Below are positions 1 to 50,517 of a DNA stretch of 50,517 nt, piece after piece (position 1 is the first letter of the stretch; every line of letters starts with the position of its first letter). Position numbers and translations under genes: made by a program. The notes under the pieces were generated by a model, which saw nothing but the letters and a program-made list of their open reading frames with translations, was not told where the DNA came from and made no database searches. The stretch spans positions 1 through 50,517 of the forward strand of contig JACQQF010000073.1 of assembly GCA_016207095.1 (NCBI GenBank). Reading direction: 5' to 3'. The stretch is from Candidatus Methylomirabilota bacterium. GTDB lineage: Bacteria; Methylomirabilota; Methylomirabilia; Methylomirabilales; Methylomirabilaceae.

Positions 1-62
1 CTGACCACCGTCCACGGTGGGGTGAGGCCCAAGATCGCCTTGTAGAGTTCAATGTCGCGCAT
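1..62 (-). mobile_element. ISL3-family transposase, N-terminal fragment running off the window
   Basis: The minus strand opens with ATG at 62 and reads MRDIELYKAILGLTPPWTVV before leaving the window. This resembles the N-terminus of ISL3-family transposases. A good ribosome binding site (AGGAGG) lies just upstream on the minus strand. Only 20 codons are visible, so the family call rests on this short match and on the IS-type end at 98-137. Confidence 0.55.
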
Positions 63-97
63 CGCTCTCGCCCTCCTTTGCTGGGCCAGAGCATAGC

Positions 98-137
98 GCA
101 GGTGGGGTCAGTTACCCACACGATTTCCGGAAGAGCC
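98..137 (-). repeat. Terminal end of the left ISL3-type insertion sequence
   Basis: Read on the minus strand, the end begins GGCTCTTCCGGAAATCGTGT and continues into the leader of the transposase at 1-62. A diverged second copy lies at 49443-49520 in the same orientation. The outer edge of the element is therefore near 137. Confidence 0.55.
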
Positions 138-253
138 AGAAAGTGATTTACCTCACAATTCTTACGCCCGAACGGCTCCCGTCTGGATTCATTGCGGGCG
201 CGCGTCAGAGGGAGATCCGATCGCGCGCTGCCTCCCCTGCGGGGCCCCAGGCC

Positions 254-1000
254 CTACAAGCGGTCAAACAGCCACTGCGGGGTGAATTTCAGCGCGTATC
301 CAGAGAGGACGCTAAAGTAGTTGCTCATCAGCAGCCCCCCGATCAGGATCAGGAAGAGGCCGCTCGCGACGCTGACAACCGGCAGGAACCGCTTGTACCG
401 GTCGAAGAGGGTCACGAACCGGCGAAGGGCCAGGGCGCTTGCGAGAAAAGGAATCGCCAGGCCGAGCGAATAGGCCAGGAGCAGGACAATCCCGGCAGTG
501 GCCGTCTTGGTGGTACCGGCCAACAGCAGGATCGAGCCGAGGATGGGGCCGACGCAGGGGATCCACCCTGCGGCAAAGGTCATCCCGATCAGCAGCGCGC
601 CGAGGTAGCCCACCGGTCGGTCGTGCAGCTCGATCCGCCACTCCCGCATGAGCAAGGGGATCCGGAGCCACCCCGCGACGTAGAGGCCGAACAGCACGAC
701 CAGGGTCCCGCCGGCCCGCCGGATCACGACTTGGTAGTCGAACAGGAGGTTCCCGAGGACGCTGAAGGAGGCGCCGAGCGCGACGAAGACCAGGGTGAAC
801 CCGCAAATGAACAGGAGCGCATTGAGGAGGATCGCGCGGCGGGTCCTGGTGCTGGCAAGCGGGGTCTGCAGGTCCTCAAAGGAGACCCCGGCCACGAACG
901 AGAGGAACGAGGGGAACAGCGGGAGCGTGCAGGGGGAGAGAAACGACAGCAGGCCTGCGAGGAGCGCAGCCAGATACGATACGTCATGTCCTGTGACCAT
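254..1000 (-). CDS. ccdA: CcdA-type cytochrome c biogenesis/thiol-reductant membrane protein
   Basis: This 248-residue polytopic membrane protein belongs to the CcdA/DsbD transmembrane family, which moves reducing equivalents from cytoplasmic thioredoxin to periplasmic thiol proteins. The two family Cys sites are visible: SPCTLP in the first helix (around residue 23) and WIPCVGP in the fourth (around residue 146). The ATG at 1000 has a GGGGG-type ribosome binding site. It lies 17 bases after a Sec-containing redoxin (1018-1551) on the same strand, so it probably reduces that redoxin and the other periplasmic selenoredoxins nearby. Complete; no TGA recoding is needed here. Confidence 0.9.
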   Translation of the reverse strand: MVTGHDVSYLAALLAGLLSFLSPCTLPLFPSFLSFVAGVSFEDLQTPLASTRTRRAILLNALLFICGFTLVFVALGASFSVLGNLLFDYQVVIRRAGGTLVVLFGLYVAGWLRIPLLMREWRIELHDRPVGYLGALLIGMTFAAGWIPCVGPILGSILLLAGTTKTATAGIVLLLAYSLGLAIPFLASALALRRFVTLFDRYKRFLPVVSVASGLFLILIGGLLMSNYFSVLSGYALKFTPQWLFDRL

Positions 1001-1017
1001 GTGCTCTCTACCCCCAT

Positions 1018-1551
1018 CTATTTCTGTTTGTACTGTTGGAGGAGTGCGTCGATGTATTTGGTGAACTCGTCTTCCGTCATCTCCTCGTCAGCCCGTCCAA
1101 AGAGAGTCCCGTCCCGGTTGATCAGGAGCGTTGTCGGGACCCGCTGGAGCGCATAGCGCTGGGCGATCTCCCCAGCGGCGTCGCGGCCGACAGGGTACGG
1201 GGCCTTGTACTGTGCAACAAACTTTCTCGCGTCGGCCTCGGTGTCCGACGCGACGTTGATCCCGAGCATCACCAGCCCTTTGCCCTTGTACCGCTGGTAG
1301 AGCTTCGCGAGAACGGGAGCCTCCCGTTGACAGTGGGGTCACTGCGAGTGGAAAAAACTGAGCAGGACCGGCTTGCCCCGGTACGCTCGAACGGAGGCCG
1401 TCTTCCCATTCAAGAGCCGGAGCGTGAAGTCCGGGACCGGGCCAGCCTCGGCTACCTGGAAGACCAGCGCCCCGATGAGCAGAGCAGCAGCCCAGCCGAG
1501 TCCGTTTCGAGGCCCCCGGACCACCGGGGGGCGTTTCAATGGGTGTCTCAT
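1018..1551 (-). CDS. Thioredoxin-fold periplasmic redoxin, selenoprotein (U-P-H-C)
   Basis: The reading frame runs through one TGA (1339-1341, codon 71) to give 177 residues. The two halves join seamlessly into a TlpA/ResA-like redoxin: FFHSQ-U71-PHC74-QREAP, followed by a cis-Pro loop RVPTTLLINRDG. The TGA falls exactly on the nucleophilic Cys of the CxxC site. ATG at 1551 is preceded by GGAGGAATCACAC. A perfect 7-bp hairpin (1312-1328) lies downstream of the TGA on the minus strand, as expected for a bacterial SECIS. A hydrophobic N-terminus (about residues 18-36) exports or anchors it. Likely function: periplasmic thiol/selenol reductase fed by the adjacent CcdA. Confidence 0.85.
1312..1328 (-). 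promoter_or_regulatory. SECIS-like hairpin of the 1.3-kb redoxin
   Basis: A seven-base-pair perfect stem (AACGGGA/TCCCGTT) with a three-base GGC loop begins 10 bases after the TGA at 1339-1341. Bacterial SECIS elements lie within the coding region just after the UGA. The usual apical GU is not present here; the loop is GGC. Confidence 0.55.
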
Positions 1552-1571
1552 GTGTGATTCCTCCAAAGACA

Positions 1572-1947
1572 CTGTGAGTAGCGCCTGAAGACCTCAGTCT
1601 AGCCCATACTTATTCCAGTGACGACCAAACCCGGTGTAGTCCTCGCCATTCATCTCCTGCTCCATGCGCACCTCCCACACGGCAAGACGACCTGCCGATT
1701 CGCTCGAGGAGCGAGAACTCGGCAATTCGTCGGTAGAGGTCGAGGTTTTCGAGGACTCCATGATTGGTACTGGAGACCGCTAAGGCCACGGCACGACAAC
1801 GACGCCTCCCAATGCCCCGAGCATCGTGAGCCCCCCATTGTCGTCGTACCTCTGCTCCGCTCACAAGACGTCATAACCCCACCTCCTACCAGGACAGGGA
1901 CGCCTTCATCACCACCGAGGAACCCAAGGACATCGGTGCGCTCGGAC
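1572..1947. other. 376-base stretch without a convincing gene
   Basis: Several short open frames overlap but none resembles a known family. The most plausible is a 55-codon minus-strand frame at 1594-1761 ending ...HWNKYGLD, without a clear ribosome binding site. I see no repeats or RNA gene here. Confidence 0.4.
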
Positions 1948-4386
1948 TCATCGGGCGGTGGAGGGAGGGACTTCGATTCCACGAACGGTTACCGGTAGCT
2001 TAGCGGGCAGTAGGCAGGTCTCATAGCTGCATGCCTGTGCTGTCACCGTCCCCCGAATCTCCTGGAGGCGCTGCAGGGTCCCCAGAGGAAAGACAGCCAC
2101 CAGGCGCGTCGTGCCCTCATACACGCTTAGCGCCTGGGGTGCGAATGTTGGCGTGATTCGTACCGCCTCGGGATAAATCGTCTGAGTAGGAGAGAGCCCC
2201 TCGAAGGTGACAGTGGTCGGGATGAGATAATTCAGCGAAGCCGGATTCGCATTGATGTGCCATCCCTCGCCAATATGGATCGTGGTGACGATCTCGTCGT
2301 GATCATTTTTGACTGAGGCTGACGCCGTTACCTGGACGTGGTCCGCTGTGTCGGGAAGACCGACGCGCTCTGCCGATGCGCCCCTCTCCGCGAGATGCGC
2401 TGTGCTTCCGAGGATCGATGCGAACTGACTCTCTGGGCCCAATTGATGAAAACTCACCGCGGCGACTGCAGCCCCCCAGGTGCTAGGATGCTGTTCCATT
2501 TGGTGGCTGATATGACTGACCGCCAAGGCGGCAGCGGAGACATACTTGGCCTTCTTGGTCGCTTCGCCCACCCGCAGCAAAAGTTCGATGGCAGCCGAGG
2601 TGCCTGATGGATAGACGCCATCGCCGTCATCCTCGGGCACGATCAGCAGATCCCGTTCGTTCAGAACCGTGGACAGTTTGCCGCCTTTTCGCGAGAACTG
2701 GCGCAACATGTCGTCTGCTAAAGTTCCTGCGCGGGTCAGCCATACCGTGTCCTTCGTCAGATCATAGAGCGACATGAAGCCCACCCCTAACAGCGCGTAA
2801 TCCTCAAGATAGGCGTCGGTCTGTGCGTGCCCGCGGAAGATCTCATGCTTGAGCCGCCGAGTTTTGGGGTTATACGCGACGGCCCAGATCCGCTCCGCCG
2901 TCCGCTTCGCCGAGGCAATGTCCCTCTCGTTTCCGAAGATCTGCCCGCTTTGCACCATTGCGTCGATCGCCAGGCCATTCATCCCAACAATGATCTTTTC
3001 GTCTCTCAGCGGCTGTGGTCGCCGGGTCCTCGCGACCAGCAGCTTGGCGCGTAACGGCGCCATCGCGTTCAGCCGCTCCACGACAGAGGAGCTCTGCGCG
3101 TTTTCCCCCACAGGGGAGGGGCGTACCCGGAGCACCCCTGGGCGCTCGTCAGAGGACGACCCGCCGACATCGGGTTGGGGCATGTGGGCTAACTCATATA
3201 CTTCGAAGAACCGCTTCGCAGGCTCGACGCCGAGGACGGACACGATCTGCCTACGAGTCCACACATAGCTTGCGCCTTCCTCGCCGTTCACCTCCGCATC
3301 CTGGGCCGTATAAAATCCCCCGTCGGAAGCGAGCATCTCGCCTGTGAGGTAGCGACTCACGCCATTGGCCACAGCTTTATACAGAGACCTGCGCGAGACC
3401 TGGTAGGTCTGCGCATAGATCTTTAGCAACTGCGCATTGTTGTAGAGCATTTTCTCGAAATGGGGGACCGACCAAGTAGGGTCCGTACTGTACCGATGAA
3501 AACCGCCTGCAAGGTGATCGTAGATGCCCCCATAGGCCATGGCGTCCAGGGTATTCTGAAGCATCTCCAGGCTCTCCGCGGACCGGGTAAGGCGGTGATC
3601 GGCCAACAGCAGCCCTAAGATCGGTTCGTTCGGGAATTTTGTTCCATTGCCTCCTGGAAACCCGCCCTTGATGGAATCGAACCTTCGGGATAGTGCTTGA
3701 CGCGCCCGAACGAGCCATTCGCCTGGCTTTACGGCGACCGTCTGACCGCTGCGCTGTTCCTGTTGAACCCGCTGCATGGCCAGGAACACGCGATCCGCCT
3801 GATCGGACACCCGCTTCTGATCGGTCGTCCAAATCCTATGGACCGCCTTGAGAATGGTGGGGAATCCGGGACGGCCGCCGCTGTCAGTCGGCCCAAAGTA
3901 GCTCCCCCCAAAGAATGGCTTGAGGTCCGGGGTCAGGAATAGGTTGTTGGGCCACCCTCCGTGCCCCGTCATGAGCTGGGTTGCCAGCATATAGATCTGG
4001 TCAAGGTCGGGGCGCTGCTCGCGGTCCACTTTGATGTTGATAAACCATGGATTCATCAGGGCAGCGATTTCGGGGCTGGAATACAGGAGCCTCTCGGCAA
4101 CGTGACACCAGTAACAGGTGGTGTAGCCGATCGAGAGAAAAATCGGTTTGTTCTCCTTCTTCGCCCTGGCGAGAGCTTCGGGACCCCAGGGGTACCAATC
4201 GACAGGATTGTGCGCGTGGAGCAGGAGATAGGGGTTTGCCGAATGAATCAACCGATTGGTATAACGCTCGTGCCCGGATCGATCCGGCGCCGCTTGGGTG
4301 CTTTGTGCCTGCGCAGGGAGGCCGGATCCGACCAGGGAGAGCAGGATGAGCAGAACGAGGACAGAGCGAGACGGTGAAGGAGCCAT
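1948..4386 (-). CDS. YyaL-type thioredoxin-domain protein fused to a DsbD-alpha-like domain
   Basis: An 812-residue exported protein. After a signal peptide (about residues 1-28) comes a DUF255/YyaL thioredoxin-like domain with NPVDWYPWG and a CxxC-type site TTCYWCH. A long glycan-epimerase-like alpha/alpha region follows ([25 protein letters not shown]). The last 120 or so residues match the N-terminal (alpha) domain of Dsb[11 protein letters not shown] and [10 protein letters not shown] with its Cys pair. I chose ATG 4386 (MAPSPS) because GGGGAG lies nine bases upstream; an in-frame ATG at 4407 is possible. The fusion puts a DsbD-like electron-accepting domain on a YyaL body, which fits the neighbouring CcdA and selenoredoxins. 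A broken partial copy lies at 5928-6817. Confidence 0.85.
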
Positions 4387-4425
4387 TGTGTATTCTCCCC
4401 TATTCATGGTTCGACGTCCCCAACT

Positions 4426-4444
4426 TGTCGCCCTACTGGCGACA
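4426..4444 (-). other. Short hairpin between the DUF3105 and YyaL genes
   Basis: TGTCGCC and GGCGACA pair around a five-base loop in the 234-base intergenic gap. There is no T-run, so an intrinsic terminator is unlikely; it may be an attenuator, a processing site, or chance. Confidence 0.25.
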
Positions 4445-4620
4445 TCTCGACGGATAACCCTTCGACCTCTTGATGCGGAGAACAGGGAAACACGTCACAA
4501 CGTCCTTGTCAATCGGGCCGCGCCAGCGGAATCCTGTCGCTCAAGCGGGACGCTTCACCGTCGAGGCGGGGAGGGTGGGGTGTCCGCAGCCATGGCCTCC
4601 GCGCATCTCCATCAGTTTGT

Positions 4621-5181
4621 TCAGAAGCGTCGAACATGGTGGTCGATGCCTTTGTACGCCTTGATAAAGCGAGTCATCCGTTGCTCGTCGAACTCATCGA
4701 ACTTGTCAATCCGCCCCCAGGCTGTGAGGGCGATTCGCCTGTCCATCCCTGGATACGGGGCCAGAATGACGTGCTGTTCATAGCTGTTGACAATCGACCT
4801 GAGCTTATCCAATAGATCGGGGCAACCCTGGGGGCAGTTGTACTGCACCAAGACCCCGCCATCTTCCAGGTTGTGCACCTGAAGCTCCTTGGGGATCGGC
4901 TCGGTGTGGACTCCCCATGAAGCGATCGACCCGAGATGCGGCCCCGATGTCGGCGGATCGGAGTTGTAGGGCAAGCGCGGAGTGGCGAGATTCTGGATGT
5001 GGTAGGTGCCCAAGATAGGGACCGATGTGCCGGGCAACTCGCCGACGGCTTGGTACGCGAAGTAGCCGACGGTGATCGCCACCAGCAGTGCCACCCCCCA
5101 CCCGATTGGCCGCTTCAAGCCACGTCGCAACCTGAATCTCGTCTGCTTGAGCTTCGCCTTCCCCATTGTCCTGGCAACCAT
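4621..5181 (-). CDS. DUF3105 membrane-anchored protein
   Basis: 186 residues. A basic N-terminus is followed by one membrane helix (GWGVALLVAITVGYFAY, about residues 26-42) and a soluble domain typical of DUF3105: YNSDPPTSGPHLG, GVLVQYNCPQGC, and a C-terminal AWGRIDKFDEFD. The conserved His and Cys residues (SGPH, YNCPQGC) could bind metal, but no function is established for the family. It lies between the selenoredoxin at 5341-5931 and the YyaL fusion, all on the minus strand and probably co-transcribed. Start at ATG 5181; ATG 5166 is a possible alternative. Confidence 0.8.
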   Translation of the reverse strand: MVARTMGKAKLKQTRFRLRRGLKRPIGWGVALLVAITVGYFAYQAVGELPGTSVPILGTYHIQNLATPRLPYNSDPPTSGPHLGSIASWGVHTEPIPKELQVHNLEDGGVLVQYNCPQGCPDLLDKLRSIVNSYEQHVILAPYPGMDRRIALTAWGRIDKFDEFDEQRMTRFIKAYKGIDHHVRRF

Positions 5182-5340
5182 GAACTTACATCCGCCCGGA
5201 CCACTAATCCGGCGTGACGTCACCGATTCAGGCCCCAGCTCGTACCCACAGTCAGCTAGAGTTGGATGAGCTTCACGGCCCTCCGGGCTGCGCCCCCGTC
5301 CCAAGAACAGGGCGGCTGGCAGGTCGTGCTCGATCGCGCT

Positions 5341-5931
5341 TCACTGCCCGTGGGCCGAGCCTCCCTTGAGGAGAGCCTGAAGGAGGGCGCGTCCCTCCGC
5401 TTGCGCCCACGGGCGAGGGCCAATCACCTTGGCCAGCACGGTTCCGTCCCGGCCGATTACGATGATGGTTGGTGTGGCTCTTACCCAGTAGGCCGCAATG
5501 GCGCGCCCCTCCGAGTCGAGTAAGACGGGCGCGACATATTTCCGCTGCTTCACCACCTTTGCCACGAGGTCCCGATCCTCAAGCATATCTATCAAGAGCA
5601 GGGTGAGCCCTTGACCTTTGAACTCCCGGTACAGCGCGTTCATAGAGGGCAACTCCCTCTTGCAGTATGGTCACGACGTCGCCCAGAAATAGAGCAGGAC
5701 GACCCGCCCTCGGAAGTCTTTGAGACGGACCGACCGCCCCGCGAGATCGGGCAACGTAAAAGATGGCGCGTCAATTCGTCCTGTAAACGGCATCACCCCT
5801 GCATCGCGCCAGAGCTCGATGGCAACAGGGCTGGCAGGTTGCGCGGCGCCGAGCGGCAGGAATCCTTCAACCGCAATCGCGCCGATGGCCGCAATGATCA
5901 CAAACCAACGCGTCACAAACCGTCTCCTCAT
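5341..5931 (-). CDS. TlpA-like periplasmic redoxin, selenoprotein (U-P-Y-C)
   Basis: The frame runs through a single TGA (5671-5673, codon 87) to give 196 residues. YFWATS-U87-PYC90-KRELPS is a classical TlpA/ResA active site with the first Cys replaced by Sec. The protein continues with LTLLLIDMLED and a cis-Pro segment WVRATPTIIVIGRDG. A signal or anchor helix covers about residues 8-28. A hairpin with an apical GU loop lies at 5644-5660, just after the TGA, a textbook bacterial SECIS layout. Its ATG overlaps the stop of the upstream broken YyaL copy (ATGA). Likely role: periplasmic reduction of metal-binding thiols or selenols. Confidence 0.87.
5644..5660 (-). promoter_or_regulatory. SECIS-like hairpin of the 5.7-kb redoxin
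   Basis: On the minus strand AGAGGG pairs with CCCTCT around the loop AGTTG, which carries the GU typical of SelB-binding loops. It begins 10 bases after the TGA at 5671-5673. Confidence 0.65.
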
Positions 5932-6817
5932 TGCTGCGGCGAGCCGCCACCCCTCTGACCAGTTGCGAACAGTTCTCGTCGCCGCTTACTATCCGCGGCC
6001 TCTCTGTCAATCTGGCCGTTTAAAGGTTCTGATAAGACGCGGGGGCACGCTCTCGGCTCGTTCGTGGGGAGGAAGCACACGGTTCCGAGGCAGACATGGG
6101 CTTGTGGCAGGCCCACCGCCTGGGCCGCTGCCTCCACAATGCGGAGAGAGAGCTCAGCCCTCTGAAGGGCCTTGCCCTGAGACTCGGCCAGCGCTTGCTG
6201 GACCTTCTCGGCCGTGTTCTGAACGGCCTCCCTCCGCTGGCGGTAGGCCAGCGCAATCCCGAGTAGCAGGGTCTTGAAGCCGATGCGGCCGTACTGGTCA
6301 TCGGGGAATAAGGTGCCCCCGCCGTAGAACGCCTGACCGCCCGCATTCAGGAGGACCGTCAAAGGCCAACCTCCAGCCCTCGTTAGCGTGTGCACCGCCT
6401 TCTGGTACCGGGAATCGATGTCGGGCCGCTTATCACGATCCACCCTGATCGCGGTGAAGGGGGTGTTGATCAGGCGCGCCACCTCGGGGTTGCTTAGGTC
6501 TCTTCGTCCATGACATGGCACCAGTGGCACCAGATGGCGCCAATGTCGAGGAGGACCGGTCGGTCGAGCTTCTTGGCCAAGCGGAACGGCTCCTCCCCTC
6601 AGGGGTACCAGGCGACAGGCTGAGTTGCCGCCTCCAGGATGTAGGGACTGGACGCTTTCGCCAGCTTGTTCGTCGGCGGTCCTCCTGCCTCGCTCGGGTG
6701 GGCAGAGTGGAAGACAAGCGCGACCAGGATCGCGGAGACCAGCCATCGCCTGCGCAGAATCAAGCCCGTTGGCCAATGCACCCTATTGGGCCACATCTCT
6801 TCTCTGGGGTGGGTCAT
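5928..6817 (-). pseudogene. Broken YyaL/DUF255 thioredoxin-domain gene
   Basis: The frame from ATG 6817 encodes a signal peptide and the start of a DUF255 domain (KLAKASSPYILEAATQPVAWYP). A TGA follows at 6599-6601 at the position of the conserved Trp of WYPWG. The next segment retains WCHWCHVMDEE, then a one-base deletion near 6497-6502 changes frame. The remainder (LSNPEVARLI, VDRDKRPDID, TRAGGWPLTVLL) continues to 5928. It is also much shorter than the 812-residue fusion at 1948-4386. The TGA replaces Trp, not Cys, so I read it as a nonsense mutation. The ATG overlaps the stop of the Sec MerP gene upstream. Confidence 0.75.
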
Positions 6818-7113
6818 GGCACGCTGGCACGATAGCCGACGTATGTGAGCAACTCGATCATCTCCTTGACGGTCACCTTGCTCGAGTCGTACTGGACGAC
6901 TGTTTGGGCGTTTTGAAAGTTCACCTCCGCCCGCTTCACCCCGACGAGCCCTTCCAGGGCCTCCTTGACCAGCTTGGGTCCCGTGTCCGGTCAGGTCATC
7001 CCTTCGACCCGGAGCGTGACCTGCTTGAGCTCTTCAGCGAAAGCTTGGTGGTGTCCGATTACCGTAACGGAGAGAGCGAGGAAACCCGCACAAAAGGCCC
7101 GTCTGGTGAGCAT
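6814..7113 (-). CDS. MerP-like periplasmic HMA selenoprotein (U-x-x-T)
   Basis: Reading through TGA 6991-6993 (codon 41) gives 99 residues with an export signal (RRAFCAGFLALSVTVIG) and one heavy-metal-associated domain: VTLRVEGMT-U41-PDT, then VKEALEGLVGVKRAEVNF, ending LLTYVGYRASVP. GMT-U sits exactly where MerP proteins have GMTC; the second Cys of CxxC is Thr44. ATG 7113 has GGAGG upstream. A hairpin after the TGA is weaker than in the other genes (GACC/GGTC, no GU). Probable role: periplasmic binding of Hg(II) or another soft metal through a selenolate. Confidence 0.8.
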
Positions 7114-7328
7114 CGTGGTTACCTCCTTCCTTGAACGCGTATGCTATAGAGCTAGAGGCGACCGTTCGCGATCATACGAAACGTAGACCCATTGGCGGCT
7201 ACGTGATCTTCGGCGCGGAACGCCAGGCGCCTGTTCCGCCGGGCGGTGAACCTTCCGATCCTTCGAGGATCGGGTCAGCTTGCCCGCCCGAGCCCTGGCC
7301 CAGTAGCTGGTGAGGATATATTCCGTAG

Positions 7329-7652
7329 TTATCCCAGGATTCGGCTTTTGATGCCCTGTTCCTTTCCCGGAGTTCCTTCCGTACCAAAAATCTCGACGCT
7401 TCGCCAGAGCTTGACCTTGGCTTCTCTCCAGTCCATCTCCGGTGCAACTTGGCGAAAGTAGAATTCCATCTCGGCATTCGTCGCAGTGCGATGGCGAGCG
7501 GAGTGATGAACATCGCCGATGTTCCATTCACCTTCGGGTCAGGAAGGAAAGAAGATGAGATTCTCACCCTCTAGAAGAAAAATGCTATAGCGTCGATCCT
7601 CTTTGATGATCTTGCGAAGGGTTATGGGCAGTTCGAAATCTCCCGTCGACAT
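7329..7652 (-). CDS. Unrecognised small selenoprotein candidate (107 residues)
   Basis: From ATG 7652, eight bases after a strong GGAGG site, the frame passes a TGA at 7539-7541 (codon 38) and continues to TAA at 7329. The joined protein looks real on both sides: ITLRKIIKEDRRYSIFLLEG and LIFFPS-U38-PEGEWNIGDV before, and NAEMEFYFRQVAPEMDWREA with KLWRSVEIFGTEG after. There is no signal peptide or membrane segment, so it is probably cytoplasmic. A perfect 7-bp hairpin (7508-7524) lies 14 bases after the TGA. I do not recognise the family; the Sec is not in a CxxC-like motif. It lies upstream of the Sec MerP on the same strand. Confidence 0.65.
7508..7524 (-). promoter_or_regulatory. SECIS-like hairpin of the 7.3-kb candidate
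   Basis: GAACATC pairs perfectly with GATGTTC around a GGC loop on the minus strand, at the spacing from the TGA (7539-7541) seen in bacterial SECIS elements. The loop is the same GGC as in the 1.3-kb redoxin. Confidence 0.5.
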
Positions 7653-7883
7653 GGTCTGTGCCCTCCAATACCTATCCAAGCATGTAGGCCCCGCCCGGGG
7701 CACCACCAGGCGGCCTGGTTCCCTATTATCCCCCGTTCCGTCGAAGGCTCGGTGCCGCCCGCCAATTAGTCGGTCAAGAGATGCCGGAACCAGACCTTGA
7801 CATCTGGCTGGATTCTCGGCAGTAGGCGTACCCCCCTGCTCAAGGCAAGGGCCGCTCCTGCCCGTCGGTCCTGCGCGCTGCCG

Positions 7884-8681
7884 CTAAATGCCTTTCATGC
7901 GCGAGGCCAGCCGCTGCAGATCCTCCTGGGGCAGTTCACCAACGAGGCCGTAGAGGAAGCGCGCATCTCCCCAGACGAGGACACCTGGACCCTGTGACTG
8001 GGCAATGTACCGGGGGCCCAACCTCGGCCAAAAAGGCAGCGCACGCGTTGGCCGTGGCATCTGGAACAAGGACACGATCCGACCCAGCCCCACCTCATAC
8101 GTGAACCGGAGTCCCTTGGCCTCCCCAACGTGGCAGAGGCTCCCTCCTACGAGTCTTGCGCCTTCCTGGGCGAGGAGAGGCACGGGAGACGAGGGGGGCA
8201 CCTCTGCCCGGAAGTGCCTGACGATCTCGGCCGGATCGGTCGCGGGGAGATCCACGGGGCCGCGCTTCCGGGTCACGGAGCCACGGTGTTCCTGGACGAG
8301 CTCCTCCACGAATGGGGACGGCACCTGCCCAGCGTGAAGGATCCAGAGAGAGAAGCTGAGCACGAGAACGATGGCTGGGGCGCCCCAGACCATTCGGAGG
8401 GCCGCCGCTGTCGGCCACCACTTCGCGACCCCCCCCGAGGGACGTCGGGCGACCTCCGCCTCCTGGTCAATCCGCCGAACGATCCGATTCCAGAGTTCAG
8501 GAGAGGGTGCGGGCGCGGCAAGCTGCGCCTGCACCAAAGACTTCACGCGCATGTCCAGTTCGAGCTCTCGATGACAGGTCGGACAGCCTTCCAGGTGGCT
8601 GAGGATCTCAAGATTCTTGCTGACCTCGAGCTCGTCGTCGAGCAGCGCGTATAAGCCGAATCTTGCCTCCTCGCAGTCCAT
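7884..8681 (-). CDS. Anti-sigma factor with N-terminal zinc finger and one membrane helix
   Basis: 265 residues. It starts MDCEEARFGLYALLDDEL and carries the zf-HC2 zinc-binding anti-sigma motif HLEGCPTCHREL (around residues 29-40). A cytoplasmic linker, one membrane helix (GAPAIVLVLSFSLWIL) and a C-terminal periplasmic domain follow. Only two bases separate it from the ECF sigma factor at 8684-9313. By family knowledge it binds and inhibits that sigma factor until an envelope signal releases it. What the periplasmic domain senses is not visible. Confidence 0.85.
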   Translation of the reverse strand: MDCEEARFGLYALLDDELEVSKNLEILSHLEGCPTCHRELELDMRVKSLVQAQLAAPAPSPELWNRIVRRIDQEAEVARRPSGGVAKWWPTAAALRMVWGAPAIVLVLSFSLWILHAGQVPSPFVEELVQEHRGSVTRKRGPVDLPATDPAEIVRHFRAEVPPSSPVPLLAQEGARLVGGSLCHVGEAKGLRFTYEVGLGRIVSLFQMPRPTRALPFWPRLGPRYIAQSQGPGVLVWGDARFLYGLVGELPQEDLQRLASRMKGI

Positions 8682-8683
8682 GG

Positions 8684-9313
8684 TTACCCTTCTTTCTTAT
8701 CCCTTGCCTTCCTCCTGGCACGGAGGAGCGCGATGGGCGTCACAGATGGTCCTGTGCCCGTAGCCCGTCTGGGATCAACGTCGAGGTGCCGTTTAAGACG
8801 GTGCCGGAGCGCCTGCCGCGCTCGGTACAATCGCGACATGACCGTTCCGATGGGACAGTCGAGCGTCTTGGCGATTTCCTTGTAGGTGAACCCCTCTACG
8901 AAGCTCAGGAGGACGACCGCCTGCCAGTCCTGGGGAAGTGCCTCGATGGCCACTTGCACCTGCTGACCGAGCGACTCAGCCATGAGCTGCGTCTCCGGGT
9001 CGAGCAAGTGGCTTCCTTCGGCTTTTAGGGTGCCTATTTCGACGGCTAGTTCTGTAGGCTCCCTGGACCTCTTCCGTTGAGCGTCAACGATGGTGTTGAT
9101 GAGGATTCGGAAGAGCCACGCCTTGGCATCAGTGCCCCGTTCGAAACGATCGAAGCCCCGGTAGGCCTTGAGGCACGCTTCCTGGACCAGGTCCTCCGCT
9201 TGAGCGGCATTCCTCACCCTCTGGACGGTAAAGCGATACAAGGACCCTAGATGAGGGAGAGTCAGCTCCTCGAACTCCCTCCTCCTTCCCGACCCTCTTG
9301 CCTTCTCCCTCAC
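8684..9313 (-). CDS. ECF-type RNA polymerase sigma factor
   Basis: 209 residues with sigma-70 region 2 (LYRFTVQRVRNAAQAEDLVQ, AWLFRILINTIVDAQRKR) and region 4 (ALPQDWQAVVLLSFVEGFTY, GTVMSRLYRARQALR). It precedes its anti-sigma factor at 7884-8681. A promoter of ECF type lies upstream at 9371-9397 and suggests autoregulation. The targets could include the metal genes downstream on the same strand, but this is inference. Confidence 0.9.
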   Translation of the reverse strand: MREKARGSGRRREFEELTLPHLGSLYRFTVQRVRNAAQAEDLVQEACLKAYRGFDRFERGTDAKAWLFRILINTIVDAQRKRSREPTELAVEIGTLKAEGSHLLDPETQLMAESLGQQVQVAIEALPQDWQAVVLLSFVEGFTYKEIAKTLDCPIGTVMSRLYRARQALRHRLKRHLDVDPRRATGTGPSVTPIALLRARRKARDKKEG

Positions 9314-9370
9314 GGGAGCTGCCTCTGCCTGACCGGAGTCACTCTCCGCCTCCCTGGCTTCATCGTAAGA

Positions 9371-9397
9371 AACGTCATCGTCCCGCGATTTATTCCC
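9371..9397 (-). promoter_or_regulatory. Putative ECF-sigma promoter upstream of the sigma gene
   Basis: On the minus strand GGGAAT is followed, after 17 bases, by CGTT. This resembles the GGAAY/CGTY layout of group-IV sigma promoters. It lies 58 bases upstream of the sigma gene start, consistent with autoregulation. Motif evidence only. Confidence 0.45.
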
Positions 9398-9559
9398 AAA
9401 AACAGATAAGAGTTGCTGTCGGCATCCTTGCAGATCGTCTCAAAGCAGGGGCGATCGAGGTCTTTGCCGAGTACATCCGGTTCGATCCTTGGCGATGAAA
9501 AGTGGCACGACCCCGCCGGGCCATCGACAGGGGGGACGGGCCATTGGAGAGGCAAGTTC

Positions 9560-10318
9560 TCACCTCCACCCCTCTTCCGCGGGAACAATAGCTCCACGGG
9601 AAAAGAGTGGTCCGATGCTGAGACCCAATCTTCTATAGAGCGATGATGGCACGCCGATATCACCAACCCAAAGGCGGCCGACGTATGGCTTGGCGGTAGG
9701 CACCAGGAGTCCGCATTTGGGTACCGCCAACGTGAGAGTGGCAGCAGCCCGGATACAGGGATCGGTGATTTCCCCGGTGTCGGGGTGAAGCCCCGACGGG
9801 AGATCCAGCGCGAGGATCGGATGGCCGATCCCGTTGACCTGACGAATGATCCCGGCGATCGCTCCGCGAGGTGGGCCATTGAGACTATACCCGAGGAGCG
9901 CATCGATCACCAAATCACTCGGGCCCATCCAGGCAGCCAGCTCCTCGGTCTCGCCGGAGTCGAATACGCCGATCCGGACACCCATCCGGTTAAGGGCCGC
10001 GTACTGGTGCGCGGGGAGTTCCTTCAGGCGCGGCGGGGCTTGAGCCAGGACCACCGCGACCGAGGCCCCGCCATTTACCAGGTGCCTCGCCGCCACTATC
10101 CCTCCTCCTCCGTTGTTGCCTGGCCCGACCAGCACCACGATCTTCCGGCCTGTGAGTTCACCACCCAACAGGATTCGGGCCACTTCGGTGAGATTCCTCC
10201 CCGCGTGTTCCATCATCTGATGAAGCCCGATCCCCATCTCCTCGACCATCAGGCGGTCGATCTCCCTCATCCCGTTGGCTGTGATACTCGGGAGCACGCC
10301 GGACCTCCTACTCAACAT
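9560..10318 (-). CDS. nnrE: NAD(P)H-hydrate epimerase (YjeF N-terminal domain)
   Basis: 252 residues. It epimerises damaged R-NAD(P)HX to the S form for repair. Visible family motifs are VEEMGIGLHQMMEHAG (around residues 24-39), VLVGPGNNGGGGIVAARHL and DLVIDALLGYSL, then LALDLPSGLHPDTG and LTLAVPKCGLL. The C-terminal dehydratase domain found in bifunctional Nnr proteins is absent. Start at ATG 10318, which overlaps the end of the CBM48 gene. This is a housekeeping gene and unrelated to metal handling. Confidence 0.9.
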   Translation of the reverse strand: MLSRRSGVLPSITANGMREIDRLMVEEMGIGLHQMMEHAGRNLTEVARILLGGELTGRKIVVLVGPGNNGGGGIVAARHLVNGGASVAVVLAQAPPRLKELPAHQYAALNRMGVRIGVFDSGETEELAAWMGPSDLVIDALLGYSLNGPPRGAIAGIIRQVNGIGHPILALDLPSGLHPDTGEITDPCIRAAATLTLAVPKCGLLVPTAKPYVGRLWVGDIGVPSSLYRRLGLSIGPLFSRGAIVPAEEGWR

Positions 10319-10571
10319 CGATATACGAATTCTCACTCCCCCAGGCATTCGGCACTTTCGGCGCGTCGGGGTCGTTCCACCACTCCCGGCCGCCCACGAA
10401 AAACTTGTACTCATATCGGCCAGGTTCTAGGGTGAGCGTGAGGCTCCAGAGATTGAGGCGGCCGTCGTGGACCATCGGGCGAGCCGACACATTCCAGTCG
10501 TTGAAGTCGCCTACCAGGGTGACCGACCGGGCCCCTGGACATCGGAAATTAAAGGTTACCAGCCTCCCCAT
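10308..10571 (-). CDS. Small CBM48/AMPK-beta-like glycogen-binding domain protein
   Basis: 87 residues covering a single carbohydrate-binding module 48: VTFNFRCPGARSVTLVGDFN, WNVSARPM and LTLEPGRYEYKFFVGG, then WWNDPDAPKVPNAWGSENS. Such stand-alone modules resemble the N-terminal domain of glycogen branching enzymes and AMPK-beta; the cellular role is unknown. Start placed at ATG 10571; a longer frame begins at a TTG at 10592. Its end overlaps nnrE, so the two are co-transcribed. Confidence 0.85.
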   Translation of the reverse strand: MGRLVTFNFRCPGARSVTLVGDFNDWNVSARPMVHDGRLNLWSLTLTLEPGRYEYKFFVGGREWWNDPDAPKVPNAWGSENSYIDVE

Positions 10572-10687
10572 TGCGAACTCTTCTCGGGTCAAACCCGCAT
10601 CCGAGAGCCGTTAGGCCCGGCGCCATCGAGACCTCACTGAGAGGTTTGGGTGCACGAGCACGACAGGGCAGCGGAGCCCTCGGAAGG

Positions 10688-10873
10688 TCACGAGATTTCG
10701 CCAAGGAGTACACCGTGGACGACATGAGCCATGAGCGAGGCCATCACCGCCATCAATCCTTCCGCGTTGGCGCTGAACATCCCACTTCCCACTTTCTTCG
10801 CTTCTTGGAATGAGCGATGGCCGCGAAGTTGGCCAACCGCTCTCCGATCAGGACTCCTCTTCACTGCGCCCAC
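10688..10873 (-). CDS. Possible small protein, 61 residues, unknown
   Basis: A GTG-initiated frame overlapping the last 13 bases of the lipoprotein-like gene upstream. The C-terminal half (MFSANAEGLMAVMASLMAHV) is moderately hydrophobic. I recognise no family and the only support is tight coupling to the gene before it. Confidence 0.3.
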   Translation of the reverse strand: MGAVKRSPDRRAVGQLRGHRSFQEAKKVGSGMFSANAEGLMAVMASLMAHVVHGVLLGEIS

Positions 10874-11115
10874 GTCGTTTCGAACTCATCGAGGAAGAGT
10901 CCTCCCGAAACTCCGACAGTGCCGCCTCCGCCAAACGACTGGCCTACTGGTGGATGAGTCCAATGGGGGTGAACTCTCGCTCCGCCCGTCGAGCCGCCCC
11001 AGAAGGCCAATGGCGTTTGGGCACCTAGCCGAGCGCACCCTGTGCCCAACGAGACCAATCCTACAATGAGGAACACCAGGAGCAACGGCAGAGCTTCCTT
11101 GACTAGCCTCATCAT
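10861..11115 (-). CDS. Small putative lipoprotein
   Basis: 84 residues starting MMRLVKEALPLLLVFLIVGL with AGGAGGTGACG just upstream of ATG 11115. A lipobox-like SLGTGC (Cys27) ends the hydrophobic stretch; the mature part is Gly-rich (FGGGGTVGVSGG). Family unknown. Attachment to the outer or inner membrane is inferred from the lipobox only. Confidence 0.5.
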   Translation of the reverse strand: MMRLVKEALPLLLVFLIVGLVSLGTGCARLGAQTPLAFWGGSTGGARVHPHWTHPPVGQSFGGGGTVGVSGGLFLDEFETTWAQ

Positions 11116-11139
11116 CGTCACCTCCTTCATACGCAGCAT

Positions 11140-11508
11140 TGTATTGATTTGAGGTCGAGCGTCCTAAGGTGGACCATTCACCCGATTCACACCCCTTTAC
11201 AACCTCGAGAGCGATCAACGTAAGCCGTTCCGCCATTGTTCTTCGGCCCACTATTGAGATGCAAGCCAGTACCAAAGGATTCCCGAACCATTCCGCACCG
11301 CTTCTGAGCGTAGTGATGCTACCGCCCCGGAGGCACCCTGAGGGCATTGGACTCCGAATCTACGCGGCACTTGGCCGCATCAAATCTTATAGAGGGAAAC
11401 GGGCTCAAAGGACATGCGGCTTGCCGGGCATGGCCGAACCGCCACCGTCCAGCAGGAGGTCTCCAAAGCGCGGCAAGTGGAAAATGGCGCTATCGAGGAG
11501 GATGGAAC
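11140..11508. other. 369-base stretch without a convincing gene
   Basis: It separates the minus-strand lipoprotein-like gene from the plus-strand genes and should hold divergent promoters. I see no confident -35/-10 pair and no repeat. Confidence 0.4.
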
Positions 11509-11613
11509 ATGGGAACCTGGCTGATTGGATTGAGTCTGACAGCGGCAGGATTCGTGATGGGGATTGTGCTCATGGCGCTTCTCGTGGCGAACCACCGGAC
11601 CGACTTCCGGTAG
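11509..11613 (+). CDS. 34-residue single-helix membrane peptide
   Basis: ATG 11509 follows GAGGAGGATGGAAC. The peptide reads MGTWLIGLSLTAAGFVMGIV and then LMALLVANHRTDFR, one membrane helix with a short basic tail. No family is assigned. The strong ribosome binding site and clean hydrophobic profile make it plausible. Confidence 0.45.
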   Translation: MGTWLIGLSLTAAGFVMGIVLMALLVANHRTDFR

Positions 11614-11670
11614 CCCGTACCTCAGACACGCGAAAGGAAAGACGTAGAGGACAGGTCGAGGCTGTTCGCG

Positions 11671-12507
11671 ATGAAACCCCTTACGTCACTCCGGTCGCCC
11701 CTCATCACGCTCAAGGAATGGTTGAAGCGGGCCGTCGCGCGTCGCCTCAACCGGGAAGCGGCCGCGTATGAGGTCAAGGTCCCGAACAACATGGAGCGAC
11801 TCTACAAGCACATCCGGAAAGGAGACGTCGTGCTCGTAGAGGGGATGCTCGGGATCAGCCAACTCATCAAGTACACTACGCAGAGTCAATGGAGTCACTG
11901 TGCCCTCTACATTGGGGACGAACTGCTCCGACGGGGTGGCCGACTGCGTGATGAAGCCCTAGCTAAGTCCGGTGATCTCGCCGACCGGCTGCTCGTCGAG
12001 GCACTGACTGACGAAGGGGTCGTGGCGTCACCGCTGGCGAAGTACCGGTGGCACAACATCCGGGTCTGCAGACCGTTCAAGATCGATCCTGCCGATCTGG
12101 ACCAAGTCATTGATTCCGTGATTGCGGATCTCGGCAAGCTGTATGACAGCCGAAATTTCCTCGATCTGACCCTGATGCTCCTCTCCCCCGTGAAGTTCGG
12201 CCCCCTGAGAACCCGGACAGTCCAGAGCTGTCTGGGAAACTGCACGGAGCACCAGGTGATCTGCTCCGGGATGATCGCCCGGGCCTTCCAACGGATCGGA
12301 TATCCGATCCTGCCCGTCGTCGATGTCGGGCGTCCGCCCGACGAAACACTCCTCGAGGCGATCCCCTACGACTACCCATTGACGATGCGGCATTACTCTC
12401 AGATCCTCCCTCGAGATTTCGACCTGAGCCCCAATTTCCAGGTCATTAAGTTCAACCTGATCGAGGAGGGGCAATTCGATTACAAGCACCTGCCCTGGAA
12501 GCGGTAA
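11671..12507 (+). CDS. YiiX/YebB-like NlpC/P60-superfamily hydrolase
   Basis: 278 residues. The permuted papain-like (YiiX) fold is suggested by IRKGDVVLVEGMLGISQLIK, the His-containing SQWSHCALYIGD, and the Cys-containing block HQVICSGMIARAFQRIGYP. Family members act on peptide or lipid amide bonds; the substrate here is unknown. There is no signal peptide. It lies upstream of the mer operon but is separated from it by a promoter, so a functional link is not implied. Confidence 0.7.
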   Translation: MKPLTSLRSPLITLKEWLKRAVARRLNREAAAYEVKVPNNMERLYKHIRKGDVVLVEGMLGISQLIKYTTQSQWSHCALYIGDELLRRGGRLRDEALAKSGDLADRLLVEALTDEGVVASPLAKYRWHNIRVCRPFKIDPADLDQVIDSVIADLGKLYDSRNFLDLTLMLLSPVKFGPLRTRTVQSCLGNCTEHQVICSGMIARAFQRIGYPILPVVDVGRPPDETLLEAIPYDYPLTMRHYSQILPRDFDLSPNFQVIKFNLIEEGQFDYKHLPWKR

Positions 12508-12641
12508 GCCGAGACGAACCGGCCTCGACCGGAGACGCCACCAGAGCTCTGACGTACAGCCCGTCTGAGTAAGGTATGTGCCAGAAACCTTTCCCTTAAC
12601 AACGTTCAAACAATATATCTCTAGCAGAAGGAAAGATTCGC

Positions 12642-12670
12642 TTGACAGATGAGCTCAGCGAGTTTATCCT
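12642..12670 (+). promoter_or_regulatory. Sigma-70 promoter of the mer operon
   Basis: TTGACA (12642-12647) and TATCCT (12665-12670) are separated by exactly 17 bases. The -35 is perfect and the -10 is good. It lies 53 bases upstream of the regulator gene and directly abuts the palindromic operator. Confidence 0.8.
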
Positions 12671-12672
12671 AT

Positions 12673-12688
12673 ATACGGTATTTCGTAT
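12673..12688 (+). promoter_or_regulatory. Palindromic operator for the ArsR-family regulator
   Basis: ATACG-N6-CGTAT is a perfect inverted repeat immediately after the -10 element, with a further CGTAT at 12692-12696. Position and symmetry fit an ArsR/SmtB-type repressor site that blocks transcription until metal binds. Confidence 0.7.
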
Positions 12689-12722
12689 TATCGTATGCAA
12701 TCGCACCTAAAAGGAGGCAGGC

Positions 12723-13103
12723 GTGAGCGCACTGAGAAAGCTGGTACCCCGGCAAGAATTCGCACTTCTGGAACTGTCGGCGAAGTTCTTCCGGGGGTTA
12801 GGGGACCCGACTCGACTGAAGATCCTGGAGATTCTCCTCGAGGGAGAAAAGAGTGTCTCAGAGCTGGTTCGTCGCCTCGGTATCCAACAAGGCCGAGTGT
12901 CTAATCACCTCGCCTGCCTCAAGTGGTGTGGGTATGTGACGACCGGGAGCAAGGGACGCTACACGCTCTACCGTATCGCAGACCGCCGGGTGAAGCGACT
13001 CCTCCAGCTCTCGCGGGAGATGGTCGCGAAGAACACCGAGCACCTCTGGGCCTGCACGCGCATCGCTGAAACCCAGAGGCCTCGGGCAAGGATGGGGAGG
13101 TAA
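12723..13103 (+). CDS. ArsR/SmtB-family metal-sensing repressor, CmtR-like
   Basis: 126 residues with a winged-helix domain (FRGLGDPTRLKILEILLEGE, QGRVSNHLACLKWCGYV). Cys65 and Cys69 in the recognition helix (ACLKWC) together with Cys111 (LWACTRI) match the Cys arrangement of the Cd/Pb sensor CmtR, so a soft metal such as Hg, Cd or Pb is the likely inducer. The GTG start has AAAGGAGGC upstream. It heads the mer operon behind its own promoter and operator, indicating autoregulated repression. Metal specificity is inferred from neighbours. Confidence 0.85.
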   Translation: MSALRKLVPRQEFALLELSAKFFRGLGDPTRLKILEILLEGEKSVSELVRRLGIQQGRVSNHLACLKWCGYVTTGSKGRYTLYRIADRRVKRLLQLSREMVAKNTEHLWACTRIAETQRPRARMGR

Positions 13104-13105
13104 CG

Positions 13106-13726
13106 ATGTGGGGCCGGTTGACTGCAAAAGAACAGCGCGCCCGACGTGCCCTTCTCGAGCTAATCGTGACGAGCGGTCGTGATCCCGGCCTCAAGGCGCT
13201 TGCCTCGCGCCTTGAGGTTTCCGAATCCGAGGCGGCCAAGCTTCTTTCCGCCCTCGAGCGGAAGGGGTTTCTGGTTCGAGACCAGCGTTCGAACAGGATC
13301 AAAGCCGCCTATCCGCTCTCGACCCGTCCGACCCAGCATCAGGTCATGCTGAAGGATACGGGCCAGCGGCGCTACGCACTGTGCGCCATCGACGCCCTTG
13401 GTGTAGCGCCGCTCTTTGGCGGAGCCGTTATCGCGAATGCTAAGTGCCCGCACTGCGGACGATCAATTCGTGTTCACGTGGAGGACAACCAGATCATGGC
13501 CGTCAAGCCTGCGGGAGTCGTGGTCTGGTACACCCTCTCGGAACTGCTTACGAAACAGCAGCCCAACCTGAACTTGGCCGAGGCCCACTGACCCTCAACC
13601 AACTTCTTCTGTACGGAAGAAGCCGCATGGAAATGGGCCAAATTGCACCAAGCTCCCAGCGGCACGGTGATGACCCTGATCCAGGCGATGGTAAGAGCTT
13701 GCGAGGTCTTCGGCAGTAGTGAGTGA
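13106..13726 (+). CDS. merB: MerB-like organomercurial lyase, selenoprotein
   Basis: The frame passes TGA 13589-13591 (codon 162) and ends at TGA 13724, giving 206 residues, close to the usual 212 of MerB. An N-terminal winged-helix-like domain (about 1-80) is followed by the catalytic part. C93-AID96 matches the Cys96/Asp99 pair of MerB, and AEAH-U162-PSTNFFCTEEAAW matches the region of catalytic Cys159 (RCPFVNQVHFF in the Tn enzymes). The Sec therefore replaces one of the two catalytic thiols that cleave C-Hg bonds. A SECIS-like hairpin with GU loop lies at 13603-13622. An extra CPHC (114-117) could bind metal. It starts two bases after the regulator gene. Confidence 0.85.
13603..13622 (+). 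promoter_or_regulatory. SECIS-like hairpin in merB
   Basis: CTTCTTC pairs with GAAGAAG around TGTACG. The apical GU is 20 bases after the TGA (13589-13591), within the range for bacterial SECIS elements. Confidence 0.7.
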
Positions 13727-13745
13727 AACAAAAGGAGAAAGTCAG

Positions 13746-13973
13746 ATGAAACTTTCGGGGCTGGCAGGGCTCGGGATCATTGGGACCATCTTAACCTGCG
13801 TGGCCTGCTTCACTCCGCTTGCGGTCGGTCTGCTCGGGGTGATCGGCTTGGCGGGATGGGCCGGGTACCTAGACTACATTCTTTTCCCGCTCTTGATCGT
13901 GTTTGCCGGGCTGCTGGTGATCGGGCTCGTCCGCCGCACGTCAAATGCTGGGAAGCTGAAAGGAGAAAGCTAA
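13746..13973 (+). CDS. merF: MerF-like mercuric ion transporter
   Basis: 75 residues with two membrane helices. The first contains TCVACFTPLAVGLLGVIGL, closely resembling the MerF vicinal-Cys region (CCFTP), but the pair here is Cys18-x-x-Cys21. The second helix begins after GYLDYILFPLL, a strong MerF match. By family knowledge it moves Hg(II) across the inner membrane to cytoplasmic reductase or thiols. ATG 13746 has AAAGGAG upstream. The stop overlaps the next start (TAATG), so it is translationally coupled to the glutaredoxin-like gene. Confidence 0.85.
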   Translation: MKLSGLAGLGIIGTILTCVACFTPLAVGLLGVIGLAGWAGYLDYILFPLLIVFAGLLVIGLVRRTSNAGKLKGES

Positions 13974-14209
13974 TGGCAAAACAAATCGTCGTCTACAGCC
14001 AGCCGGGGTGAGGGGCGTGTCATCAGGAGAAAGAGTTCCTTTCTCAAAAGGGGATCACCTTCGTAGACAAGAACATCCGTGAGGATCCGGCAGCACTAGA
14101 AGAGCTCCAGCAGATGGGGTATCGGGCGACGCCCGTGACCGTGATCGACGGCGAGGCCGTCGTCGGCTTCGACCGCGGCAAGCTGATGCGGCTACTCGAC
14201 CTGAGCTGA
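13973..14209 (+). CDS. Glutaredoxin-like selenoprotein (U-x-x-C)
   Basis: Reading through TGA 14009-14011 (codon 13) gives a 78-residue NrdH/glutaredoxin-like protein: IVVYSQPG-U13-GAC16, then IREDPAALEELQQMGYRATP and VTVIDGEAVVGFDRGKL, with the cis-Pro TPVTV site. It is complete for this family and has no signal peptide, so it is cytoplasmic. A SECIS-like hairpin with GU loop lies at 14027-14045. The likely role is to take Hg(II) from MerF/MerT or to reduce MerB and other selenols, possibly with the FAD disulfide reductase at the end of the operon. Confidence 0.87.
14027..14045 (+). promoter_or_regulatory. SECIS-like hairpin in the glutaredoxin-like gene
   Basis: GAGAAAG pairs perfectly with CTTTCTC around AGTTC, with apical GU 23 bases after the TGA at 14009-14011. 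Confidence 0.75.
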
Positions 14210-14240
14210 GGGCTCTGTGACGGCACGGTCGGAGGTGGGG

Positions 14241-14534
14241 ATGGTCAGGGTCCAGTGCAGTGGGTGCGGGCAGGAGATCGAGCTACCGCCGGGGACGCGC
14301 TCGGGCGACATTATCGCCTGTCCTAACTGAGCGGGTCTCTCGCTCCGTGTGAGCGAGCAAGAGGGGACGTGGTCAGCCGTAGTCCTCAAGACAGCAAGCT
14401 GCGCCGTCGTCGACGAACTGGTCGTCCTCCCCGATGACGTGCAGCCGGGGGACATCATCGAGTGCCACGGGACCCAGCAACGGGTGACCTATGAGTACGG
14501 CGCCTATGCGTTGGAAAAGGCAGGAGGCGTTTAG
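14241..14534 (+). CDS. Zinc-ribbon selenoprotein (C-x2-C...C-x2-U)
   Basis: The frame passes TGA 14328-14330 (codon 30) to give 97 residues. VQC6SGC9GQEIELPPG and DIIAC27PN-U30 form a LysW-like zinc ribbon in which the fourth ligand is Sec. The C-terminal part (TWSAVVLKTASCAVVDELVV, VQPGDIIECHG) is unrecognised but contains further Cys and His. ATG 14241 has GGAGG five bases upstream; an in-frame GTG at 14217 is possible. A near-ideal SECIS hairpin is at 14339-14357. A Sec ligand in a structural ribbon suggests a soft-metal-binding rather than a purely structural site. Confidence 0.75.
14339..14357 (+). promoter_or_regulatory. SECIS-like hairpin in the zinc-ribbon gene
   Basis: CTCGCTC pairs perfectly with GAGCGAG around CGTGT. 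The loop holds GU 16 bases after the TGA at 14328-14330. Confidence 0.75.
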
Positions 14535-14537
14535 GAA

Positions 14538-14969
14538 ATGAGAATAGCAAATCTGAAATCTAGCTTTTTGGCCATCGTGACAGCGAGCGTCGCGTCTCTG
14601 TGCTGCCTCCTCCCGCTTACCGTGATCCTGCTGGGACTCGGCAGCGGGGCGTTCATGATGACCACCATGAGGTACCGGGCTATCTTCATCCCGGCGGGAG
14701 TCATCGGGGTGGGGCTCGGCTGGCTCCTCCACTTTAGGGAGCGCAGGGCGTGCAACGCCCTCGGATGCCGGATGGCGGGCGGGACGCTGAACCTATCCCT
14801 GCTCCTGGTCGCGACCCTCGTGGTGGCTGCTGCGGTAGCTCTTGACCAATTCCCCAGTGTCACCGCAGATCTGCTGACCCGCGCAACAGCCCGCGCCTCG
14901 ACTGCAGCGCCTATGGCGGGTTCCTCGAGCGACCACTCGACCATGAGACACGAAGGGAGCCAAAAATAA
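14538..14969 (+). CDS. merT: MerT mercuric ion transporter
   Basis: 143 residues, inner-membrane protein. The first helix carries the vicinal pair SLC22C23LLP, and the cytoplasmic loop carries RRAC72NALGC77R, matching the two Cys pairs of MerT. A third helix follows (LNLSLLLVATLVVAAAVAL). By family knowledge MerT receives Hg(II) from MerP at the first pair and passes it inward. It keeps ordinary Cys while its partner MerP, which begins at the very next base, uses Sec. The C-terminal tail is His/Ser-rich (SSSDHSTMRHEG), unlike classical MerT. Confidence 0.88.
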   Translation: MRIANLKSSFLAIVTASVASLCCLLPLTVILLGLGSGAFMMTTMRYRAIFIPAGVIGVGLGWLLHFRERRACNALGCRMAGGTLNLSLLLVATLVVAAAVALDQFPSVTADLLTRATARASTAAPMAGSSSDHSTMRHEGSQK

Positions 14970-15275
14970 ATGGAAAGACCGGGCTGTGATCGACGCACCT
15001 TTCTCGGCTTGTCACTGGGGGCACCGCTTGTCTTGGCGCTGAGGCGCGCCTTGGCCTCAGAGACCGCCATTGCAATCCTGCATATTGACGGCATGACGTG
15101 AGGGGCCTGACCCATCGTAGTGATGAAGGCCCTGGAGGGGCTGAAGGGGGTCAGGAGTGCGCACGTGAGTTTCAGGGAGAAGCTCGCCCGCGTGACCTAT
15201 GAGAAAGGAGTCGTGACCGTCGAGCAGATGATCGAGGCCGTAACCAGGGTCGGCTTCCGAGCGACCTTGCCATGA
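14970..15275 (+). CDS. merP: MerP periplasmic mercury-binding protein with two selenocysteines (U-x-x-U)
   Basis: 101 residues with two in-frame TGAs (15099-15101 and 15108-15110). After a Tat/Sec-like signal (RRTFLGLSLGAPLVLAL) comes one HMA domain: AILHIDGMT-U44-GA-U47-P, then MKALEGLKGVRSAHVSF and MIEAVTRVGFRATLP. Both Cys of the GMTCxxC metal site are Sec, giving a bis-selenolate site. The start abuts the merT stop. The SECIS-like structure at 15103-15132 contains the second UGA within its outer stem. The expected role is capture of Hg(II) in the periplasm and hand-over to MerT. Confidence 0.82.
15103..15132 (+). promoter_or_regulatory. SECIS-like structure in merP
   Basis: An outer stem GGGCCT/AGGCCC and an inner stem CATC/GATG enclose the loop GTAGT with a GU. 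It sits 1-30 bases after the first TGA and includes the second TGA, so one element would have to serve both. Confidence 0.5.
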
Positions 15276-15405
15276 ATCATTCGTTCTTCAGGTCCCCGTA
15301 GTAAGTGGGCGGCCATCATCTATTGGTGGGTCGCTCACGCGATCCGCGGAGCGTGGACGACGCAGGCTGCTTAAGTCGGGCGACCATCTTGGAGGTGTGG
15401 GATCA

Positions 15406-16758
15406 ATGAACAAGCAATTCGATCTCATCGTTATCGGGACAGGCGCGGCCGGAGCAACTGCCGCTTACAAGTGTCGATCAGCAGGTTGGGAGGTGGCGAT
15501 CGCCGATGCGCGACCCTTCGGGGGAACATGCGCCTTGCGAGGATGCGACCCGAAGAAGGTGCTCGTCGGTGCCGCTGAGCTCGTGGATTGGCAGCATCGA
15601 ATGGCCAGGAGAGCCGTGGTCACTAACGGCCTCAAGATCGACTGGCCGGCATTGATGCGCTTCAAGAGGACCTTCACCGAGCCCGTCCCAAAAAACCGGG
15701 AGGAGGGCTATGCCAAGGCCGGGATCGCCACGCTTCACGATCGTGCCCGGTTCATCGGGCCGACCACGCTCGAGGTGGGTGATCAGGTGTTGACCGGCCG
15801 GCATGTGCTCATCGCGAACGGGGCACGTCCCGCCACGCTCGCCATCCGTGGGGAAGAGCATCTAACCACCAGCGACCAGTTCCTGGAGCTCGATCGGCTT
15901 CCGCCGCGGATCCTCTTCGTCGGAGGCGGCTATATCTCGTTCGAGTTCGCCCACATCGCTGCGCAAGCCGGGGCTCAAGCCCGTGTTCTCCATCGAGGGT
16001 CCCGTCCGCTAGCGGGGTTTGACTCTGATTTGGTGGATCAATTGGTTCGAGCAACACGGGAGATCGGCGTGGATGTGCGCCTCAATACCACCGTTGAGGG
16101 GATTGAAAGAGGACGAGGACAGCTAATCGTTCACGCTTTGGCGGAGGGCGTGCGACAGACATTTGAAGCTGAGATGGTGGTCCACGGGGCAGGCCGTGTG
16201 CCGGAGATCGACGACCTAGGCTTAGAGGCGGCTGGCGTTCGGTGGGGGCAAAAGGGGGTGGTCGTGAACGAGTACCTCCAGAGCGTCTCAAATCCTGCGG
16301 TCTACGCCGCAGGGGACAGTGCCGCCAGCGGAGGGCTCCCGCTGACTCCAGTCGCGAGCCTCGAAGGCCATGTCGTGGCGAGCAACCTGCTGGAAGGGAA
16401 TCATCGGACGCCAGACTATACCGGTGTGCCCACCGTGGTATTTACTGTACCTTCTCTGGCCTCCATCGGGCTGCAGGAGGAAACCGCAAGGCAACGAGGC
16501 TTAAAGTTCAGGGCCAAGCACGGGGATACTGGAGAATGGTACTCCTCCCGCCGCGTCGGCGTCCGACACTCTGGCTTCAAAGTGCTGATTGAGGAGGGGA
16601 CCGAGCGTATCCTCGGAGCGCATCTGCTCGGTCCGCACGCCGAGGAGGTAATCAATCTCTTCGCGCTGGCCATCCGAGCAGGGCTGCGTGCGGCCGATCT
16701 CAAGACGATGCCCTGGGCCTATCCCACCAGCTCGTCCGACGTCAGCTACATGGTTTAA
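15406..16758 (+). CDS. FAD-dependent pyridine-nucleotide disulfide oxidoreductase of the MerA/glutathione reductase family
   Basis: 450 residues. N-terminal FAD-binding DLIVIGTGAAGATAAYKC, redox-active pair FGGTCALRGCDPKK (C-x4-C), NADPH-binding ILFVGGGYISFEFAHIAAQA, second FAD motif VYAAGDSAASGG, and a dimerisation domain ending AYPTSSSDVSYMV. It lacks both the N-terminal HMA domain and the C-terminal Cys pair that deliver Hg(II) in MerA, so Hg(II) reduction is uncertain. It could instead reduce the selenoglutaredoxin or the Sec-MerB. ATG 15406 is chosen because GGAGGT ends nine bases upstream; a GTG at 15397 is in frame. Last gene of the mer operon. Confidence 0.85.
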   Translation: MNKQFDLIVIGTGAAGATAAYKCRSAGWEVAIADARPFGGTCALRGCDPKKVLVGAAELVDWQHRMARRAVVTNGLKIDWPALMRFKRTFTEPVPKNREEGYAKAGIATLHDRARFIGPTTLEVGDQVLTGRHVLIANGARPATLAIRGEEHLTTSDQFLELDRLPPRILFVGGGYISFEFAHIAAQAGAQARVLHRGSRPLAGFDSDLVDQLVRATREIGVDVRLNTTVEGIERGRGQLIVHALAEGVRQTFEAEMVVHGAGRVPEIDDLGLEAAGVRWGQKGVVVNEYLQSVSNPAVYAAGDSAASGGLPLTPVASLEGHVVASNLLEGNHRTPDYTGVPTVVFTVPSLASIGLQEETARQRGLKFRAKHGDTGEWYSSRRVGVRHSGFKVLIEEGTERILGAHLLGPHAEEVINLFALAIRAGLRAADLKTMPWAYPTSSSDVSYMV

Positions 16759-17157
16759 TCGCGTGAGATGACCACGACATGGGACTGCCCCAGGAAAGAG
16801 AGTACAGGGGCAAGCTACTCGCAGCGCAGAAGCTGCGCTACCTATCAAGCCGGTTGCCGGCTTCACGCCCGCAATGTACAACCAAAACCCTTGACGTCGT
16901 ACAGGTGATCCAAACTAGCAGCCTGAGCCTATCCACCTTCTCCTCGTGGGCTGCGATTCTCAATAGGAAGTACAACCCGCTTACACACCAGCCCTAACGG
17001 GGAGCCCCATCCGATGAGGTGCATACCACGGCCATTTAGCCGCTAGCCCCCCTGCCGGATTGGTGTCCCGAGAGCCAGACTTGCCCCCCGACGCTCATCT
17101 GACCGCCATCAACTTTTCCCGTGAACCTTTTGACCCTCTGCGGCGGATAGTAGGTAG
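16759..17157. other. 399-base gap between the mer operon and the sigma operon
   Basis: It holds one 7-bp hairpin (16847-16863, AAGCCGG/CCGGCTT) without a T-run and no convincing gene. A 72-codon plus-strand frame at 16779-16997 looks non-coding. Confidence 0.45.
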
Positions 17158-17730
17158 ATGGAAGCAGATGAAGTCCTGATGGTCCGGGCCCAGGCCGGGG
17201 ACAGGGAGGCATTCGGTAGCCTTGCGACTCGCTATGAGACGCCGCTATTCAGATTCTTCTGCAGGATGGGAGCAGAGACCGATGCGGCTGCGGATTTGTT
17301 CCAGGAGACGATCCTTCAGCTCTATGAGCGTCTGGATGCCTACGATCCCGCCCGGCTATTTCGCGCGTGGCTCTACGGGATTGCCCACCTGGTCTGGAAG
17401 GACTCGCGCCGTCAGGCCGCCCGGAGGCTCGAACGGCTCACTCGCTGGGCCACCCTCGAGCGCGGGTTGCCCGAGGAGCCGCCAGCCGGGCAAGATCTGG
17501 ACGCGGGGCTTGATCGGGACCTCATCGGAGTCGCAGTCCGGCTTGCGATCTCTCATCTCTCGGAGGAGCACCGAGCAGTGTTGATACTTCGGCACTACCA
17601 AGAGTTGACTTATCCCGAGATCGCCGAGGCTCTGGGGATTCCGGTGGGCACCGTGAAATCCCGGATGCACCACGCGCTGAGGGGTGTGAAGAGCGATCTC
17701 TCGCGCAAGAAGGTTCTGGAAGTAGGCTAA
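17158..17730 (+). CDS. ECF-type RNA polymerase sigma factor
   Basis: 190 residues. Region 2 is visible as LFRFFCRMGAETDAAADLFQ and FRAWLYGIAHLVWKDSRRQA, and region 4 as LSEEHRAVLILRHYQELTYP and PVGTVKSRMHHALRGVK. It is followed after three bases by a membrane anti-sigma factor (17734-18576). It belongs to the second of three sigma loci in the window and probably controls the DUF302 and MerE genes downstream. Confidence 0.9.
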   Translation: MEADEVLMVRAQAGDREAFGSLATRYETPLFRFFCRMGAETDAAADLFQETILQLYERLDAYDPARLFRAWLYGIAHLVWKDSRRQAARRLERLTRWATLERGLPEEPPAGQDLDAGLDRDLIGVAVRLAISHLSEEHRAVLILRHYQELTYPEIAEALGIPVGTVKSRMHHALRGVKSDLSRKKVLEVG

Positions 17731-17733
17731 CTC

Positions 17734-18576
17734 ATGGAATGTGACAAGGCATACGATCTGCTCATCGAACGCGAATATGGGCACCTTCAGGAAAGCGTGC
17801 AGGACGAGCTATCCTCACATGTTGAACGCTGTGAGCCGTGTCGGATTGAAGCCGCATCCCTGGATGAACTCGCCAGTACGCTGGACCGGTGGCGGGTTCC
17901 CAATCCCCCGCCCATGCTGGCCGCGCTCGCGGTTGAACGGAGCCTCAACCTGCCGCGCCACGCATCAGCCGCCGAGGCGCGCGCGGCCCGAGTCTTCGCT
18001 CACCTGGGGCTGGGACTAGTGGCTGCCGCCCTCTCGATGATCCTCGTGGCGGGTTCCGTTCCTCGACTGTCCATTCCCGCCCTGTCACTCGGCCTCATCG
18101 GCGCCGTCTGGGCGGCGATGTACGGGGCGGCATTCGCGCAGGCCCTGCACCGAGTGCTCCGGATGCGGACCATCGCCCGGACCGCGCTACTAGGCGCCGG
18201 CCTCGTCGTTCTCGCCGCTCCAGTTTTGTCGATCCCCTCGGTCGTTGACGCCTGTCGCCAGCTCTTCGCGGGAGCGCGAGGGTCATTTGGCCTGAATATG
18301 CTCCTCTTCGTCGCAGGGGGCCTCTATACGGGCATCCCGATTTTCGTCTCAGCAGCGGTGTGTGGGCGGGCACTCGAAACCACCAGCGTTAATCGGGGAG
18401 GCGGCCACGCTGGGGTACTTTTCGCCATCCTGATCGCCCCGGCCGTGTACATTCAGTGTGCAGCTTTAGCCCTGGGGCTCGTCGCCACCTGGATGGCCGG
18501 CTCGCTCCTCGCGGCCGTTGCCGGCCCCACCGCCGGGATCTGGGTGGCAACGCGCATCGCCGCGCGCCAGGCGTAG
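17734..18576 (+). CDS. Polytopic membrane anti-sigma factor with zinc-finger domain
   Basis: 280 residues. The N-terminus has the zf-HC2 pattern (LSSHVERCEPCRIEAASL), followed by about five or six hydrophobic helices (AALSMILVAGSVPRLSIPAL, NMLLFVAGGLYTGIPIFVSA, AVYIQCAALALGLVATWMAG). It probably holds the adjacent sigma factor at the membrane until a signal arrives. The multi-helix C-terminus differs from the single-helix anti-sigma at 7884-8681. Confidence 0.75.
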   Translation: MECDKAYDLLIEREYGHLQESVQDELSSHVERCEPCRIEAASLDELASTLDRWRVPNPPPMLAALAVERSLNLPRHASAAEARAARVFAHLGLGLVAAALSMILVAGSVPRLSIPALSLGLIGAVWAAMYGAAFAQALHRVLRMRTIARTALLGAGLVVLAAPVLSIPSVVDACRQLFAGARGSFGLNMLLFVAGGLYTGIPIFVSAAVCGRALETTSVNRGGGHAGVLFAILIAPAVYIQCAALALGLVATWMAGSLLAAVAGPTAGIWVATRIAARQA

Positions 18577-18635
18577 GCGATCTGCGCGATCGAAACTTTC
18601 CTGGCAACGTTTCAATCGCAAAAGGAGGAACAGCA

Positions 18636-19112
18636 ATGAAGGGAACACGCAAGGCTCTGATCATTGTGGGTATCGTGTCCATCTTTGCCTGGACCATGTG
18701 GGCGGCCCCAGCCGCGGCGGAGAGTGCTGCGCGGATCGACACGGTCTCGAAGAGCAATTTCGGGAAGACGGTGAAACAGCTCGAGACGGCGATCAAGGGG
18801 AGGGGGATGATGGTCGTCGCCACCGTCGATCACCAGAACATGCTGCGGATGGTCGGGGCCAACGTCAAGGGGAGCAAGACCCTCGAGTTCGGCAAGCCGG
18901 ATATGATGAAGATGGTGATTCCGTCCACTCCTGAGGCGGGCCTGGAGATGCCGATGAAGATCTACGTCTACGAGCAGGCGGATGGGAAGACCCTCGTGAG
19001 CTATGTCAAGCCGTCGGCAGGGTTCGCCGCCTATGGCAAGGCGGACCTCAACATGGTCGGGCAGATGATGGACAATATGCTTGGGGAGATCGTCGCCGAG
19101 GCGACCAGATAG
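18636..19112 (+). CDS. Exported DUF302 protein
   Basis: 158 residues with a cleavable signal peptide (about 1-30, ending AAPAAAES). The DUF302 domain is recognised by VSKSNFGKTVKQLETAIKGR, VVATVDHQNMLRMVGANVKG and LEFGKPDMMKMVIPSTPEAG. Function is unknown; the family is common near metal and redox genes. ATG 18636 has AAAGGAGGAACAGC directly upstream. It is unusually rich in Met, which would fit a metal-exposed periplasmic protein. Confidence 0.8.
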   Translation: MKGTRKALIIVGIVSIFAWTMWAAPAAAESAARIDTVSKSNFGKTVKQLETAIKGRGMMVVATVDHQNMLRMVGANVKGSKTLEFGKPDMMKMVIPSTPEAGLEMPMKIYVYEQADGKTLVSYVKPSAGFAAYGKADLNMVGQMMDNMLGEIVAEATR

Positions 19113-19147
19113 CCTCGGCCCTGCGAGGGTTGAAGGGGAATGTGGCC

Positions 19148-19987
19148 ATGCTCATTACGCTGAACGATGTGGCGTTTGTCCTGGCCGGACTTGTCGTGAT
19201 CGCGCTGACGCTCAGACGGCGGTGGGTGATCCCGCCGCCTGAGCCAGCCCCACCGACATCGAGGGGAGAGGTTGTGCTGACCGGGCTTGCCCTCGTGACG
19301 GCCGCCATCGGCCCCAACATCCTGGTGGTCGCGTTAACGCCCGGCATGCCAGGCATGCCGGTCCTGACCCGCTGGGCACTCCTGCCCTCCCTCGTCCTGC
19401 TGCTGGCAGTGTGGGGTTTGGCGTTCCTCTGGGGCTACGCGCGCCTGACCAATCGGATCTGGACGGGCATCTGGATCGGGGGCGCGAGCACCGCGGCCCT
19501 CGATCTGTTCCGCCTCATCAGCTTCCACCTGGGGCTCTTGCCGGGCAACATGCCAAGGATGTTTGGGGTGCTGATCCTGGATACCATGGCGGCGGGGCCC
19601 ACCCCCTACTCCGACTTCGTGGGCTCGCTCTACCACTACTGGGTCAGCGCCTGCTTCGGGTTGACCTATACCCTCATCTGCGGTCGGACTCGGTGGTGGG
19701 GCGGGCTGATCTGGGGATTGATCATCGAGGTGGGGATGATGGCCACTCCCCCGATGGTCGTGGCCATGGACACCGGCTACTTCGGGCTGAAATTGGGGAA
19801 GGGGCTTCTGAACGGCGTGTTTATCGGGAGCCTCATCCCCCACGTCGCCTACGGCATCGTCCTCGGCCTCCTCATCGAGCGGTATGTGAGGCAGAAGGGC
19901 TCGATCGTTAGCGTGATCCGGGAGGCTCTCACTACCAAGAAAAGGAGCGAATGTGGGCCAAGACCCGTGCCGGTTAGCGGGGGATGA
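19148..19987 (+). CDS. Polytopic membrane protein of unknown function
   Basis: 279 residues with about seven membrane helices (VAFVLAGLVVIALTL, VVLTGLALVTAAIGPNILVV, LLPSLVLLLAVWGLAFLWGY and others). The central loop contains HLGLLPGNMPRMFGVL. I do not recognise the family. ATG 19148 follows a GAAGGGG site; the frame is open from 19130. It overlaps the MerE-like gene by 35 bases. Confidence 0.65.
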   Translation: MLITLNDVAFVLAGLVVIALTLRRRWVIPPPEPAPPTSRGEVVLTGLALVTAAIGPNILVVALTPGMPGMPVLTRWALLPSLVLLLAVWGLAFLWGYARLTNRIWTGIWIGGASTAALDLFRLISFHLGLLPGNMPRMFGVLILDTMAAGPTPYSDFVGSLYHYWVSACFGLTYTLICGRTRWWGGLIWGLIIEVGMMATPPMVVAMDTGYFGLKLGKGLLNGVFIGSLIPHVAYGIVLGLLIERYVRQKGSIVSVIREALTTKKRSECGPRPVPVSGG

Positions 19988-20258
19988 AACATGCGGAGGC
20001 AGGGGGCGCCAGGAAGACCCGCTTCCAAGAGGAAAGGGTGGGGTAGGGGGCTATTTCCTTCTCATCACGGCAGCCCTGACTTGTCCCTGCCACTTGCCTG
20101 TCCTTCTGGCGTTGACCGCAGGGAGTGTCATCGGCTCCGTGCTGTCACGTCATCTCTGGCTCACCGCCCTGCTGCTCACCATGTACTTTGTTGGGGCCCT
20201 CTATCTCGGTCTCAAGCAGATCAATAAGGAGAAAGTGGGTCATCCGGATGGACTCTAG
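19953..20258 (+). CDS. merE: MerE-like mercury transporter
   Basis: The last 65 or so residues match MerE: GYFLLITAALTCPCHLPVLL, then LTAGSVIGSVLSRHLWLTAL and a second helix ending LYLGLKQINKEKVG. TCPCHLP is the characteristic Cys pair. MerE carries Hg(II) and methylmercury across the inner membrane in the transposon mer systems. As drawn (GTG 19953, 101 residues) the first 32 residues are low-complexity and overlap the gene before. A better N-terminus may start at ATG 19991 in another frame, which would imply a one-base frameshift near 20030-20050. Confidence 0.7.
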   Translation: MGQDPCRLAGDETCGGRGRQEDPLPRGKGGVGGYFLLITAALTCPCHLPVLLALTAGSVIGSVLSRHLWLTALLLTMYFVGALYLGLKQINKEKVGHPDGL

Positions 20259-20448
20259 CAAACGGCTAGAACGACTGCCCAGGCGAGCGTCACGTGTCAC
20301 CTGCGCAACACGCCATGGTCGAATTTCGGACAGAATAATGGCAGTGAACACGGGTTGCGGTCCATATCCCAGCAGGAAGTACGAGATTGCTCGGCCGAGC
20401 CTGCTGACGAATCGTGCGCCTTCGCGAAAAGCTAAACAGGAACAGAAA

Positions 20449-21060
20449 ATGGTCCAGGAGTCCGGCTCAGATCTGGACTTGGTGAGGTGGATCAAAGAAG
20501 GGGAACAGTCTGCCTTCGAGCGCTTGGTCGAACGGTTCCAGGATCGGGTCTATCGCCTGGCCCTCCGTATCAGCCGAAATCCGCAAGACGCCGAGGAGAT
20601 CACCCAGGAGGTGTTCCTGACCATCTACCAAAAGATCGTGACCTTCGAGGCGCGGGCCGCCTTCGGCACTTGGCTCTACCGAATTGCCACGAATGCGGCC
20701 CTTATGAAGATCCGGTCGCGCCGCGCCCAAAACGAGCTCACGATCGAGGACTATCTGCCGCAGTTCACCGAGGAGGGCCATCACCGCTTCCCGGTGGCCG
20801 ATTGGGGGGATGACCCAGAACGCCCCCTGCTCGACCAGGAGAGCCGCGAGGCGCTGGAGAATGCCATTTCTGCCCTTCCACCCGATTACCAGGTCCCTGT
20901 GCTCCTGCGGGATGTCGAGGGCCTGTCGAATGCGGAAGTGGCTGAGGTTTTGCGCGTCTCGGTTCCAGCGCTCAAGGCCCGGCTCCACCGGGCCCGGCTG
21001 GTACTCCGTGGAATGCTCGCCAACTATTTCCGGGAGCGCGAACCGAGACCGGCCGCCTGA
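20449..21060 (+). CDS. RpoE-like ECF sigma factor
   Basis: 203 residues. Region 2: SAFERLVERFQDRVYRLALR, PQDAEEITQEVFLTIYQKI, FGTWLYRIATNAALMK. Region 4: ALPPDYQVPVLLRDVEGLSN and VSVPALKARLHRARLVLRG. ATG 20449 is chosen because homology starts there; the frame extends open for 100 codons upstream without family similarity. No anti-sigma gene follows, so its control is not visible. Confidence 0.88.
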   Translation: MVQESGSDLDLVRWIKEGEQSAFERLVERFQDRVYRLALRISRNPQDAEEITQEVFLTIYQKIVTFEARAAFGTWLYRIATNAALMKIRSRRAQNELTIEDYLPQFTEEGHHRFPVADWGDDPERPLLDQESREALENAISALPPDYQVPVLLRDVEGLSNAEVAEVLRVSVPALKARLHRARLVLRGMLANYFREREPRPAA

Positions 21061-21565
21061 TCCGAGGAGAGAGGACAAAAGATATTCCCTTGAAAATCCC
21101 CCCTCAAAGGCCTCCCAAATGAATTATCGAACGCCTGCAGGCAGTGGATTCGTCCAATCTTTTTTTACCCTTGTCTATTGGCTCGCCTGACTCGAACCGT
21201 TCTGAAATTTGTGGGGAATCGAAGCCCCAGCGATCGGTCCTTTAGTCTTGCGAGGTTGCGGATCGTGCCGCGTCCGTGTGGAGGCAATGTCCCAGGATTA
21301 ACTCAGATTCGGAACTCAAGCGATTTGCTCTCCAAGAAGGACGATCCAAACAAAATCAATCAGTTGGATGATCTCTGACCGCTTCCCACGGGGCCAAATT
21401 GTTGCGGAACGGGTCTTGCTAACGTCTATTCGCTACTATTTGCTACTCGCCAGAGCCAATGGACACAAGGCCGACACCTAGCGATGAGGATCCAGTAATG
21501 TCTCCCTGCCGTCCTCTGAGACGGCTTCAACGTGGGGAGCCGACCCATTCAATCTGGAGATATCC
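21061..21565. other. 505-base intergenic region upstream of the peroxidase/arsenite oxidase genes
   Basis: It contains a T-run (around 21160, seven Ts) but no clear preceding hairpin. Two GGAAY-like boxes (in GGGGAATCG near 21210 and GCGGAACGGG near 21403) might be ECF promoters, but neither has a convincing partner. No gene or repeat is seen. Promoter elements for the 21566-27046 operon should lie here. Confidence 0.4.
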
Positions 21566-22654
21566 ATGCTACAGACCCTGATGATCTGGTTCACGGCCGC
21601 CCTGTTGGTTGGCGCTGCCTCAACCGCGTGGGGACAGGGGCTCCACCCGTTGCCGCCGATCGAGCCTCCGAAGGCAGAGCAAGTGCAGCTTGGGAAGTGG
21701 TTATTCTTCGATCCCCGACTCTCGGGCGACGGCGGCGTGTCGTGCGACACCTGCCACGACCCAGCCACTGGGTGGGGCGACGGGAAGGCGCTTTCGACAG
21801 GCTATCCAGGCACCGAATATTTCCGGAATGCCCAGACACTCCTAAACGCGGCCTACTACAAGCGGAATTACTGGGATGGGCGAATGTCGGGCACCGACCT
21901 GCCCACGCTCGTCCGCGACCACCTGACGGAGGCGCACTTCATGCAAGCGGACGGCCGGCTTATCGCTGAGCGACTCAAGCAGGTTCCTGAATATGTCGAG
22001 ATGTTCCACGGGTCGTTTGGCGGCGAGCCAACATTTGGTCGGATCATTAGCGCGGTGGCCTCTTTCTTGAAGACGATCACGTCGCGCAATGTACCCATCG
22101 ATCGCTATCTGAATGGCGACACGTCGGCGCTCTCGACGGGGGCGCGAGAAGGCCTCGCGCTGTTTCAGGGCAAGGCCGGCTGCGCGCAGTGCCACAACGG
22201 GGCCCTCTTCTCCGACCAAAAGTTCCACGCCCTTTGGGTTCCCCAAAACCGAAACATCTTTGACGATCCGGTCCGCCACATCACGTTCCGCCGCTTCTTC
22301 CGGACACTTGGTGCGCCGAATGTCGAGAACTATCGGGAGGATCCTGGGCTCTATGGCGTGACCAAGGAGAAGAACGATTGGGGCAAGTTCAGGACACCCA
22401 GCCTGCGCGAGGTCAGCCGGACAGCACCCTACATGCACAACGGAAGTCTCGCCACCTTGGAGGACGTCGTGGCATTCTACGACCGGGGAGGAGGCGATTA
22501 CCCGAACAAGAGCCCACTGCTGAAGCCGCTCGGCCTCTCAGCCGACGAGAAGCGGTCGTTGGTGGAGTTCTTGAAGAGCCTTACCGGCGACCCTCTGGTG
22601 GTCGAGCGGCCGGAACTGCCTGACTACCAGCCCCGGAAGCTTGGACAGAACTAA
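21566..22654 (+). CDS. Diheme cytochrome c peroxidase/MauG-family protein 1
   Basis: 362 residues with a signal peptide (about 1-23, ending STAWG). Two c-type heme sites: SCDTCHDPATGWGD (around residue 60) and GCAQCHNGALFSD (around residue 209). The C-terminal TPSLREVSRTAPYMHNGSL is the distal heme Met/His region of bacterial CcpA. It would act in the periplasm as an H2O2 reductase or as an electron partner. It is followed closely by a paralogue and by arsenite oxidase, so it may take electrons from AioBA; this is inference. Confidence 0.88.
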   Translation: MLQTLMIWFTAALLVGAASTAWGQGLHPLPPIEPPKAEQVQLGKWLFFDPRLSGDGGVSCDTCHDPATGWGDGKALSTGYPGTEYFRNAQTLLNAAYYKRNYWDGRMSGTDLPTLVRDHLTEAHFMQADGRLIAERLKQVPEYVEMFHGSFGGEPTFGRIISAVASFLKTITSRNVPIDRYLNGDTSALSTGAREGLALFQGKAGCAQCHNGALFSDQKFHALWVPQNRNIFDDPVRHITFRRFFRTLGAPNVENYREDPGLYGVTKEKNDWGKFRTPSLREVSRTAPYMHNGSLATLEDVVAFYDRGGGDYPNKSPLLKPLGLSADEKRSLVEFLKSLTGDPLVVERPELPDYQPRKLGQN

Positions 22655-22665
22655 GGAGACGAGTC

Positions 22666-23796
22666 ATGCGAACCGTCCGATTGTTCTCTGCCGCGTTGGG
22701 GTCACTTCTCCTTGGAGCCCTGCTTTGGACCGGCGGGGCCCTAGGACAGGCCCAGCGGTTCGCCCCGCTCGGCCCACTGCCGCCCGTGCCCGTCCCGCCG
22801 GATAACCCCATGTCCGCCGCCAAGATCGAGCTGGGGCAACTCCTCTTCTGGGACACGCGGCTTTCAGGGGACGCCTCGACGTCCTGCGCGAGCTGCCATG
22901 ACCCAAAGCAAGGCTGGGGGGACGGCGGGAAACTCTCACGCGGGTATCCCGGTACCGAGCACTGGCGCAACTCCCAGACAGTCCTGAATGCCGCCTACTA
23001 CTCGAAGCTCTTCTGGGCCGGGGAGGTGACGAGCCTGGAGTCACAGGCCGACGCGGCGGCGGCGGGGAACGTGGCGGGGAATGGGGATCCTATAATGATG
23101 GAAGAACGGCTACGCCAGATCCCCGAGTACGTGAGGCGATTCAAAGAGGTCTTCGGGGTTGACCGTCCCACGATCAGCATGGCGTGGATGGCGATTGCCA
23201 CCTTCGAGCGGACGCTGGTGTCCAAGGCCGAAGACGTTCCTTTCGACCGCTACGCCAAGCGCGACCAGTCAGCTCTCTCCCCAGAGGCCAAGCGCGGCAT
23301 CGCGCTGTTTCAGGGGAAGGCGGGGTGCGTCCAGTGCCACAACGGGCCGCTCCTCTCCGACGAGAGCTACCATAACCTCGGCGTTCCGCGGAACCCCGAG
23401 TTTGAGAGCAATCCCTTGCGCCAGATCACGCTGCGTTACCAGCACGTGACCCGCGGCGTCCCCGAGAAGATCTACCGGAGCGCCGACCGAGACCTGGGGC
23501 TCTACTACATCACCAAGCAGGAAATCGACAAGGGAAAGTTTCGGACCCCGAGCCTCCGTGAACTGAAGTACACGGCTCCTTACATGCACAACGGAACCTT
23601 CGAAACCCTGGAGGAGGTCATCGACTTTTACAACCGCGGAGCTGGAGACGACCCGAACAAGAGCTCGCTCGTGAAACCGCTCGGGCTTTCCGATCGGGAA
23701 AGGAAGGAACTCCTTGCGTTCCTCCTCTCGCTCTCCAGCGACCACCCGTTGATCGTCGAGCCGCCGGACCTTCCGGGATATGTAGCCTTGAAGTGA
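22666..23796 (+). CDS. Diheme cytochrome c peroxidase/MauG-family protein 2
   Basis: 376 residues, paralogous to the gene before it (11 bases apart). Signal peptide about 1-27 (LLLGALLWTGGALGQ). Heme sites SCASCHDPKQGWGD and GCVQCHNGPLLSD; C-terminal TPSLRELKYTAPYMHNGTF. The local duplication next to aioBA is notable, because arsenite oxidase usually passes electrons to a small cytochrome c or azurin, and none is seen here. Confidence 0.88.
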   Translation: MRTVRLFSAALGSLLLGALLWTGGALGQAQRFAPLGPLPPVPVPPDNPMSAAKIELGQLLFWDTRLSGDASTSCASCHDPKQGWGDGGKLSRGYPGTEHWRNSQTVLNAAYYSKLFWAGEVTSLESQADAAAAGNVAGNGDPIMMEERLRQIPEYVRRFKEVFGVDRPTISMAWMAIATFERTLVSKAEDVPFDRYAKRDQSALSPEAKRGIALFQGKAGCVQCHNGPLLSDESYHNLGVPRNPEFESNPLRQITLRYQHVTRGVPEKIYRSADRDLGLYYITKQEIDKGKFRTPSLRELKYTAPYMHNGTFETLEEVIDFYNRGAGDDPNKSSLVKPLGLSDRERKELLAFLLSLSSDHPLIVEPPDLPGYVALK

Positions 23797-23819
23797 ACAA
23801 TGAACTAGGAGGGCAGACC

Positions 23820-24362
23820 ATGACCGAACCACACGGCGAACGTTTTTGTCTGTCCCGACGGGCCTTCCTCCTCTCCGGCGGGAGCGCGGTGACCGTGATG
23901 GCCCTCGGAGGGCTCTCGCAGGCCCTCGGCCAAGGAGCAGCCCTGAAGGTCGCCTCGTACCCGCGCACGAAGATCGGGCGAGTGAACCGGCTCAAGGTGG
24001 ATCACCCCACCACCTTTCAGTATCCCTGGAAAGATTTCAACTCCACCAACATGCTGGTCAAGCTGGGCGTGCCGGCAGGCGGCGGGGTCGGCCCCGATCA
24101 AGACATCGTGGCCTTCTCGACCCTCTGCACCCACATGGGCGGCCCATTGGCCGGCCAGTACCGAGGGCAATATAAGATCTTGGGTCCCTGCCCCTTTCAT
24201 CTGACCACCTTCGACCTCACCAGGCACGGGATGGTGGTGGCCGGGCAAGCGACGGAAAGCCTGCCGCAAATCGTCCTCGAGGTGAAGGGCGACGACCTCT
24301 GGGCTACCGGCGTGATGGGGCTCATCTACGGCTACCAGGCGAACCTGGCTGTTAAGGCGTGA
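23820..24362 (+). CDS. aioB: Arsenite oxidase small (Rieske) subunit
   Basis: 180 residues. A twin-arginine signal (SRRAFLLSGGSAVTVMALGG) leads to a Rieske domain with C103-T-H105 and C124-PF-H127 as [2Fe-2S] ligands in CTHMGGPL and CPFHLTTFD. The positions that form a disulfide in many Rieske proteins are Gly108 and Phe126, as in some AioB proteins. ATG 23820 has AGGAGGG upstream. The order aioB-aioA is conserved, and the Tat signal would export the folded complex to the periplasm. Confidence 0.92.
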   Translation: MTEPHGERFCLSRRAFLLSGGSAVTVMALGGLSQALGQGAALKVASYPRTKIGRVNRLKVDHPTTFQYPWKDFNSTNMLVKLGVPAGGGVGPDQDIVAFSTLCTHMGGPLAGQYRGQYKILGPCPFHLTTFDLTRHGMVVAGQATESLPQIVLEVKGDDLWATGVMGLIYGYQANLAVKA

Positions 24363-24376
24363 TGGAGGAACGCACG

Positions 24377-27046
24377 ATGGCAAACCCTGTTTCGCATTTC
24401 TACCTTCCGGAGGACCGCGTTCCCTTGCCTCCGGCGGATGCCAAGGTTCACACCACCGCCTGCGACTATTGCATCGTCGGCTGCGGCTACAAGGTTTACA
24501 CATGGCCGCTAGGCAAGGAAGGCGGTCCCAAGGCAAGTGAGAACGCCCTCAAGGTGAACTTCCCGGTCGGAATCATGAGCGGAAAATGGATCAGCCCCAA
24601 CATGCACAACGTGGTCTTCGTGGAGGGGAGGCCTCAGCACCTGATCGTGATCCCCGACGGTGACAGCAAAGTGGTGAATGTGGGTGGGAACCACTCCATC
24701 CGCGGCGGCGTGCTCGCGCAGAAGTGTTTCAACCCCAACAAGCCCTCCAAGGAACGGCTGCTGAATCCGATGATGCGGGTCAGGGGAACCCTCCAGGCTA
24801 TCTCCTGGGACGCGGCGTTCAAAATTATGGCGGGGGTTTCTCGGCACGTGCTTGACCGATACGGCGAGGCTGCCTGGGCGATGAAGACCTATTCCTATGA
24901 GTACTTCGAAAACACCTACGCAATCTCCAAACTGGCCTTCTTCGCAGTCCAGACCCCAGCCTATGCCCCCCACGATAAGCCCGGCCCCGGGCCCGACACG
25001 CCGGGCCTTGACTGGGCCGGCATCGACTCTTTCAGCGCCTCGTATGAGGACTGGGGCGAGGCGGAGGTGATCTACTTCGCCGGGGTCGATCCGTGGGAGA
25101 CGAAGTCAGCGCTGTTCACGACGTGGATCATGGGCGGCAAGCACCCCGATAAGAGACTGGTCTTTGCCCTGCCGAGGAAAACTACGGGGGTCGGCTACGG
25201 CGAGTCGAGGGGCGGACTGTTCCTCCCCGTGATCCCCGGCACGGATGTGGTGCTTCACTTGGCGATCATTCGGGTCATCCTCGAGAACGGGTGGGAGGAC
25301 AAGGAGTTCATAGAGCAGTGGATCTCTAACCAGTGGGAGATCGACAGCGGCTTCGGCCGGGGACCCCGGAATACACCGGTAGAATGGTTCACCACCTGGG
25401 GGCGCTACGGGGTGAGCTTCGCAGACTACAAGAAATGGATCCTCGCCTACAAGCTTGCCGAGCTCAAGGCGGCCGAGCAAATCACCGGAGTCCCGTCGGA
25501 GTCAATCATGCGCGCTGCTGAGCTGCTCGCGAAGCCCCGGCCAGACGGCTCTCGACCCAGGGCCTCCTTCATGCTGGAAAAGGGGATCTACTGGTGCAAC
25601 AACCTCGGTAACACGACGTCGTTCGCCGCATTGGGCCTGATCTGCGGAGCGGGGAATCGTCCCGGGCGGGTCATCTCCCGCGGTGGGGGCCACCAGCGGG
25701 GCTGGATGGGCGGGGCCGGCTATCCGCGCGGCCTCTCACCCGAGAAGCTCCCCGGCCGGCGAAAGAAGGAGATCGACCTGGATCGCTGGGTGGTGGACGG
25801 TCACGTCCGCTTCGCCTGGGTGATCGGCACGACATGGCTCCAGGCGATGGCCGCCTCGCAGGCGCTCATGGAAACCTTTGAGCAGATGACGCGGAAGAAC
25901 CCGCATCAGATCACGAGCTTCGATCCAAAGTCTGTCATCGAGACTCTCAAGCGTCGGGTGGATTCCGGCGGCATGATGGTCATCGACCAGGACATCTATC
26001 CCGTAGACCCGCTCGGGACCCAGTTCGCCGACCTCATCCTGCCTGCTGCGACCTGGGGCGAGGAGGACTTCACCCGGTGTAACGGCGAGCGCCGTCTTCG
26101 CCTCTACTCCAAATTCTACGACCCGCCTGGGGAGGCCAAGCCCGACTGGTGGATTATCGCCCGATTCGGCCAAGAGATGGGGTTCAAAGGGTTCGACTGG
26201 AAGGACTCCAACGCGGTCTTCGAGGAGGCGGCGCGCTTTGGCCGCGGCGGAGTCCTCAATTACCATCCCCTTGTCGTCAAGGCCAAGCAGGGGGGAAAGA
26301 GGGCGCACGATCTCCTGCGCGAGTATGGGACCGAGGGGATCCAGACCCCGATCCGGCTGGAAGGCGGCAGGTTGGTAGGCACCAAGCGTCTCCACGATCC
26401 CTCCTTGCGCCTGGGGCCGCCGGAAGGCCCCACGGTCCATCCCAAGTGGCTTACCTCGTTCGATACCCATACCGGCAAGGCGATCCTCCTGCGTAGCTAC
26501 TGGGAGGATTTCCAGGACTTCTGGGAGGCCGTGGCCCCGCAAGGGGACGAGCTGTGGGTGACAAACGGCCGGATCAACGAGCTCTGGCAGACCGGGTTTG
26601 ACGATCAACGCCGTCCGTACATCATGCAACGCTGGCCTCACCAATTCCTCGAAATCCACCCCGACGATGCGAAGGCCCGCGGGATCGAATCCGGGGATCT
26701 GGTGGCCATTGAGAACGACAACGTCCTATTCCAGACAGGAGGCTATCTCGGGGTGGACGACGACGATCTCTCGTTCAAGGAGCTCCAAAAGGCGGGCCAT
26801 ATCAAGTCCACGACCGGGAGCTTCAACGCCGTCGCCATTGTGACTGACGCCGTGCGGAAGGGCGTGACCTTTGCCTACTTCGGGTCCCCCGGCAACCCCG
26901 CGAACTCAGTGGTCCCTCGCGTGCCTGATCCAGTGACGAACCGCTACCGCTTCAAGCTCGGCAAGGGGCGAATCACGAAGATGGGCGAGAGCTCATACAA
27001 ACACTCGTTCACGTCCATGAGTTTTGCACCCCGAGTGGTGACGTGA
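24377..27046 (+). CDS. aioA: Arsenite oxidase large molybdopterin subunit
   Basis: 889 residues. The N-terminal 3Fe-4S motif CDYCIVGCGYKVY (C-x2-C-x3-C, around residues 31-38) and the molybdopterin domains typical of AioA are visible: GGNHSIRGGVLAQKCFNPNK, YFAGVDPWETKSALFTTW and RAGGGHQRGW-like RGGGHQRGWMGG. It oxidises As(III) to As(V) with the two Mo electrons passed via AioB. ATG 24377 has GGAGG eight bases upstream. There is no export signal of its own; it travels with the Tat signal of AioB. Somewhat longer than characterised AioA (about 825 residues). Confidence 0.93.
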   Translation: MANPVSHFYLPEDRVPLPPADAKVHTTACDYCIVGCGYKVYTWPLGKEGGPKASENALKVNFPVGIMSGKWISPNMHNVVFVEGRPQHLIVIPDGDSKVVNVGGNHSIRGGVLAQKCFNPNKPSKERLLNPMMRVRGTLQAISWDAAFKIMAGVSRHVLDRYGEAAWAMKTYSYEYFENTYAISKLAFFAVQTPAYAPHDKPGPGPDTPGLDWAGIDSFSASYEDWGEAEVIYFAGVDPWETKSALFTTWIMGGKHPDKRLVFALPRKTTGVGYGESRGGLFLPVIPGTDVVLHLAIIRVILENGWEDKEFIEQWISNQWEIDSGFGRGPRNTPVEWFTTWGRYGVSFADYKKWILAYKLAELKAAEQITGVPSESIMRAAELLAKPRPDGSRPRASFMLEKGIYWCNNLGNTTSFAALGLICGAGNRPGRVISRGGGHQRGWMGGAGYPRGLSPEKLPGRRKKEIDLDRWVVDGHVRFAWVIGTTWLQAMAASQALMETFEQMTRKNPHQITSFDPKSVIETLKRRVDSGGMMVIDQDIYPVDPLGTQFADLILPAATWGEEDFTRCNGERRLRLYSKFYDPPGEAKPDWWIIARFGQEMGFKGFDWKDSNAVFEEAARFGRGGVLNYHPLVVKAKQGGKRAHDLLREYGTEGIQTPIRLEGGRLVGTKRLHDPSLRLGPPEGPTVHPKWLTSFDTHTGKAILLRSYWEDFQDFWEAVAPQGDELWVTNGRINELWQTGFDDQRRPYIMQRWPHQFLEIHPDDAKARGIESGDLVAIENDNVLFQTGGYLGVDDDDLSFKELQKAGHIKSTTGSFNAVAIVTDAVRKGVTFAYFGSPGNPANSVVPRVPDPVTNRYRFKLGKGRITKMGESSYKHSFTSMSFAPRVVT

Positions 27047-27173
27047 GAGGAGTTAAGGATTTCGGGGGGCCGCGACAAAGTGACAGATCATGCGCGTGAC
27101 GGCGTCATCCTTGGCCGAATTCCGCTCTGTGGGCGAAGCGACACCGGAATGTGGACGGCTTCAATCAAGCTCT

Positions 27174-27689
27174 CTACATGTCAGTTGCAGCATAGGACTT
27201 GATTGCGGCAGCTTCTTGTTCGCCCTCCGGGATTACGGCTGTAATGACGGCTTTCGGGGCTCTTCCGGCGAGCGCCTTTCGTAGAGCGTCAAGCTGCGAG
27301 TTTTCCACTAACCGGATAAGCTGACCGGTATCCAGCAACTTCAATGTAGGTCGTCCCTCGCGAGCCATCAGTTCGGCCCTTGCTGTAAATTCAAGCCAGG
27401 TGGGGGTGAAGCCGTAGCTGCGGATCGCGTGGCGAATCGCTTCGACGTTCAGGCGTGTGCCTGGCTTGAGCGAAAACTCGGCCTCGGCCTTACGTAAGCT
27501 CACGGCAACATCGGTCACGCCGTCCAGGCGTGAAAGGGCGCGCTGCACCCCATAGGCTCAGGTGGGTCAGACCATGCCGCTCACGCCCAAGCGCACCCGC
27601 ATCCCCTCAGCCAAGGCCGCCTGCGCCAGCAGGAGCAGGAGACCCACCAACATGAGCTGGTAGAACCACTGACTAAATCTTGCCTTCAT
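27174..27689 (-). CDS. Two-domain MerP-like periplasmic selenoprotein with two Sec (U-x-x-U)
   Basis: 171 residues through two TGAs (27567-27569, codon 41; 27558-27560, codon 44). Signal peptide about 1-27 (LMLVGLLLLLAQAALA), then an HMA domain: RLGVSGMV-U41-PT-U44-AYGVQRALSRL, ending YGFTPTWLEF. A second domain of about 70 residues follows (LKLLDTGQLIRL, AVIPEGEQEAAAIKSYAA) and is shared with the genes at 31022 and 42969. GGAGGGACCG precedes ATG 27689. Both metal-site Cys are Sec. Probable role: periplasmic soft-metal carrier; the second domain is of unknown function, perhaps a docking or beta-barrel module. Confidence 0.8.
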
Positions 27690-27889
27690 CGGTCCCTCCT
27701 TTTCAACAGTGCTCCTCCAACTATTTCCCCCTAACTTGGTGGGGAATCGTACCGGGCCAAGAAACGAGCATAGCAAGGCGCGGACGCCAGGGCCGCACCC
27801 AGAGGGTACCCGGCGTACATCCTCCGGTACGTCGCAGGGAGCGCCCTGGGGGCCAGCAACGTCGCTAGGCGAAGTTAATTGGAACGGCA

Positions 27890-28786
27890 CTAGAACACAC
27901 CCCGGAATCCCCAGACAACGATCACATCAGGCTTAAGGCCCAAGGGCCGCTCGAGGCCACGGCTGATGGGAATCGCCACCGCTGTTTCGATGATCCACTG
28001 CGGACCGAGAAAATACTGTAGGCCCGGGGCCAGGAAGAACTCGGTCCCGCCAGACTCTGGCACGCTGGCGCCCAGGACCGTGTCCCTGGTCGCCGTGGTC
28101 CCAACGAGTTCCAGACTCAGGTTGAGCTGAGAGAGCTCGGGGGTCGGCCAGTCTGGAAAGAGCTGATATTGAACAGCGAGGTTATAGGAGACCGTATCCC
28201 CAGCCTTAAAGCCGCCGGCCTCGGTATTCAACTTGCCCAGAGCCCCGAGGTACAGGCCCCACCGCCGACTAATCGAACCCAGGGTCAGCCCAACCAAGCC
28301 ATCGACCGAGCCGGTCCCTGGCTGCAGGGCAGGCGGCAGCCGCCCCTGAGCATCGCTGCGCTCGCTGGCGCCCGTGGGAAGTTTCAGGCCGCCTAGCAGC
28401 GTGGCCTCGACCGTTCCCAGGGGTCGGTCCTGCCGGAAGAACCGGTAGAGGGCGAAGAGACTCAGATCCCCGAGCCCCTCCGCGCCACGGCGCCGGCCAT
28501 CCTCCAGAGTGAGCTCTTTGGAGACATACGGCAGGCTCACCGCCACGTTGAGATCCCGGCGAGGGGAGTAGACCGCAAGCAACGGCGCCTGCCACACGGT
28601 GAGTCGATTCTCTCCTTGACTCAAACGGGCGTACACCCCGAGGCCACGCACAAGCGTCCCAAGGGAGAAGACCGTCGTGGGCCCGACGCCGACGATCGGA
28701 TCGGCGAAGCTTAGTCGGGTCCCTACCATGACGAAAACACACCCGAGGAGATAGACCAGCCACCTTCCTCTGGCACCTCGCGCCAT
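27890..28786 (-). CDS. Outer-membrane beta-barrel, putative transporter (copy 1)
   Basis: 298 residues with a signal peptide (WLVYLLGCVFVMVGTRLSFA). The mature part alternates short amphipathic beta strands and ends in Phe (VVWGFRGVF), as outer-membrane barrels do. It is paralogous to 31614-32591, sharing LLGGLKLPTGA, GSVDGLVGL and GKLNTE followed by AGDTVSYNL. It resembles the Phenol_MetA_deg-type transporter family. ATG 28786 has GGGGAGG upstream. It lies between two Sec-HMA genes, so a role in metal passage across the outer membrane is plausible but unproven. Confidence 0.75.
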   Translation of the reverse strand: MARGARGRWLVYLLGCVFVMVGTRLSFADPIVGVGPTTVFSLGTLVRGLGVYARLSQGENRLTVWQAPLLAVYSPRRDLNVAVSLPYVSKELTLEDGRRRGAEGLGDLSLFALYRFFRQDRPLGTVEATLLGGLKLPTGASERSDAQGRLPPALQPGTGSVDGLVGLTLGSISRRWGLYLGALGKLNTEAGGFKAGDTVSYNLAVQYQLFPDWPTPELSQLNLSLELVGTTATRDTVLGASVPESGGTEFFLAPGLQYFLGPQWIIETAVAIPISRGLERPLGLKPDVIVVWGFRGVF

Positions 28787-28814
28787 TAGAAGCCTCCCCT
28801 GTACACCGCCCACG

Positions 28815-29156
28815 TCAATAAGGATAGAGCAACATCCCCCAGACGTAGAAGTACCCGACCATCGCCGCCGAGAAGACGGTGGACGCCCAGAACACGACCT
28901 TCCGGGGAGTCAGTCCCGGCACCTGTGGGCGCGTCCAGTAGTAATAATGGGCCGCGACCAAGGCCACCACCCCCGGGAGGTGGATCCATCCCATGTACGG
29001 CCCGACCACCCTTCGGTATGTCGCCACACTGGCGAACGCGCTGGCGCCGCCTGCAAAGAGGATCAGCACCAGCGGGGCGATTCAGCACCAACTCCCGGCG
29101 ATCCCGACCGCCGCGAGCACACTCCACGCTGAGACCCGCTCTCCTTGCTGCTCCAT
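28815..29156 (-). CDS. merT: MerT-like inner-membrane mercury transporter, selenoprotein (Cys-Sec pair)
   Basis: 113 residues through TGA 29082-29084 (codon 25). VGIAGSWC24-U25-IAPLVLIL matches the vicinal Cys-Cys of the first MerT helix (SACCLGPLVL), with the second Cys replaced by Sec. Two more helices follow (GVVALVAAHYYYW, WASTVFSAAMVGYFYVWG). The length fits MerT (116). The cytoplasmic-loop Cys pair of classical MerT is absent. The open frame continues upstream into a broken HMA domain (29157-29517), so the ancestor was probably a MerP-MerT fusion; ATG 29156 is the likely present start. Confidence 0.75.
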
Positions 29157-29517
29157 GTCTCTCTTCCTTGCCGCCGCGTGGACGGCCGCCTCTGGGTGGC
29201 GGACGATCGGCCGATAGCCTCCGGCCCCGCCCCCCACTACAAGCTCCGGGACCCGCATCTTCCCGGACCCGCCCCTGACTTGTGCCCTCCCAGTTTGGTA
29301 GTTTAGGCCTATTTACTTGACTCAACCAACCCCAATATCATGTGGCAAGTCGAGTCGCCGCACCACAACATCTGGCGACTAGTTGAGTCAAGTAAATACC
29401 CCCATGGTAGTTAATCCTGACCCGCTCCACATCCGACAGCTCTTCCTGGATTTGCTTGATCCGATCCTCTCAACCCTTGTAGGTCATTCCTTCGATGGCC
29501 AAGCTGATTTCATCCAT
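29157..29517 (-). pseudogene. HMA domain of a MerP-MerT fusion, interrupted by a small insertion
   Basis: The start reads MDEISLAIEGMTYKG-U16-EDRIKQ: the usual GMTCxxC with Cys13 changed to Tyr and a TGA at 29470-29472. After 35 codons the frame enters a 102-base inverted-repeat element (29304-29405). Beyond it the domain resumes as LNYQTGRAQVRGG and continues without a stop into the MerT-like gene. The intact equivalent is at 42556-42888, with YQAGKARVEGEAG at the insertion point. Loss of the first ligand and the insertion indicate a non-functional HMA domain. Confidence 0.75.
29304..29405. mobile_element. MITE-like 102-base inverted-repeat insertion
   Basis: Two perfect 17-base inverted repeats, TATTTACTTGACTCAAC at 29310-29326 and its complement at 29382-29398, enclose a further AGTCGCC/GGCGACT pair. 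The element is bounded by GGTAGTT at 29297-29303 and 29406-29412, which looks like a 7-base target duplication. It is too short for a transposase. The uninterrupted homologue at 42.78 kb has a single GGTAGCT. Confidence 0.7.
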
Positions 29518-29608
29518 GAGCCCCTCTCTCCCGCGTTTACCACTCCCATGTCCATGTGCACCTGAGACTTCTCGCAACCGTCTCCCCCAGAGGGTGTCTT
29601 CTCCTTTA

Positions 29609-29888
29609 TCAGACCTCGAACTGCTCGAGCTGGACCGTCTCCTCCCTTTTTCGGATCAGCCCGATGATGGCACCGAGCTGCCGTTCTGGTCGGTCGCCTG
29701 CAAGAAAACCTTGAGCCTCCTCTCCGAGGCTCCCCGAACAGGTCGTCGGCTATGCAGCAGGCGGCCTAGGCCTTTTGCGCCACCCCCATCCTCTTCACCT
29801 CTCCCCAACCTTTCATCTGCTCAGCAGGGGCGGTGTCGAACGCCGCAGGACCAGGATGAGGCGAGCACGCGGTAATCTCCCCTGCCAT
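29609..29888 (-). pseudogene. Decayed relic of a two-domain MerP-like gene
   Basis: The end (about 29609-29740) aligns with the C-terminus of the gene at 42969-43478: LKVFLQATDQNGSS, then after a one-base shift IIGLIRKREETVQLEQFEV, against IIGLIPKGKEMAQIERFEV. A strong ribosome binding site (GAGGAGGACA) and ATG at 29888 remain upstream, but the HMA domain is missing and the frame is broken. Its place directly upstream of the HMA-MerT locus mirrors 42969-43478 upstream of 42556-42888, so the two loci are duplicates. Confidence 0.65.
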
Positions 29889-29949
29889 TGTCCTCCTCCT
29901 CGGCCGGTCCATCGCTAGGCTCTAAAGTGCGCCACTCGACTGACCCCGG

Positions 29950-31002
29950 CTACATCCCATTCATCCCGCCGCCCGGAGCACCGAGCATGGTGAAAGGAAA
30001 CATCATCATGAGCCTATCTACGAGTTGTCGGAACCAAGGGACATGCGCCACGTGCACGCCGAGCACCGCAAAGCCGCCGGCGACCGCCAGCCCGCCCAGG
30101 GCCGCAGAGAGGTAGATCGACAGACTGACGGCACAGCCGCGACGACCTCGGGAGTGGCCAACGAGGGTCCGAATTGTGAGGGGGTTAAGCAGGCTCAATA
30201 GCACGAAGCTGATGACGCCCGAGTACGTGAGGGTCCAGGTCTTCCAGATGCTGGAAACCATGATGAGGTTTCCTCCCGGGGCCAGAAACAAGACCACAGA
30301 GAGGAGGGGTGCCAGAAAGGAACTCGCCAGCGCGGCGCCCAACGTCTCGTCGCCCATCCATTTGGGGAAGAACCAGGCTCCCCGGGTGTCAATGGCCAGG
30401 ACCAGCGCGCCCAGGATGAGCCCGCCGATCAGCGAGGGCCCCATGCTGCGGAGATACCGCCCGATGTCCCGGACGATCTCCCCCCAGCCCCGGCCCGAAC
30501 AGACAAGCGATGTCCAGCTCCCTGGGGCCCCTGCCACGAGCCCGCCAGGCGGGTCAGAGGGGAAGCCAGGCTCCTGCCTCAAGGCGGGCGCCATCAGCCG
30601 CAAGAGGCCAATCATCACCAGCCCACCGAGGAGGACGCCCAGGCTGAACTCGAGCCCGATGAGGATTGTGAAGAGCACCAGGTTGAAGAGCACCAAGCTG
30701 TGGCTTGCGACGAGGAAGGCGAGGACGATGTGATCGGGGACGCTCGCGCGCCACAGGGTCGTGGCCATCTCGAGACTACTCCGCCGGCCCGCCCCGCTGG
30801 TCATCCCCCAGCCGACGGCGGCCCAGAAGGCCACACCCCCCTGGCGCCGCTTGAGGGTAATCGCTTGGAGGACCTGGCGATAGCGGGCGCTGAGGGCGGC
30901 GGCGGCGAGGAAGCCCGGGATCCAGGCCCAGTACATCATGATCACCATGTGCTGGAGATAGGCCCATCCCCAGCTGGCCGTTTCCTGAACCAGGCTAAGC
31001 AT
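29950..31002 (-). CDS. Polytopic permease of the DUF318/ArsP-like type (copy 1)
   Basis: 350 residues with eight to ten membrane helices arranged in two halves (AWIPGFLAAAALSARYRQVL, IGLEFSLGVLLGGLVMIGLL, LIGGLILGALVLAIDTRGAW). Internal Ser/Thr/Gly-rich motifs such as MTSGAGRRSSLEMATTLW and LAPGGNLIMVSSIW resemble the predicted-permease family that includes the arsenical exporter ArsP. It is paralogous to 43529-44566. GGAGGTCACACA precedes ATG 31002. It is 19 bases from a Sec MerP-like gene, suggesting the pair works together. Substrate unknown; a soft-metal or organometal compound is inferred. Confidence 0.75.
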   Translation of the reverse strand: MLSLVQETASWGWAYLQHMVIMMYWAWIPGFLAAAALSARYRQVLQAITLKRRQGGVAFWAAVGWGMTSGAGRRSSLEMATTLWRASVPDHIVLAFLVASHSLVLFNLVLFTILIGLEFSLGVLLGGLVMIGLLRLMAPALRQEPGFPSDPPGGLVAGAPGSWTSLVCSGRGWGEIVRDIGRYLRSMGPSLIGGLILGALVLAIDTRGAWFFPKWMGDETLGAALASSFLAPLLSVVLFLAPGGNLIMVSSIWKTWTLTYSGVISFVLLSLLNPLTIRTLVGHSRGRRGCAVSLSIYLSAALGGLAVAGGFAVLGVHVAHVPWFRQLVDRLMMMFPFTMLGAPGGGMNGM

Positions 31003-31021
31003 TGTGTGACCTCCGCAGTGC

Positions 31022-31576
31022 CTACTTCCCCATGCCCTTCATCTCGCCCATGCCTTGCGTCCCTTGGCTGCCGGCCTTCTCCGCTTCGGCCCCAAGGATG
31101 AGCCGCGGCGGCATCTCGGTGAACAGGACCTTGCCTACGAGGGGGATCTCCTTGCCCGCCTCGCGCTTCAGCCTGGTCACTTCCGGACTGTCGGCCACAA
31201 GGAACGTCTGGTTCGAGCCACTCACGGTGAAGATTACGCCTCCATCCGGCGGTGCGCTCAGTGTCCCCTTGGCCCAGATCGTGATCGACCCGGCCGTGAA
31301 CCCCGCCTTGTCGACCGCGTCTGCGAGGGCGTGAAAGTCGATTGGCTTTCCAGGCTTAAAGGTGAGTGCGGATCTCTGCGTGCTCAGATCGGTTTTGACG
31401 TCGTGGACGACATCCAGCCGTCCCAGGGATTTGCTCACCCCGTAGGTTCAGAGGCTGCACTGCATCCCGCCCAGGATTGTGATGACTGCCTTCTCCACTT
31501 CGGCCGCTGCCGGGGTGGGGGATGCGACGAACGTAGTGAGGCTTAAGGCGAAAACTATGACCATGAGTCTTCGCAT
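31022..31576 (-). CDS. Two-domain MerP-like periplasmic selenoprotein (C-x-x-U)
   Basis: 184 residues through TGA 31448-31450 (codon 43). Signal peptide about 1-25 (MVIVFALSLTTFVASPTPAA), then an HMA domain TILGGMQC40-SL-U43-TYGVSKSLGRL. Only the second metal-site Cys is Sec. The C-terminal domain (WAKGTLSAPPDGGVIFTVSG, TEMPPRLILGAEAEKAG) is homologous to those at 27174 and 42969 and ends with a short Gly/Met-rich tail. AGGAG precedes ATG 31576. Co-transcribed with the permease downstream and the beta-barrel upstream. Confidence 0.8.
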
Positions 31577-31613
31577 CGCGTTTCTCCTTTCTCTTCCGGG
31601 GCGAGCCCGGTTG

Positions 31614-32591
31614 CTAGAACAAATACCGAAGGCCAACCACCGCGCTCCAGTCGGGGGCGAGCTGTCGGCCGTTGAGATCTCGGTAGATTGGGACCTGCAC
31701 CGAGCCCTCGAGAATCAGGTTCGGGATCGGGAGGTACTGAAGGCCGGGCGAGATGAAGAGCAGATGCCCTCCCGAGCCCTGTACCGTCCTGCCCGCCTGC
31801 TCGGCCCGGCTCGTAGAGACACCATTCAGCTCAAGGATCAGGAACATATTGCGTTGGGGAAGGAGGACGTAGTCCGCAGTCAGGTCGTAGAAGACAGTGT
31901 CTCCGGCCTGGAAGTTCTGCGCGCCTTCGGTGTTCAGCTTCCCCTGCACGTCCGCGTAGAAAGTCAGCCGGTCCAGATTGTGGAATCCGGCCAGCCCGAT
32001 AATCCCGTCCACTGATCCCGAGCCGAGCTGCAGGCTCGGCGGGAGCCGGGTCGCGGGCGTTCCCGTGAGTCGAGGGAGGTTCGAATCCTCGATGTCCGTG
32101 GCCCCCGTGGGAAGCTTGAGACCTCCGAGGAGCGAGAACTGCGTGGTACCACGTTCGACATCTCTGCGGAAGAACCGGTATGCCCCGACCAGCGTTAAAT
32201 CGCCGGGTCCATCGGCCGCGATCGTCCGACGCTCGCCGGCGGGCCCATCGAATCGGAGCCGCCGTTCGAGGATCGGGAGCGTCACACCCAGCGTGAGATC
32301 CCGGGTGGCACCATAGACGAAGGTGACATCCTCCTCGAAGGTGGTGACCGCCTGGTCCTGAGGGTCTGTCACGCTCTTGGTCCCCTCCTTCAGGGTTGCG
32401 GCCTGGGTGACCCGGAGCCGAACGGATCCCAACGTGAAGCCGCCGAAGAGCGTCCGGGCGTTCGGCGCGTTGATGGGGAATCCCATCGCCGCCTCGGGCA
32501 GCCCGAGCGTCATCGCTACGAGTAGGGCAATGACCCACTCACAGCACCCCGCCCAGAACCCTCGTGAGAAGCCGCTTTTGATCATCGGCAT
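31614..32591 (-). CDS. Outer-membrane beta-barrel, putative transporter (copy 2)
   Basis: 325 residues, signal peptide about 1-38 (VIALLVAMTLGLPEAAMG). Same family as 27890-28786: GPGDLTLVGAYRFFRRD, LLGGLKLPTGA, GSVDGIIGL, GKLNTEGAQNFQAGDTVFY, and a C-terminal aromatic VVGLRYLF. First gene of the minus-strand beta-barrel/Sec-MerP-like/permease set. The function as an outer-membrane channel for metal or organometal is inferred from context. Confidence 0.75.
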   Translation of the reverse strand: MPMIKSGFSRGFWAGCCEWVIALLVAMTLGLPEAAMGFPINAPNARTLFGGFTLGSVRLRVTQAATLKEGTKSVTDPQDQAVTTFEEDVTFVYGATRDLTLGVTLPILERRLRFDGPAGERRTIAADGPGDLTLVGAYRFFRRDVERGTTQFSLLGGLKLPTGATDIEDSNLPRLTGTPATRLPPSLQLGSGSVDGIIGLAGFHNLDRLTFYADVQGKLNTEGAQNFQAGDTVFYDLTADYVLLPQRNMFLILELNGVSTSRAEQAGRTVQGSGGHLLFISPGLQYLPIPNLILEGSVQVPIYRDLNGRQLAPDWSAVVGLRYLF

Positions 32592-32610
32592 GTCTCTTTC
32601 ATTCCACTTG

Positions 32611-33000
32611 TCACTTCATCTGCTGTTGCGGCTGAGAGGACTGAGGATGGGGTGCCATCTGGCCGCCGCCCATCATCGAGGTCATCTGCTCCATCATCTG
32701 GGCACAGGCCTGCATCGTCTGCATCATGGGCTGCATCATGGGCATCTGGCCTCCCATCATGCCCATCATCCCGGAGCCCATTTGCCTCCCGCCTCGCGCC
32801 ATCCCCTGGCCTGAGCGGAGCTTGGCCAGCTCTTTTTGAATCTGCTCGAGCCGTATTCTGAGCTGGTCGAGCTGGGTCTGGATTTCGGCCGTTTGACCCT
32901 CCTTGGCCGGGCTCATCCTCCTCATCTCCTGTCCCAGGCCCAGGCCGGCGGTGCCGGCCAGTAGGATCAGTGAGAGCACAATAGATAGGATCCTTTTCAT
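32611..33000 (-). CDS. Small exported Met-rich coiled-coil protein
   Basis: 129 residues. Signal peptide about 1-23 (SIVLSLILLAGTAGLGLG), a coiled-coil segment around 38-63 (QTQLDQLRIRLEQIQKELAK), then a Met/Gly-rich region with repeated MMGG, MMQPMMQTM and one Cys. Met clusters of this sort bind Cu(I)/Ag(I) in periplasmic proteins, so it may be a metal sponge. No named family is assigned. Confidence 0.65.
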   Translation of the reverse strand: MKRILSIVLSLILLAGTAGLGLGQEMRRMSPAKEGQTAEIQTQLDQLRIRLEQIQKELAKLRSGQGMARGGRQMGSGMMGMMGGQMPMMQPMMQTMQACAQMMEQMTSMMGGGQMAPHPQSSQPQQQMK

Positions 33001-33030
33001 GCGTGTTCGCTCCTTTTTTGGCCTCAGCCC

Positions 33031-33498
33031 TCAGTAAGGCGAGCGGATCAGGCCTGTCTGTTTATCCACGAGCAGCTTCTCCACGAGCTCCCCGTCATGC
33101 GTCACAATCTCCCCGTCAATCTCCGCTCCCCGGTCTCGGAGTTGACCTGCGCTGATGTTAGGGTTGCCGGTGCTTTGGACGTATGCGTTCAAGATGCGAC
33201 GGGCAGCCACCTGCCATGGATCCTCTCGCTTCTCCGCAAGGCCCACCGCGGCGAGGAGGCCCTGTCGGAACTGATCAAGGCGCAGCAGTGCCCGGAGGGC
33301 TCCTTTCTCTGCATGATTGATGAACATCGCCGCCCTCAGGCAGGGACAGGAGGGAGGCCCTACATAGATGCCGGGCACCGACTCTTCTTGAGTGGCCTGC
33401 CACAGCCTGCCAACCTGGGCTGCGGCGTAGCCCACGGTCAGCGCGAGCACTACCGATCCCAACACAATCAGCCGTCGGACGGTTCGCCAGCGAGCCAT
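33031..33498 (-). CDS. Exported or anchored small protein, unknown
   Basis: 155 residues with an N-terminal helix (LIVLGSVVLALTVGYAAA). A Cys pair follows in GPPSCPCLRAAMF, and the C-terminus GEIVTHDGELVEKLLVDKQT plus GLIRSPY resembles the end of the protein at 34125-34514 (VVTRKGTLVDRILVDKEVGH), a PepSY-like motif. The ATG lies within the end of the membrane-protein gene at 33468-34004. Function unknown. Confidence 0.6.
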   Translation of the reverse strand: MARWRTVRRLIVLGSVVLALTVGYAAAQVGRLWQATQEESVPGIYVGPPSCPCLRAAMFINHAEKGALRALLRLDQFRQGLLAAVGLAEKREDPWQVAARRILNAYVQSTGNPNISAGQLRDRGAEIDGEIVTHDGELVEKLLVDKQTGLIRSPY

Positions 33499-34004
33499 CG
33501 CTGAGCCTCCAGTGTGAGGGCACGGCCGACATGCGCTAAATTAGACTTGAGGAGCAAGAAGAGTAGGAACCCAAGCCCACCAAGCACTGCGCCCAGGAGG
33601 AGCAGTCCAAGGAGCATGCCTCCGCCCCCTAGAAGGAGTCCCGCGGCGTTCCCCATGACCTGCGTCTGGTCGCCAACCGGATCGAAGTACTGGGCCCAGA
33701 GCAAAAATGTGAAGGCAAATCCACTGATGGGCAGGGCAAAAGCCGCCAGGGCGATTGTGAGACACATGCTTTCCGCGGTCCGCTTGAAGTCCCGGTGCCG
33801 GCAAAAGAGGAATGCGAATCCGGCCCACGCCAGAAGAATCACCCAGAGGGCGATCCGGGCACCGGTTTCCCCTGCCCCCGCGGCGAGGCCTGCCAGCACC
33901 CCGATGAGCACGGCTGCCACGAGACCGCCGAGGATGCCGAAGGCGTAGTACAAAATCAGGAGCCCAGATCGACCGACGACAGCCTTCCAGCTATTTCCTT
34001 CCAT
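33468..34004 (-). CDS. Polytopic membrane protein, unknown
   Basis: 178 residues with four or five helices (LLILYYAFGILGGLVAAVLI, IALWVILLAWAGFAFLFC, GLLLGGGGMLLGLLLLGAVL). No family recognised. Start and stop overlap the neighbouring genes, so the small genes 33031-34514 form one tightly packed transcription unit. Confidence 0.6.
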   Translation of the reverse strand: MEGNSWKAVVGRSGLLILYYAFGILGGLVAAVLIGVLAGLAAGAGETGARIALWVILLAWAGFAFLFCRHRDFKRTAESMCLTIALAAFALPISGFAFTFLLWAQYFDPVGDQTQVMGNAAGLLLGGGGMLLGLLLLGAVLGGLGFLLFLLLKSNLAHVGRALTLEAQRWLAGEPSDG

Positions 34005-34140
34005 CCCCCCCTCCGCTCGGATCCCTCCCTATCTGTTCCGACAGCCGCTCCACCAGCCGAATCATGCGATCCATAGTTTCCACTAGCTGGTTGGTGACGC
34101 GAGAGTCAAACGCGGGCTGGCCTGTCATCGCGGGCCCCAT
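33991..34140 (-). CDS. Possible 49-residue coiled-coil peptide
   Basis: Starts within the end of 34125-34514 and overlaps the next start. It reads MGPAMTGQPAFDSRVTNQLV, then ETMDRMIRLVERLSEQIG, an amphipathic helix. No strong ribosome binding site is seen; coupling to the upstream gene would be needed. Confidence 0.4.
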   Translation of the reverse strand: MGPAMTGQPAFDSRVTNQLVETMDRMIRLVERLSEQIGRDPSGGGDGRK

Positions 34141-34514
34141 GCCGACCGGCAGCTTAGGAAGCATTCAGGAGGTACCGGCCCCCCTCCGCTTGCCACGGCT
34201 GCGCGCCCTCCGCCACGAGCTTCCATTTTGCTCAGGATCACCTCGCCATAGAGCGAACGGAGGTGACCGACCTCTTTGTCTACCAGAATCCGGTCCACCA
34301 GTGTTCCCTTGCGCGTGACGACCTCGACCTCGTACACCCGGCCGACGTCACGAGCCGGGCCAACCCGCAAGTTGGGATTCCGGTTCTTTGTAATGTGCGC
34401 TTGCACAACCGCTTTAGCATCCACCTCACTCCGAACAGGTTGGGCGGACGCAGGAATTGAGGCGGCACCTATAATGAGTAAAGCTAGAGTGACGATAGTC
34501 ATATTCTTCTTCAT
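34125..34514 (-). CDS. Exported PepSY-like small protein
   Basis: 129 residues. Signal peptide about 1-24 (TLALLIIGAASIPASAQP), followed by a PepSY-like region: VDAKAVVQAHITKNRNPNLR, VYEVEVVTRKGTLVDRILVD and KEVGHLRSLYG. The tail contains CFLSC. Function unknown; PepSY domains often regulate or bind periplasmic partners. It lies 53 bases downstream of the P-type ATPase end on the opposite side of the gap, same strand. Confidence 0.6.
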   Translation of the reverse strand: MKKNMTIVTLALLIIGAASIPASAQPVRSEVDAKAVVQAHITKNRNPNLRVGPARDVGRVYEVEVVTRKGTLVDRILVDKEVGHLRSLYGEVILSKMEARGGGRAAVASGGGPVPPECFLSCRSAWGPR

Positions 34515-34567
34515 CTTCCTACCCCCAGCTCCTTTTGGTGTTTCGCCTTGAGGCCAGCACGCCTTTC

Positions 34568-34777
34568 CTATTCACCGCAGACGTGGCCGATCGCCGCAAG
34601 GGCTCTGCAGATCTTGGCCCGGCCCATCTGGCCGTCCTGAAGGACGACTGTCACCTGTTTGTCCGTGACGTCTCCTTCGACCTTCATGACGCCAGGCAGC
34701 TTCTGGAGTGCCTCGCGGATCCCGGACAAGCAGCCCTCGCAGTGGATCGTTGGAACCTGTAGTGTGAGCGTCTCCAT
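34568..34777 (-). other. Possible internal start: free C-terminal HMA chaperone
   Basis: Within the ATPase frame, AAGGAGGAGGTAACC precedes ATG 34777. This would yield a 69-residue protein [16 protein letters not shown]..., complete as a CopZ/MerP-like carrier. The strength of the site suggests either internal initiation or a recent fusion of two genes by loss of a stop. Confidence 0.45.
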
Positions 34778-36970
34778 GGTTACCTCCTCCTTGGTTTCTC
34801 GTCGTGGCAGCAGGCGGCCAGCGAAGGAGTTCGCGAGGACGGTCGTGACACTGGCCGCCATGGCGACCATGGCCATGACCGGGTGGACCAATCCGGTGAT
34901 GGCCGCTGGAACGCCGATGCCGTTGAAGGCGAAGGCGAGCGTGACGTTCTGCACCGTCTTGCGGAAACTGCTCTTACCGATAAAGTAGGCGTCCACTACG
35001 CCACCCAGCCGATCCCCCACCAGGACGATGTCCGCCGACTCGATGGCGATGTCGGTTCCCGCCCCGATAGCGATCCCAACGTCGGCCTGCATGAGCGCGG
35101 GGGCGTCATTGATGCCGTCCCCCACCATGGCCACCCGATAGCCTTGTCGCTGGAGCGTTCGCACCTGCTCGGCCTTCTGACCTGGAAGAACCTCAGCCAT
35201 GACCTCGGTGATCCCCACCTGGCTTGCGACCGCGTGCGCCGTTCGCCAGTTATCGCCGGTGAGTATCACCGGGTCCAGGCCGGCGCGCTTCATCCGGGCG
35301 ACGGCGTCGGCGGCGTCCTCCTTCAGGGTGTCAGCGATGGCAATCAGCCCCGCGAGGCTGCCATCCGCCGCCACAGCCACCACCGTCCGGCCTTGCTGCT
35401 CCATCGCCTCGAGGCGCCCTTTCACCTGCGTCAGGTCTACCCCTTCGTCCGAGATGAAACGGGGGCTTCCGACGAGCACCGCCCTCTTGTCTATCGTGGC
35501 CCTGATCCCGCGTCCCGGGATCGCCTGGAACTCCCGGACTTCCAAAGATCCCAGCGCCTGCGCCCGATCCACGATCGCCCGAGCCAGGGGATGCTCCGAG
35601 GGGCCTTCGGCGGCCGCTGCCAGCGCCAGGATCCGGTCCGCTGTGTCATGATCTATGGCCACCACCTCGATCACGCGGGGCTTGCCCCTGGTAATGGTCC
35701 CCGTCTTGTCCAGCACCACCTTCTTGACATCTTTGAAGACCTGGAAGGCCTCGCCTGAGCGCATCAGGATGCCCTGCTGGGCGGCCATGCCGCCGCCCCG
35801 GATCATGGCAAGCGGGGTGGCCATCCCCAGGGCGCAGGGATAGCCCATCACGAGCACCGCCAGGGTGGCGAAGATAGCCCGGGGCACGTTGGGCTCTCCG
35901 ACCAGCAGCCAGGCCCCCGCCGTCCAGGTGAGGAAGGCCGCCCCTGCTGCGACGAGGACCCCCGGGACGAACCACAGCAGGACGCGTTCCACCAGTTGCA
36001 GGATGCCGGGCTTCAGCGCCCGGGCCTCCTGAATCGAGCGCGCCACCTGCTGGAGGAAACTCTCCTCCCCCACCTTGGTGACTCGCACGAGCAGGGTGCC
36101 CGTCTGATTCACTGAGCCGCCGACGACCTCATCACCCACGCTCTTCTCGACCGGGATGGACTCGCCCGTCACCAGGCTCTGATCCACTCCTGAGCGTCCC
36201 TCGACCACTGCGCCATCCACCGGGATGCTCTCCCCGGGACGGATCCGGACGCGATCTCCAGGCCGCACCTCTTCCACCGGGAGCTCCTCTTCCCTCCCGT
36301 CTCGGACGACGCGGGCCATCGGAGGCTGGAGGTCCATCAGCTTCTTGATGGCCTGCGAACTCCTGGTCCGGACCACTAGGGAGACGTATCCCGAAAGGAT
36401 ATGGTACGCGGTGATGAAGATGGCCGCCCCCATGAAGTCGGCCATAGGCCAAGGATGGGTGAAAACGCCCACAGCGCCACCAACTAAGCCGCCGAAGGCA
36501 CCGAACTCCATCAGCACATGCTGGTTCAGGATGCCCCGACGGAGCGACCCCCACGCCATCTGCAGGATGGGCCAGCCCACGCCGAAGATCATCCCCAAGG
36601 CGAGGGTCAGCATCCCCCACTTGAACCAGGGCTGCTGGATGCCGAGCCACATCGCGCTCATGAAACCGAGTGAGACGAGCATGAACCCAGCCGCCACCAG
36701 CAGCCGGTCTCGGTGCTCCCGCAACTCGGCCTCCTCTTCTTCAAAGGTCCGGATCTTGTTGGGGTCCCGAACCGTATACCCCAGGCTCCGCAGAGTATCC
36801 CGGAGCTTCCCGGGGGTCACTCTCTCCGGGTCGTACTGGACTAGCGCCTCCTCATGGGACAGGCTCACGCCGACGTCCGCCACGCCGTCTGTGCGGGTCA
36901 AGGCCTTGCGGATGCTTTCCACGCAGAAGGAGCACTGCATCCCGCCGATCTTTATCTGCATTTTTTCCAT
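34568..36970 (-). CDS. P1B-type heavy-metal ATPase with N- and C-terminal HMA domains (copy 1)
   Basis: 800 residues. N-terminal HMA with GGMQC13SFC16; actuator [12 protein letters not shown]; membrane metal site [14 protein letters not shown]; phosphorylation site [40 protein letters not shown]; and a C-terminal [16 protein letters not shown]. It would export a soft cation from the cytoplasm using ATP. The membrane motif is YPC instead of the CPC of Cu/Zn pumps. The fused C-terminal HMA has its own ribosome binding site and ATG (34777) and may also be made separately. Confidence 0.9.
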
Positions 36971-37009
36971 TGCACAATTATCCTACACCTTCCACTTACT
37001 GGAGCGTCA

Positions 37010-37235
37010 AGGACCACTTCGCTGTCCTCGAGTGGGCGGCCCCCCTTCGGGATGATATTGGCCTCTGCGTGGACCTAACTGATCGGCCACAAGCACGATG
37101 ACCTCGCCTGTCCCCACCCTGGAAGGCTCGGCTGACGTCTCAGGTGACGAGCCGGCCTGTTGCCTCGAAACCGGATCCTGCTCGGCGTCAACCTCGCCTC
37201 AAGGGCCGCCTCTTATCTGTAAATGAGAGCGGACT
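37010..37235 (-). pseudogene. Decayed relic of a two-domain MerP-like gene
   Basis: The plus-strand text GGCCACAAGC...GATGACCT...CCTGTCCCC...TGGAAGGCT...GCCTCGAA...GGCGT..AACC matches, with indels, the second-domain part of the gene at 42969-43478 (around 43085-43215). No open frame survives. It is a third remnant of this Sec gene family, between the ATPase and the cyclase fragment. Alignment was by eye. Confidence 0.5.
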
Positions 37236-37361
37236 GTACAGATTTCGGTTGTGGAGCCCTGTGTTTGAGCAGAGAGGGTGGTCTCGGTGGTGAACACCCA
37301 CGCTGGTACACCATCAGGCCCGCTCGCCCTGCTTGAGCTACCACAGCCTGTTCACTAACGA

Positions 37362-37841
37362 TCAATGAGGGTTGAGATTTCCATCCATCAACACCTTTAC
37401 TGAACGGCTAGGAGCAATACAAGGGGCGTCGCTCGGTCTGAACGGCTGCATCTCAATGGTCTTCGTCGCCGTGTCGGTCATAGATAGTCGTCTCCACCCG
37501 AACGGCCTGATGTTCCAATCCGGAAACATCGGCTCGGTCTCCACGGCGTCGCGGATCTGGATCACGGTCTCGATCACTGGAACCGGCTCGGCCGCCACGA
37601 CGAGCAACTCATCACCGACCCGCTCGACGATCCGGGCGTCGCGAACAAGAGCGGTCTCGGCCAGCTTGACGTATCGGTCGATGACCTTGACCGCCTCGCG
37701 GCCTCCCATTGCCTCGTTCAGCGCCGTGTAGCCGACGAGGTCGGCGATGAGAAAGACGGCGTCGATCTCACGACTCAGACTCACACGCTGTCCCCCCGCT
37801 GTGCTATACGCTCGGTTCCCCCGAAACAACGTCCGAGCCAT
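37362..37841 (-). CDS. Class III adenylate/guanylate cyclase-like domain, truncated
   Basis: 159 residues. The first 90 or so match a cyclase homology domain: DAVFLIADLVGYTALNEAMG, GREAVKVIDRYVKLAETALV and ARIVERVGDELLVVAAEPV. The metal-binding Asp (IADLVG) is present. After residue 105 or so the sequence loses similarity, so the catalytic C-terminal part is missing. Probably a fragment left by rearrangement, 20 bases from the ABC gene. Confidence 0.55.
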   Translation of the reverse strand: MARTLFRGNRAYSTAGGQRVSLSREIDAVFLIADLVGYTALNEAMGGREAVKVIDRYVKLAETALVRDARIVERVGDELLVVAAEPVPVIETVIQIRDAVETEPMFPDWNIRPFGWRRLSMTDTATKTIEMQPFRPSDAPCIAPSRSVKVLMDGNLNPH

Positions 37842-37861
37842 TTCTCGGATCGACTCCGAGT

Positions 37862-38584
37862 CTAGGCGCGCGGCCGCTCGAGCACATCGCCCTTCTCGAC
37901 CACCCGTCCGTCCCCTAGACGGATCACGTGGTCGACCTCGCCGATCATGCGGGTGTCGTGGGTGACCACCAGGATGGCCGTGCCGCGTTCGTTGGCGACC
38001 CGGCGGAGCAATCGCATGGCGCTGAGGCCCCGCTCGGTGTCCAGGCTGGCGGTCGGCTCATCCGCCAGGACGATCTTCGGTTCGTGCGCCAGCGCCCGCG
38101 CGATCGCGACCCGCTGGTTCTCGCCGCCCGAGAGCGCCTCCGGGAGGTGGTCCGCCCGCTCCGCCACGCCCAGGTAGTCGAGCAACTCCATGGCGCGGTC
38201 CCTCGCCCGCCGGCCGTGCACGCCGATCAGCTCCAGCGGGAGCACCACGTTCTCCCTGGCCGTCAGGAAGGGGATCAGGTTGGCGAGCTGGAAGATGAAG
38301 CCGACTTTCTCGCGCCGGAGCCGCTGGAGATCGGGCCGCCCGCCATTGTAAATGTCGTCGCCGTCGAGGACGAGGCGCCCCTCCGTCGGCTCGATGACTA
38401 AGCCCAGGATGCGCAGCAGCGTGCTCTTGCCCGAGCCGCTCGGCCCCATGACGGCGAACAACTCGCCGGGGCGCACGACGAGGTCCACCCCTTTGAGCGC
38501 CTCGACCCGCGTCCGCCCCGCGCCGTAGACTTTCACGAGGTGCTCGGCCTGGATCGCATACTCCATCTGTGGCTCCCGTCTCAC
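37862..38584 (-). CDS. ABC transporter ATP-binding subunit (MacB/LolD/DevA type)
   Basis: 240 residues. Walker A GPSGSGKST (around residues 39-47), Q-loop FIFQLANLIPF, signature LSGGENQRVAIAR, Walker B KIVLADEPTAS, and switch His in VVTHD. It overlaps the permease gene by four bases. With the FtsX-like permease, HlyD-type adaptor and TolC-type channel it forms a tripartite MacAB/DevBCA-like exporter. Confidence 0.92.
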   Translation of the reverse strand: MRREPQMEYAIQAEHLVKVYGAGRTRVEALKGVDLVVRPGELFAVMGPSGSGKSTLLRILGLVIEPTEGRLVLDGDDIYNGGRPDLQRLRREKVGFIFQLANLIPFLTARENVVLPLELIGVHGRRARDRAMELLDYLGVAERADHLPEALSGGENQRVAIARALAHEPKIVLADEPTASLDTERGLSAMRLLRRVANERGTAILVVTHDTRMIGEVDHVIRLGDGRVVEKGDVLERPRA

Positions 38585-39873
38585 GCGCCGAGCACACTGG
38601 GGGCGTCCACCTTCATGGCGCGGCGGAGCGCCATTATGCTGGCCAGCACGGCGACCACGATCATGGCGACGAGCATCTGGCCGATGTCGCCGTAGGTGGT
38701 CTCCACCCGGCGGGGGAAGTAGGGTTCGCTGGCCTGTTCGAGTACACCCCCGATGATCGTCCCCAGCACGCCCATGAGGAGCGCTTGTTGCACGATCATG
38801 CCGTACACGCGCCGGCCCTGAGCTCCCAGGACCTTGAGCAGGGCGATCTCCTTGACCTTGTCCAAGGTGAAAGTGTAGATGACGAGCCCGATGACGATCC
38901 CGGCGATGACCACCAGGAGGGCGCGGAAGAGCGATAGCTGGAATAGGATCAGTCGGTTCGAGCCCATGAGTTGGAGGTTTACCTGCCGGGGGGCGGGATA
39001 GACGTCCAGCCGCTTCCAGCGCCGGATTTCCCTCGCCACCTCCTCCGCCGACGCCCCCGGCTCCAGTTTCACCGCGACCGCGTTGACGACGTGGGTGTCC
39101 TCAGCGACACTGGCCGCCCGTTGCGCAAGTGGTTCGACCAGGATGGGCACCCGCGCTTTTTCTTTGGGTAAGGTCTGTTGCTTATAGCGCCGGCGCCGAT
39201 CGCGGAGCAGGTCCGGGTCCGGTTGGATCAGGACGTCCTGCGCTTCCTTGAGCGTGGTATACAGGACGGGGTCGGCGGTGAAGGCGACCATGTTCTTCGT
39301 GAGGCCGACCACCGTGTAGTCGTGATACCCCAGGCGTACGCGCTCACCGAGCTGAAAGCCAGCCCTCTCGTCCGCCACGAGCTCGTAGTTGTCCGCCTCG
39401 ATCCCGCGCCCGGCGACGATCACGGGCGGTCCCCCGATCCGCCCCGGCTTGTAGCCGATGAGGACGAACTGCTGGTCCTTCGGCATCGCCATCCACCCCG
39501 GCTCGACCATCGTCTTGGTGGTCAGCAGGGTGTTCATGTACAAGAACCGCATCAGGGGGGTCGGCCGGGGCATCCGCGCGACGTGCTCCCAGGCCATGAC
39601 CAGGGGGCTTGCCTCAGCCACACCGGGGATCACCTCGACGGCGTGGTAGTAGTCTTCGGGAATCCGCGATATCTCGACGAAGGGGCCGAGCTTGTCCTTC
39701 TCCACGACCCAGAGGTCCGCGCCCGTCTCGGTGATGATGGTGGACGAGTCGAGGATGACACCCCGTATGATCCCGCCGATGGCCAGGACGACCATGAGCA
39801 GCAGGCCCACGCCCAGCACCGAGGTGAAGAACTTGAAGCTGTGGTAGCGGATGTCCTTGAGCGCCAGTCGCAT
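38581..39873 (-). CDS. ABC transporter permease, FtsX/MacB-like (DevC type)
   Basis: 430 residues with an N-terminal helix (SFKFFTSVLGVGLLLMVVLA), a large periplasmic domain (about 45-300) and three C-terminal helices (LSLFRALLVVIAGIVIGLVI, LLMGVLGTIIGGVL, ILVAMIVVAVLASIM-like). This is the four-helix mechanotransmission layout of MacB. Such exporters move substrates from the periplasm through a TolC channel. Confidence 0.88.
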   Translation of the reverse strand: MRLALKDIRYHSFKFFTSVLGVGLLLMVVLAIGGIIRGVILDSSTIITETGADLWVVEKDKLGPFVEISRIPEDYYHAVEVIPGVAEASPLVMAWEHVARMPRPTPLMRFLYMNTLLTTKTMVEPGWMAMPKDQQFVLIGYKPGRIGGPPVIVAGRGIEADNYELVADERAGFQLGERVRLGYHDYTVVGLTKNMVAFTADPVLYTTLKEAQDVLIQPDPDLLRDRRRRYKQQTLPKEKARVPILVEPLAQRAASVAEDTHVVNAVAVKLEPGASAEEVAREIRRWKRLDVYPAPRQVNLQLMGSNRLILFQLSLFRALLVVIAGIVIGLVIYTFTLDKVKEIALLKVLGAQGRRVYGMIVQQALLMGVLGTIIGGVLEQASEPYFPRRVETTYGDIGQMLVAMIVVAVLASIMALRRAMKVDAPSVLGA

Positions 39874-39882
39874 GCCCCCCTC

Positions 39883-40998
39883 CTACGTTCCTGACCGGGG
39901 GGGCGTGCTGTCGGGTACCTGCTTGACGCGCACCCGCTCGCCACCCTGGAGGCCCATCGGCATCAGGACCACCTGTTCCCCGGCCATGAGGTCGCCCTTG
40001 ACGGCCACGATCGGCGAGCGCGGGCTCGTCGCCCCCGGCTCGACCTTGACTCGGCGTACCCTGCCGTCGTGGCCCACCACGAAGATGAACCGATCGTTGC
40101 CGACCGGCACGACCGCCGCCTTCGGCACGACCAAGGCGTGGGTGACCTTCCCCACCTCGATATAGACCTCGGCCCATTGCCCGACCTGGAGTTCCTTGGG
40201 CGGGAGCGCGAAGGCCACTTGGACGAGCATCTCCTCGGTGACCGGATCGGCCTGCGGGTACACCCGGTAGACGTATCCCTTGAAGGGCCGGCCGGACCGT
40301 CCGCGCAGGATCACCGTGGCGGGCTGGTTCTTGCGCACCTCACCGGCGAAGCGCTGATCGACGTTCGCATCGACCCATATCACGCCGGTGTCGGCCACCG
40401 TGACCACCGGCTGGCCGGCCACGACGGCGTCACCGGCCTCTACCCAGCGCTTCGTTACAAGACCGCTCACGAACGTCGGCACCTTCGTCTCGGAGAGCTT
40501 GAACTCCTGGTAGCGCAGTTGGGCCTCTTGCGCTTGGACGGTCCTCTCCGCGACTCGCTGCCGCTCCTCAGCGACCTCAGCCTCTTCTTGCCCGATGGCC
40601 CCGGAGGGCAGCAACCTCTTCGCTCGTTCCCACGCCCGTTCCGCTTGCCATGCGGAGGCGCGCGCGGCCTCCAACTGGGCGCCGGCGAGGTCCACCTGTC
40701 GGCGCAGGTCGGTGTCCTCCAGCACGGCGACGACCTGACCAGCCTTCACGATATCGCCCTCTTCGACCAGCATCCGCTCGATGCGCCCGCTGATCTTGGA
40801 ACCCACCTTGGCGAGCACCTTCGTGCTAACGGTGCCGGTACCCTCCACCTCGGCCAGGACCTCCTGCTGCGCGATGGGGGCAGCGGTCACTTCCCGAGGG
40901 CGAAGGATCATCCTCCCAACGCCGATGATTCCCCCAAGCAGGAGAATCACGACGAGGACCATGGCCTTATGGTTCCACAGCCTTTCTTTCCAGTTCAT
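39883..40998 (-). CDS. HlyD/RND-type periplasmic adaptor (membrane fusion protein)
   Basis: 371 residues. One N-terminal helix (HKAMVLVVILLLGGIIGV), lipoyl halves around 60-95 and 165-205 (GSKISGRIERMLVEEGDIVK), a coiled-coil hairpin (QLEAARASAWQAERAWERAK), and a beta-barrel domain (PATVILRGRSGRPFKGYV). It links the ABC permease to the outer-membrane channel. The stop lies nine bases before the permease start. Confidence 0.9.
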   Translation of the reverse strand: MNWKERLWNHKAMVLVVILLLGGIIGVGRMILRPREVTAAPIAQQEVLAEVEGTGTVSTKVLAKVGSKISGRIERMLVEEGDIVKAGQVVAVLEDTDLRRQVDLAGAQLEAARASAWQAERAWERAKRLLPSGAIGQEEAEVAEERQRVAERTVQAQEAQLRYQEFKLSETKVPTFVSGLVTKRWVEAGDAVVAGQPVVTVADTGVIWVDANVDQRFAGEVRKNQPATVILRGRSGRPFKGYVYRVYPQADPVTEEMLVQVAFALPPKELQVGQWAEVYIEVGKVTHALVVPKAAVVPVGNDRFIFVVGHDGRVRRVKVEPGATSPRSPIVAVKGDLMAGEQVVLMPMGLQGGERVRVKQVPDSTPPRSGT

Positions 40999-42452
40999 CT
41001 GGATGGTTCTCCGCGGACGGGTTCAGCTTCCCAGCCACCGCCCAAGGTCTTGTAGATCTGCACGACCGCCGTCAGCTGGTCGCGCGTGGTCGAGGCCAGG
41101 TCGATCTCTGCCGCGAAGAGTTGCCGCTCGGCGTCCAGCACGTCCAGGTAGCCTGCGCGCCCGTTCGTGTACCGGAGCTCGGCTAGCTCCAATGCCTGCC
41201 GGGCCGCCGTCACCCGCAGCTCCCGCTGCGCCCGGATCTCCCTTGCCTTCCGGTGGAAGACGAGCGCATCCTCCGCCTCCCGGAAGGCCTGCTGGATCGT
41301 CTGCTCGTACTGGATCAGCGCCTGCTGCTCTCGCGCCTGGGTCGCCCGCAGGTTGCCCCGAAGCCGCCCCGCCGTGAAGATCGGCAGCGTCATCGCCGGC
41401 CCGGCTCGCCAGACCCGCGCTGGGCCCGTGAACAGATCCGATAGGGCTGCGCTCTCTACCCCGAACTGGCCGGTCAGCGAGATCCGCGGGAAGAACGCGG
41501 CCTTGGCCTCCCCGATCCGCGCGTTGGCGGCCACCAGGCGCTCCTCGGCCTGCCGGATGTCCGGCCGCCGCTCCAAGAGCGCCGACGGCAGCCCGGCCGG
41601 CACGGTCGGCGGGAGCGTCTGGGCCTCCAGCACCGTCCCCCGCGGGATCGCACCCGGGTTGCGCCCGAGGAGGATGCTGAGCCGGTTCTCCGTCTGGGCT
41701 ACCCGTCGCTCCGCATCGGGTACCGCAGCCGCTGCCGCCGCCAACTCCCCCTCCGCCCGGCGCACATCAAGCTCCGACGTGAGCCCTGCCTCGAACCGCT
41801 GCCGCACGAGACCGAGTGACGCCTGTCGTGACTCCAGCGTCCGCCGGGCGATCTCCGCCTCCCGGTCGAGCTCCAGCAGGTCGAAGTAGGCCTGCGCCAC
41901 GTCGCTCACGAGCGTCGTGAGCACCGTGCGCTGGTTCTCCACGCTCGCCAGGAGGTCTGCCCGCGCCGCCTCCGTCGCCCGCCGGAGCCGGCCCCAGAGA
42001 TCGATCTCGAAGGTGAGGTCGAGGCCGGTGCGGTAGAAGTCCTGCTGGGGATCGACCCCCAAACGTCTGTGCAGGACCTTCTCGGGGAAGCTCTTCTCCG
42101 AGAATCGCTGGTTGGTGTAGCTCGCCTGGCCGTCCACCTGCGGAAACTGCGCCGCGCGCGTGATCCCGAGCTGCGCCCGGGCCTCGGTCACCCGGGCGAC
42201 GGCGAGGCGCAGGTCCTTGTTCTCCCCCAGGGCCGCGCGGATCAGCTCCTGCAGCACCGGACCCTTGAAGAGCTGCCACCAGCCAAGATCGGCCAGCGAC
42301 CCGACCTCTTCGGCCAGGCTCCGCCACTCCATCGGCGTCACGATCGGCGGCCGCTTGTAGTCGGGCCCCATGGCGCAGCCGCCGAGCACCCAGAGCGTCA
42401 GCAGCGCGAGAGCCGGCCTCGTCAGCGCGCGGCGGGTCAGAGTCTCACGCAT
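40995..42452 (-). CDS. TolC/NodT-family outer-membrane efflux lipoprotein
   Basis: 485 residues. Lipoprotein signal ALLTLWVLGGCAMGPDYKRP with lipid Cys26 and the typical GPDYKRP start of NodT-type factors; two repeated OEP segments (LRLAVARVTEARAQLGITRA and RQAEERLVAANARIGEAKAA). It overlaps the adaptor gene by four bases and heads the exporter operon. Substrate unknown; location between metal genes suggests, but does not prove, metal efflux. Confidence 0.92.
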   Translation of the reverse strand: MRETLTRRALTRPALALLTLWVLGGCAMGPDYKRPPIVTPMEWRSLAEEVGSLADLGWWQLFKGPVLQELIRAALGENKDLRLAVARVTEARAQLGITRAAQFPQVDGQASYTNQRFSEKSFPEKVLHRRLGVDPQQDFYRTGLDLTFEIDLWGRLRRATEAARADLLASVENQRTVLTTLVSDVAQAYFDLLELDREAEIARRTLESRQASLGLVRQRFEAGLTSELDVRRAEGELAAAAAAVPDAERRVAQTENRLSILLGRNPGAIPRGTVLEAQTLPPTVPAGLPSALLERRPDIRQAEERLVAANARIGEAKAAFFPRISLTGQFGVESAALSDLFTGPARVWRAGPAMTLPIFTAGRLRGNLRATQAREQQALIQYEQTIQQAFREAEDALVFHRKAREIRAQRELRVTAARQALELAELRYTNGRAGYLDVLDAERQLFAAEIDLASTTRDQLTAVVQIYKTLGGGWEAEPVRGEPSR

Positions 42453-42555
42453 GGTTGTCTTCCGCGCTCAAGGCCGTGCCCGCGTCGGCCACCATCCGCT
42501 GATCGACGCGCGCGACCGGCTCCGGCGGTCGATCAGCCAGAGTCCCATAACGAAG

Positions 42556-42888
42556 TTACAACCTCCCGACGATCCCGATCCCGACCGCCGCGAGCGCGCT
42601 CCACGCCGAGATCCGCTCTCCTTGCTGCTCCATGTCGCTCTTCCTTGCCGCCGCGTGGACGGCCGCCTCTGGGTCGCGGACGATCGGCCGATAGCCTCCG
42701 GCTCTCCGAACCGCCGCCAGAATCTCCGATACCTGGAGCTTCCCAGCCTCGCCCTCGACCCGCGCCTTCCCAGCTTGGTAGCTAACAGCCACCCGATGTA
42801 CACCATGAAGCCCTTCCAGGGCTTGCTTGATCCGAACCTCTCAGCCCTTACAGGTCATCCCTTGGATGGTTAAAGTGATCTCCTCCAT
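42556..42888 (-). CDS. HMA selenoprotein (C-x-x-U) fused to a truncated MerT start
   Basis: 110 residues through TGA 42841-42843 (codon 16): LTIQGMTC13-KG-U16-EVRIKQALEGL, ending the HMA domain at ILAAVRRAGGYRP. The chain then continues into MEQQGERISAWSALAAVGIG, which is the first 20 residues of the MerT-like protein at 28815, and stops at 42556 just where that protein has its Cys-Sec pair. A MerP-MerT fusion has thus lost the transporter part. GAGGAGGCAC precedes ATG 42888. There is no signal peptide, so the HMA domain is cytoplasmic unless fused to MerT. The HMA part could still work. Confidence 0.7.
42808..42824 (-). promoter_or_regulatory. SECIS-like hairpin of the 42.6-kb HMA gene
   Basis: AAGCCCT pairs with AGGGCTT around a GGA loop on the minus strand, starting 16 bases after the TGA at 42841-42843. 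No apical GU. Confidence 0.5.
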
Positions 42889-42968
42889 GTGCCTCCTCGC
42901 TTCCCGTTTATCGCTCCACGGGCAATTGAGCCCGCTTGCAGGTCTGACCCTTTACAGTGCCCTCACCT

Positions 42969-43478
42969 TTAGCGGACCTCGAACCGCTCGATCTGGGCCA
43001 TCTCCTTCCCCTTGGGGATGAGCCCGATGATGGAGACGAGCTTGCCGTCCTGCCCGGTGGCCTTCCGAAGCGCCGCGCCCTTCTCATCGGCCACAAGCGG
43101 GATGACCTGTCCTGTCCCCTTGACCTTGAAGGCTGGGTTTCCGTCCTTGGTGGTGAGCTGTCCCACCGCCTCGAACCGAATCCAAGTCGGCGTAAACCCT
43201 GCCTCGACGACCGCCTTCCTCAGCTTCTCCACCTCGAGCGGTCGGCCTTCCTTCAGCGCGATGTCTGCCTGCGCCTGCTCCAAACTAACCTTCACCTTTT
43301 CCACGCCCTCCAGGCGGGTTAGGGCCTTTTGGACCCCATATGCTCAGATGGGTCAGATCATCCCATCGATGCCGATCTGGACCTGCTTGATCTCGGCGAA
43401 GGCCAAAAGAGGAAATGCCAAGGCCAGGATCAAGGCGAGCCCAATCAGGATGGACACCGTCTGCGTTCTCTTTCTCAT
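42969..43478 (-). CDS. Two-domain MerP-like periplasmic selenoprotein with two Sec (U-x-x-U)
   Basis: 169 residues through TGAs 43353-43355 (codon 42) and 43344-43346 (codon 45). Signal peptide about 1-28 (SILIGLALILALAFPLLAFA), then an HMA domain VQIGIDGMI-U42-PI-U45-AYGVQKALTRL and GFTPTWIRF. The second domain (FKVKGTGQVIPLVADEKG, SIIGLIPKGKEMAQIERFEV) matches that of 27174-27689 closely. AGGAGG precedes ATG 43478. Located 50 bases downstream of a permease paralogous to that at 29950, repeating the permease/Sec-MerP pairing. Confidence 0.82.
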
Positions 43479-43528
43479 ATCGTTCCTCCTTTTATGGTTG
43501 GTGTCGCGGTTCGTGGATTGCTAGACCT

Positions 43529-44566
43529 CTATTTGAAAAGGCTCCCCAAGTCAGTCAAAAGCCGCTTCATCAGCTCAAGCGGGGGGAGGTGGGGACGAAA
43601 ACCGAAAACAGCGTAAACCCATGTAGACCCCAGGCCGCCCAGGACGGCGGCCCCGTACAGGATACAGGCGACGATCAGCCCTTGCCTGCGGCCAAACGTC
43701 TTGACGTAAGCCCTCACATCCTGGGGGTGGATGGAGCTCGCCAAGCAGAAGCTGATGATTCCTGGATACGAGAGCCCATCGGTTTTGAACAAGGCATGGA
43801 CCACAGGAAGATTCCCAACGGGGGATAGGAACATCGTCATCGAGATAGCCGGACTGACGAGAGAATTGACCAGGTCAGAGGCTAGGGTTCCAGGGCCTAC
43901 GATCCCCGCGAAGATGATCCACCAGGGCTGTAAGCCGGCGGCGAAGATGATCCCGGCCAGTATGATCCCTGCGCCGAGCGTCGGTGCAAACCGCCATGCC
44001 TCCTGCCCCATGAACCCCAGCATAGCCCACCAACCTTTCCAGGAAAATAGCAGCGTGCGCCAGGAGGGCAGTAAGGGAAGGTCCAGAACAGGCGGCGGGC
44101 GCTGCTCCACGTTGGTGGCCGTGCCGGTTAAGGGCTTCAGTTGGAGCCACGCGAGGCCCAGGGCTACAAGGCCGATCATCACAAGGGCTCCCAGAACTTG
44201 CCCGACGGCAAATTCGGCGCCCAGCGAAAGCGCAAAGATGGCCAAAAAGTGGATCGTCATGTTCCGGCTAGCGATCAAGTAGGCAAAGGAAGTTGTCGGG
44301 GAGTGACCGCCAGCAAGAAGTTCCCACGCCGCCTGCAGGCTTGTCTCCCGGTCTGCACTGCCCACGATACCGGCCTGAATGGGCCGCCAGATGCCGAGCT
44401 TGCTGATGGGTGATCTCGGCCGCAGTCGCTCCCAACTTGGACGGCGAAACCGCATGGTCAGGACCGCAGCCACAAAAAATCCAGGACCCCACACCGTATA
44501 GAATAGGGCCATGAATTTGAACAATTCGAAGGTGAAAAATGAGGCCCCTTTCCAAAAGAGGGTCAT
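43529..44566 (-). CDS. Polytopic permease of the DUF318/ArsP-like type (copy 2)
   Basis: 345 residues, same family as 29950-31002 and of nearly equal length. Shared features: N-terminal KFMALFYTVWGPGFFVAAVL, GSADRETSLQAAWELLAGGH, IMTR-less loop with a Pro-rich linker, and FLSPVGNLPVVHALF near the end. Eight to ten helices. It precedes the Sec2 MerP-like gene on the same strand and probably uses it as a partner. Substrate unknown. Confidence 0.75.
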   Translation of the reverse strand: MTLFWKGASFFTFELFKFMALFYTVWGPGFFVAAVLTMRFRRPSWERLRPRSPISKLGIWRPIQAGIVGSADRETSLQAAWELLAGGHSPTTSFAYLIASRNMTIHFLAIFALSLGAEFAVGQVLGALVMIGLVALGLAWLQLKPLTGTATNVEQRPPPVLDLPLLPSWRTLLFSWKGWWAMLGFMGQEAWRFAPTLGAGIILAGIIFAAGLQPWWIIFAGIVGPGTLASDLVNSLVSPAISMTMFLSPVGNLPVVHALFKTDGLSYPGIISFCLASSIHPQDVRAYVKTFGRRQGLIVACILYGAAVLGGLGSTWVYAVFGFRPHLPPLELMKRLLTDLGSLFK

Positions 44567-44700
44567 TCGCCTTCCTTAATGAGAAACCTCAGGCCAGCCG
44601 CAACAGGAAGTCCGCTCTCCCTGTACCGACCGCCCAGGAAATCTCTCTAAGTCAACTACTCCAACAAGGACTCGGCCGACTGCATGGTTTCACTCCTTTC

Positions 44701-47397
44701 CTACGTCTCAACGGGGCTAAACCCGGCCTTATCGAGTGCTTCCTTGAGTTGTTGCGCCGGTAATTTAGCTGGCTCGTAGCGCACGTAGACGTGCTTTTGC
44801 GGCACCTTAGGCTTGACCTCTTGTACGCCCGGCAGCACGCTGAGCACTGTGCTGATCTTCTCAGCGCATCCCTCGCAGACCATGTTCGGGACTAAGAACT
44901 CCAACTCGGCGAGTGGCCCGCTTTCCGCCACTTCTTTCCCTTCTTCTGCTTGCACGCTGGATGGCATCTGCGGCGCGTGCCCGACCGTCTTGATGGCCTG
45001 GAAGAAATAGGTGCCGCGGCTCCACAGAGAATTAATGAAGATCGCCGTCACGCTTGCCGCCATGGCGACCATGCCCCATATCGGATAAACCAATCCCGTC
45101 GCGGCCGCCGGAATCCCCAGCCCGTTGAACGTGAATGCGAGGAATACGTTTTGCACCATCTTTCCATAACTGTAACGGCTGATCTCGTAGGCATCGAGCA
45201 CGGCACCAACCTGCTTGTTGAGGATGATCACGTCGGCGGATTCGATAGCAATGTCGGCCCCGCTGCCGAAAGCGATGCCGACCTCCGCTTGCATCAGCGC
45301 CGGTGCGTCGTTGATGCCGTCGCCAACCATGGCCACGCGCGCCCCCTCCTGAAGCTTGCGAATCATCGCTGCCTTTTCGGCTGGCAATACGCGCGCATGG
45401 ACCTCTTCGATGCCGGCGGCACGGGCGAAATGGAGTGCCGCCCGTTCATTGTCGCCGGTGATCAGGCTCGTGCGGATGCCGAGCGCGTGGAGGCGGCGCA
45501 CCGTCTCCGCCGCGTCGGGCCGCAGTGCATCGCCGAGCGCCAGCAGACCGAGAAGCGCGCCTTCCCGTGCAGCCGCGATGACCGTCAGTCCCTGCGCTTC
45601 CAGTTCTTTGATGCGTGCTTCCTGAAGCGCGAGGTTCACTCCCTCGCTCGCGAGAAAAGACGGGCTGCCGACAATCAGTTTCTTGTCGCCCAGGCGCGCC
45701 CTGACGCCTCGGCCCGCAACGGCCTCGAATCCCTGCACCTCGGAGCGCGCGATACCTCGTTTGAACGCCTCTTCCACCACTGCCCGGGCGAGCGGATGTT
45801 CGGAAGACGCCTCTACCGCCGCTGCTTGCGCGAGTAGTTCCGTTTCTGTGCAGCCAACTGGGACGATCTCCCGCACGGCGGGGTGGCCCTCGGTCAGCGT
45901 GCCGGTCTTGTCAAAAACCACCCGCTGTACGCGCCGCAGGGCCTGAAAGGCCTCGCCTGTGCGCATCAGCACGCCGCGCTCGGCCCCTTCGCCCGCTCCC
46001 CGCACGATTGATAGCGGCGCTGAGATGCCCACTGCGCAAGGATAGCCCATCACGAGGACGCTCAGGCCAGCAAACATAGCACGCTGCAGATCGGGGGGAG
46101 ATCCGACGACCATTGGAGCGAGGAGCCAGAAGATGGTCGCGCCGGCCGCGGTGAGCAGCACGAGCGGTGTGTAGACGCGCAGCACGCGGTCCACCAGGTG
46201 CAGCAGGCCGGGTTTCAAGGCTCGGGCGTCTTCCACGCTGCGTATTACTTGCCTGAGAAAACTTTCTTCGCCCACTACAGTCACCCGCACAAGGAGCGTG
46301 CCGTGACCGTTCAGAGAGCCACTCACGGTCCGGTCTCCCGGGCGTTTCTCGATAGGTAGCGGCTCGCCGGTGACGAGCGATTCGTCCACGTCCGATTCCC
46401 CCGATTCAACCTCACCGTCCACCGGCACCCGCGCCCCTGGGCGGATGCGCACCAAGTCACCGACGCGTACCTGTTCGAGCGGCACCTCTTGTTCTCTGCC
46501 GCCCTTTACGACGTGTGCAACGTCAGGCTGAAGGTCCAACAGCTTCTTGACCGCCTGCGAACTGCGGGTTTTCACAATCAGCGACAGCCACTCGGAAAAG
46601 ATGTGATAAGTGAGCACCATGACCGCCACCGAGAAAAACGCTGTCGTCGGATAACCCGGCGGGTGGAATGCCAGGCCGATTATCCCCCCGACAAGCCCCG
46701 CGAATGCCCCGAATTCAACCAGCACGTGCTGGTTGAGGATGCCGCGCCGCAGTGCCGCTGCTGCCATGTGCACAATGTGCCTGCCCACGCCGAAGATGAG
46801 AAACAGGGCGAGCGCTCCGGCCAACCACGGGGTGGCGGCGCCGAAGGCCCCGCTCAATTGAAGGGCGTAGATGCCGGCACCAGACGCGGCGAGAAGGGTC
46901 GAGCCGGCAAACGCCCAACCCAAACCATAGCTGCGCAGAACCACAAAGGAGAACGCTACGAGGCTCGCGATGGAAAACACGCACAGCCAGAACCACCCGC
47001 TGTTGACCGGGTATCCGGCCAGCCCCATCGCGGCAATGCTCATGGCCAGTGCGGTCAGGAACCGCCCACGCTCGCGCACCAGTGCGCGCTCTTCTTCCTC
47101 AAACGGACGCACCTTGCGCGGATCGGAAACGGTGTAGCCGATATCCTTGAGTGTCTGCAGCAAGTCCTCGGCCCGAGCCACGCTCGGATCGTACTCGATA
47201 AGCGCCTGTTCATGGGTCAAGCTCACCGCCACTTTGTCGACGCCAGGTTGCCTGCCCAGCGCCTTTTCGATCGTGCTGGTGCACAACGAACAGTGCAGCC
47301 CGCCGATGTGCGCGCGTATTCGTCGGCGGCCCGGTAGTTTGGACGGTTCTTCGCTCCAGAAACGTTGAGCAGATTCAACGGTCGTTGCGGTACTCAT
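44701..47397 (-). CDS. P1B-type heavy-metal ATPase with N- and C-terminal HMA domains (copy 2)
   Basis: 898 residues. N-terminal [19 protein letters not shown]; extra membrane helices before the actuator; [12 protein letters not shown]; membrane motif [56 protein letters not shown]-terminal [16 protein letters not shown]. Same YPC motif as copy 1, about 45% similar by eye. ATG 47397 has GGAGGTG upstream. Last gene of the MerR-led operon, so it is probably induced by the metal that the regulator senses. Confidence 0.9.
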
Positions 47398-47561
47398 AAT
47401 GACACCTCCGTTTCCAGGGTCATGGTGCAGAACGAGCACATCATGCCCGACACCTTCAATTGCACAGTTTCCGTCGCTGTGCGGGTCCGCCGCTCACTGG
47501 GAGATTTCTCGAGAAGCGGATCCGCTGACATTGGTGACCGCCAGGTAGTTTGAGTTGCCAT
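47394..47561 (-). CDS. 55-residue protein ending in a truncated HMA motif
   Basis: ATG 47561 follows AGGAG. It reads [20 protein letters not shown]..., then [20 protein letters not shown] and stops. The CxxC motif is complete but the rest of the HMA fold is missing. Its stop overlaps the ATPase start (ATGA). It is either a decayed HMA gene or a short Cys-bearing leader coupled to the ATPase. Confidence 0.5.
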
Positions 47562-47593
47562 GTTTTTTTCTCCTGCGAACAATTGGTGTGTGT

Positions 47594-48280
47594 TTACAGC
47601 AACGCGATGAATGACCAGGCATAATACAAACCGACGACCAGCAAGGCGCAGCCGCTGACGACCTGCAAGGCACCACGCCACGCGGTGAAGCGCACTAGCC
47701 GCATCACCGCCCCTGCCAGGACGCCAATCAGCAGAAAAGGCAGCCCCCTACCGAGGCCAAAGGCAAAGGCGAGGAGGAGTCCGTATTCCGGCCGTGCTTG
47801 CGCAGCCACGACGGTCAGGAGCAGGAGCAAGGGAGCCGCAGAGGTGCCCAGACTAAAGACGAAGCCATAGCCGAACGCCCCGGCGAGCCCTGGCCTGCGC
47901 AGTGCCGCCAGTTGCCCTACCTTCAGACGCGGTCCCCAGAAGGCCCCAATGGCTGCGACCAAGGAGAGGAGGGCCATCGCGAGCGTCCAATAGCGCCCAA
48001 ACGACTCAGTAAGTATGGCCCCCAGGCGACCAGCCACCACACCCAGGAGCGTCAAGTTCACAACGATGCCCACAAAGAAGGAGACGGCGATAAGGAAACC
48101 GCTCCGCCGGGACTGGCTCTCAGAAGCGCCAACCACGCTGACCATACCGAGTCCTCCCGGCAGCGTGCAGGGACATACAGCACCCGACACCACGCCACCC
48201 AGTAGTGCAACCACGAGTGCCCAAAGCGATGCGTCCGATAGGCTCGATACAAATCTCTGGAGGAATTCTTCGAGAGTCAT
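47594..48280 (-). CDS. CcdA/DsbD-like membrane protein
   Basis: 228 residues with six helices. The first contains SGAVCPCTLPGGLGMVS, the Cys-Pro-Cys site of CcdA-like proteins; the fourth contains GAFGYGFVFSLGTSAAPLLL. By family knowledge it carries electrons or, in metal operons, assists metal-thiol handling. The ATG overlaps the stop of the HMA gene before it (ATGA), so the two are coupled. It could keep the HMA Cys residues reduced. Confidence 0.8.
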   Translation of the reverse strand: MTLEEFLQRFVSSLSDASLWALVVALLGGVVSGAVCPCTLPGGLGMVSVVGASESQSRRSGFLIAVSFFVGIVVNLTLLGVVAGRLGAILTESFGRYWTLAMALLSLVAAIGAFWGPRLKVGQLAALRRPGLAGAFGYGFVFSLGTSAAPLLLLLTVVAAQARPEYGLLLAFAFGLGRGLPFLLIGVLAGAVMRLVRFTAWRGALQVVSGCALLVVGLYYAWSFIALL

Positions 48281-48672
48281 CTGGTTGCCTCCTCCGTTGG
48301 AGTACCAGCCTTGTAGCCAAGGTCGTTGACCGCGGCCGCAAGGCGCTCCAGTGAAACTCTCGTGTCAAGGTATTGGACACGCGCCTTGCGATGCTCGAGG
48401 CTGACCTCAACCTCCATTACGCCATCAATTGATTTAAGAGTCTTCTTCACCCGCGCCACGCAGGACGCGCAGCTCATTCCCGCAATGGGGATCGTGGCGG
48501 TTTTCACCTGTGGATCGGAAAGCGAGGGTTGTGGTCCTCTCTGGGATGCACGAACGAGCAGATAAACGCCGAGAGCCAAGCCTAGGAAAACGGCAGCGCC
48601 TGCAAGTATCTTGACAGATCTGCTTATCTTCTGGGCTTTGCCCACCGTCTGTTCGAATTCCATTCTTTGCAT
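48277..48672 (-). CDS. Membrane-anchored HMA-domain metal-binding protein (C-x-x-C)
   Basis: 131 residues. One N-terminal helix (VKILAGAAVFLGLALGVYLL) anchors a single HMA domain: IPIAGMSCASCVARVKKTLK, ending LGYKAGTPTEEATR. Both metal ligands are ordinary Cys, in contrast to the Sec HMA proteins elsewhere. GGAGG precedes ATG 48672. It is first after the MerR gene and probably passes metal to the ATPase of the same operon. Confidence 0.85.
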   Translation of the reverse strand: MQRMEFEQTVGKAQKISRSVKILAGAAVFLGLALGVYLLVRASQRGPQPSLSDPQVKTATIPIAGMSCASCVARVKKTLKSIDGVMEVEVSLEHRKARVQYLDTRVSLERLAAAVNDLGYKAGTPTEEATR

Positions 48673-48753
48673 TAATTGCCTCCTTGCTCTTGGCCTTGAC
48701 GTTCGCCTGGGGAGCGGTCGGCAACAGGGGCAACTGGGGAAGGTTGGATTTCT

Positions 48754-49161
48754 TCACTCCTTATCAGATTCGAGAGCATCGAGAATCGGACACTCGCTGG
48801 TCGGGCCGCGTCCGCTGCAGGAGGCAGCGAGTCTCATAAGGGCCTTCTTCATCCTCTCTAAGTCGTGGATTTTTGCCTTGATAGCAGCAACTTTGGCTTC
48901 GGCTCGCCCCTTGATATCCCCCGCTGTTATCCCGGGATCGACGCGCAAAGAAAGAAGTTCTGTAATTTCTCTGAGAGAGAACCCCAGCTCCTGAGCTCGC
49001 TTGATGAACTTGATGCGCCCTACAGTATCGGGAGAGTACTGACGATATCCGGACTCGCGTCGGGGCGGCTCAGGCACGAGACCCCTCCGCTCATAGTAGC
49101 GAATCGTTTCGATGTTCACTTGCGCTTGTTTGGCCAACTGACCGGTCGTCAAAATTTTCAC
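48754..49161 (-). CDS. merR: MerR-family metal-responsive regulator
   Basis: 135 residues. Winged helix ILTTGQLAKQAQVNIETIRY followed by YERRGLVPEPPRRESGYRQY, dimerisation helix, and a metal loop C-x8-C: LAASCSGRGPTSECPILDAL, spaced as Cys117/Cys126 of Tn501 MerR. The third Hg(II) ligand (Cys82 of MerR, in DGTHCE) aligns with Ala79, so the sensor lacks one classical ligand. The GTG 49161 start follows GGGAGAT. It heads the operon 48672-44701 and likely autoregulates it. Confidence 0.85.
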   Translation of the reverse strand: MKILTTGQLAKQAQVNIETIRYYERRGLVPEPPRRESGYRQYSPDTVGRIKFIKRAQELGFSLREITELLSLRVDPGITAGDIKGRAEAKVAAIKAKIHDLERMKKALMRLAASCSGRGPTSECPILDALESDKE

Positions 49162-49183
49162 TGTTTCATCTCCCTCAGTTGAT

Positions 49184-49215
49184 AAGATGCACCATGGACC
49201 TAGGTACGGAGTCAA
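49184..49215 (-). promoter_or_regulatory. MerR-type promoter/operator
   Basis: On the minus strand TTGACTCCGTAC is identical to the start of the transposon mer promoter, followed by the palindrome ACCTAGGT. A -10 (CATCTT) lies after a 20-base spacer, the long spacing typical of promoters that MerR proteins untwist. The -10 is poor by consensus. Confidence 0.5.
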
Positions 49216-49442
49216 GGCTTTTTTAGTTTTTTTTCGGCCCTTGCGGCTTTCGAGCGGGTAGAGGTTCAGCGCCTGCAGAGAAAGGAGATCGCCCTTATGA
49301 AGCGCTCGGTTATTTCTGAAACCCCGGACAGGCGTCGATCCTGCTTGCCGGCCACCTCTTGCCTCTTCACGTCCAGGGCGACGCTGAGCGCTCTCCGGCG
49401 AGTGCGGTGAGACCGAACATGCCCGCTCCAGTTGTGATATCG

Positions 49443-49520
49443 CATATGGCTCTGCCCCTTCTTGGAGGGCTTGAGCATAATGCGGGTGGATCAATTTCCC
49501 ACACGATTTCTTAATGAGCC
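49443..49520 (-). mobile_element. Second ISL3-type end, decayed
   Basis: On the minus strand GGCTCATTAAGAAATCGTGT, TTGATCCACCCGCATTATGC and an AGAAGGGG site leading to ATATGCGATATC align with the left IS end and transposase start (62-137). The downstream transposase frame is not recognisable. Same orientation as the left end. Confidence 0.5.
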
Positions 49521-49670
49521 AATTTTACACATAGACTCTCCATCCAGGGGGAAGGTCAAGCGAAATCTTCTCACCAAGAGAACAGTAAAGGCTCATGGTA
49601 TCCACCCTCCACTTCGGTTAAGATCTCTCTGCCCCAATGACCTTAACCGACTCAGGAGGTGGTGGACCCC

Positions 49671-50517
49671 ATGAGCCCAATCCCATATTATCACCTCTAC
49701 CGCGATTCCGGGAGAGCCGGACTGGGGCGACCTTCTTCGCCTTCTGCACGGAAAACACGATGACCAACATCCAGCTCTTCCAGGCCTACGTCGCGGAGCA
49801 CCTCAAGAAGTACGGCGTCGCGCTGGCGGCCGTCATCCTCCAGACCGACAATGGCTCCAAGAACATCGGGGCCTGGAACAAGAAGACCGCCTCCGCCTTC
49901 ACCCGCCAAGTCGAGACCACCTACGGCATGCGGCACGACCGGATCCCGCCGCACTGCTCGACCTACAACTCCGATGTCGAGACCTTCCACAACCTGATCG
50001 AGCGGGAGTTCTACGACATCGAGACCTTTGCCAGCCTGCCCGAGCTGCTCGGCAAGGCCACGGCCTACCAGCTCTACTTCAACTACCAGCGCTCGAATAC
50101 CTGGCGCGAGGGGAAGGCCCCCTACCAGCTCCTGCGGGAACTCGCCCCGCACATCGCGCCACAGGTCCTCGCGCTCCCGCCGCGCATCGTCGATACGTTC
50201 CTCAACACCCCCCTCGAGGGGGGATACGCTGGTCAGGCTGACTCGGAGATCGTCGATCCTGGGGCACCTCTGAAGGTCGCCTCTCTTCCCCGCGATCGTC
50301 GGAGCCGGAGAAAACCCCCTCACGCCCCAGCAGGGGGTGGATACGATCTCCCTTTACTGGTCAAAAGCAGATGGGAACCCGGGGGACGTCATGGGTTCGG
50401 AACCACTGGTGAAGGGACGGTTGGGAGGGCGTGGCGGAACGTCGAGCCGGAGTCAAAGCCCGCCTGGGCCGATGGCGGCAGGAGACCCGGGTGGAGCGGT
50501 GTCTGCGGACCTCAGTC
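49671..50517 (+). pseudogene. DDE (integrase-core) transposase with internal deletion
   Basis: ATG 49671 follows AGGAGG and opens MSPIPYYHLYRDSGRAG in one frame, ending at 49763. From about 49733 another frame carries the catalytic core: FFAFCTENTMTNIQLFQAYV, ILQTDNGSKN (second Asp), and STYNSDVETFHNLIEREFYD (Glu), then KAPYQLLRELAPHI. The region between, including the first catalytic Asp, is deleted. The core frame stays open to the window edge. IS481/IS3-like by motif; a non-functional remnant. Confidence 0.65.

Follow-up and report, generated by a model that had tools for sequence, protein, structure and literature searches.

Predicted selenocysteine codons in a mercury operon and neighbouring metal-binding genes of a Methylomirabilota bacterium

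Results

In-frame TGA codons at redox and metal-binding positions

The DNA analysed here (the window) is the whole stretch of 50,517 nucleotides at positions 1-50,517 of contig JACQQF010000073.1, from the Candidatus Methylomirabilota bacterium assembly GCA_016207095.1. The genome holding it is of the Methylomirabilis type and is a draft assembly of 103 contigs with a completeness of 94.88%. When TGA is read as a residue, the window contains 12 genes with 15 in-frame TGAs, all at redox or metal-binding positions; the original prediction, made from the letters of the window, had counted at least eleven such genes and two decayed ones. They are listed with the motif (U, predicted selenocysteine, Sec) and the position of the predicted Sec codon, and a decayed relic is placed after them:

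1018..1551, minus strand: TlpA/ResA-like redoxin; UPHC, 1339-1341; the AhpC-TSA domain (PF00578) covers the TGA; bSECIS-like hairpin
5341..5931, minus strand: second TlpA-like redoxin; UPYC, 5671-5673
6814..7113, minus strand: HMA (MerP-like) protein with a signal-like N-terminus; GMTUPDT, 6991-6993
13106..13726, plus strand: merB, a homologue of the organomercurial lyase; in-frame TGA at residue 162, 13589..13591
13973..14209, plus strand: glutaredoxin (Grx); PGUGAC, 14009-14011; PF00462, 52 bits
14241..14534, plus strand: LysW-like zinc ribbon; CPNU, 14328-14330; PF21344, 30.5 bits
14970..15275, plus strand: merP; GMTUGAU, 15099-15101 and 15108-15110; HMA domain PF00403
27174..27689, minus strand: HMA protein; UPTU, 27567-27569 and 27558-27560; PF00403
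28815..29156, minus strand: MerT-like protein; SWCU, 29082-29084, the second of the Cys pair
31022..31576, minus strand: HMA protein; CSLU, 31448-31450
42556..42888, minus strand: HMA protein; CKGU, 42841-42843; a MerT-like N-terminal remnant at its end
42969..43478, minus strand: HMA protein; UPIU, 43353-43355 and 43344-43346
29370..29520 (approximate), minus strand: decayed HMA relic; TGA in the motif; no Pfam match

Of the two decayed genes proposed, the relic at 29.37-29.52 kb stood. The other, a fragment of an HMA gene near 47.4 kb, shows CSFC, an ordinary motif, and a TGA that resembles a plain stop, and for these reasons we left it out of the Sec genes.

Independent assemblies have TGA at the same motif in MerB, MerP, Grx, the LysW-like protein, MerT, the HMA proteins at 27, 31 and 43 kb and the 5.3-kb redoxin. 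Thus the redoxin's relative in G023 (91% identical) keeps its TGA, the UPTU protein keeps both TGAs in G023 and G028, and CSLU is kept in relatives from G071, G093 and G094 at 65-67% identity. The 6.8-kb HMA protein has a relative in G023 with U at the first motif position, plus a second U, and two-Sec relatives of the UPIU protein (L053, L274 and L275) adjoin an ArsP_1 permease or a P-type ATPase. Orthologues were traced for neither the 1-kb redoxin nor the 42.5-kb HMA gene. A Cys counterpart at the TGA column was seen in homologues of MerB, the LysW-like protein and MerT; for the other genes the Cys comes from the family motif. Since TGA recurs at the same motif across independent assemblies, we attribute the TGAs to neither chance nor sequencing error. 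We also considered UAG as a second Sec codon; at all nine places read (L150, L238-L240, L263-L266 and L271) the inner TAG was the ordinary stop at the gene end.

The genome carries a complete Sec-decoding set

Two of the checks proposed along with the original prediction were applied, a genome search for the Sec machinery and an alignment with Cys homologues, and both bore it out. The genome contains a tRNA-Sec (71.4 bits, anticodon TCA), SelA, SelB and SelD, all four over cut-off, so that the decoding set is complete; the SelD gene itself has an in-frame TGA. SelB was over cut-off in 84 of 95 Methylomirabilota genomes; of the 35 genomes in which a MerB match carries TGA, 32 are among them, from a tally of two tables. 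The alignments gave both states at the TGA column of MerB (23 TGA, 10 Cys) and of the LysW-like protein (25 Sec, 13 Cys), where C and U swap, and Cys-Cys in a G019 relative of the 28.8-kb MerT. TGA also serves as the ordinary stop in 16 of the 37 window frames taken as ordinary genes, in agreement with the earlier view that the code is not reassigned.

A lyase homologue with TGA at a catalytic position

We take Cys96, Asp99 and Cys159 to be the catalytic residues of MerB; in the known enzyme Cys159 is a metal ligand rather than part of a redox disulphide. Residue 162 of the window MerB, encoded by TGA, aligns with Cys159 of the E. coli-type enzyme, and its Cys93 and Asp96 correspond to Cys96 and Asp99. 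The protein shares the latter two equivalents, the fold and the PF03243 domain (92.9 bits, cut-off 27) with classical MerB (PDB 3f0o, 3f2g and 5c17), and differs from it in the TGA-coded Cys159 equivalent. All 11 solved chains that match its predicted fold at E <= 1e-3 are MerB. Its scores lie below the NCBIfam MerB cut-offs (NF009710, 70.9 against 193 bits; NF033555, 66.4 against 200 bits). Among 33 MerBs of the phylum, Cys96 and Asp99 are retained in every one, and column 159 is divided between the two states as given above; in the MerBs of L110 and L233 both catalytic cysteines are predicted to be Sec.

On a tree of 94 of 133 MerB rows (nested duplicates and eight named rows, L202, L202_2, L219, L219_2, L221, L229, L232 and L233, were dropped; three rows of the 133-row set are gapped at the Sec column), the Cys/Sec state changed at least four times, and well-supported branches force at least two of these changes.

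The core operon and its neighbours

merB lies in a conserved operon of the order ArsR/MerR - merB(U) - merF - grx(U) - LysW-like zinc ribbon(U) - merT - merP(UxxU), which recurs in several Methylomirabilota families and in other genera. Its members free of in-frame TGA, and the gene that follows, are:

12723..13103, plus strand: ArsR-family regulator at the operon head; PF01022, 61.7 bits
13746..13973, plus strand: merF; PF11431, 47.3 against 24.3 bits; Cys kept (CVAC)
14538..14969, plus strand: MerT-like membrane protein, Cys-Cys, not a selenoprotein; PF02411, 25.1 bits, under the gathering score of 32.9
15397..16758, plus strand: glutathione-reductase/MerA-like flavoprotein; MerA profile TIGR02053, 283.9-284.2 bits, cut-off 454.45

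An ArsR match stands upstream of merB in several relatives too. MerB was the only one of the queried genes present at 14 of 24 named TGA-MerB loci (L233 aside; flanks of at most 6 kb, some on short contigs). At the Grx TGA column 36 of 38 rows have U; at the two MerP Sec positions the counts are 29 and 30 of 32 rows. MerP carries an HMA domain (PF00403, 49.1 against 24.8 bits) and scores 56.8 bits against TIGR02052, under the cut-off of 92.55. The zinc ribbon, which in many relatives carries an additional Sec (CxGU), is partly similar in its predicted model to the LysW/ArgW amino-group carrier proteins: the top fold match is LysW (3vpb; E 3.5e-3, 48 columns, TMt 0.74), and PF21344 matches residues 4-38 at more than its gathering score. 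It differs from them in having one or two predicted Sec in place of zinc-ribbon Cys and an extra C-terminal half.

The flavoprotein was considered as a Sec-bearing or canonical MerA and rejected, as it has no TGA and is without the C-terminal Cys pair. No protein encoded in the genome, at its 94.88% completeness, passed the TIGR02053 cut-off; the best, on C97, reached 359 bits. A protein at 19953-20258, which from our reading we presume to be MerE-like, keeps its Cys, as do the HMA domains of both P-type ATPases of the window.

The MerT-like protein at 28.8 kb was assigned to its family from its relatives and its CU/CC pair, as it has no Pfam match at E <= 0.01, does not match the PF02411 domain, and is similar to MerTP_fusion at E 0.0068 only. 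Its relative in G028 is 86% identical and keeps the TGA. Two permeases adjoin HMA genes with predicted Sec:

29950..31002, minus strand: ArsP_1-family permease; PF03773, 35.9 bits; paired with the 31-kb HMA gene
43529..44566, minus strand: ArsP_1-family permease; PF03773, 51.2 bits; paired with the 43-kb HMA gene

The first pairing is kept in L238-L240. The carriers, one transporter and the lyase are among the predicted Sec genes, as anticipated. The further proposal, a mer pathway built entirely on selenium, is not supported as worded: Cys is kept in MerF, in the second MerT (14538-14969), in the HMA domains of both P-type ATPases and in the presumed MerE-like protein, no MerA was over cut-off, and the Sec states of MerB and the zinc ribbon are independent (see below). 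A tblastn comparison with PLSDB for plasmid kin returned 448 records, every one below 60% identity.

Conserved hairpins, following the Sec state in merB and the LysW-like gene

Downstream of the predicted Sec codons of the operon lie short SECIS-like hairpins:

13603..13622, plus strand: merB hairpin, CUUCUUCU-GUAC-GGAAGAAG; loop 19 nt past the TGA
14027..14045, plus strand: grx hairpin; seven pairs in 33 of 35 unique sequences
14340..14356, plus strand: hairpin of the LysW-like gene; loop 15 nt past the TGA
15128..15142, plus strand: merP hairpin; six pairs in 22 of 23 Sec sequences

These fixed stems were picked after the Sec sequences had been viewed, and were counted on unique DNA, leaving aside second matches per locus and rows that end early past the Sec codon; for grx, the LysW-like gene and merP the counts cover the sequences where the motif was found. 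Of 44 unique TGA-merB sequences, 42 can form the six inner pairs of the merB hairpin; of 46 Cys-merB sequences, none can. A Glu codon within the stem is GAA in 43 of the 44, whereas upstream Glu codons of the TGA-merB rows (duplicates included) are GAG 443 times and GAA 119 times. In the LysW-like gene the six pairs form in 19 of 22 Sec and 0 of 15 Cys sequences. One pair of the grx hairpin is A-U in 22 sequences and C-G in 13, and the merP stem also forms in one of the only two sequences whose second position is Cys.

A generic bSECIS rule, which is a rule of thumb, was passed by 12 of the 15 window TGAs and by 156 of 370 random codons (42%), a modest gap; the MerT and LysW-like genes of the window are among those it missed. 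For the LysW-like family it ranked the states wrongly (11 of 13 Cys against 12 of 25 Sec sequences), because the shared loop begins one base too close to the TGA. Given this weakness and misranking, the case rests on the fixed-stem counts.

Selection past the TGA

Downstream of the TGA, dN/dS was 0.06-0.31 in seven comparisons, and MerT, in a further one, gave 0.11 over 88 codons. The comparison of MerB with G023 gave 0.92 on 9 differences, which is not low, and the LysW-like gene yielded no downstream value against G027, where the last TGA ends the gene.

The in-frame TGAs could in principle stem from misassembly, from pseudogene decay or from reassignment of the stop codon, a reading to which the draft state of the assembly and the decayed 29.4-kb relic lend something. 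We consider it extremely improbable in view of the identical TGA columns in independent assemblies, the mostly purifying selection past the TGA, the hairpins that track the Sec state, the use of TGA as an ordinary stop in the same window and the presence of tRNA-Sec. With the full machinery, the conserved columns and the conserved hairpins, the claim that these TGAs code for selenocysteine has held up, and we regard it as nearly certain from comparative sequence evidence.

MerB and the zinc ribbon change state independently

Sixteen named loci have both MerB and the LysW-like protein: nine combine a Cys MerB with a Sec zinc ribbon, six show the reverse and one has Sec in both. Both are predicted to be Sec in the window, its C9 copy, G027 and G021. 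MerB and the zinc ribbon thus switch between Cys and Sec independently across relatives, so that a matched selenium-to-selenium relay is not required.

This bears on a second explanation, in which the selenoproteins are real and selenium is not there for mercury: the phylum may hold a large selenoproteome with free Cys/Sec exchange, where Sec would bring speed, or oxidation resistance of dithiols, to small redox and metal-binding proteins. The uncoupled states and the at least four switches of MerB fit such an exchange, as do the one-TGA redoxins common in the genus and, in an excerpt of a review (PMC13188914), a Methylomirabilota MAG with 63 selenoprotein genes, reported there with a co-assembly caveat. 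The exchange seems selective, however. Among the matches listed, HMA frames of at least 770 aa (the size of P-type ATPases) have no stop; MerF and one MerT stay Cys, whereas Grx and MerP are U in nearly all rows; and the MerB position in question is that of a metal ligand. We regard this explanation as quite possible, a little short of an even chance; it can coexist with the use of selenium for mercury set out below, and the likelihoods of the two overlap.

Discussion

Twelve genes of the window are predicted to encode selenoproteins, and the products of the core operon probably capture, cleave and hand on mercury by means of selenolates together with thiolates. Selenolates bind Hg(II) better than thiolates do, and Hg-Se bonds are strong; this may be the reason for their use here. 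The steps proposed for MerB follow the known chemistry of the enzyme. UGA would be decoded as Sec by SelB, and MerP (UxxU) and the Sec HMA proteins would bind Hg(II) or organic mercury and pass it to MerF/MerT or to the ArsP_1 permeases. In MerB, Cys93 and Sec162 would hold RHg+ between them, with Asp96 protonating the C-Hg bond, and the selenolate may both bind mercury more tightly and weaken that bond. The Sec glutaredoxin and the zinc ribbon could then remove Hg(II) from MerB by ligand exchange, and its disposal might fall to the flavoprotein or to the P-type ATPases. From these steps we infer a mercury route through selenolates. Its strongest form, a selenium-wired detoxification with a selenoenzyme lyase and a selenol-to-selenol ligand relay of MerP, Grx and zinc ribbon rather than redox catalysis, working without a classical MerA, we put forward tentatively, as somewhat less than an even prospect.

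Mercury as the substrate is taken from the family names, and the system could instead serve soft metals or metalloids other than mercury in the main, with the lyase and carriers acting on organoarsenicals, copper or silver. The window does encode an arsenite oxidase large subunit (TIGR02693, 441.5 bits against a cut-off of 359.05), ArsP_1 permeases adjoin the Sec HMA proteins, the HMA domains match copper chaperones as well, and the genome is without a MerA over cut-off. We find this unlikely, given that merB, merF and merP-type genes are grouped in one operon and that the lyase retains Cys96, Asp99 and the MerB fold.

Single families of this kind had precedents, at least as catalogued in excerpts of PMC13188914: SaoL, described there as a selenoprotein with a CU motif and as a MerB-like organometallic lyase, the UxxU metal-binding protein, the PF02411 mercuric transport protein, glutaredoxin and HgcA/HgcB. 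SaoL (NF040728) is, like the window MerB, a MerB-like lyase; the window protein scores 87.4 bits, under the cut-off of 140. The motifs differ (HUPSTNFF / LUTTLNFFRSEEH in window-type MerB, CU in SaoL). The genes around the window merB are merF, grx, LysW-like, merT and merP; SaoL belongs to the SAO system. The last position of the NF040728 profile aligns with the second Sec of the L110 MerB (57-153 to 66-159 of 159), which suggests that the SaoL Sec and this Sec occupy the same column. The window MerP shares an HMA domain with UxxU with NF041115, the UxxU metal-binding (seleno)protein/MerP (91.3 bits against 95), and differs in lying in one operon together with predicted Sec forms of MerB, Grx and a zinc ribbon. 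The 28.8-kb MerT resembles the MerT-type selenoproteins (the PF02411 entry, C/SxxU, in the excerpts of PMC13188914; the MerT/CopZ fusion NF045683) as a small MerT-like membrane protein with Sec in a Cys pair, and differs from those entries in standing alone and in its motif SWCU. The Sec zinc ribbon is absent from the selenoprotein families in section 7, parts 1 and 2, of that review. The novelty first claimed for a Sec mer pathway therefore holds in part: several of its families were already catalogued as selenoproteins, and the papers listed in literature searches describe, by their titles and abstract openings, no Sec mer operon in Methylomirabilota, although Haft and Gwadz 2023, Haft and Tolstoy 2025 and Zhang and Gladyshev 2007 may describe it. 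The operon also contributes a zinc-ribbon family with predicted Sec, and SECIS-like hairpins that form a clear and conserved set.

The antagonism between selenium and mercury is usually framed as toxicity, in which mercury poisons selenoenzymes; here a bacterial phylum appears to turn the same affinity into a tool of detoxification. The lyase gene is widespread and its catalytic residue alternates between Cys and predicted Sec, which offers natural pairs of orthologues for probing the effect of Sec on C-Hg cleavage or mercury transfer. Gene callers that treat TGA as a stop would shorten such genes, so that they may be missed or truncated in surveys of merB.

Predicted selenocysteine genes and decoding capacity

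In the window, 15 in-frame TGA codons in 12 genes can be read as residues (U, predicted selenocysteine, Sec), in line with the original prediction of at least eleven such genes. A ribosome-binding-like sequence was seen by eye upstream of the start in 11 of the 12, the redoxin at 5.3 kb being the weak one. When family searches were run with Cys substituted for TGA, Pfam matches spanned the TGA in MerB (PF03243, 92.9 bits), both redoxins, the glutaredoxin (Grx), the zinc ribbon (LysW-like) and six HMA proteins. The Sec MerT gene (28815-29156, - strand) had no Pfam match at E ≤ 0.01, and its family was assigned from a relative in genome G028 (86% identical, same TGA) and a protein of G019 (30% identical), where AICCIGPLLF corresponds to SWCUIAPLVL of the window.

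The window is contig C48 of a 2.90-Mb genome (103 contigs, completeness 94.88%). The Sec reading depended on decoding genes elsewhere in this genome, and selA, selB, selC and selD were all found above cut-off: tRNA-Sec at 71.4 bits (gathering score 47; called tRNA-SeC with anticodon TCA by ARAGORN), SelB at 367.1 (cut-off 242.25), SelA at 597.4 (267.9) and SelD, which has one in-frame TGA, at 397.7 (125). By these matches the genome is capable of selenocysteine synthesis. SelB exceeded the cut-off in 84 of 95 genomes of the phylum, taken to be Methylomirabilota, and in 32 of the 35 with a TGA-bearing MerB match; the remaining three (G046, G057, G077) had SelB matches of lower score only. Many TlpA-like redoxins across the genus have one in-frame TGA, which suggests a large selenoproteome.

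Predicted selenocysteine at a catalytic position of MerB

In known MerB, Cys96 and Cys159 hold RHg+ and protonation of the carbon falls to Asp99. Residue-by-residue alignment of the window MerB (13106-13726, + strand) to solved chains, with numbers counted along the printed alignment, placed the TGA-encoded residue 162 at Cys159, Cys93 at Cys96 and residue 96 at Asp99. Every one of the 11 solved chains that the predicted structure (mean pLDDT 86.7) matched at E ≤ 0.001 is a MerB. A MerB match was present in 52 of the 95 phylum genomes. All 33 aligned phylum proteins kept Cys96 and Asp99; 23 of them have TGA at column 159 and 10 have Cys, and these 33 genes contained no other in-frame stop. Across the 133 rows of a broader set, with some duplication between unnamed and named records, column 159 was U in 68, C in 62 and a gap in 3.

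Among the MerB relatives from the named collection are assemblies of Candidatus Methylomirabilis, NC10 and Rokubacteria; contig C55 of G023, placed in the window's genus, and record JACPQX010000074.1 ('Candidatus Methylomirabilis oxygeniifera') gave the same 90% MerB match. A tree of 94 MerB rows (46 Sec, 48 Cys) required at least four changes of state, at least two of them forced by well-supported branches. Sec-MerBs of L209, L211 and L212, from assemblies titled Acidobacteria and Myxococcales, were nested within Rokubacteria sequences, through either mislabelled or mixed assemblies or transfer.

Glu takes the place of Asp99, with U still at column 159, in another MerB-like group of the phylum (L107, L109, L111, L113-L120), whose function may differ from that of MerB. 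Two further MerB-like genes have TGA at both catalytic Cys columns:

L110 (G040:C148, a genome of the window's phylum), 930-1502, - strand, MerB-like, UGLDSL and LTUNGMNLF
L233 (assembly titled Acidobacteria), 5998-6567, + strand, MerB-like, NUALDSL and GGUGVINFF

All four proteins scanned from these sets (L107, L110, L117, L233) were above the Pfam MerB score.

A predicted multi-Sec mer operon

At 12.7-15.3 kb the gene order is ArsR, MerB(U), MerF, Grx(U), LysW-like(U), MerT, MerP(UU). The same genome has a second copy, ArsR through LysW-like, on contig C9 (L051, 5862-7655), with MerB 79% identical and two TGAs in the LysW-like gene. All seven genes occur in identical order in G021, and on a single contig in G027, ArsR-MerB at one end and the others at the opposite end; G046, of another family, has a run of MerB, Grx, LysW-like, MerF, MerT and MerP. 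Among 78 named MerB loci, a glutaredoxin match was found in 17 (U in 17 of 17) and a LysW-like match in 16 (U in 10). MerP had UxxU in eight loci and a single U in L209; MerP matches lacking U came from seven loci, all titled Alphaproteobacteria.

The coding sequence after the TGA gave dN/dS of 0.25 (own paralogue) and 0.31 (G027) for MerB, 0.08 and 0.06 for Grx, 0.12 for LysW-like, 0.18 for MerP, 0.23 for HMA43 (the HMA gene at 42969-43478, - strand) and 0.11 for MerT. The exception, MerB against G023 (0.92), comes from only 9 differences.

RNA hairpins after the TGA

A generic bacterial SECIS rule, coded for this analysis, was positive at 12 of the 15 TGAs in the window, compared with 156 of 370 random codons (Fisher p 0.006) and 35 of 96 Cys codons (Fisher p 0.002). 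Comparison of orthologues is a stronger test. For merB, the generic rule found a hairpin in 44 of 44 unique TGA sequences and 21 of 46 Cys sequences, whereas the six inner pairs of a specific stem, its loop 19 nt past the TGA (GGUC in 36, GUAC in 5 of 44), formed in 42 of 44 TGA genes and in none of the 46 Cys genes, 11 of which are from Methylomirabilota and the remainder from other phyla. A Glu codon within the stem is GAA in 43 of 44; further upstream, the TGA rows, counted with their duplicates, encode Glu as GAG 443 times and as GAA 119 times.

Of the LysW-like sequences, 19 of 22 with Sec and none of 15 with Cys form a six-pair stem. The seven-pair Grx stem forms in 33 of 35 sequences, with A-U at one of its pairs in 22 sequences and C-G there in 13, and the MerP stem in 22 of 23 Sec sequences and one of two with Cys at the second position. 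Since the stems were derived from Sec sequences, the weight rests on the contrast with Cys orthologues rather than on the bare counts; nor does each of several related sequences count as an independent event. With the generic rule, Sec sequences of LysW-like were positive less often (12 of 25) than Cys ones (11 of 13), because their shared loop starts 15 nt past the TGA, one under the limit used.

Proposed role of selenium

In the mechanism that we propose as the most likely, MerP and other Sec HMA proteins would gather mercury outside the cell, and MerF, MerT and permeases would transport it. Cys93 and Sec162 of MerB would replace Cys96 and Cys159 as ligands of RHg+, the selenolate binding more tightly and weakening the C-Hg bond, and the operon-encoded Sec-Grx and Sec zinc ribbon would take Hg(II) off MerB through ligand exchange. 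No protein in the 94.88%-complete genome passed the MerA cut-off; the flavoprotein downstream of merP scores equally well with glutathione reductase.

The selenium-based mer route of the original prediction is partly supported, in that carriers, one MerT and the lyase have TGA. MerB and the zinc ribbon do not change state together: of 16 named loci pairing MerB with LysW-like, nine have Cys-MerB and a Sec zinc ribbon, six the reverse and one both Sec (both are Sec in the window, the C9 copy, G027 and G021). The Sec states of the two proteins are uncoupled, which counts against the route, as does MerB standing alone among the queried genes in 14 of 24 named TGA-MerB loci (L233 set aside; flanks of at most 6 kb, some contigs short). 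That Sec serves redox chemistry rather than mercury is somewhat short of an even chance, a probability that overlaps with that of the mercury mechanism because Sec could serve metal binding and redox alike; both may apply jointly.

Homology points to mercury as the metal. Arsenic is a possible metal(loid) as well, given the ArsP_1 permeases and arsenite oxidase (TIGR02693, 441.5 bits against 359.05) of the window. The large subunit of the latter lies in a row at 21566-27046 (+ strand) with two di-haem cytochrome peroxidase-like genes and a Rieske-type gene, these other labels coming from reading and the oxidase from a profile scan.

A 2026 review lists as selenoproteins SaoL (MerB-like, CU), a PF02411 mercuric transport protein, a UxxU metal-binding protein, Grx, HgcA and HgcB, and gives a Methylomirabilota assembly with 63 selenoprotein genes, with a co-assembly caveat (PMC13188914). 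The literature searched, whose coverage excludes three key papers, describes in its accessible parts no Sec mer operon, LysW-like selenoprotein or double-Sec MerB. SaoL and single Sec families are thus already known, and the novelty here would lie in a widespread multi-Sec mer operon with Sec as a catalytic residue of MerB.

Other Sec modules

In the window, as in G071, G093 and G094, HMA31 (CSLU; 31022-31576, - strand) is flanked on one side by an outer-membrane-like gene, so labelled by reading the sequence, and on the other by an ArsP_1 permease. HMA43 (UPIU) and two-Sec relatives adjoin ArsP_1 in G027 and G014 and a P-type ATPase in G026, so that Sec HMA proteins repeatedly neighbour a permease or ATPase. 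MerT(CU), an outer-membrane-like gene and HMA27 (UPTU; 27174-27689, - strand) are grouped in G028 as in the window.

At 42556-42888 and 29370-29520 (both - strand), HMA genes adjoin MerT-like sequence as duplicated HMA/MerT units, one with a decayed HMA part and the other retaining only the MerT start. A decayed, frame-broken gene at 5928-6817 (- strand), next to a Sec HMA gene, reads like a thioredoxin-domain (DUF255-type) protein, and its full-length relative, identified by reading the sequence, lies at 1948-4407.
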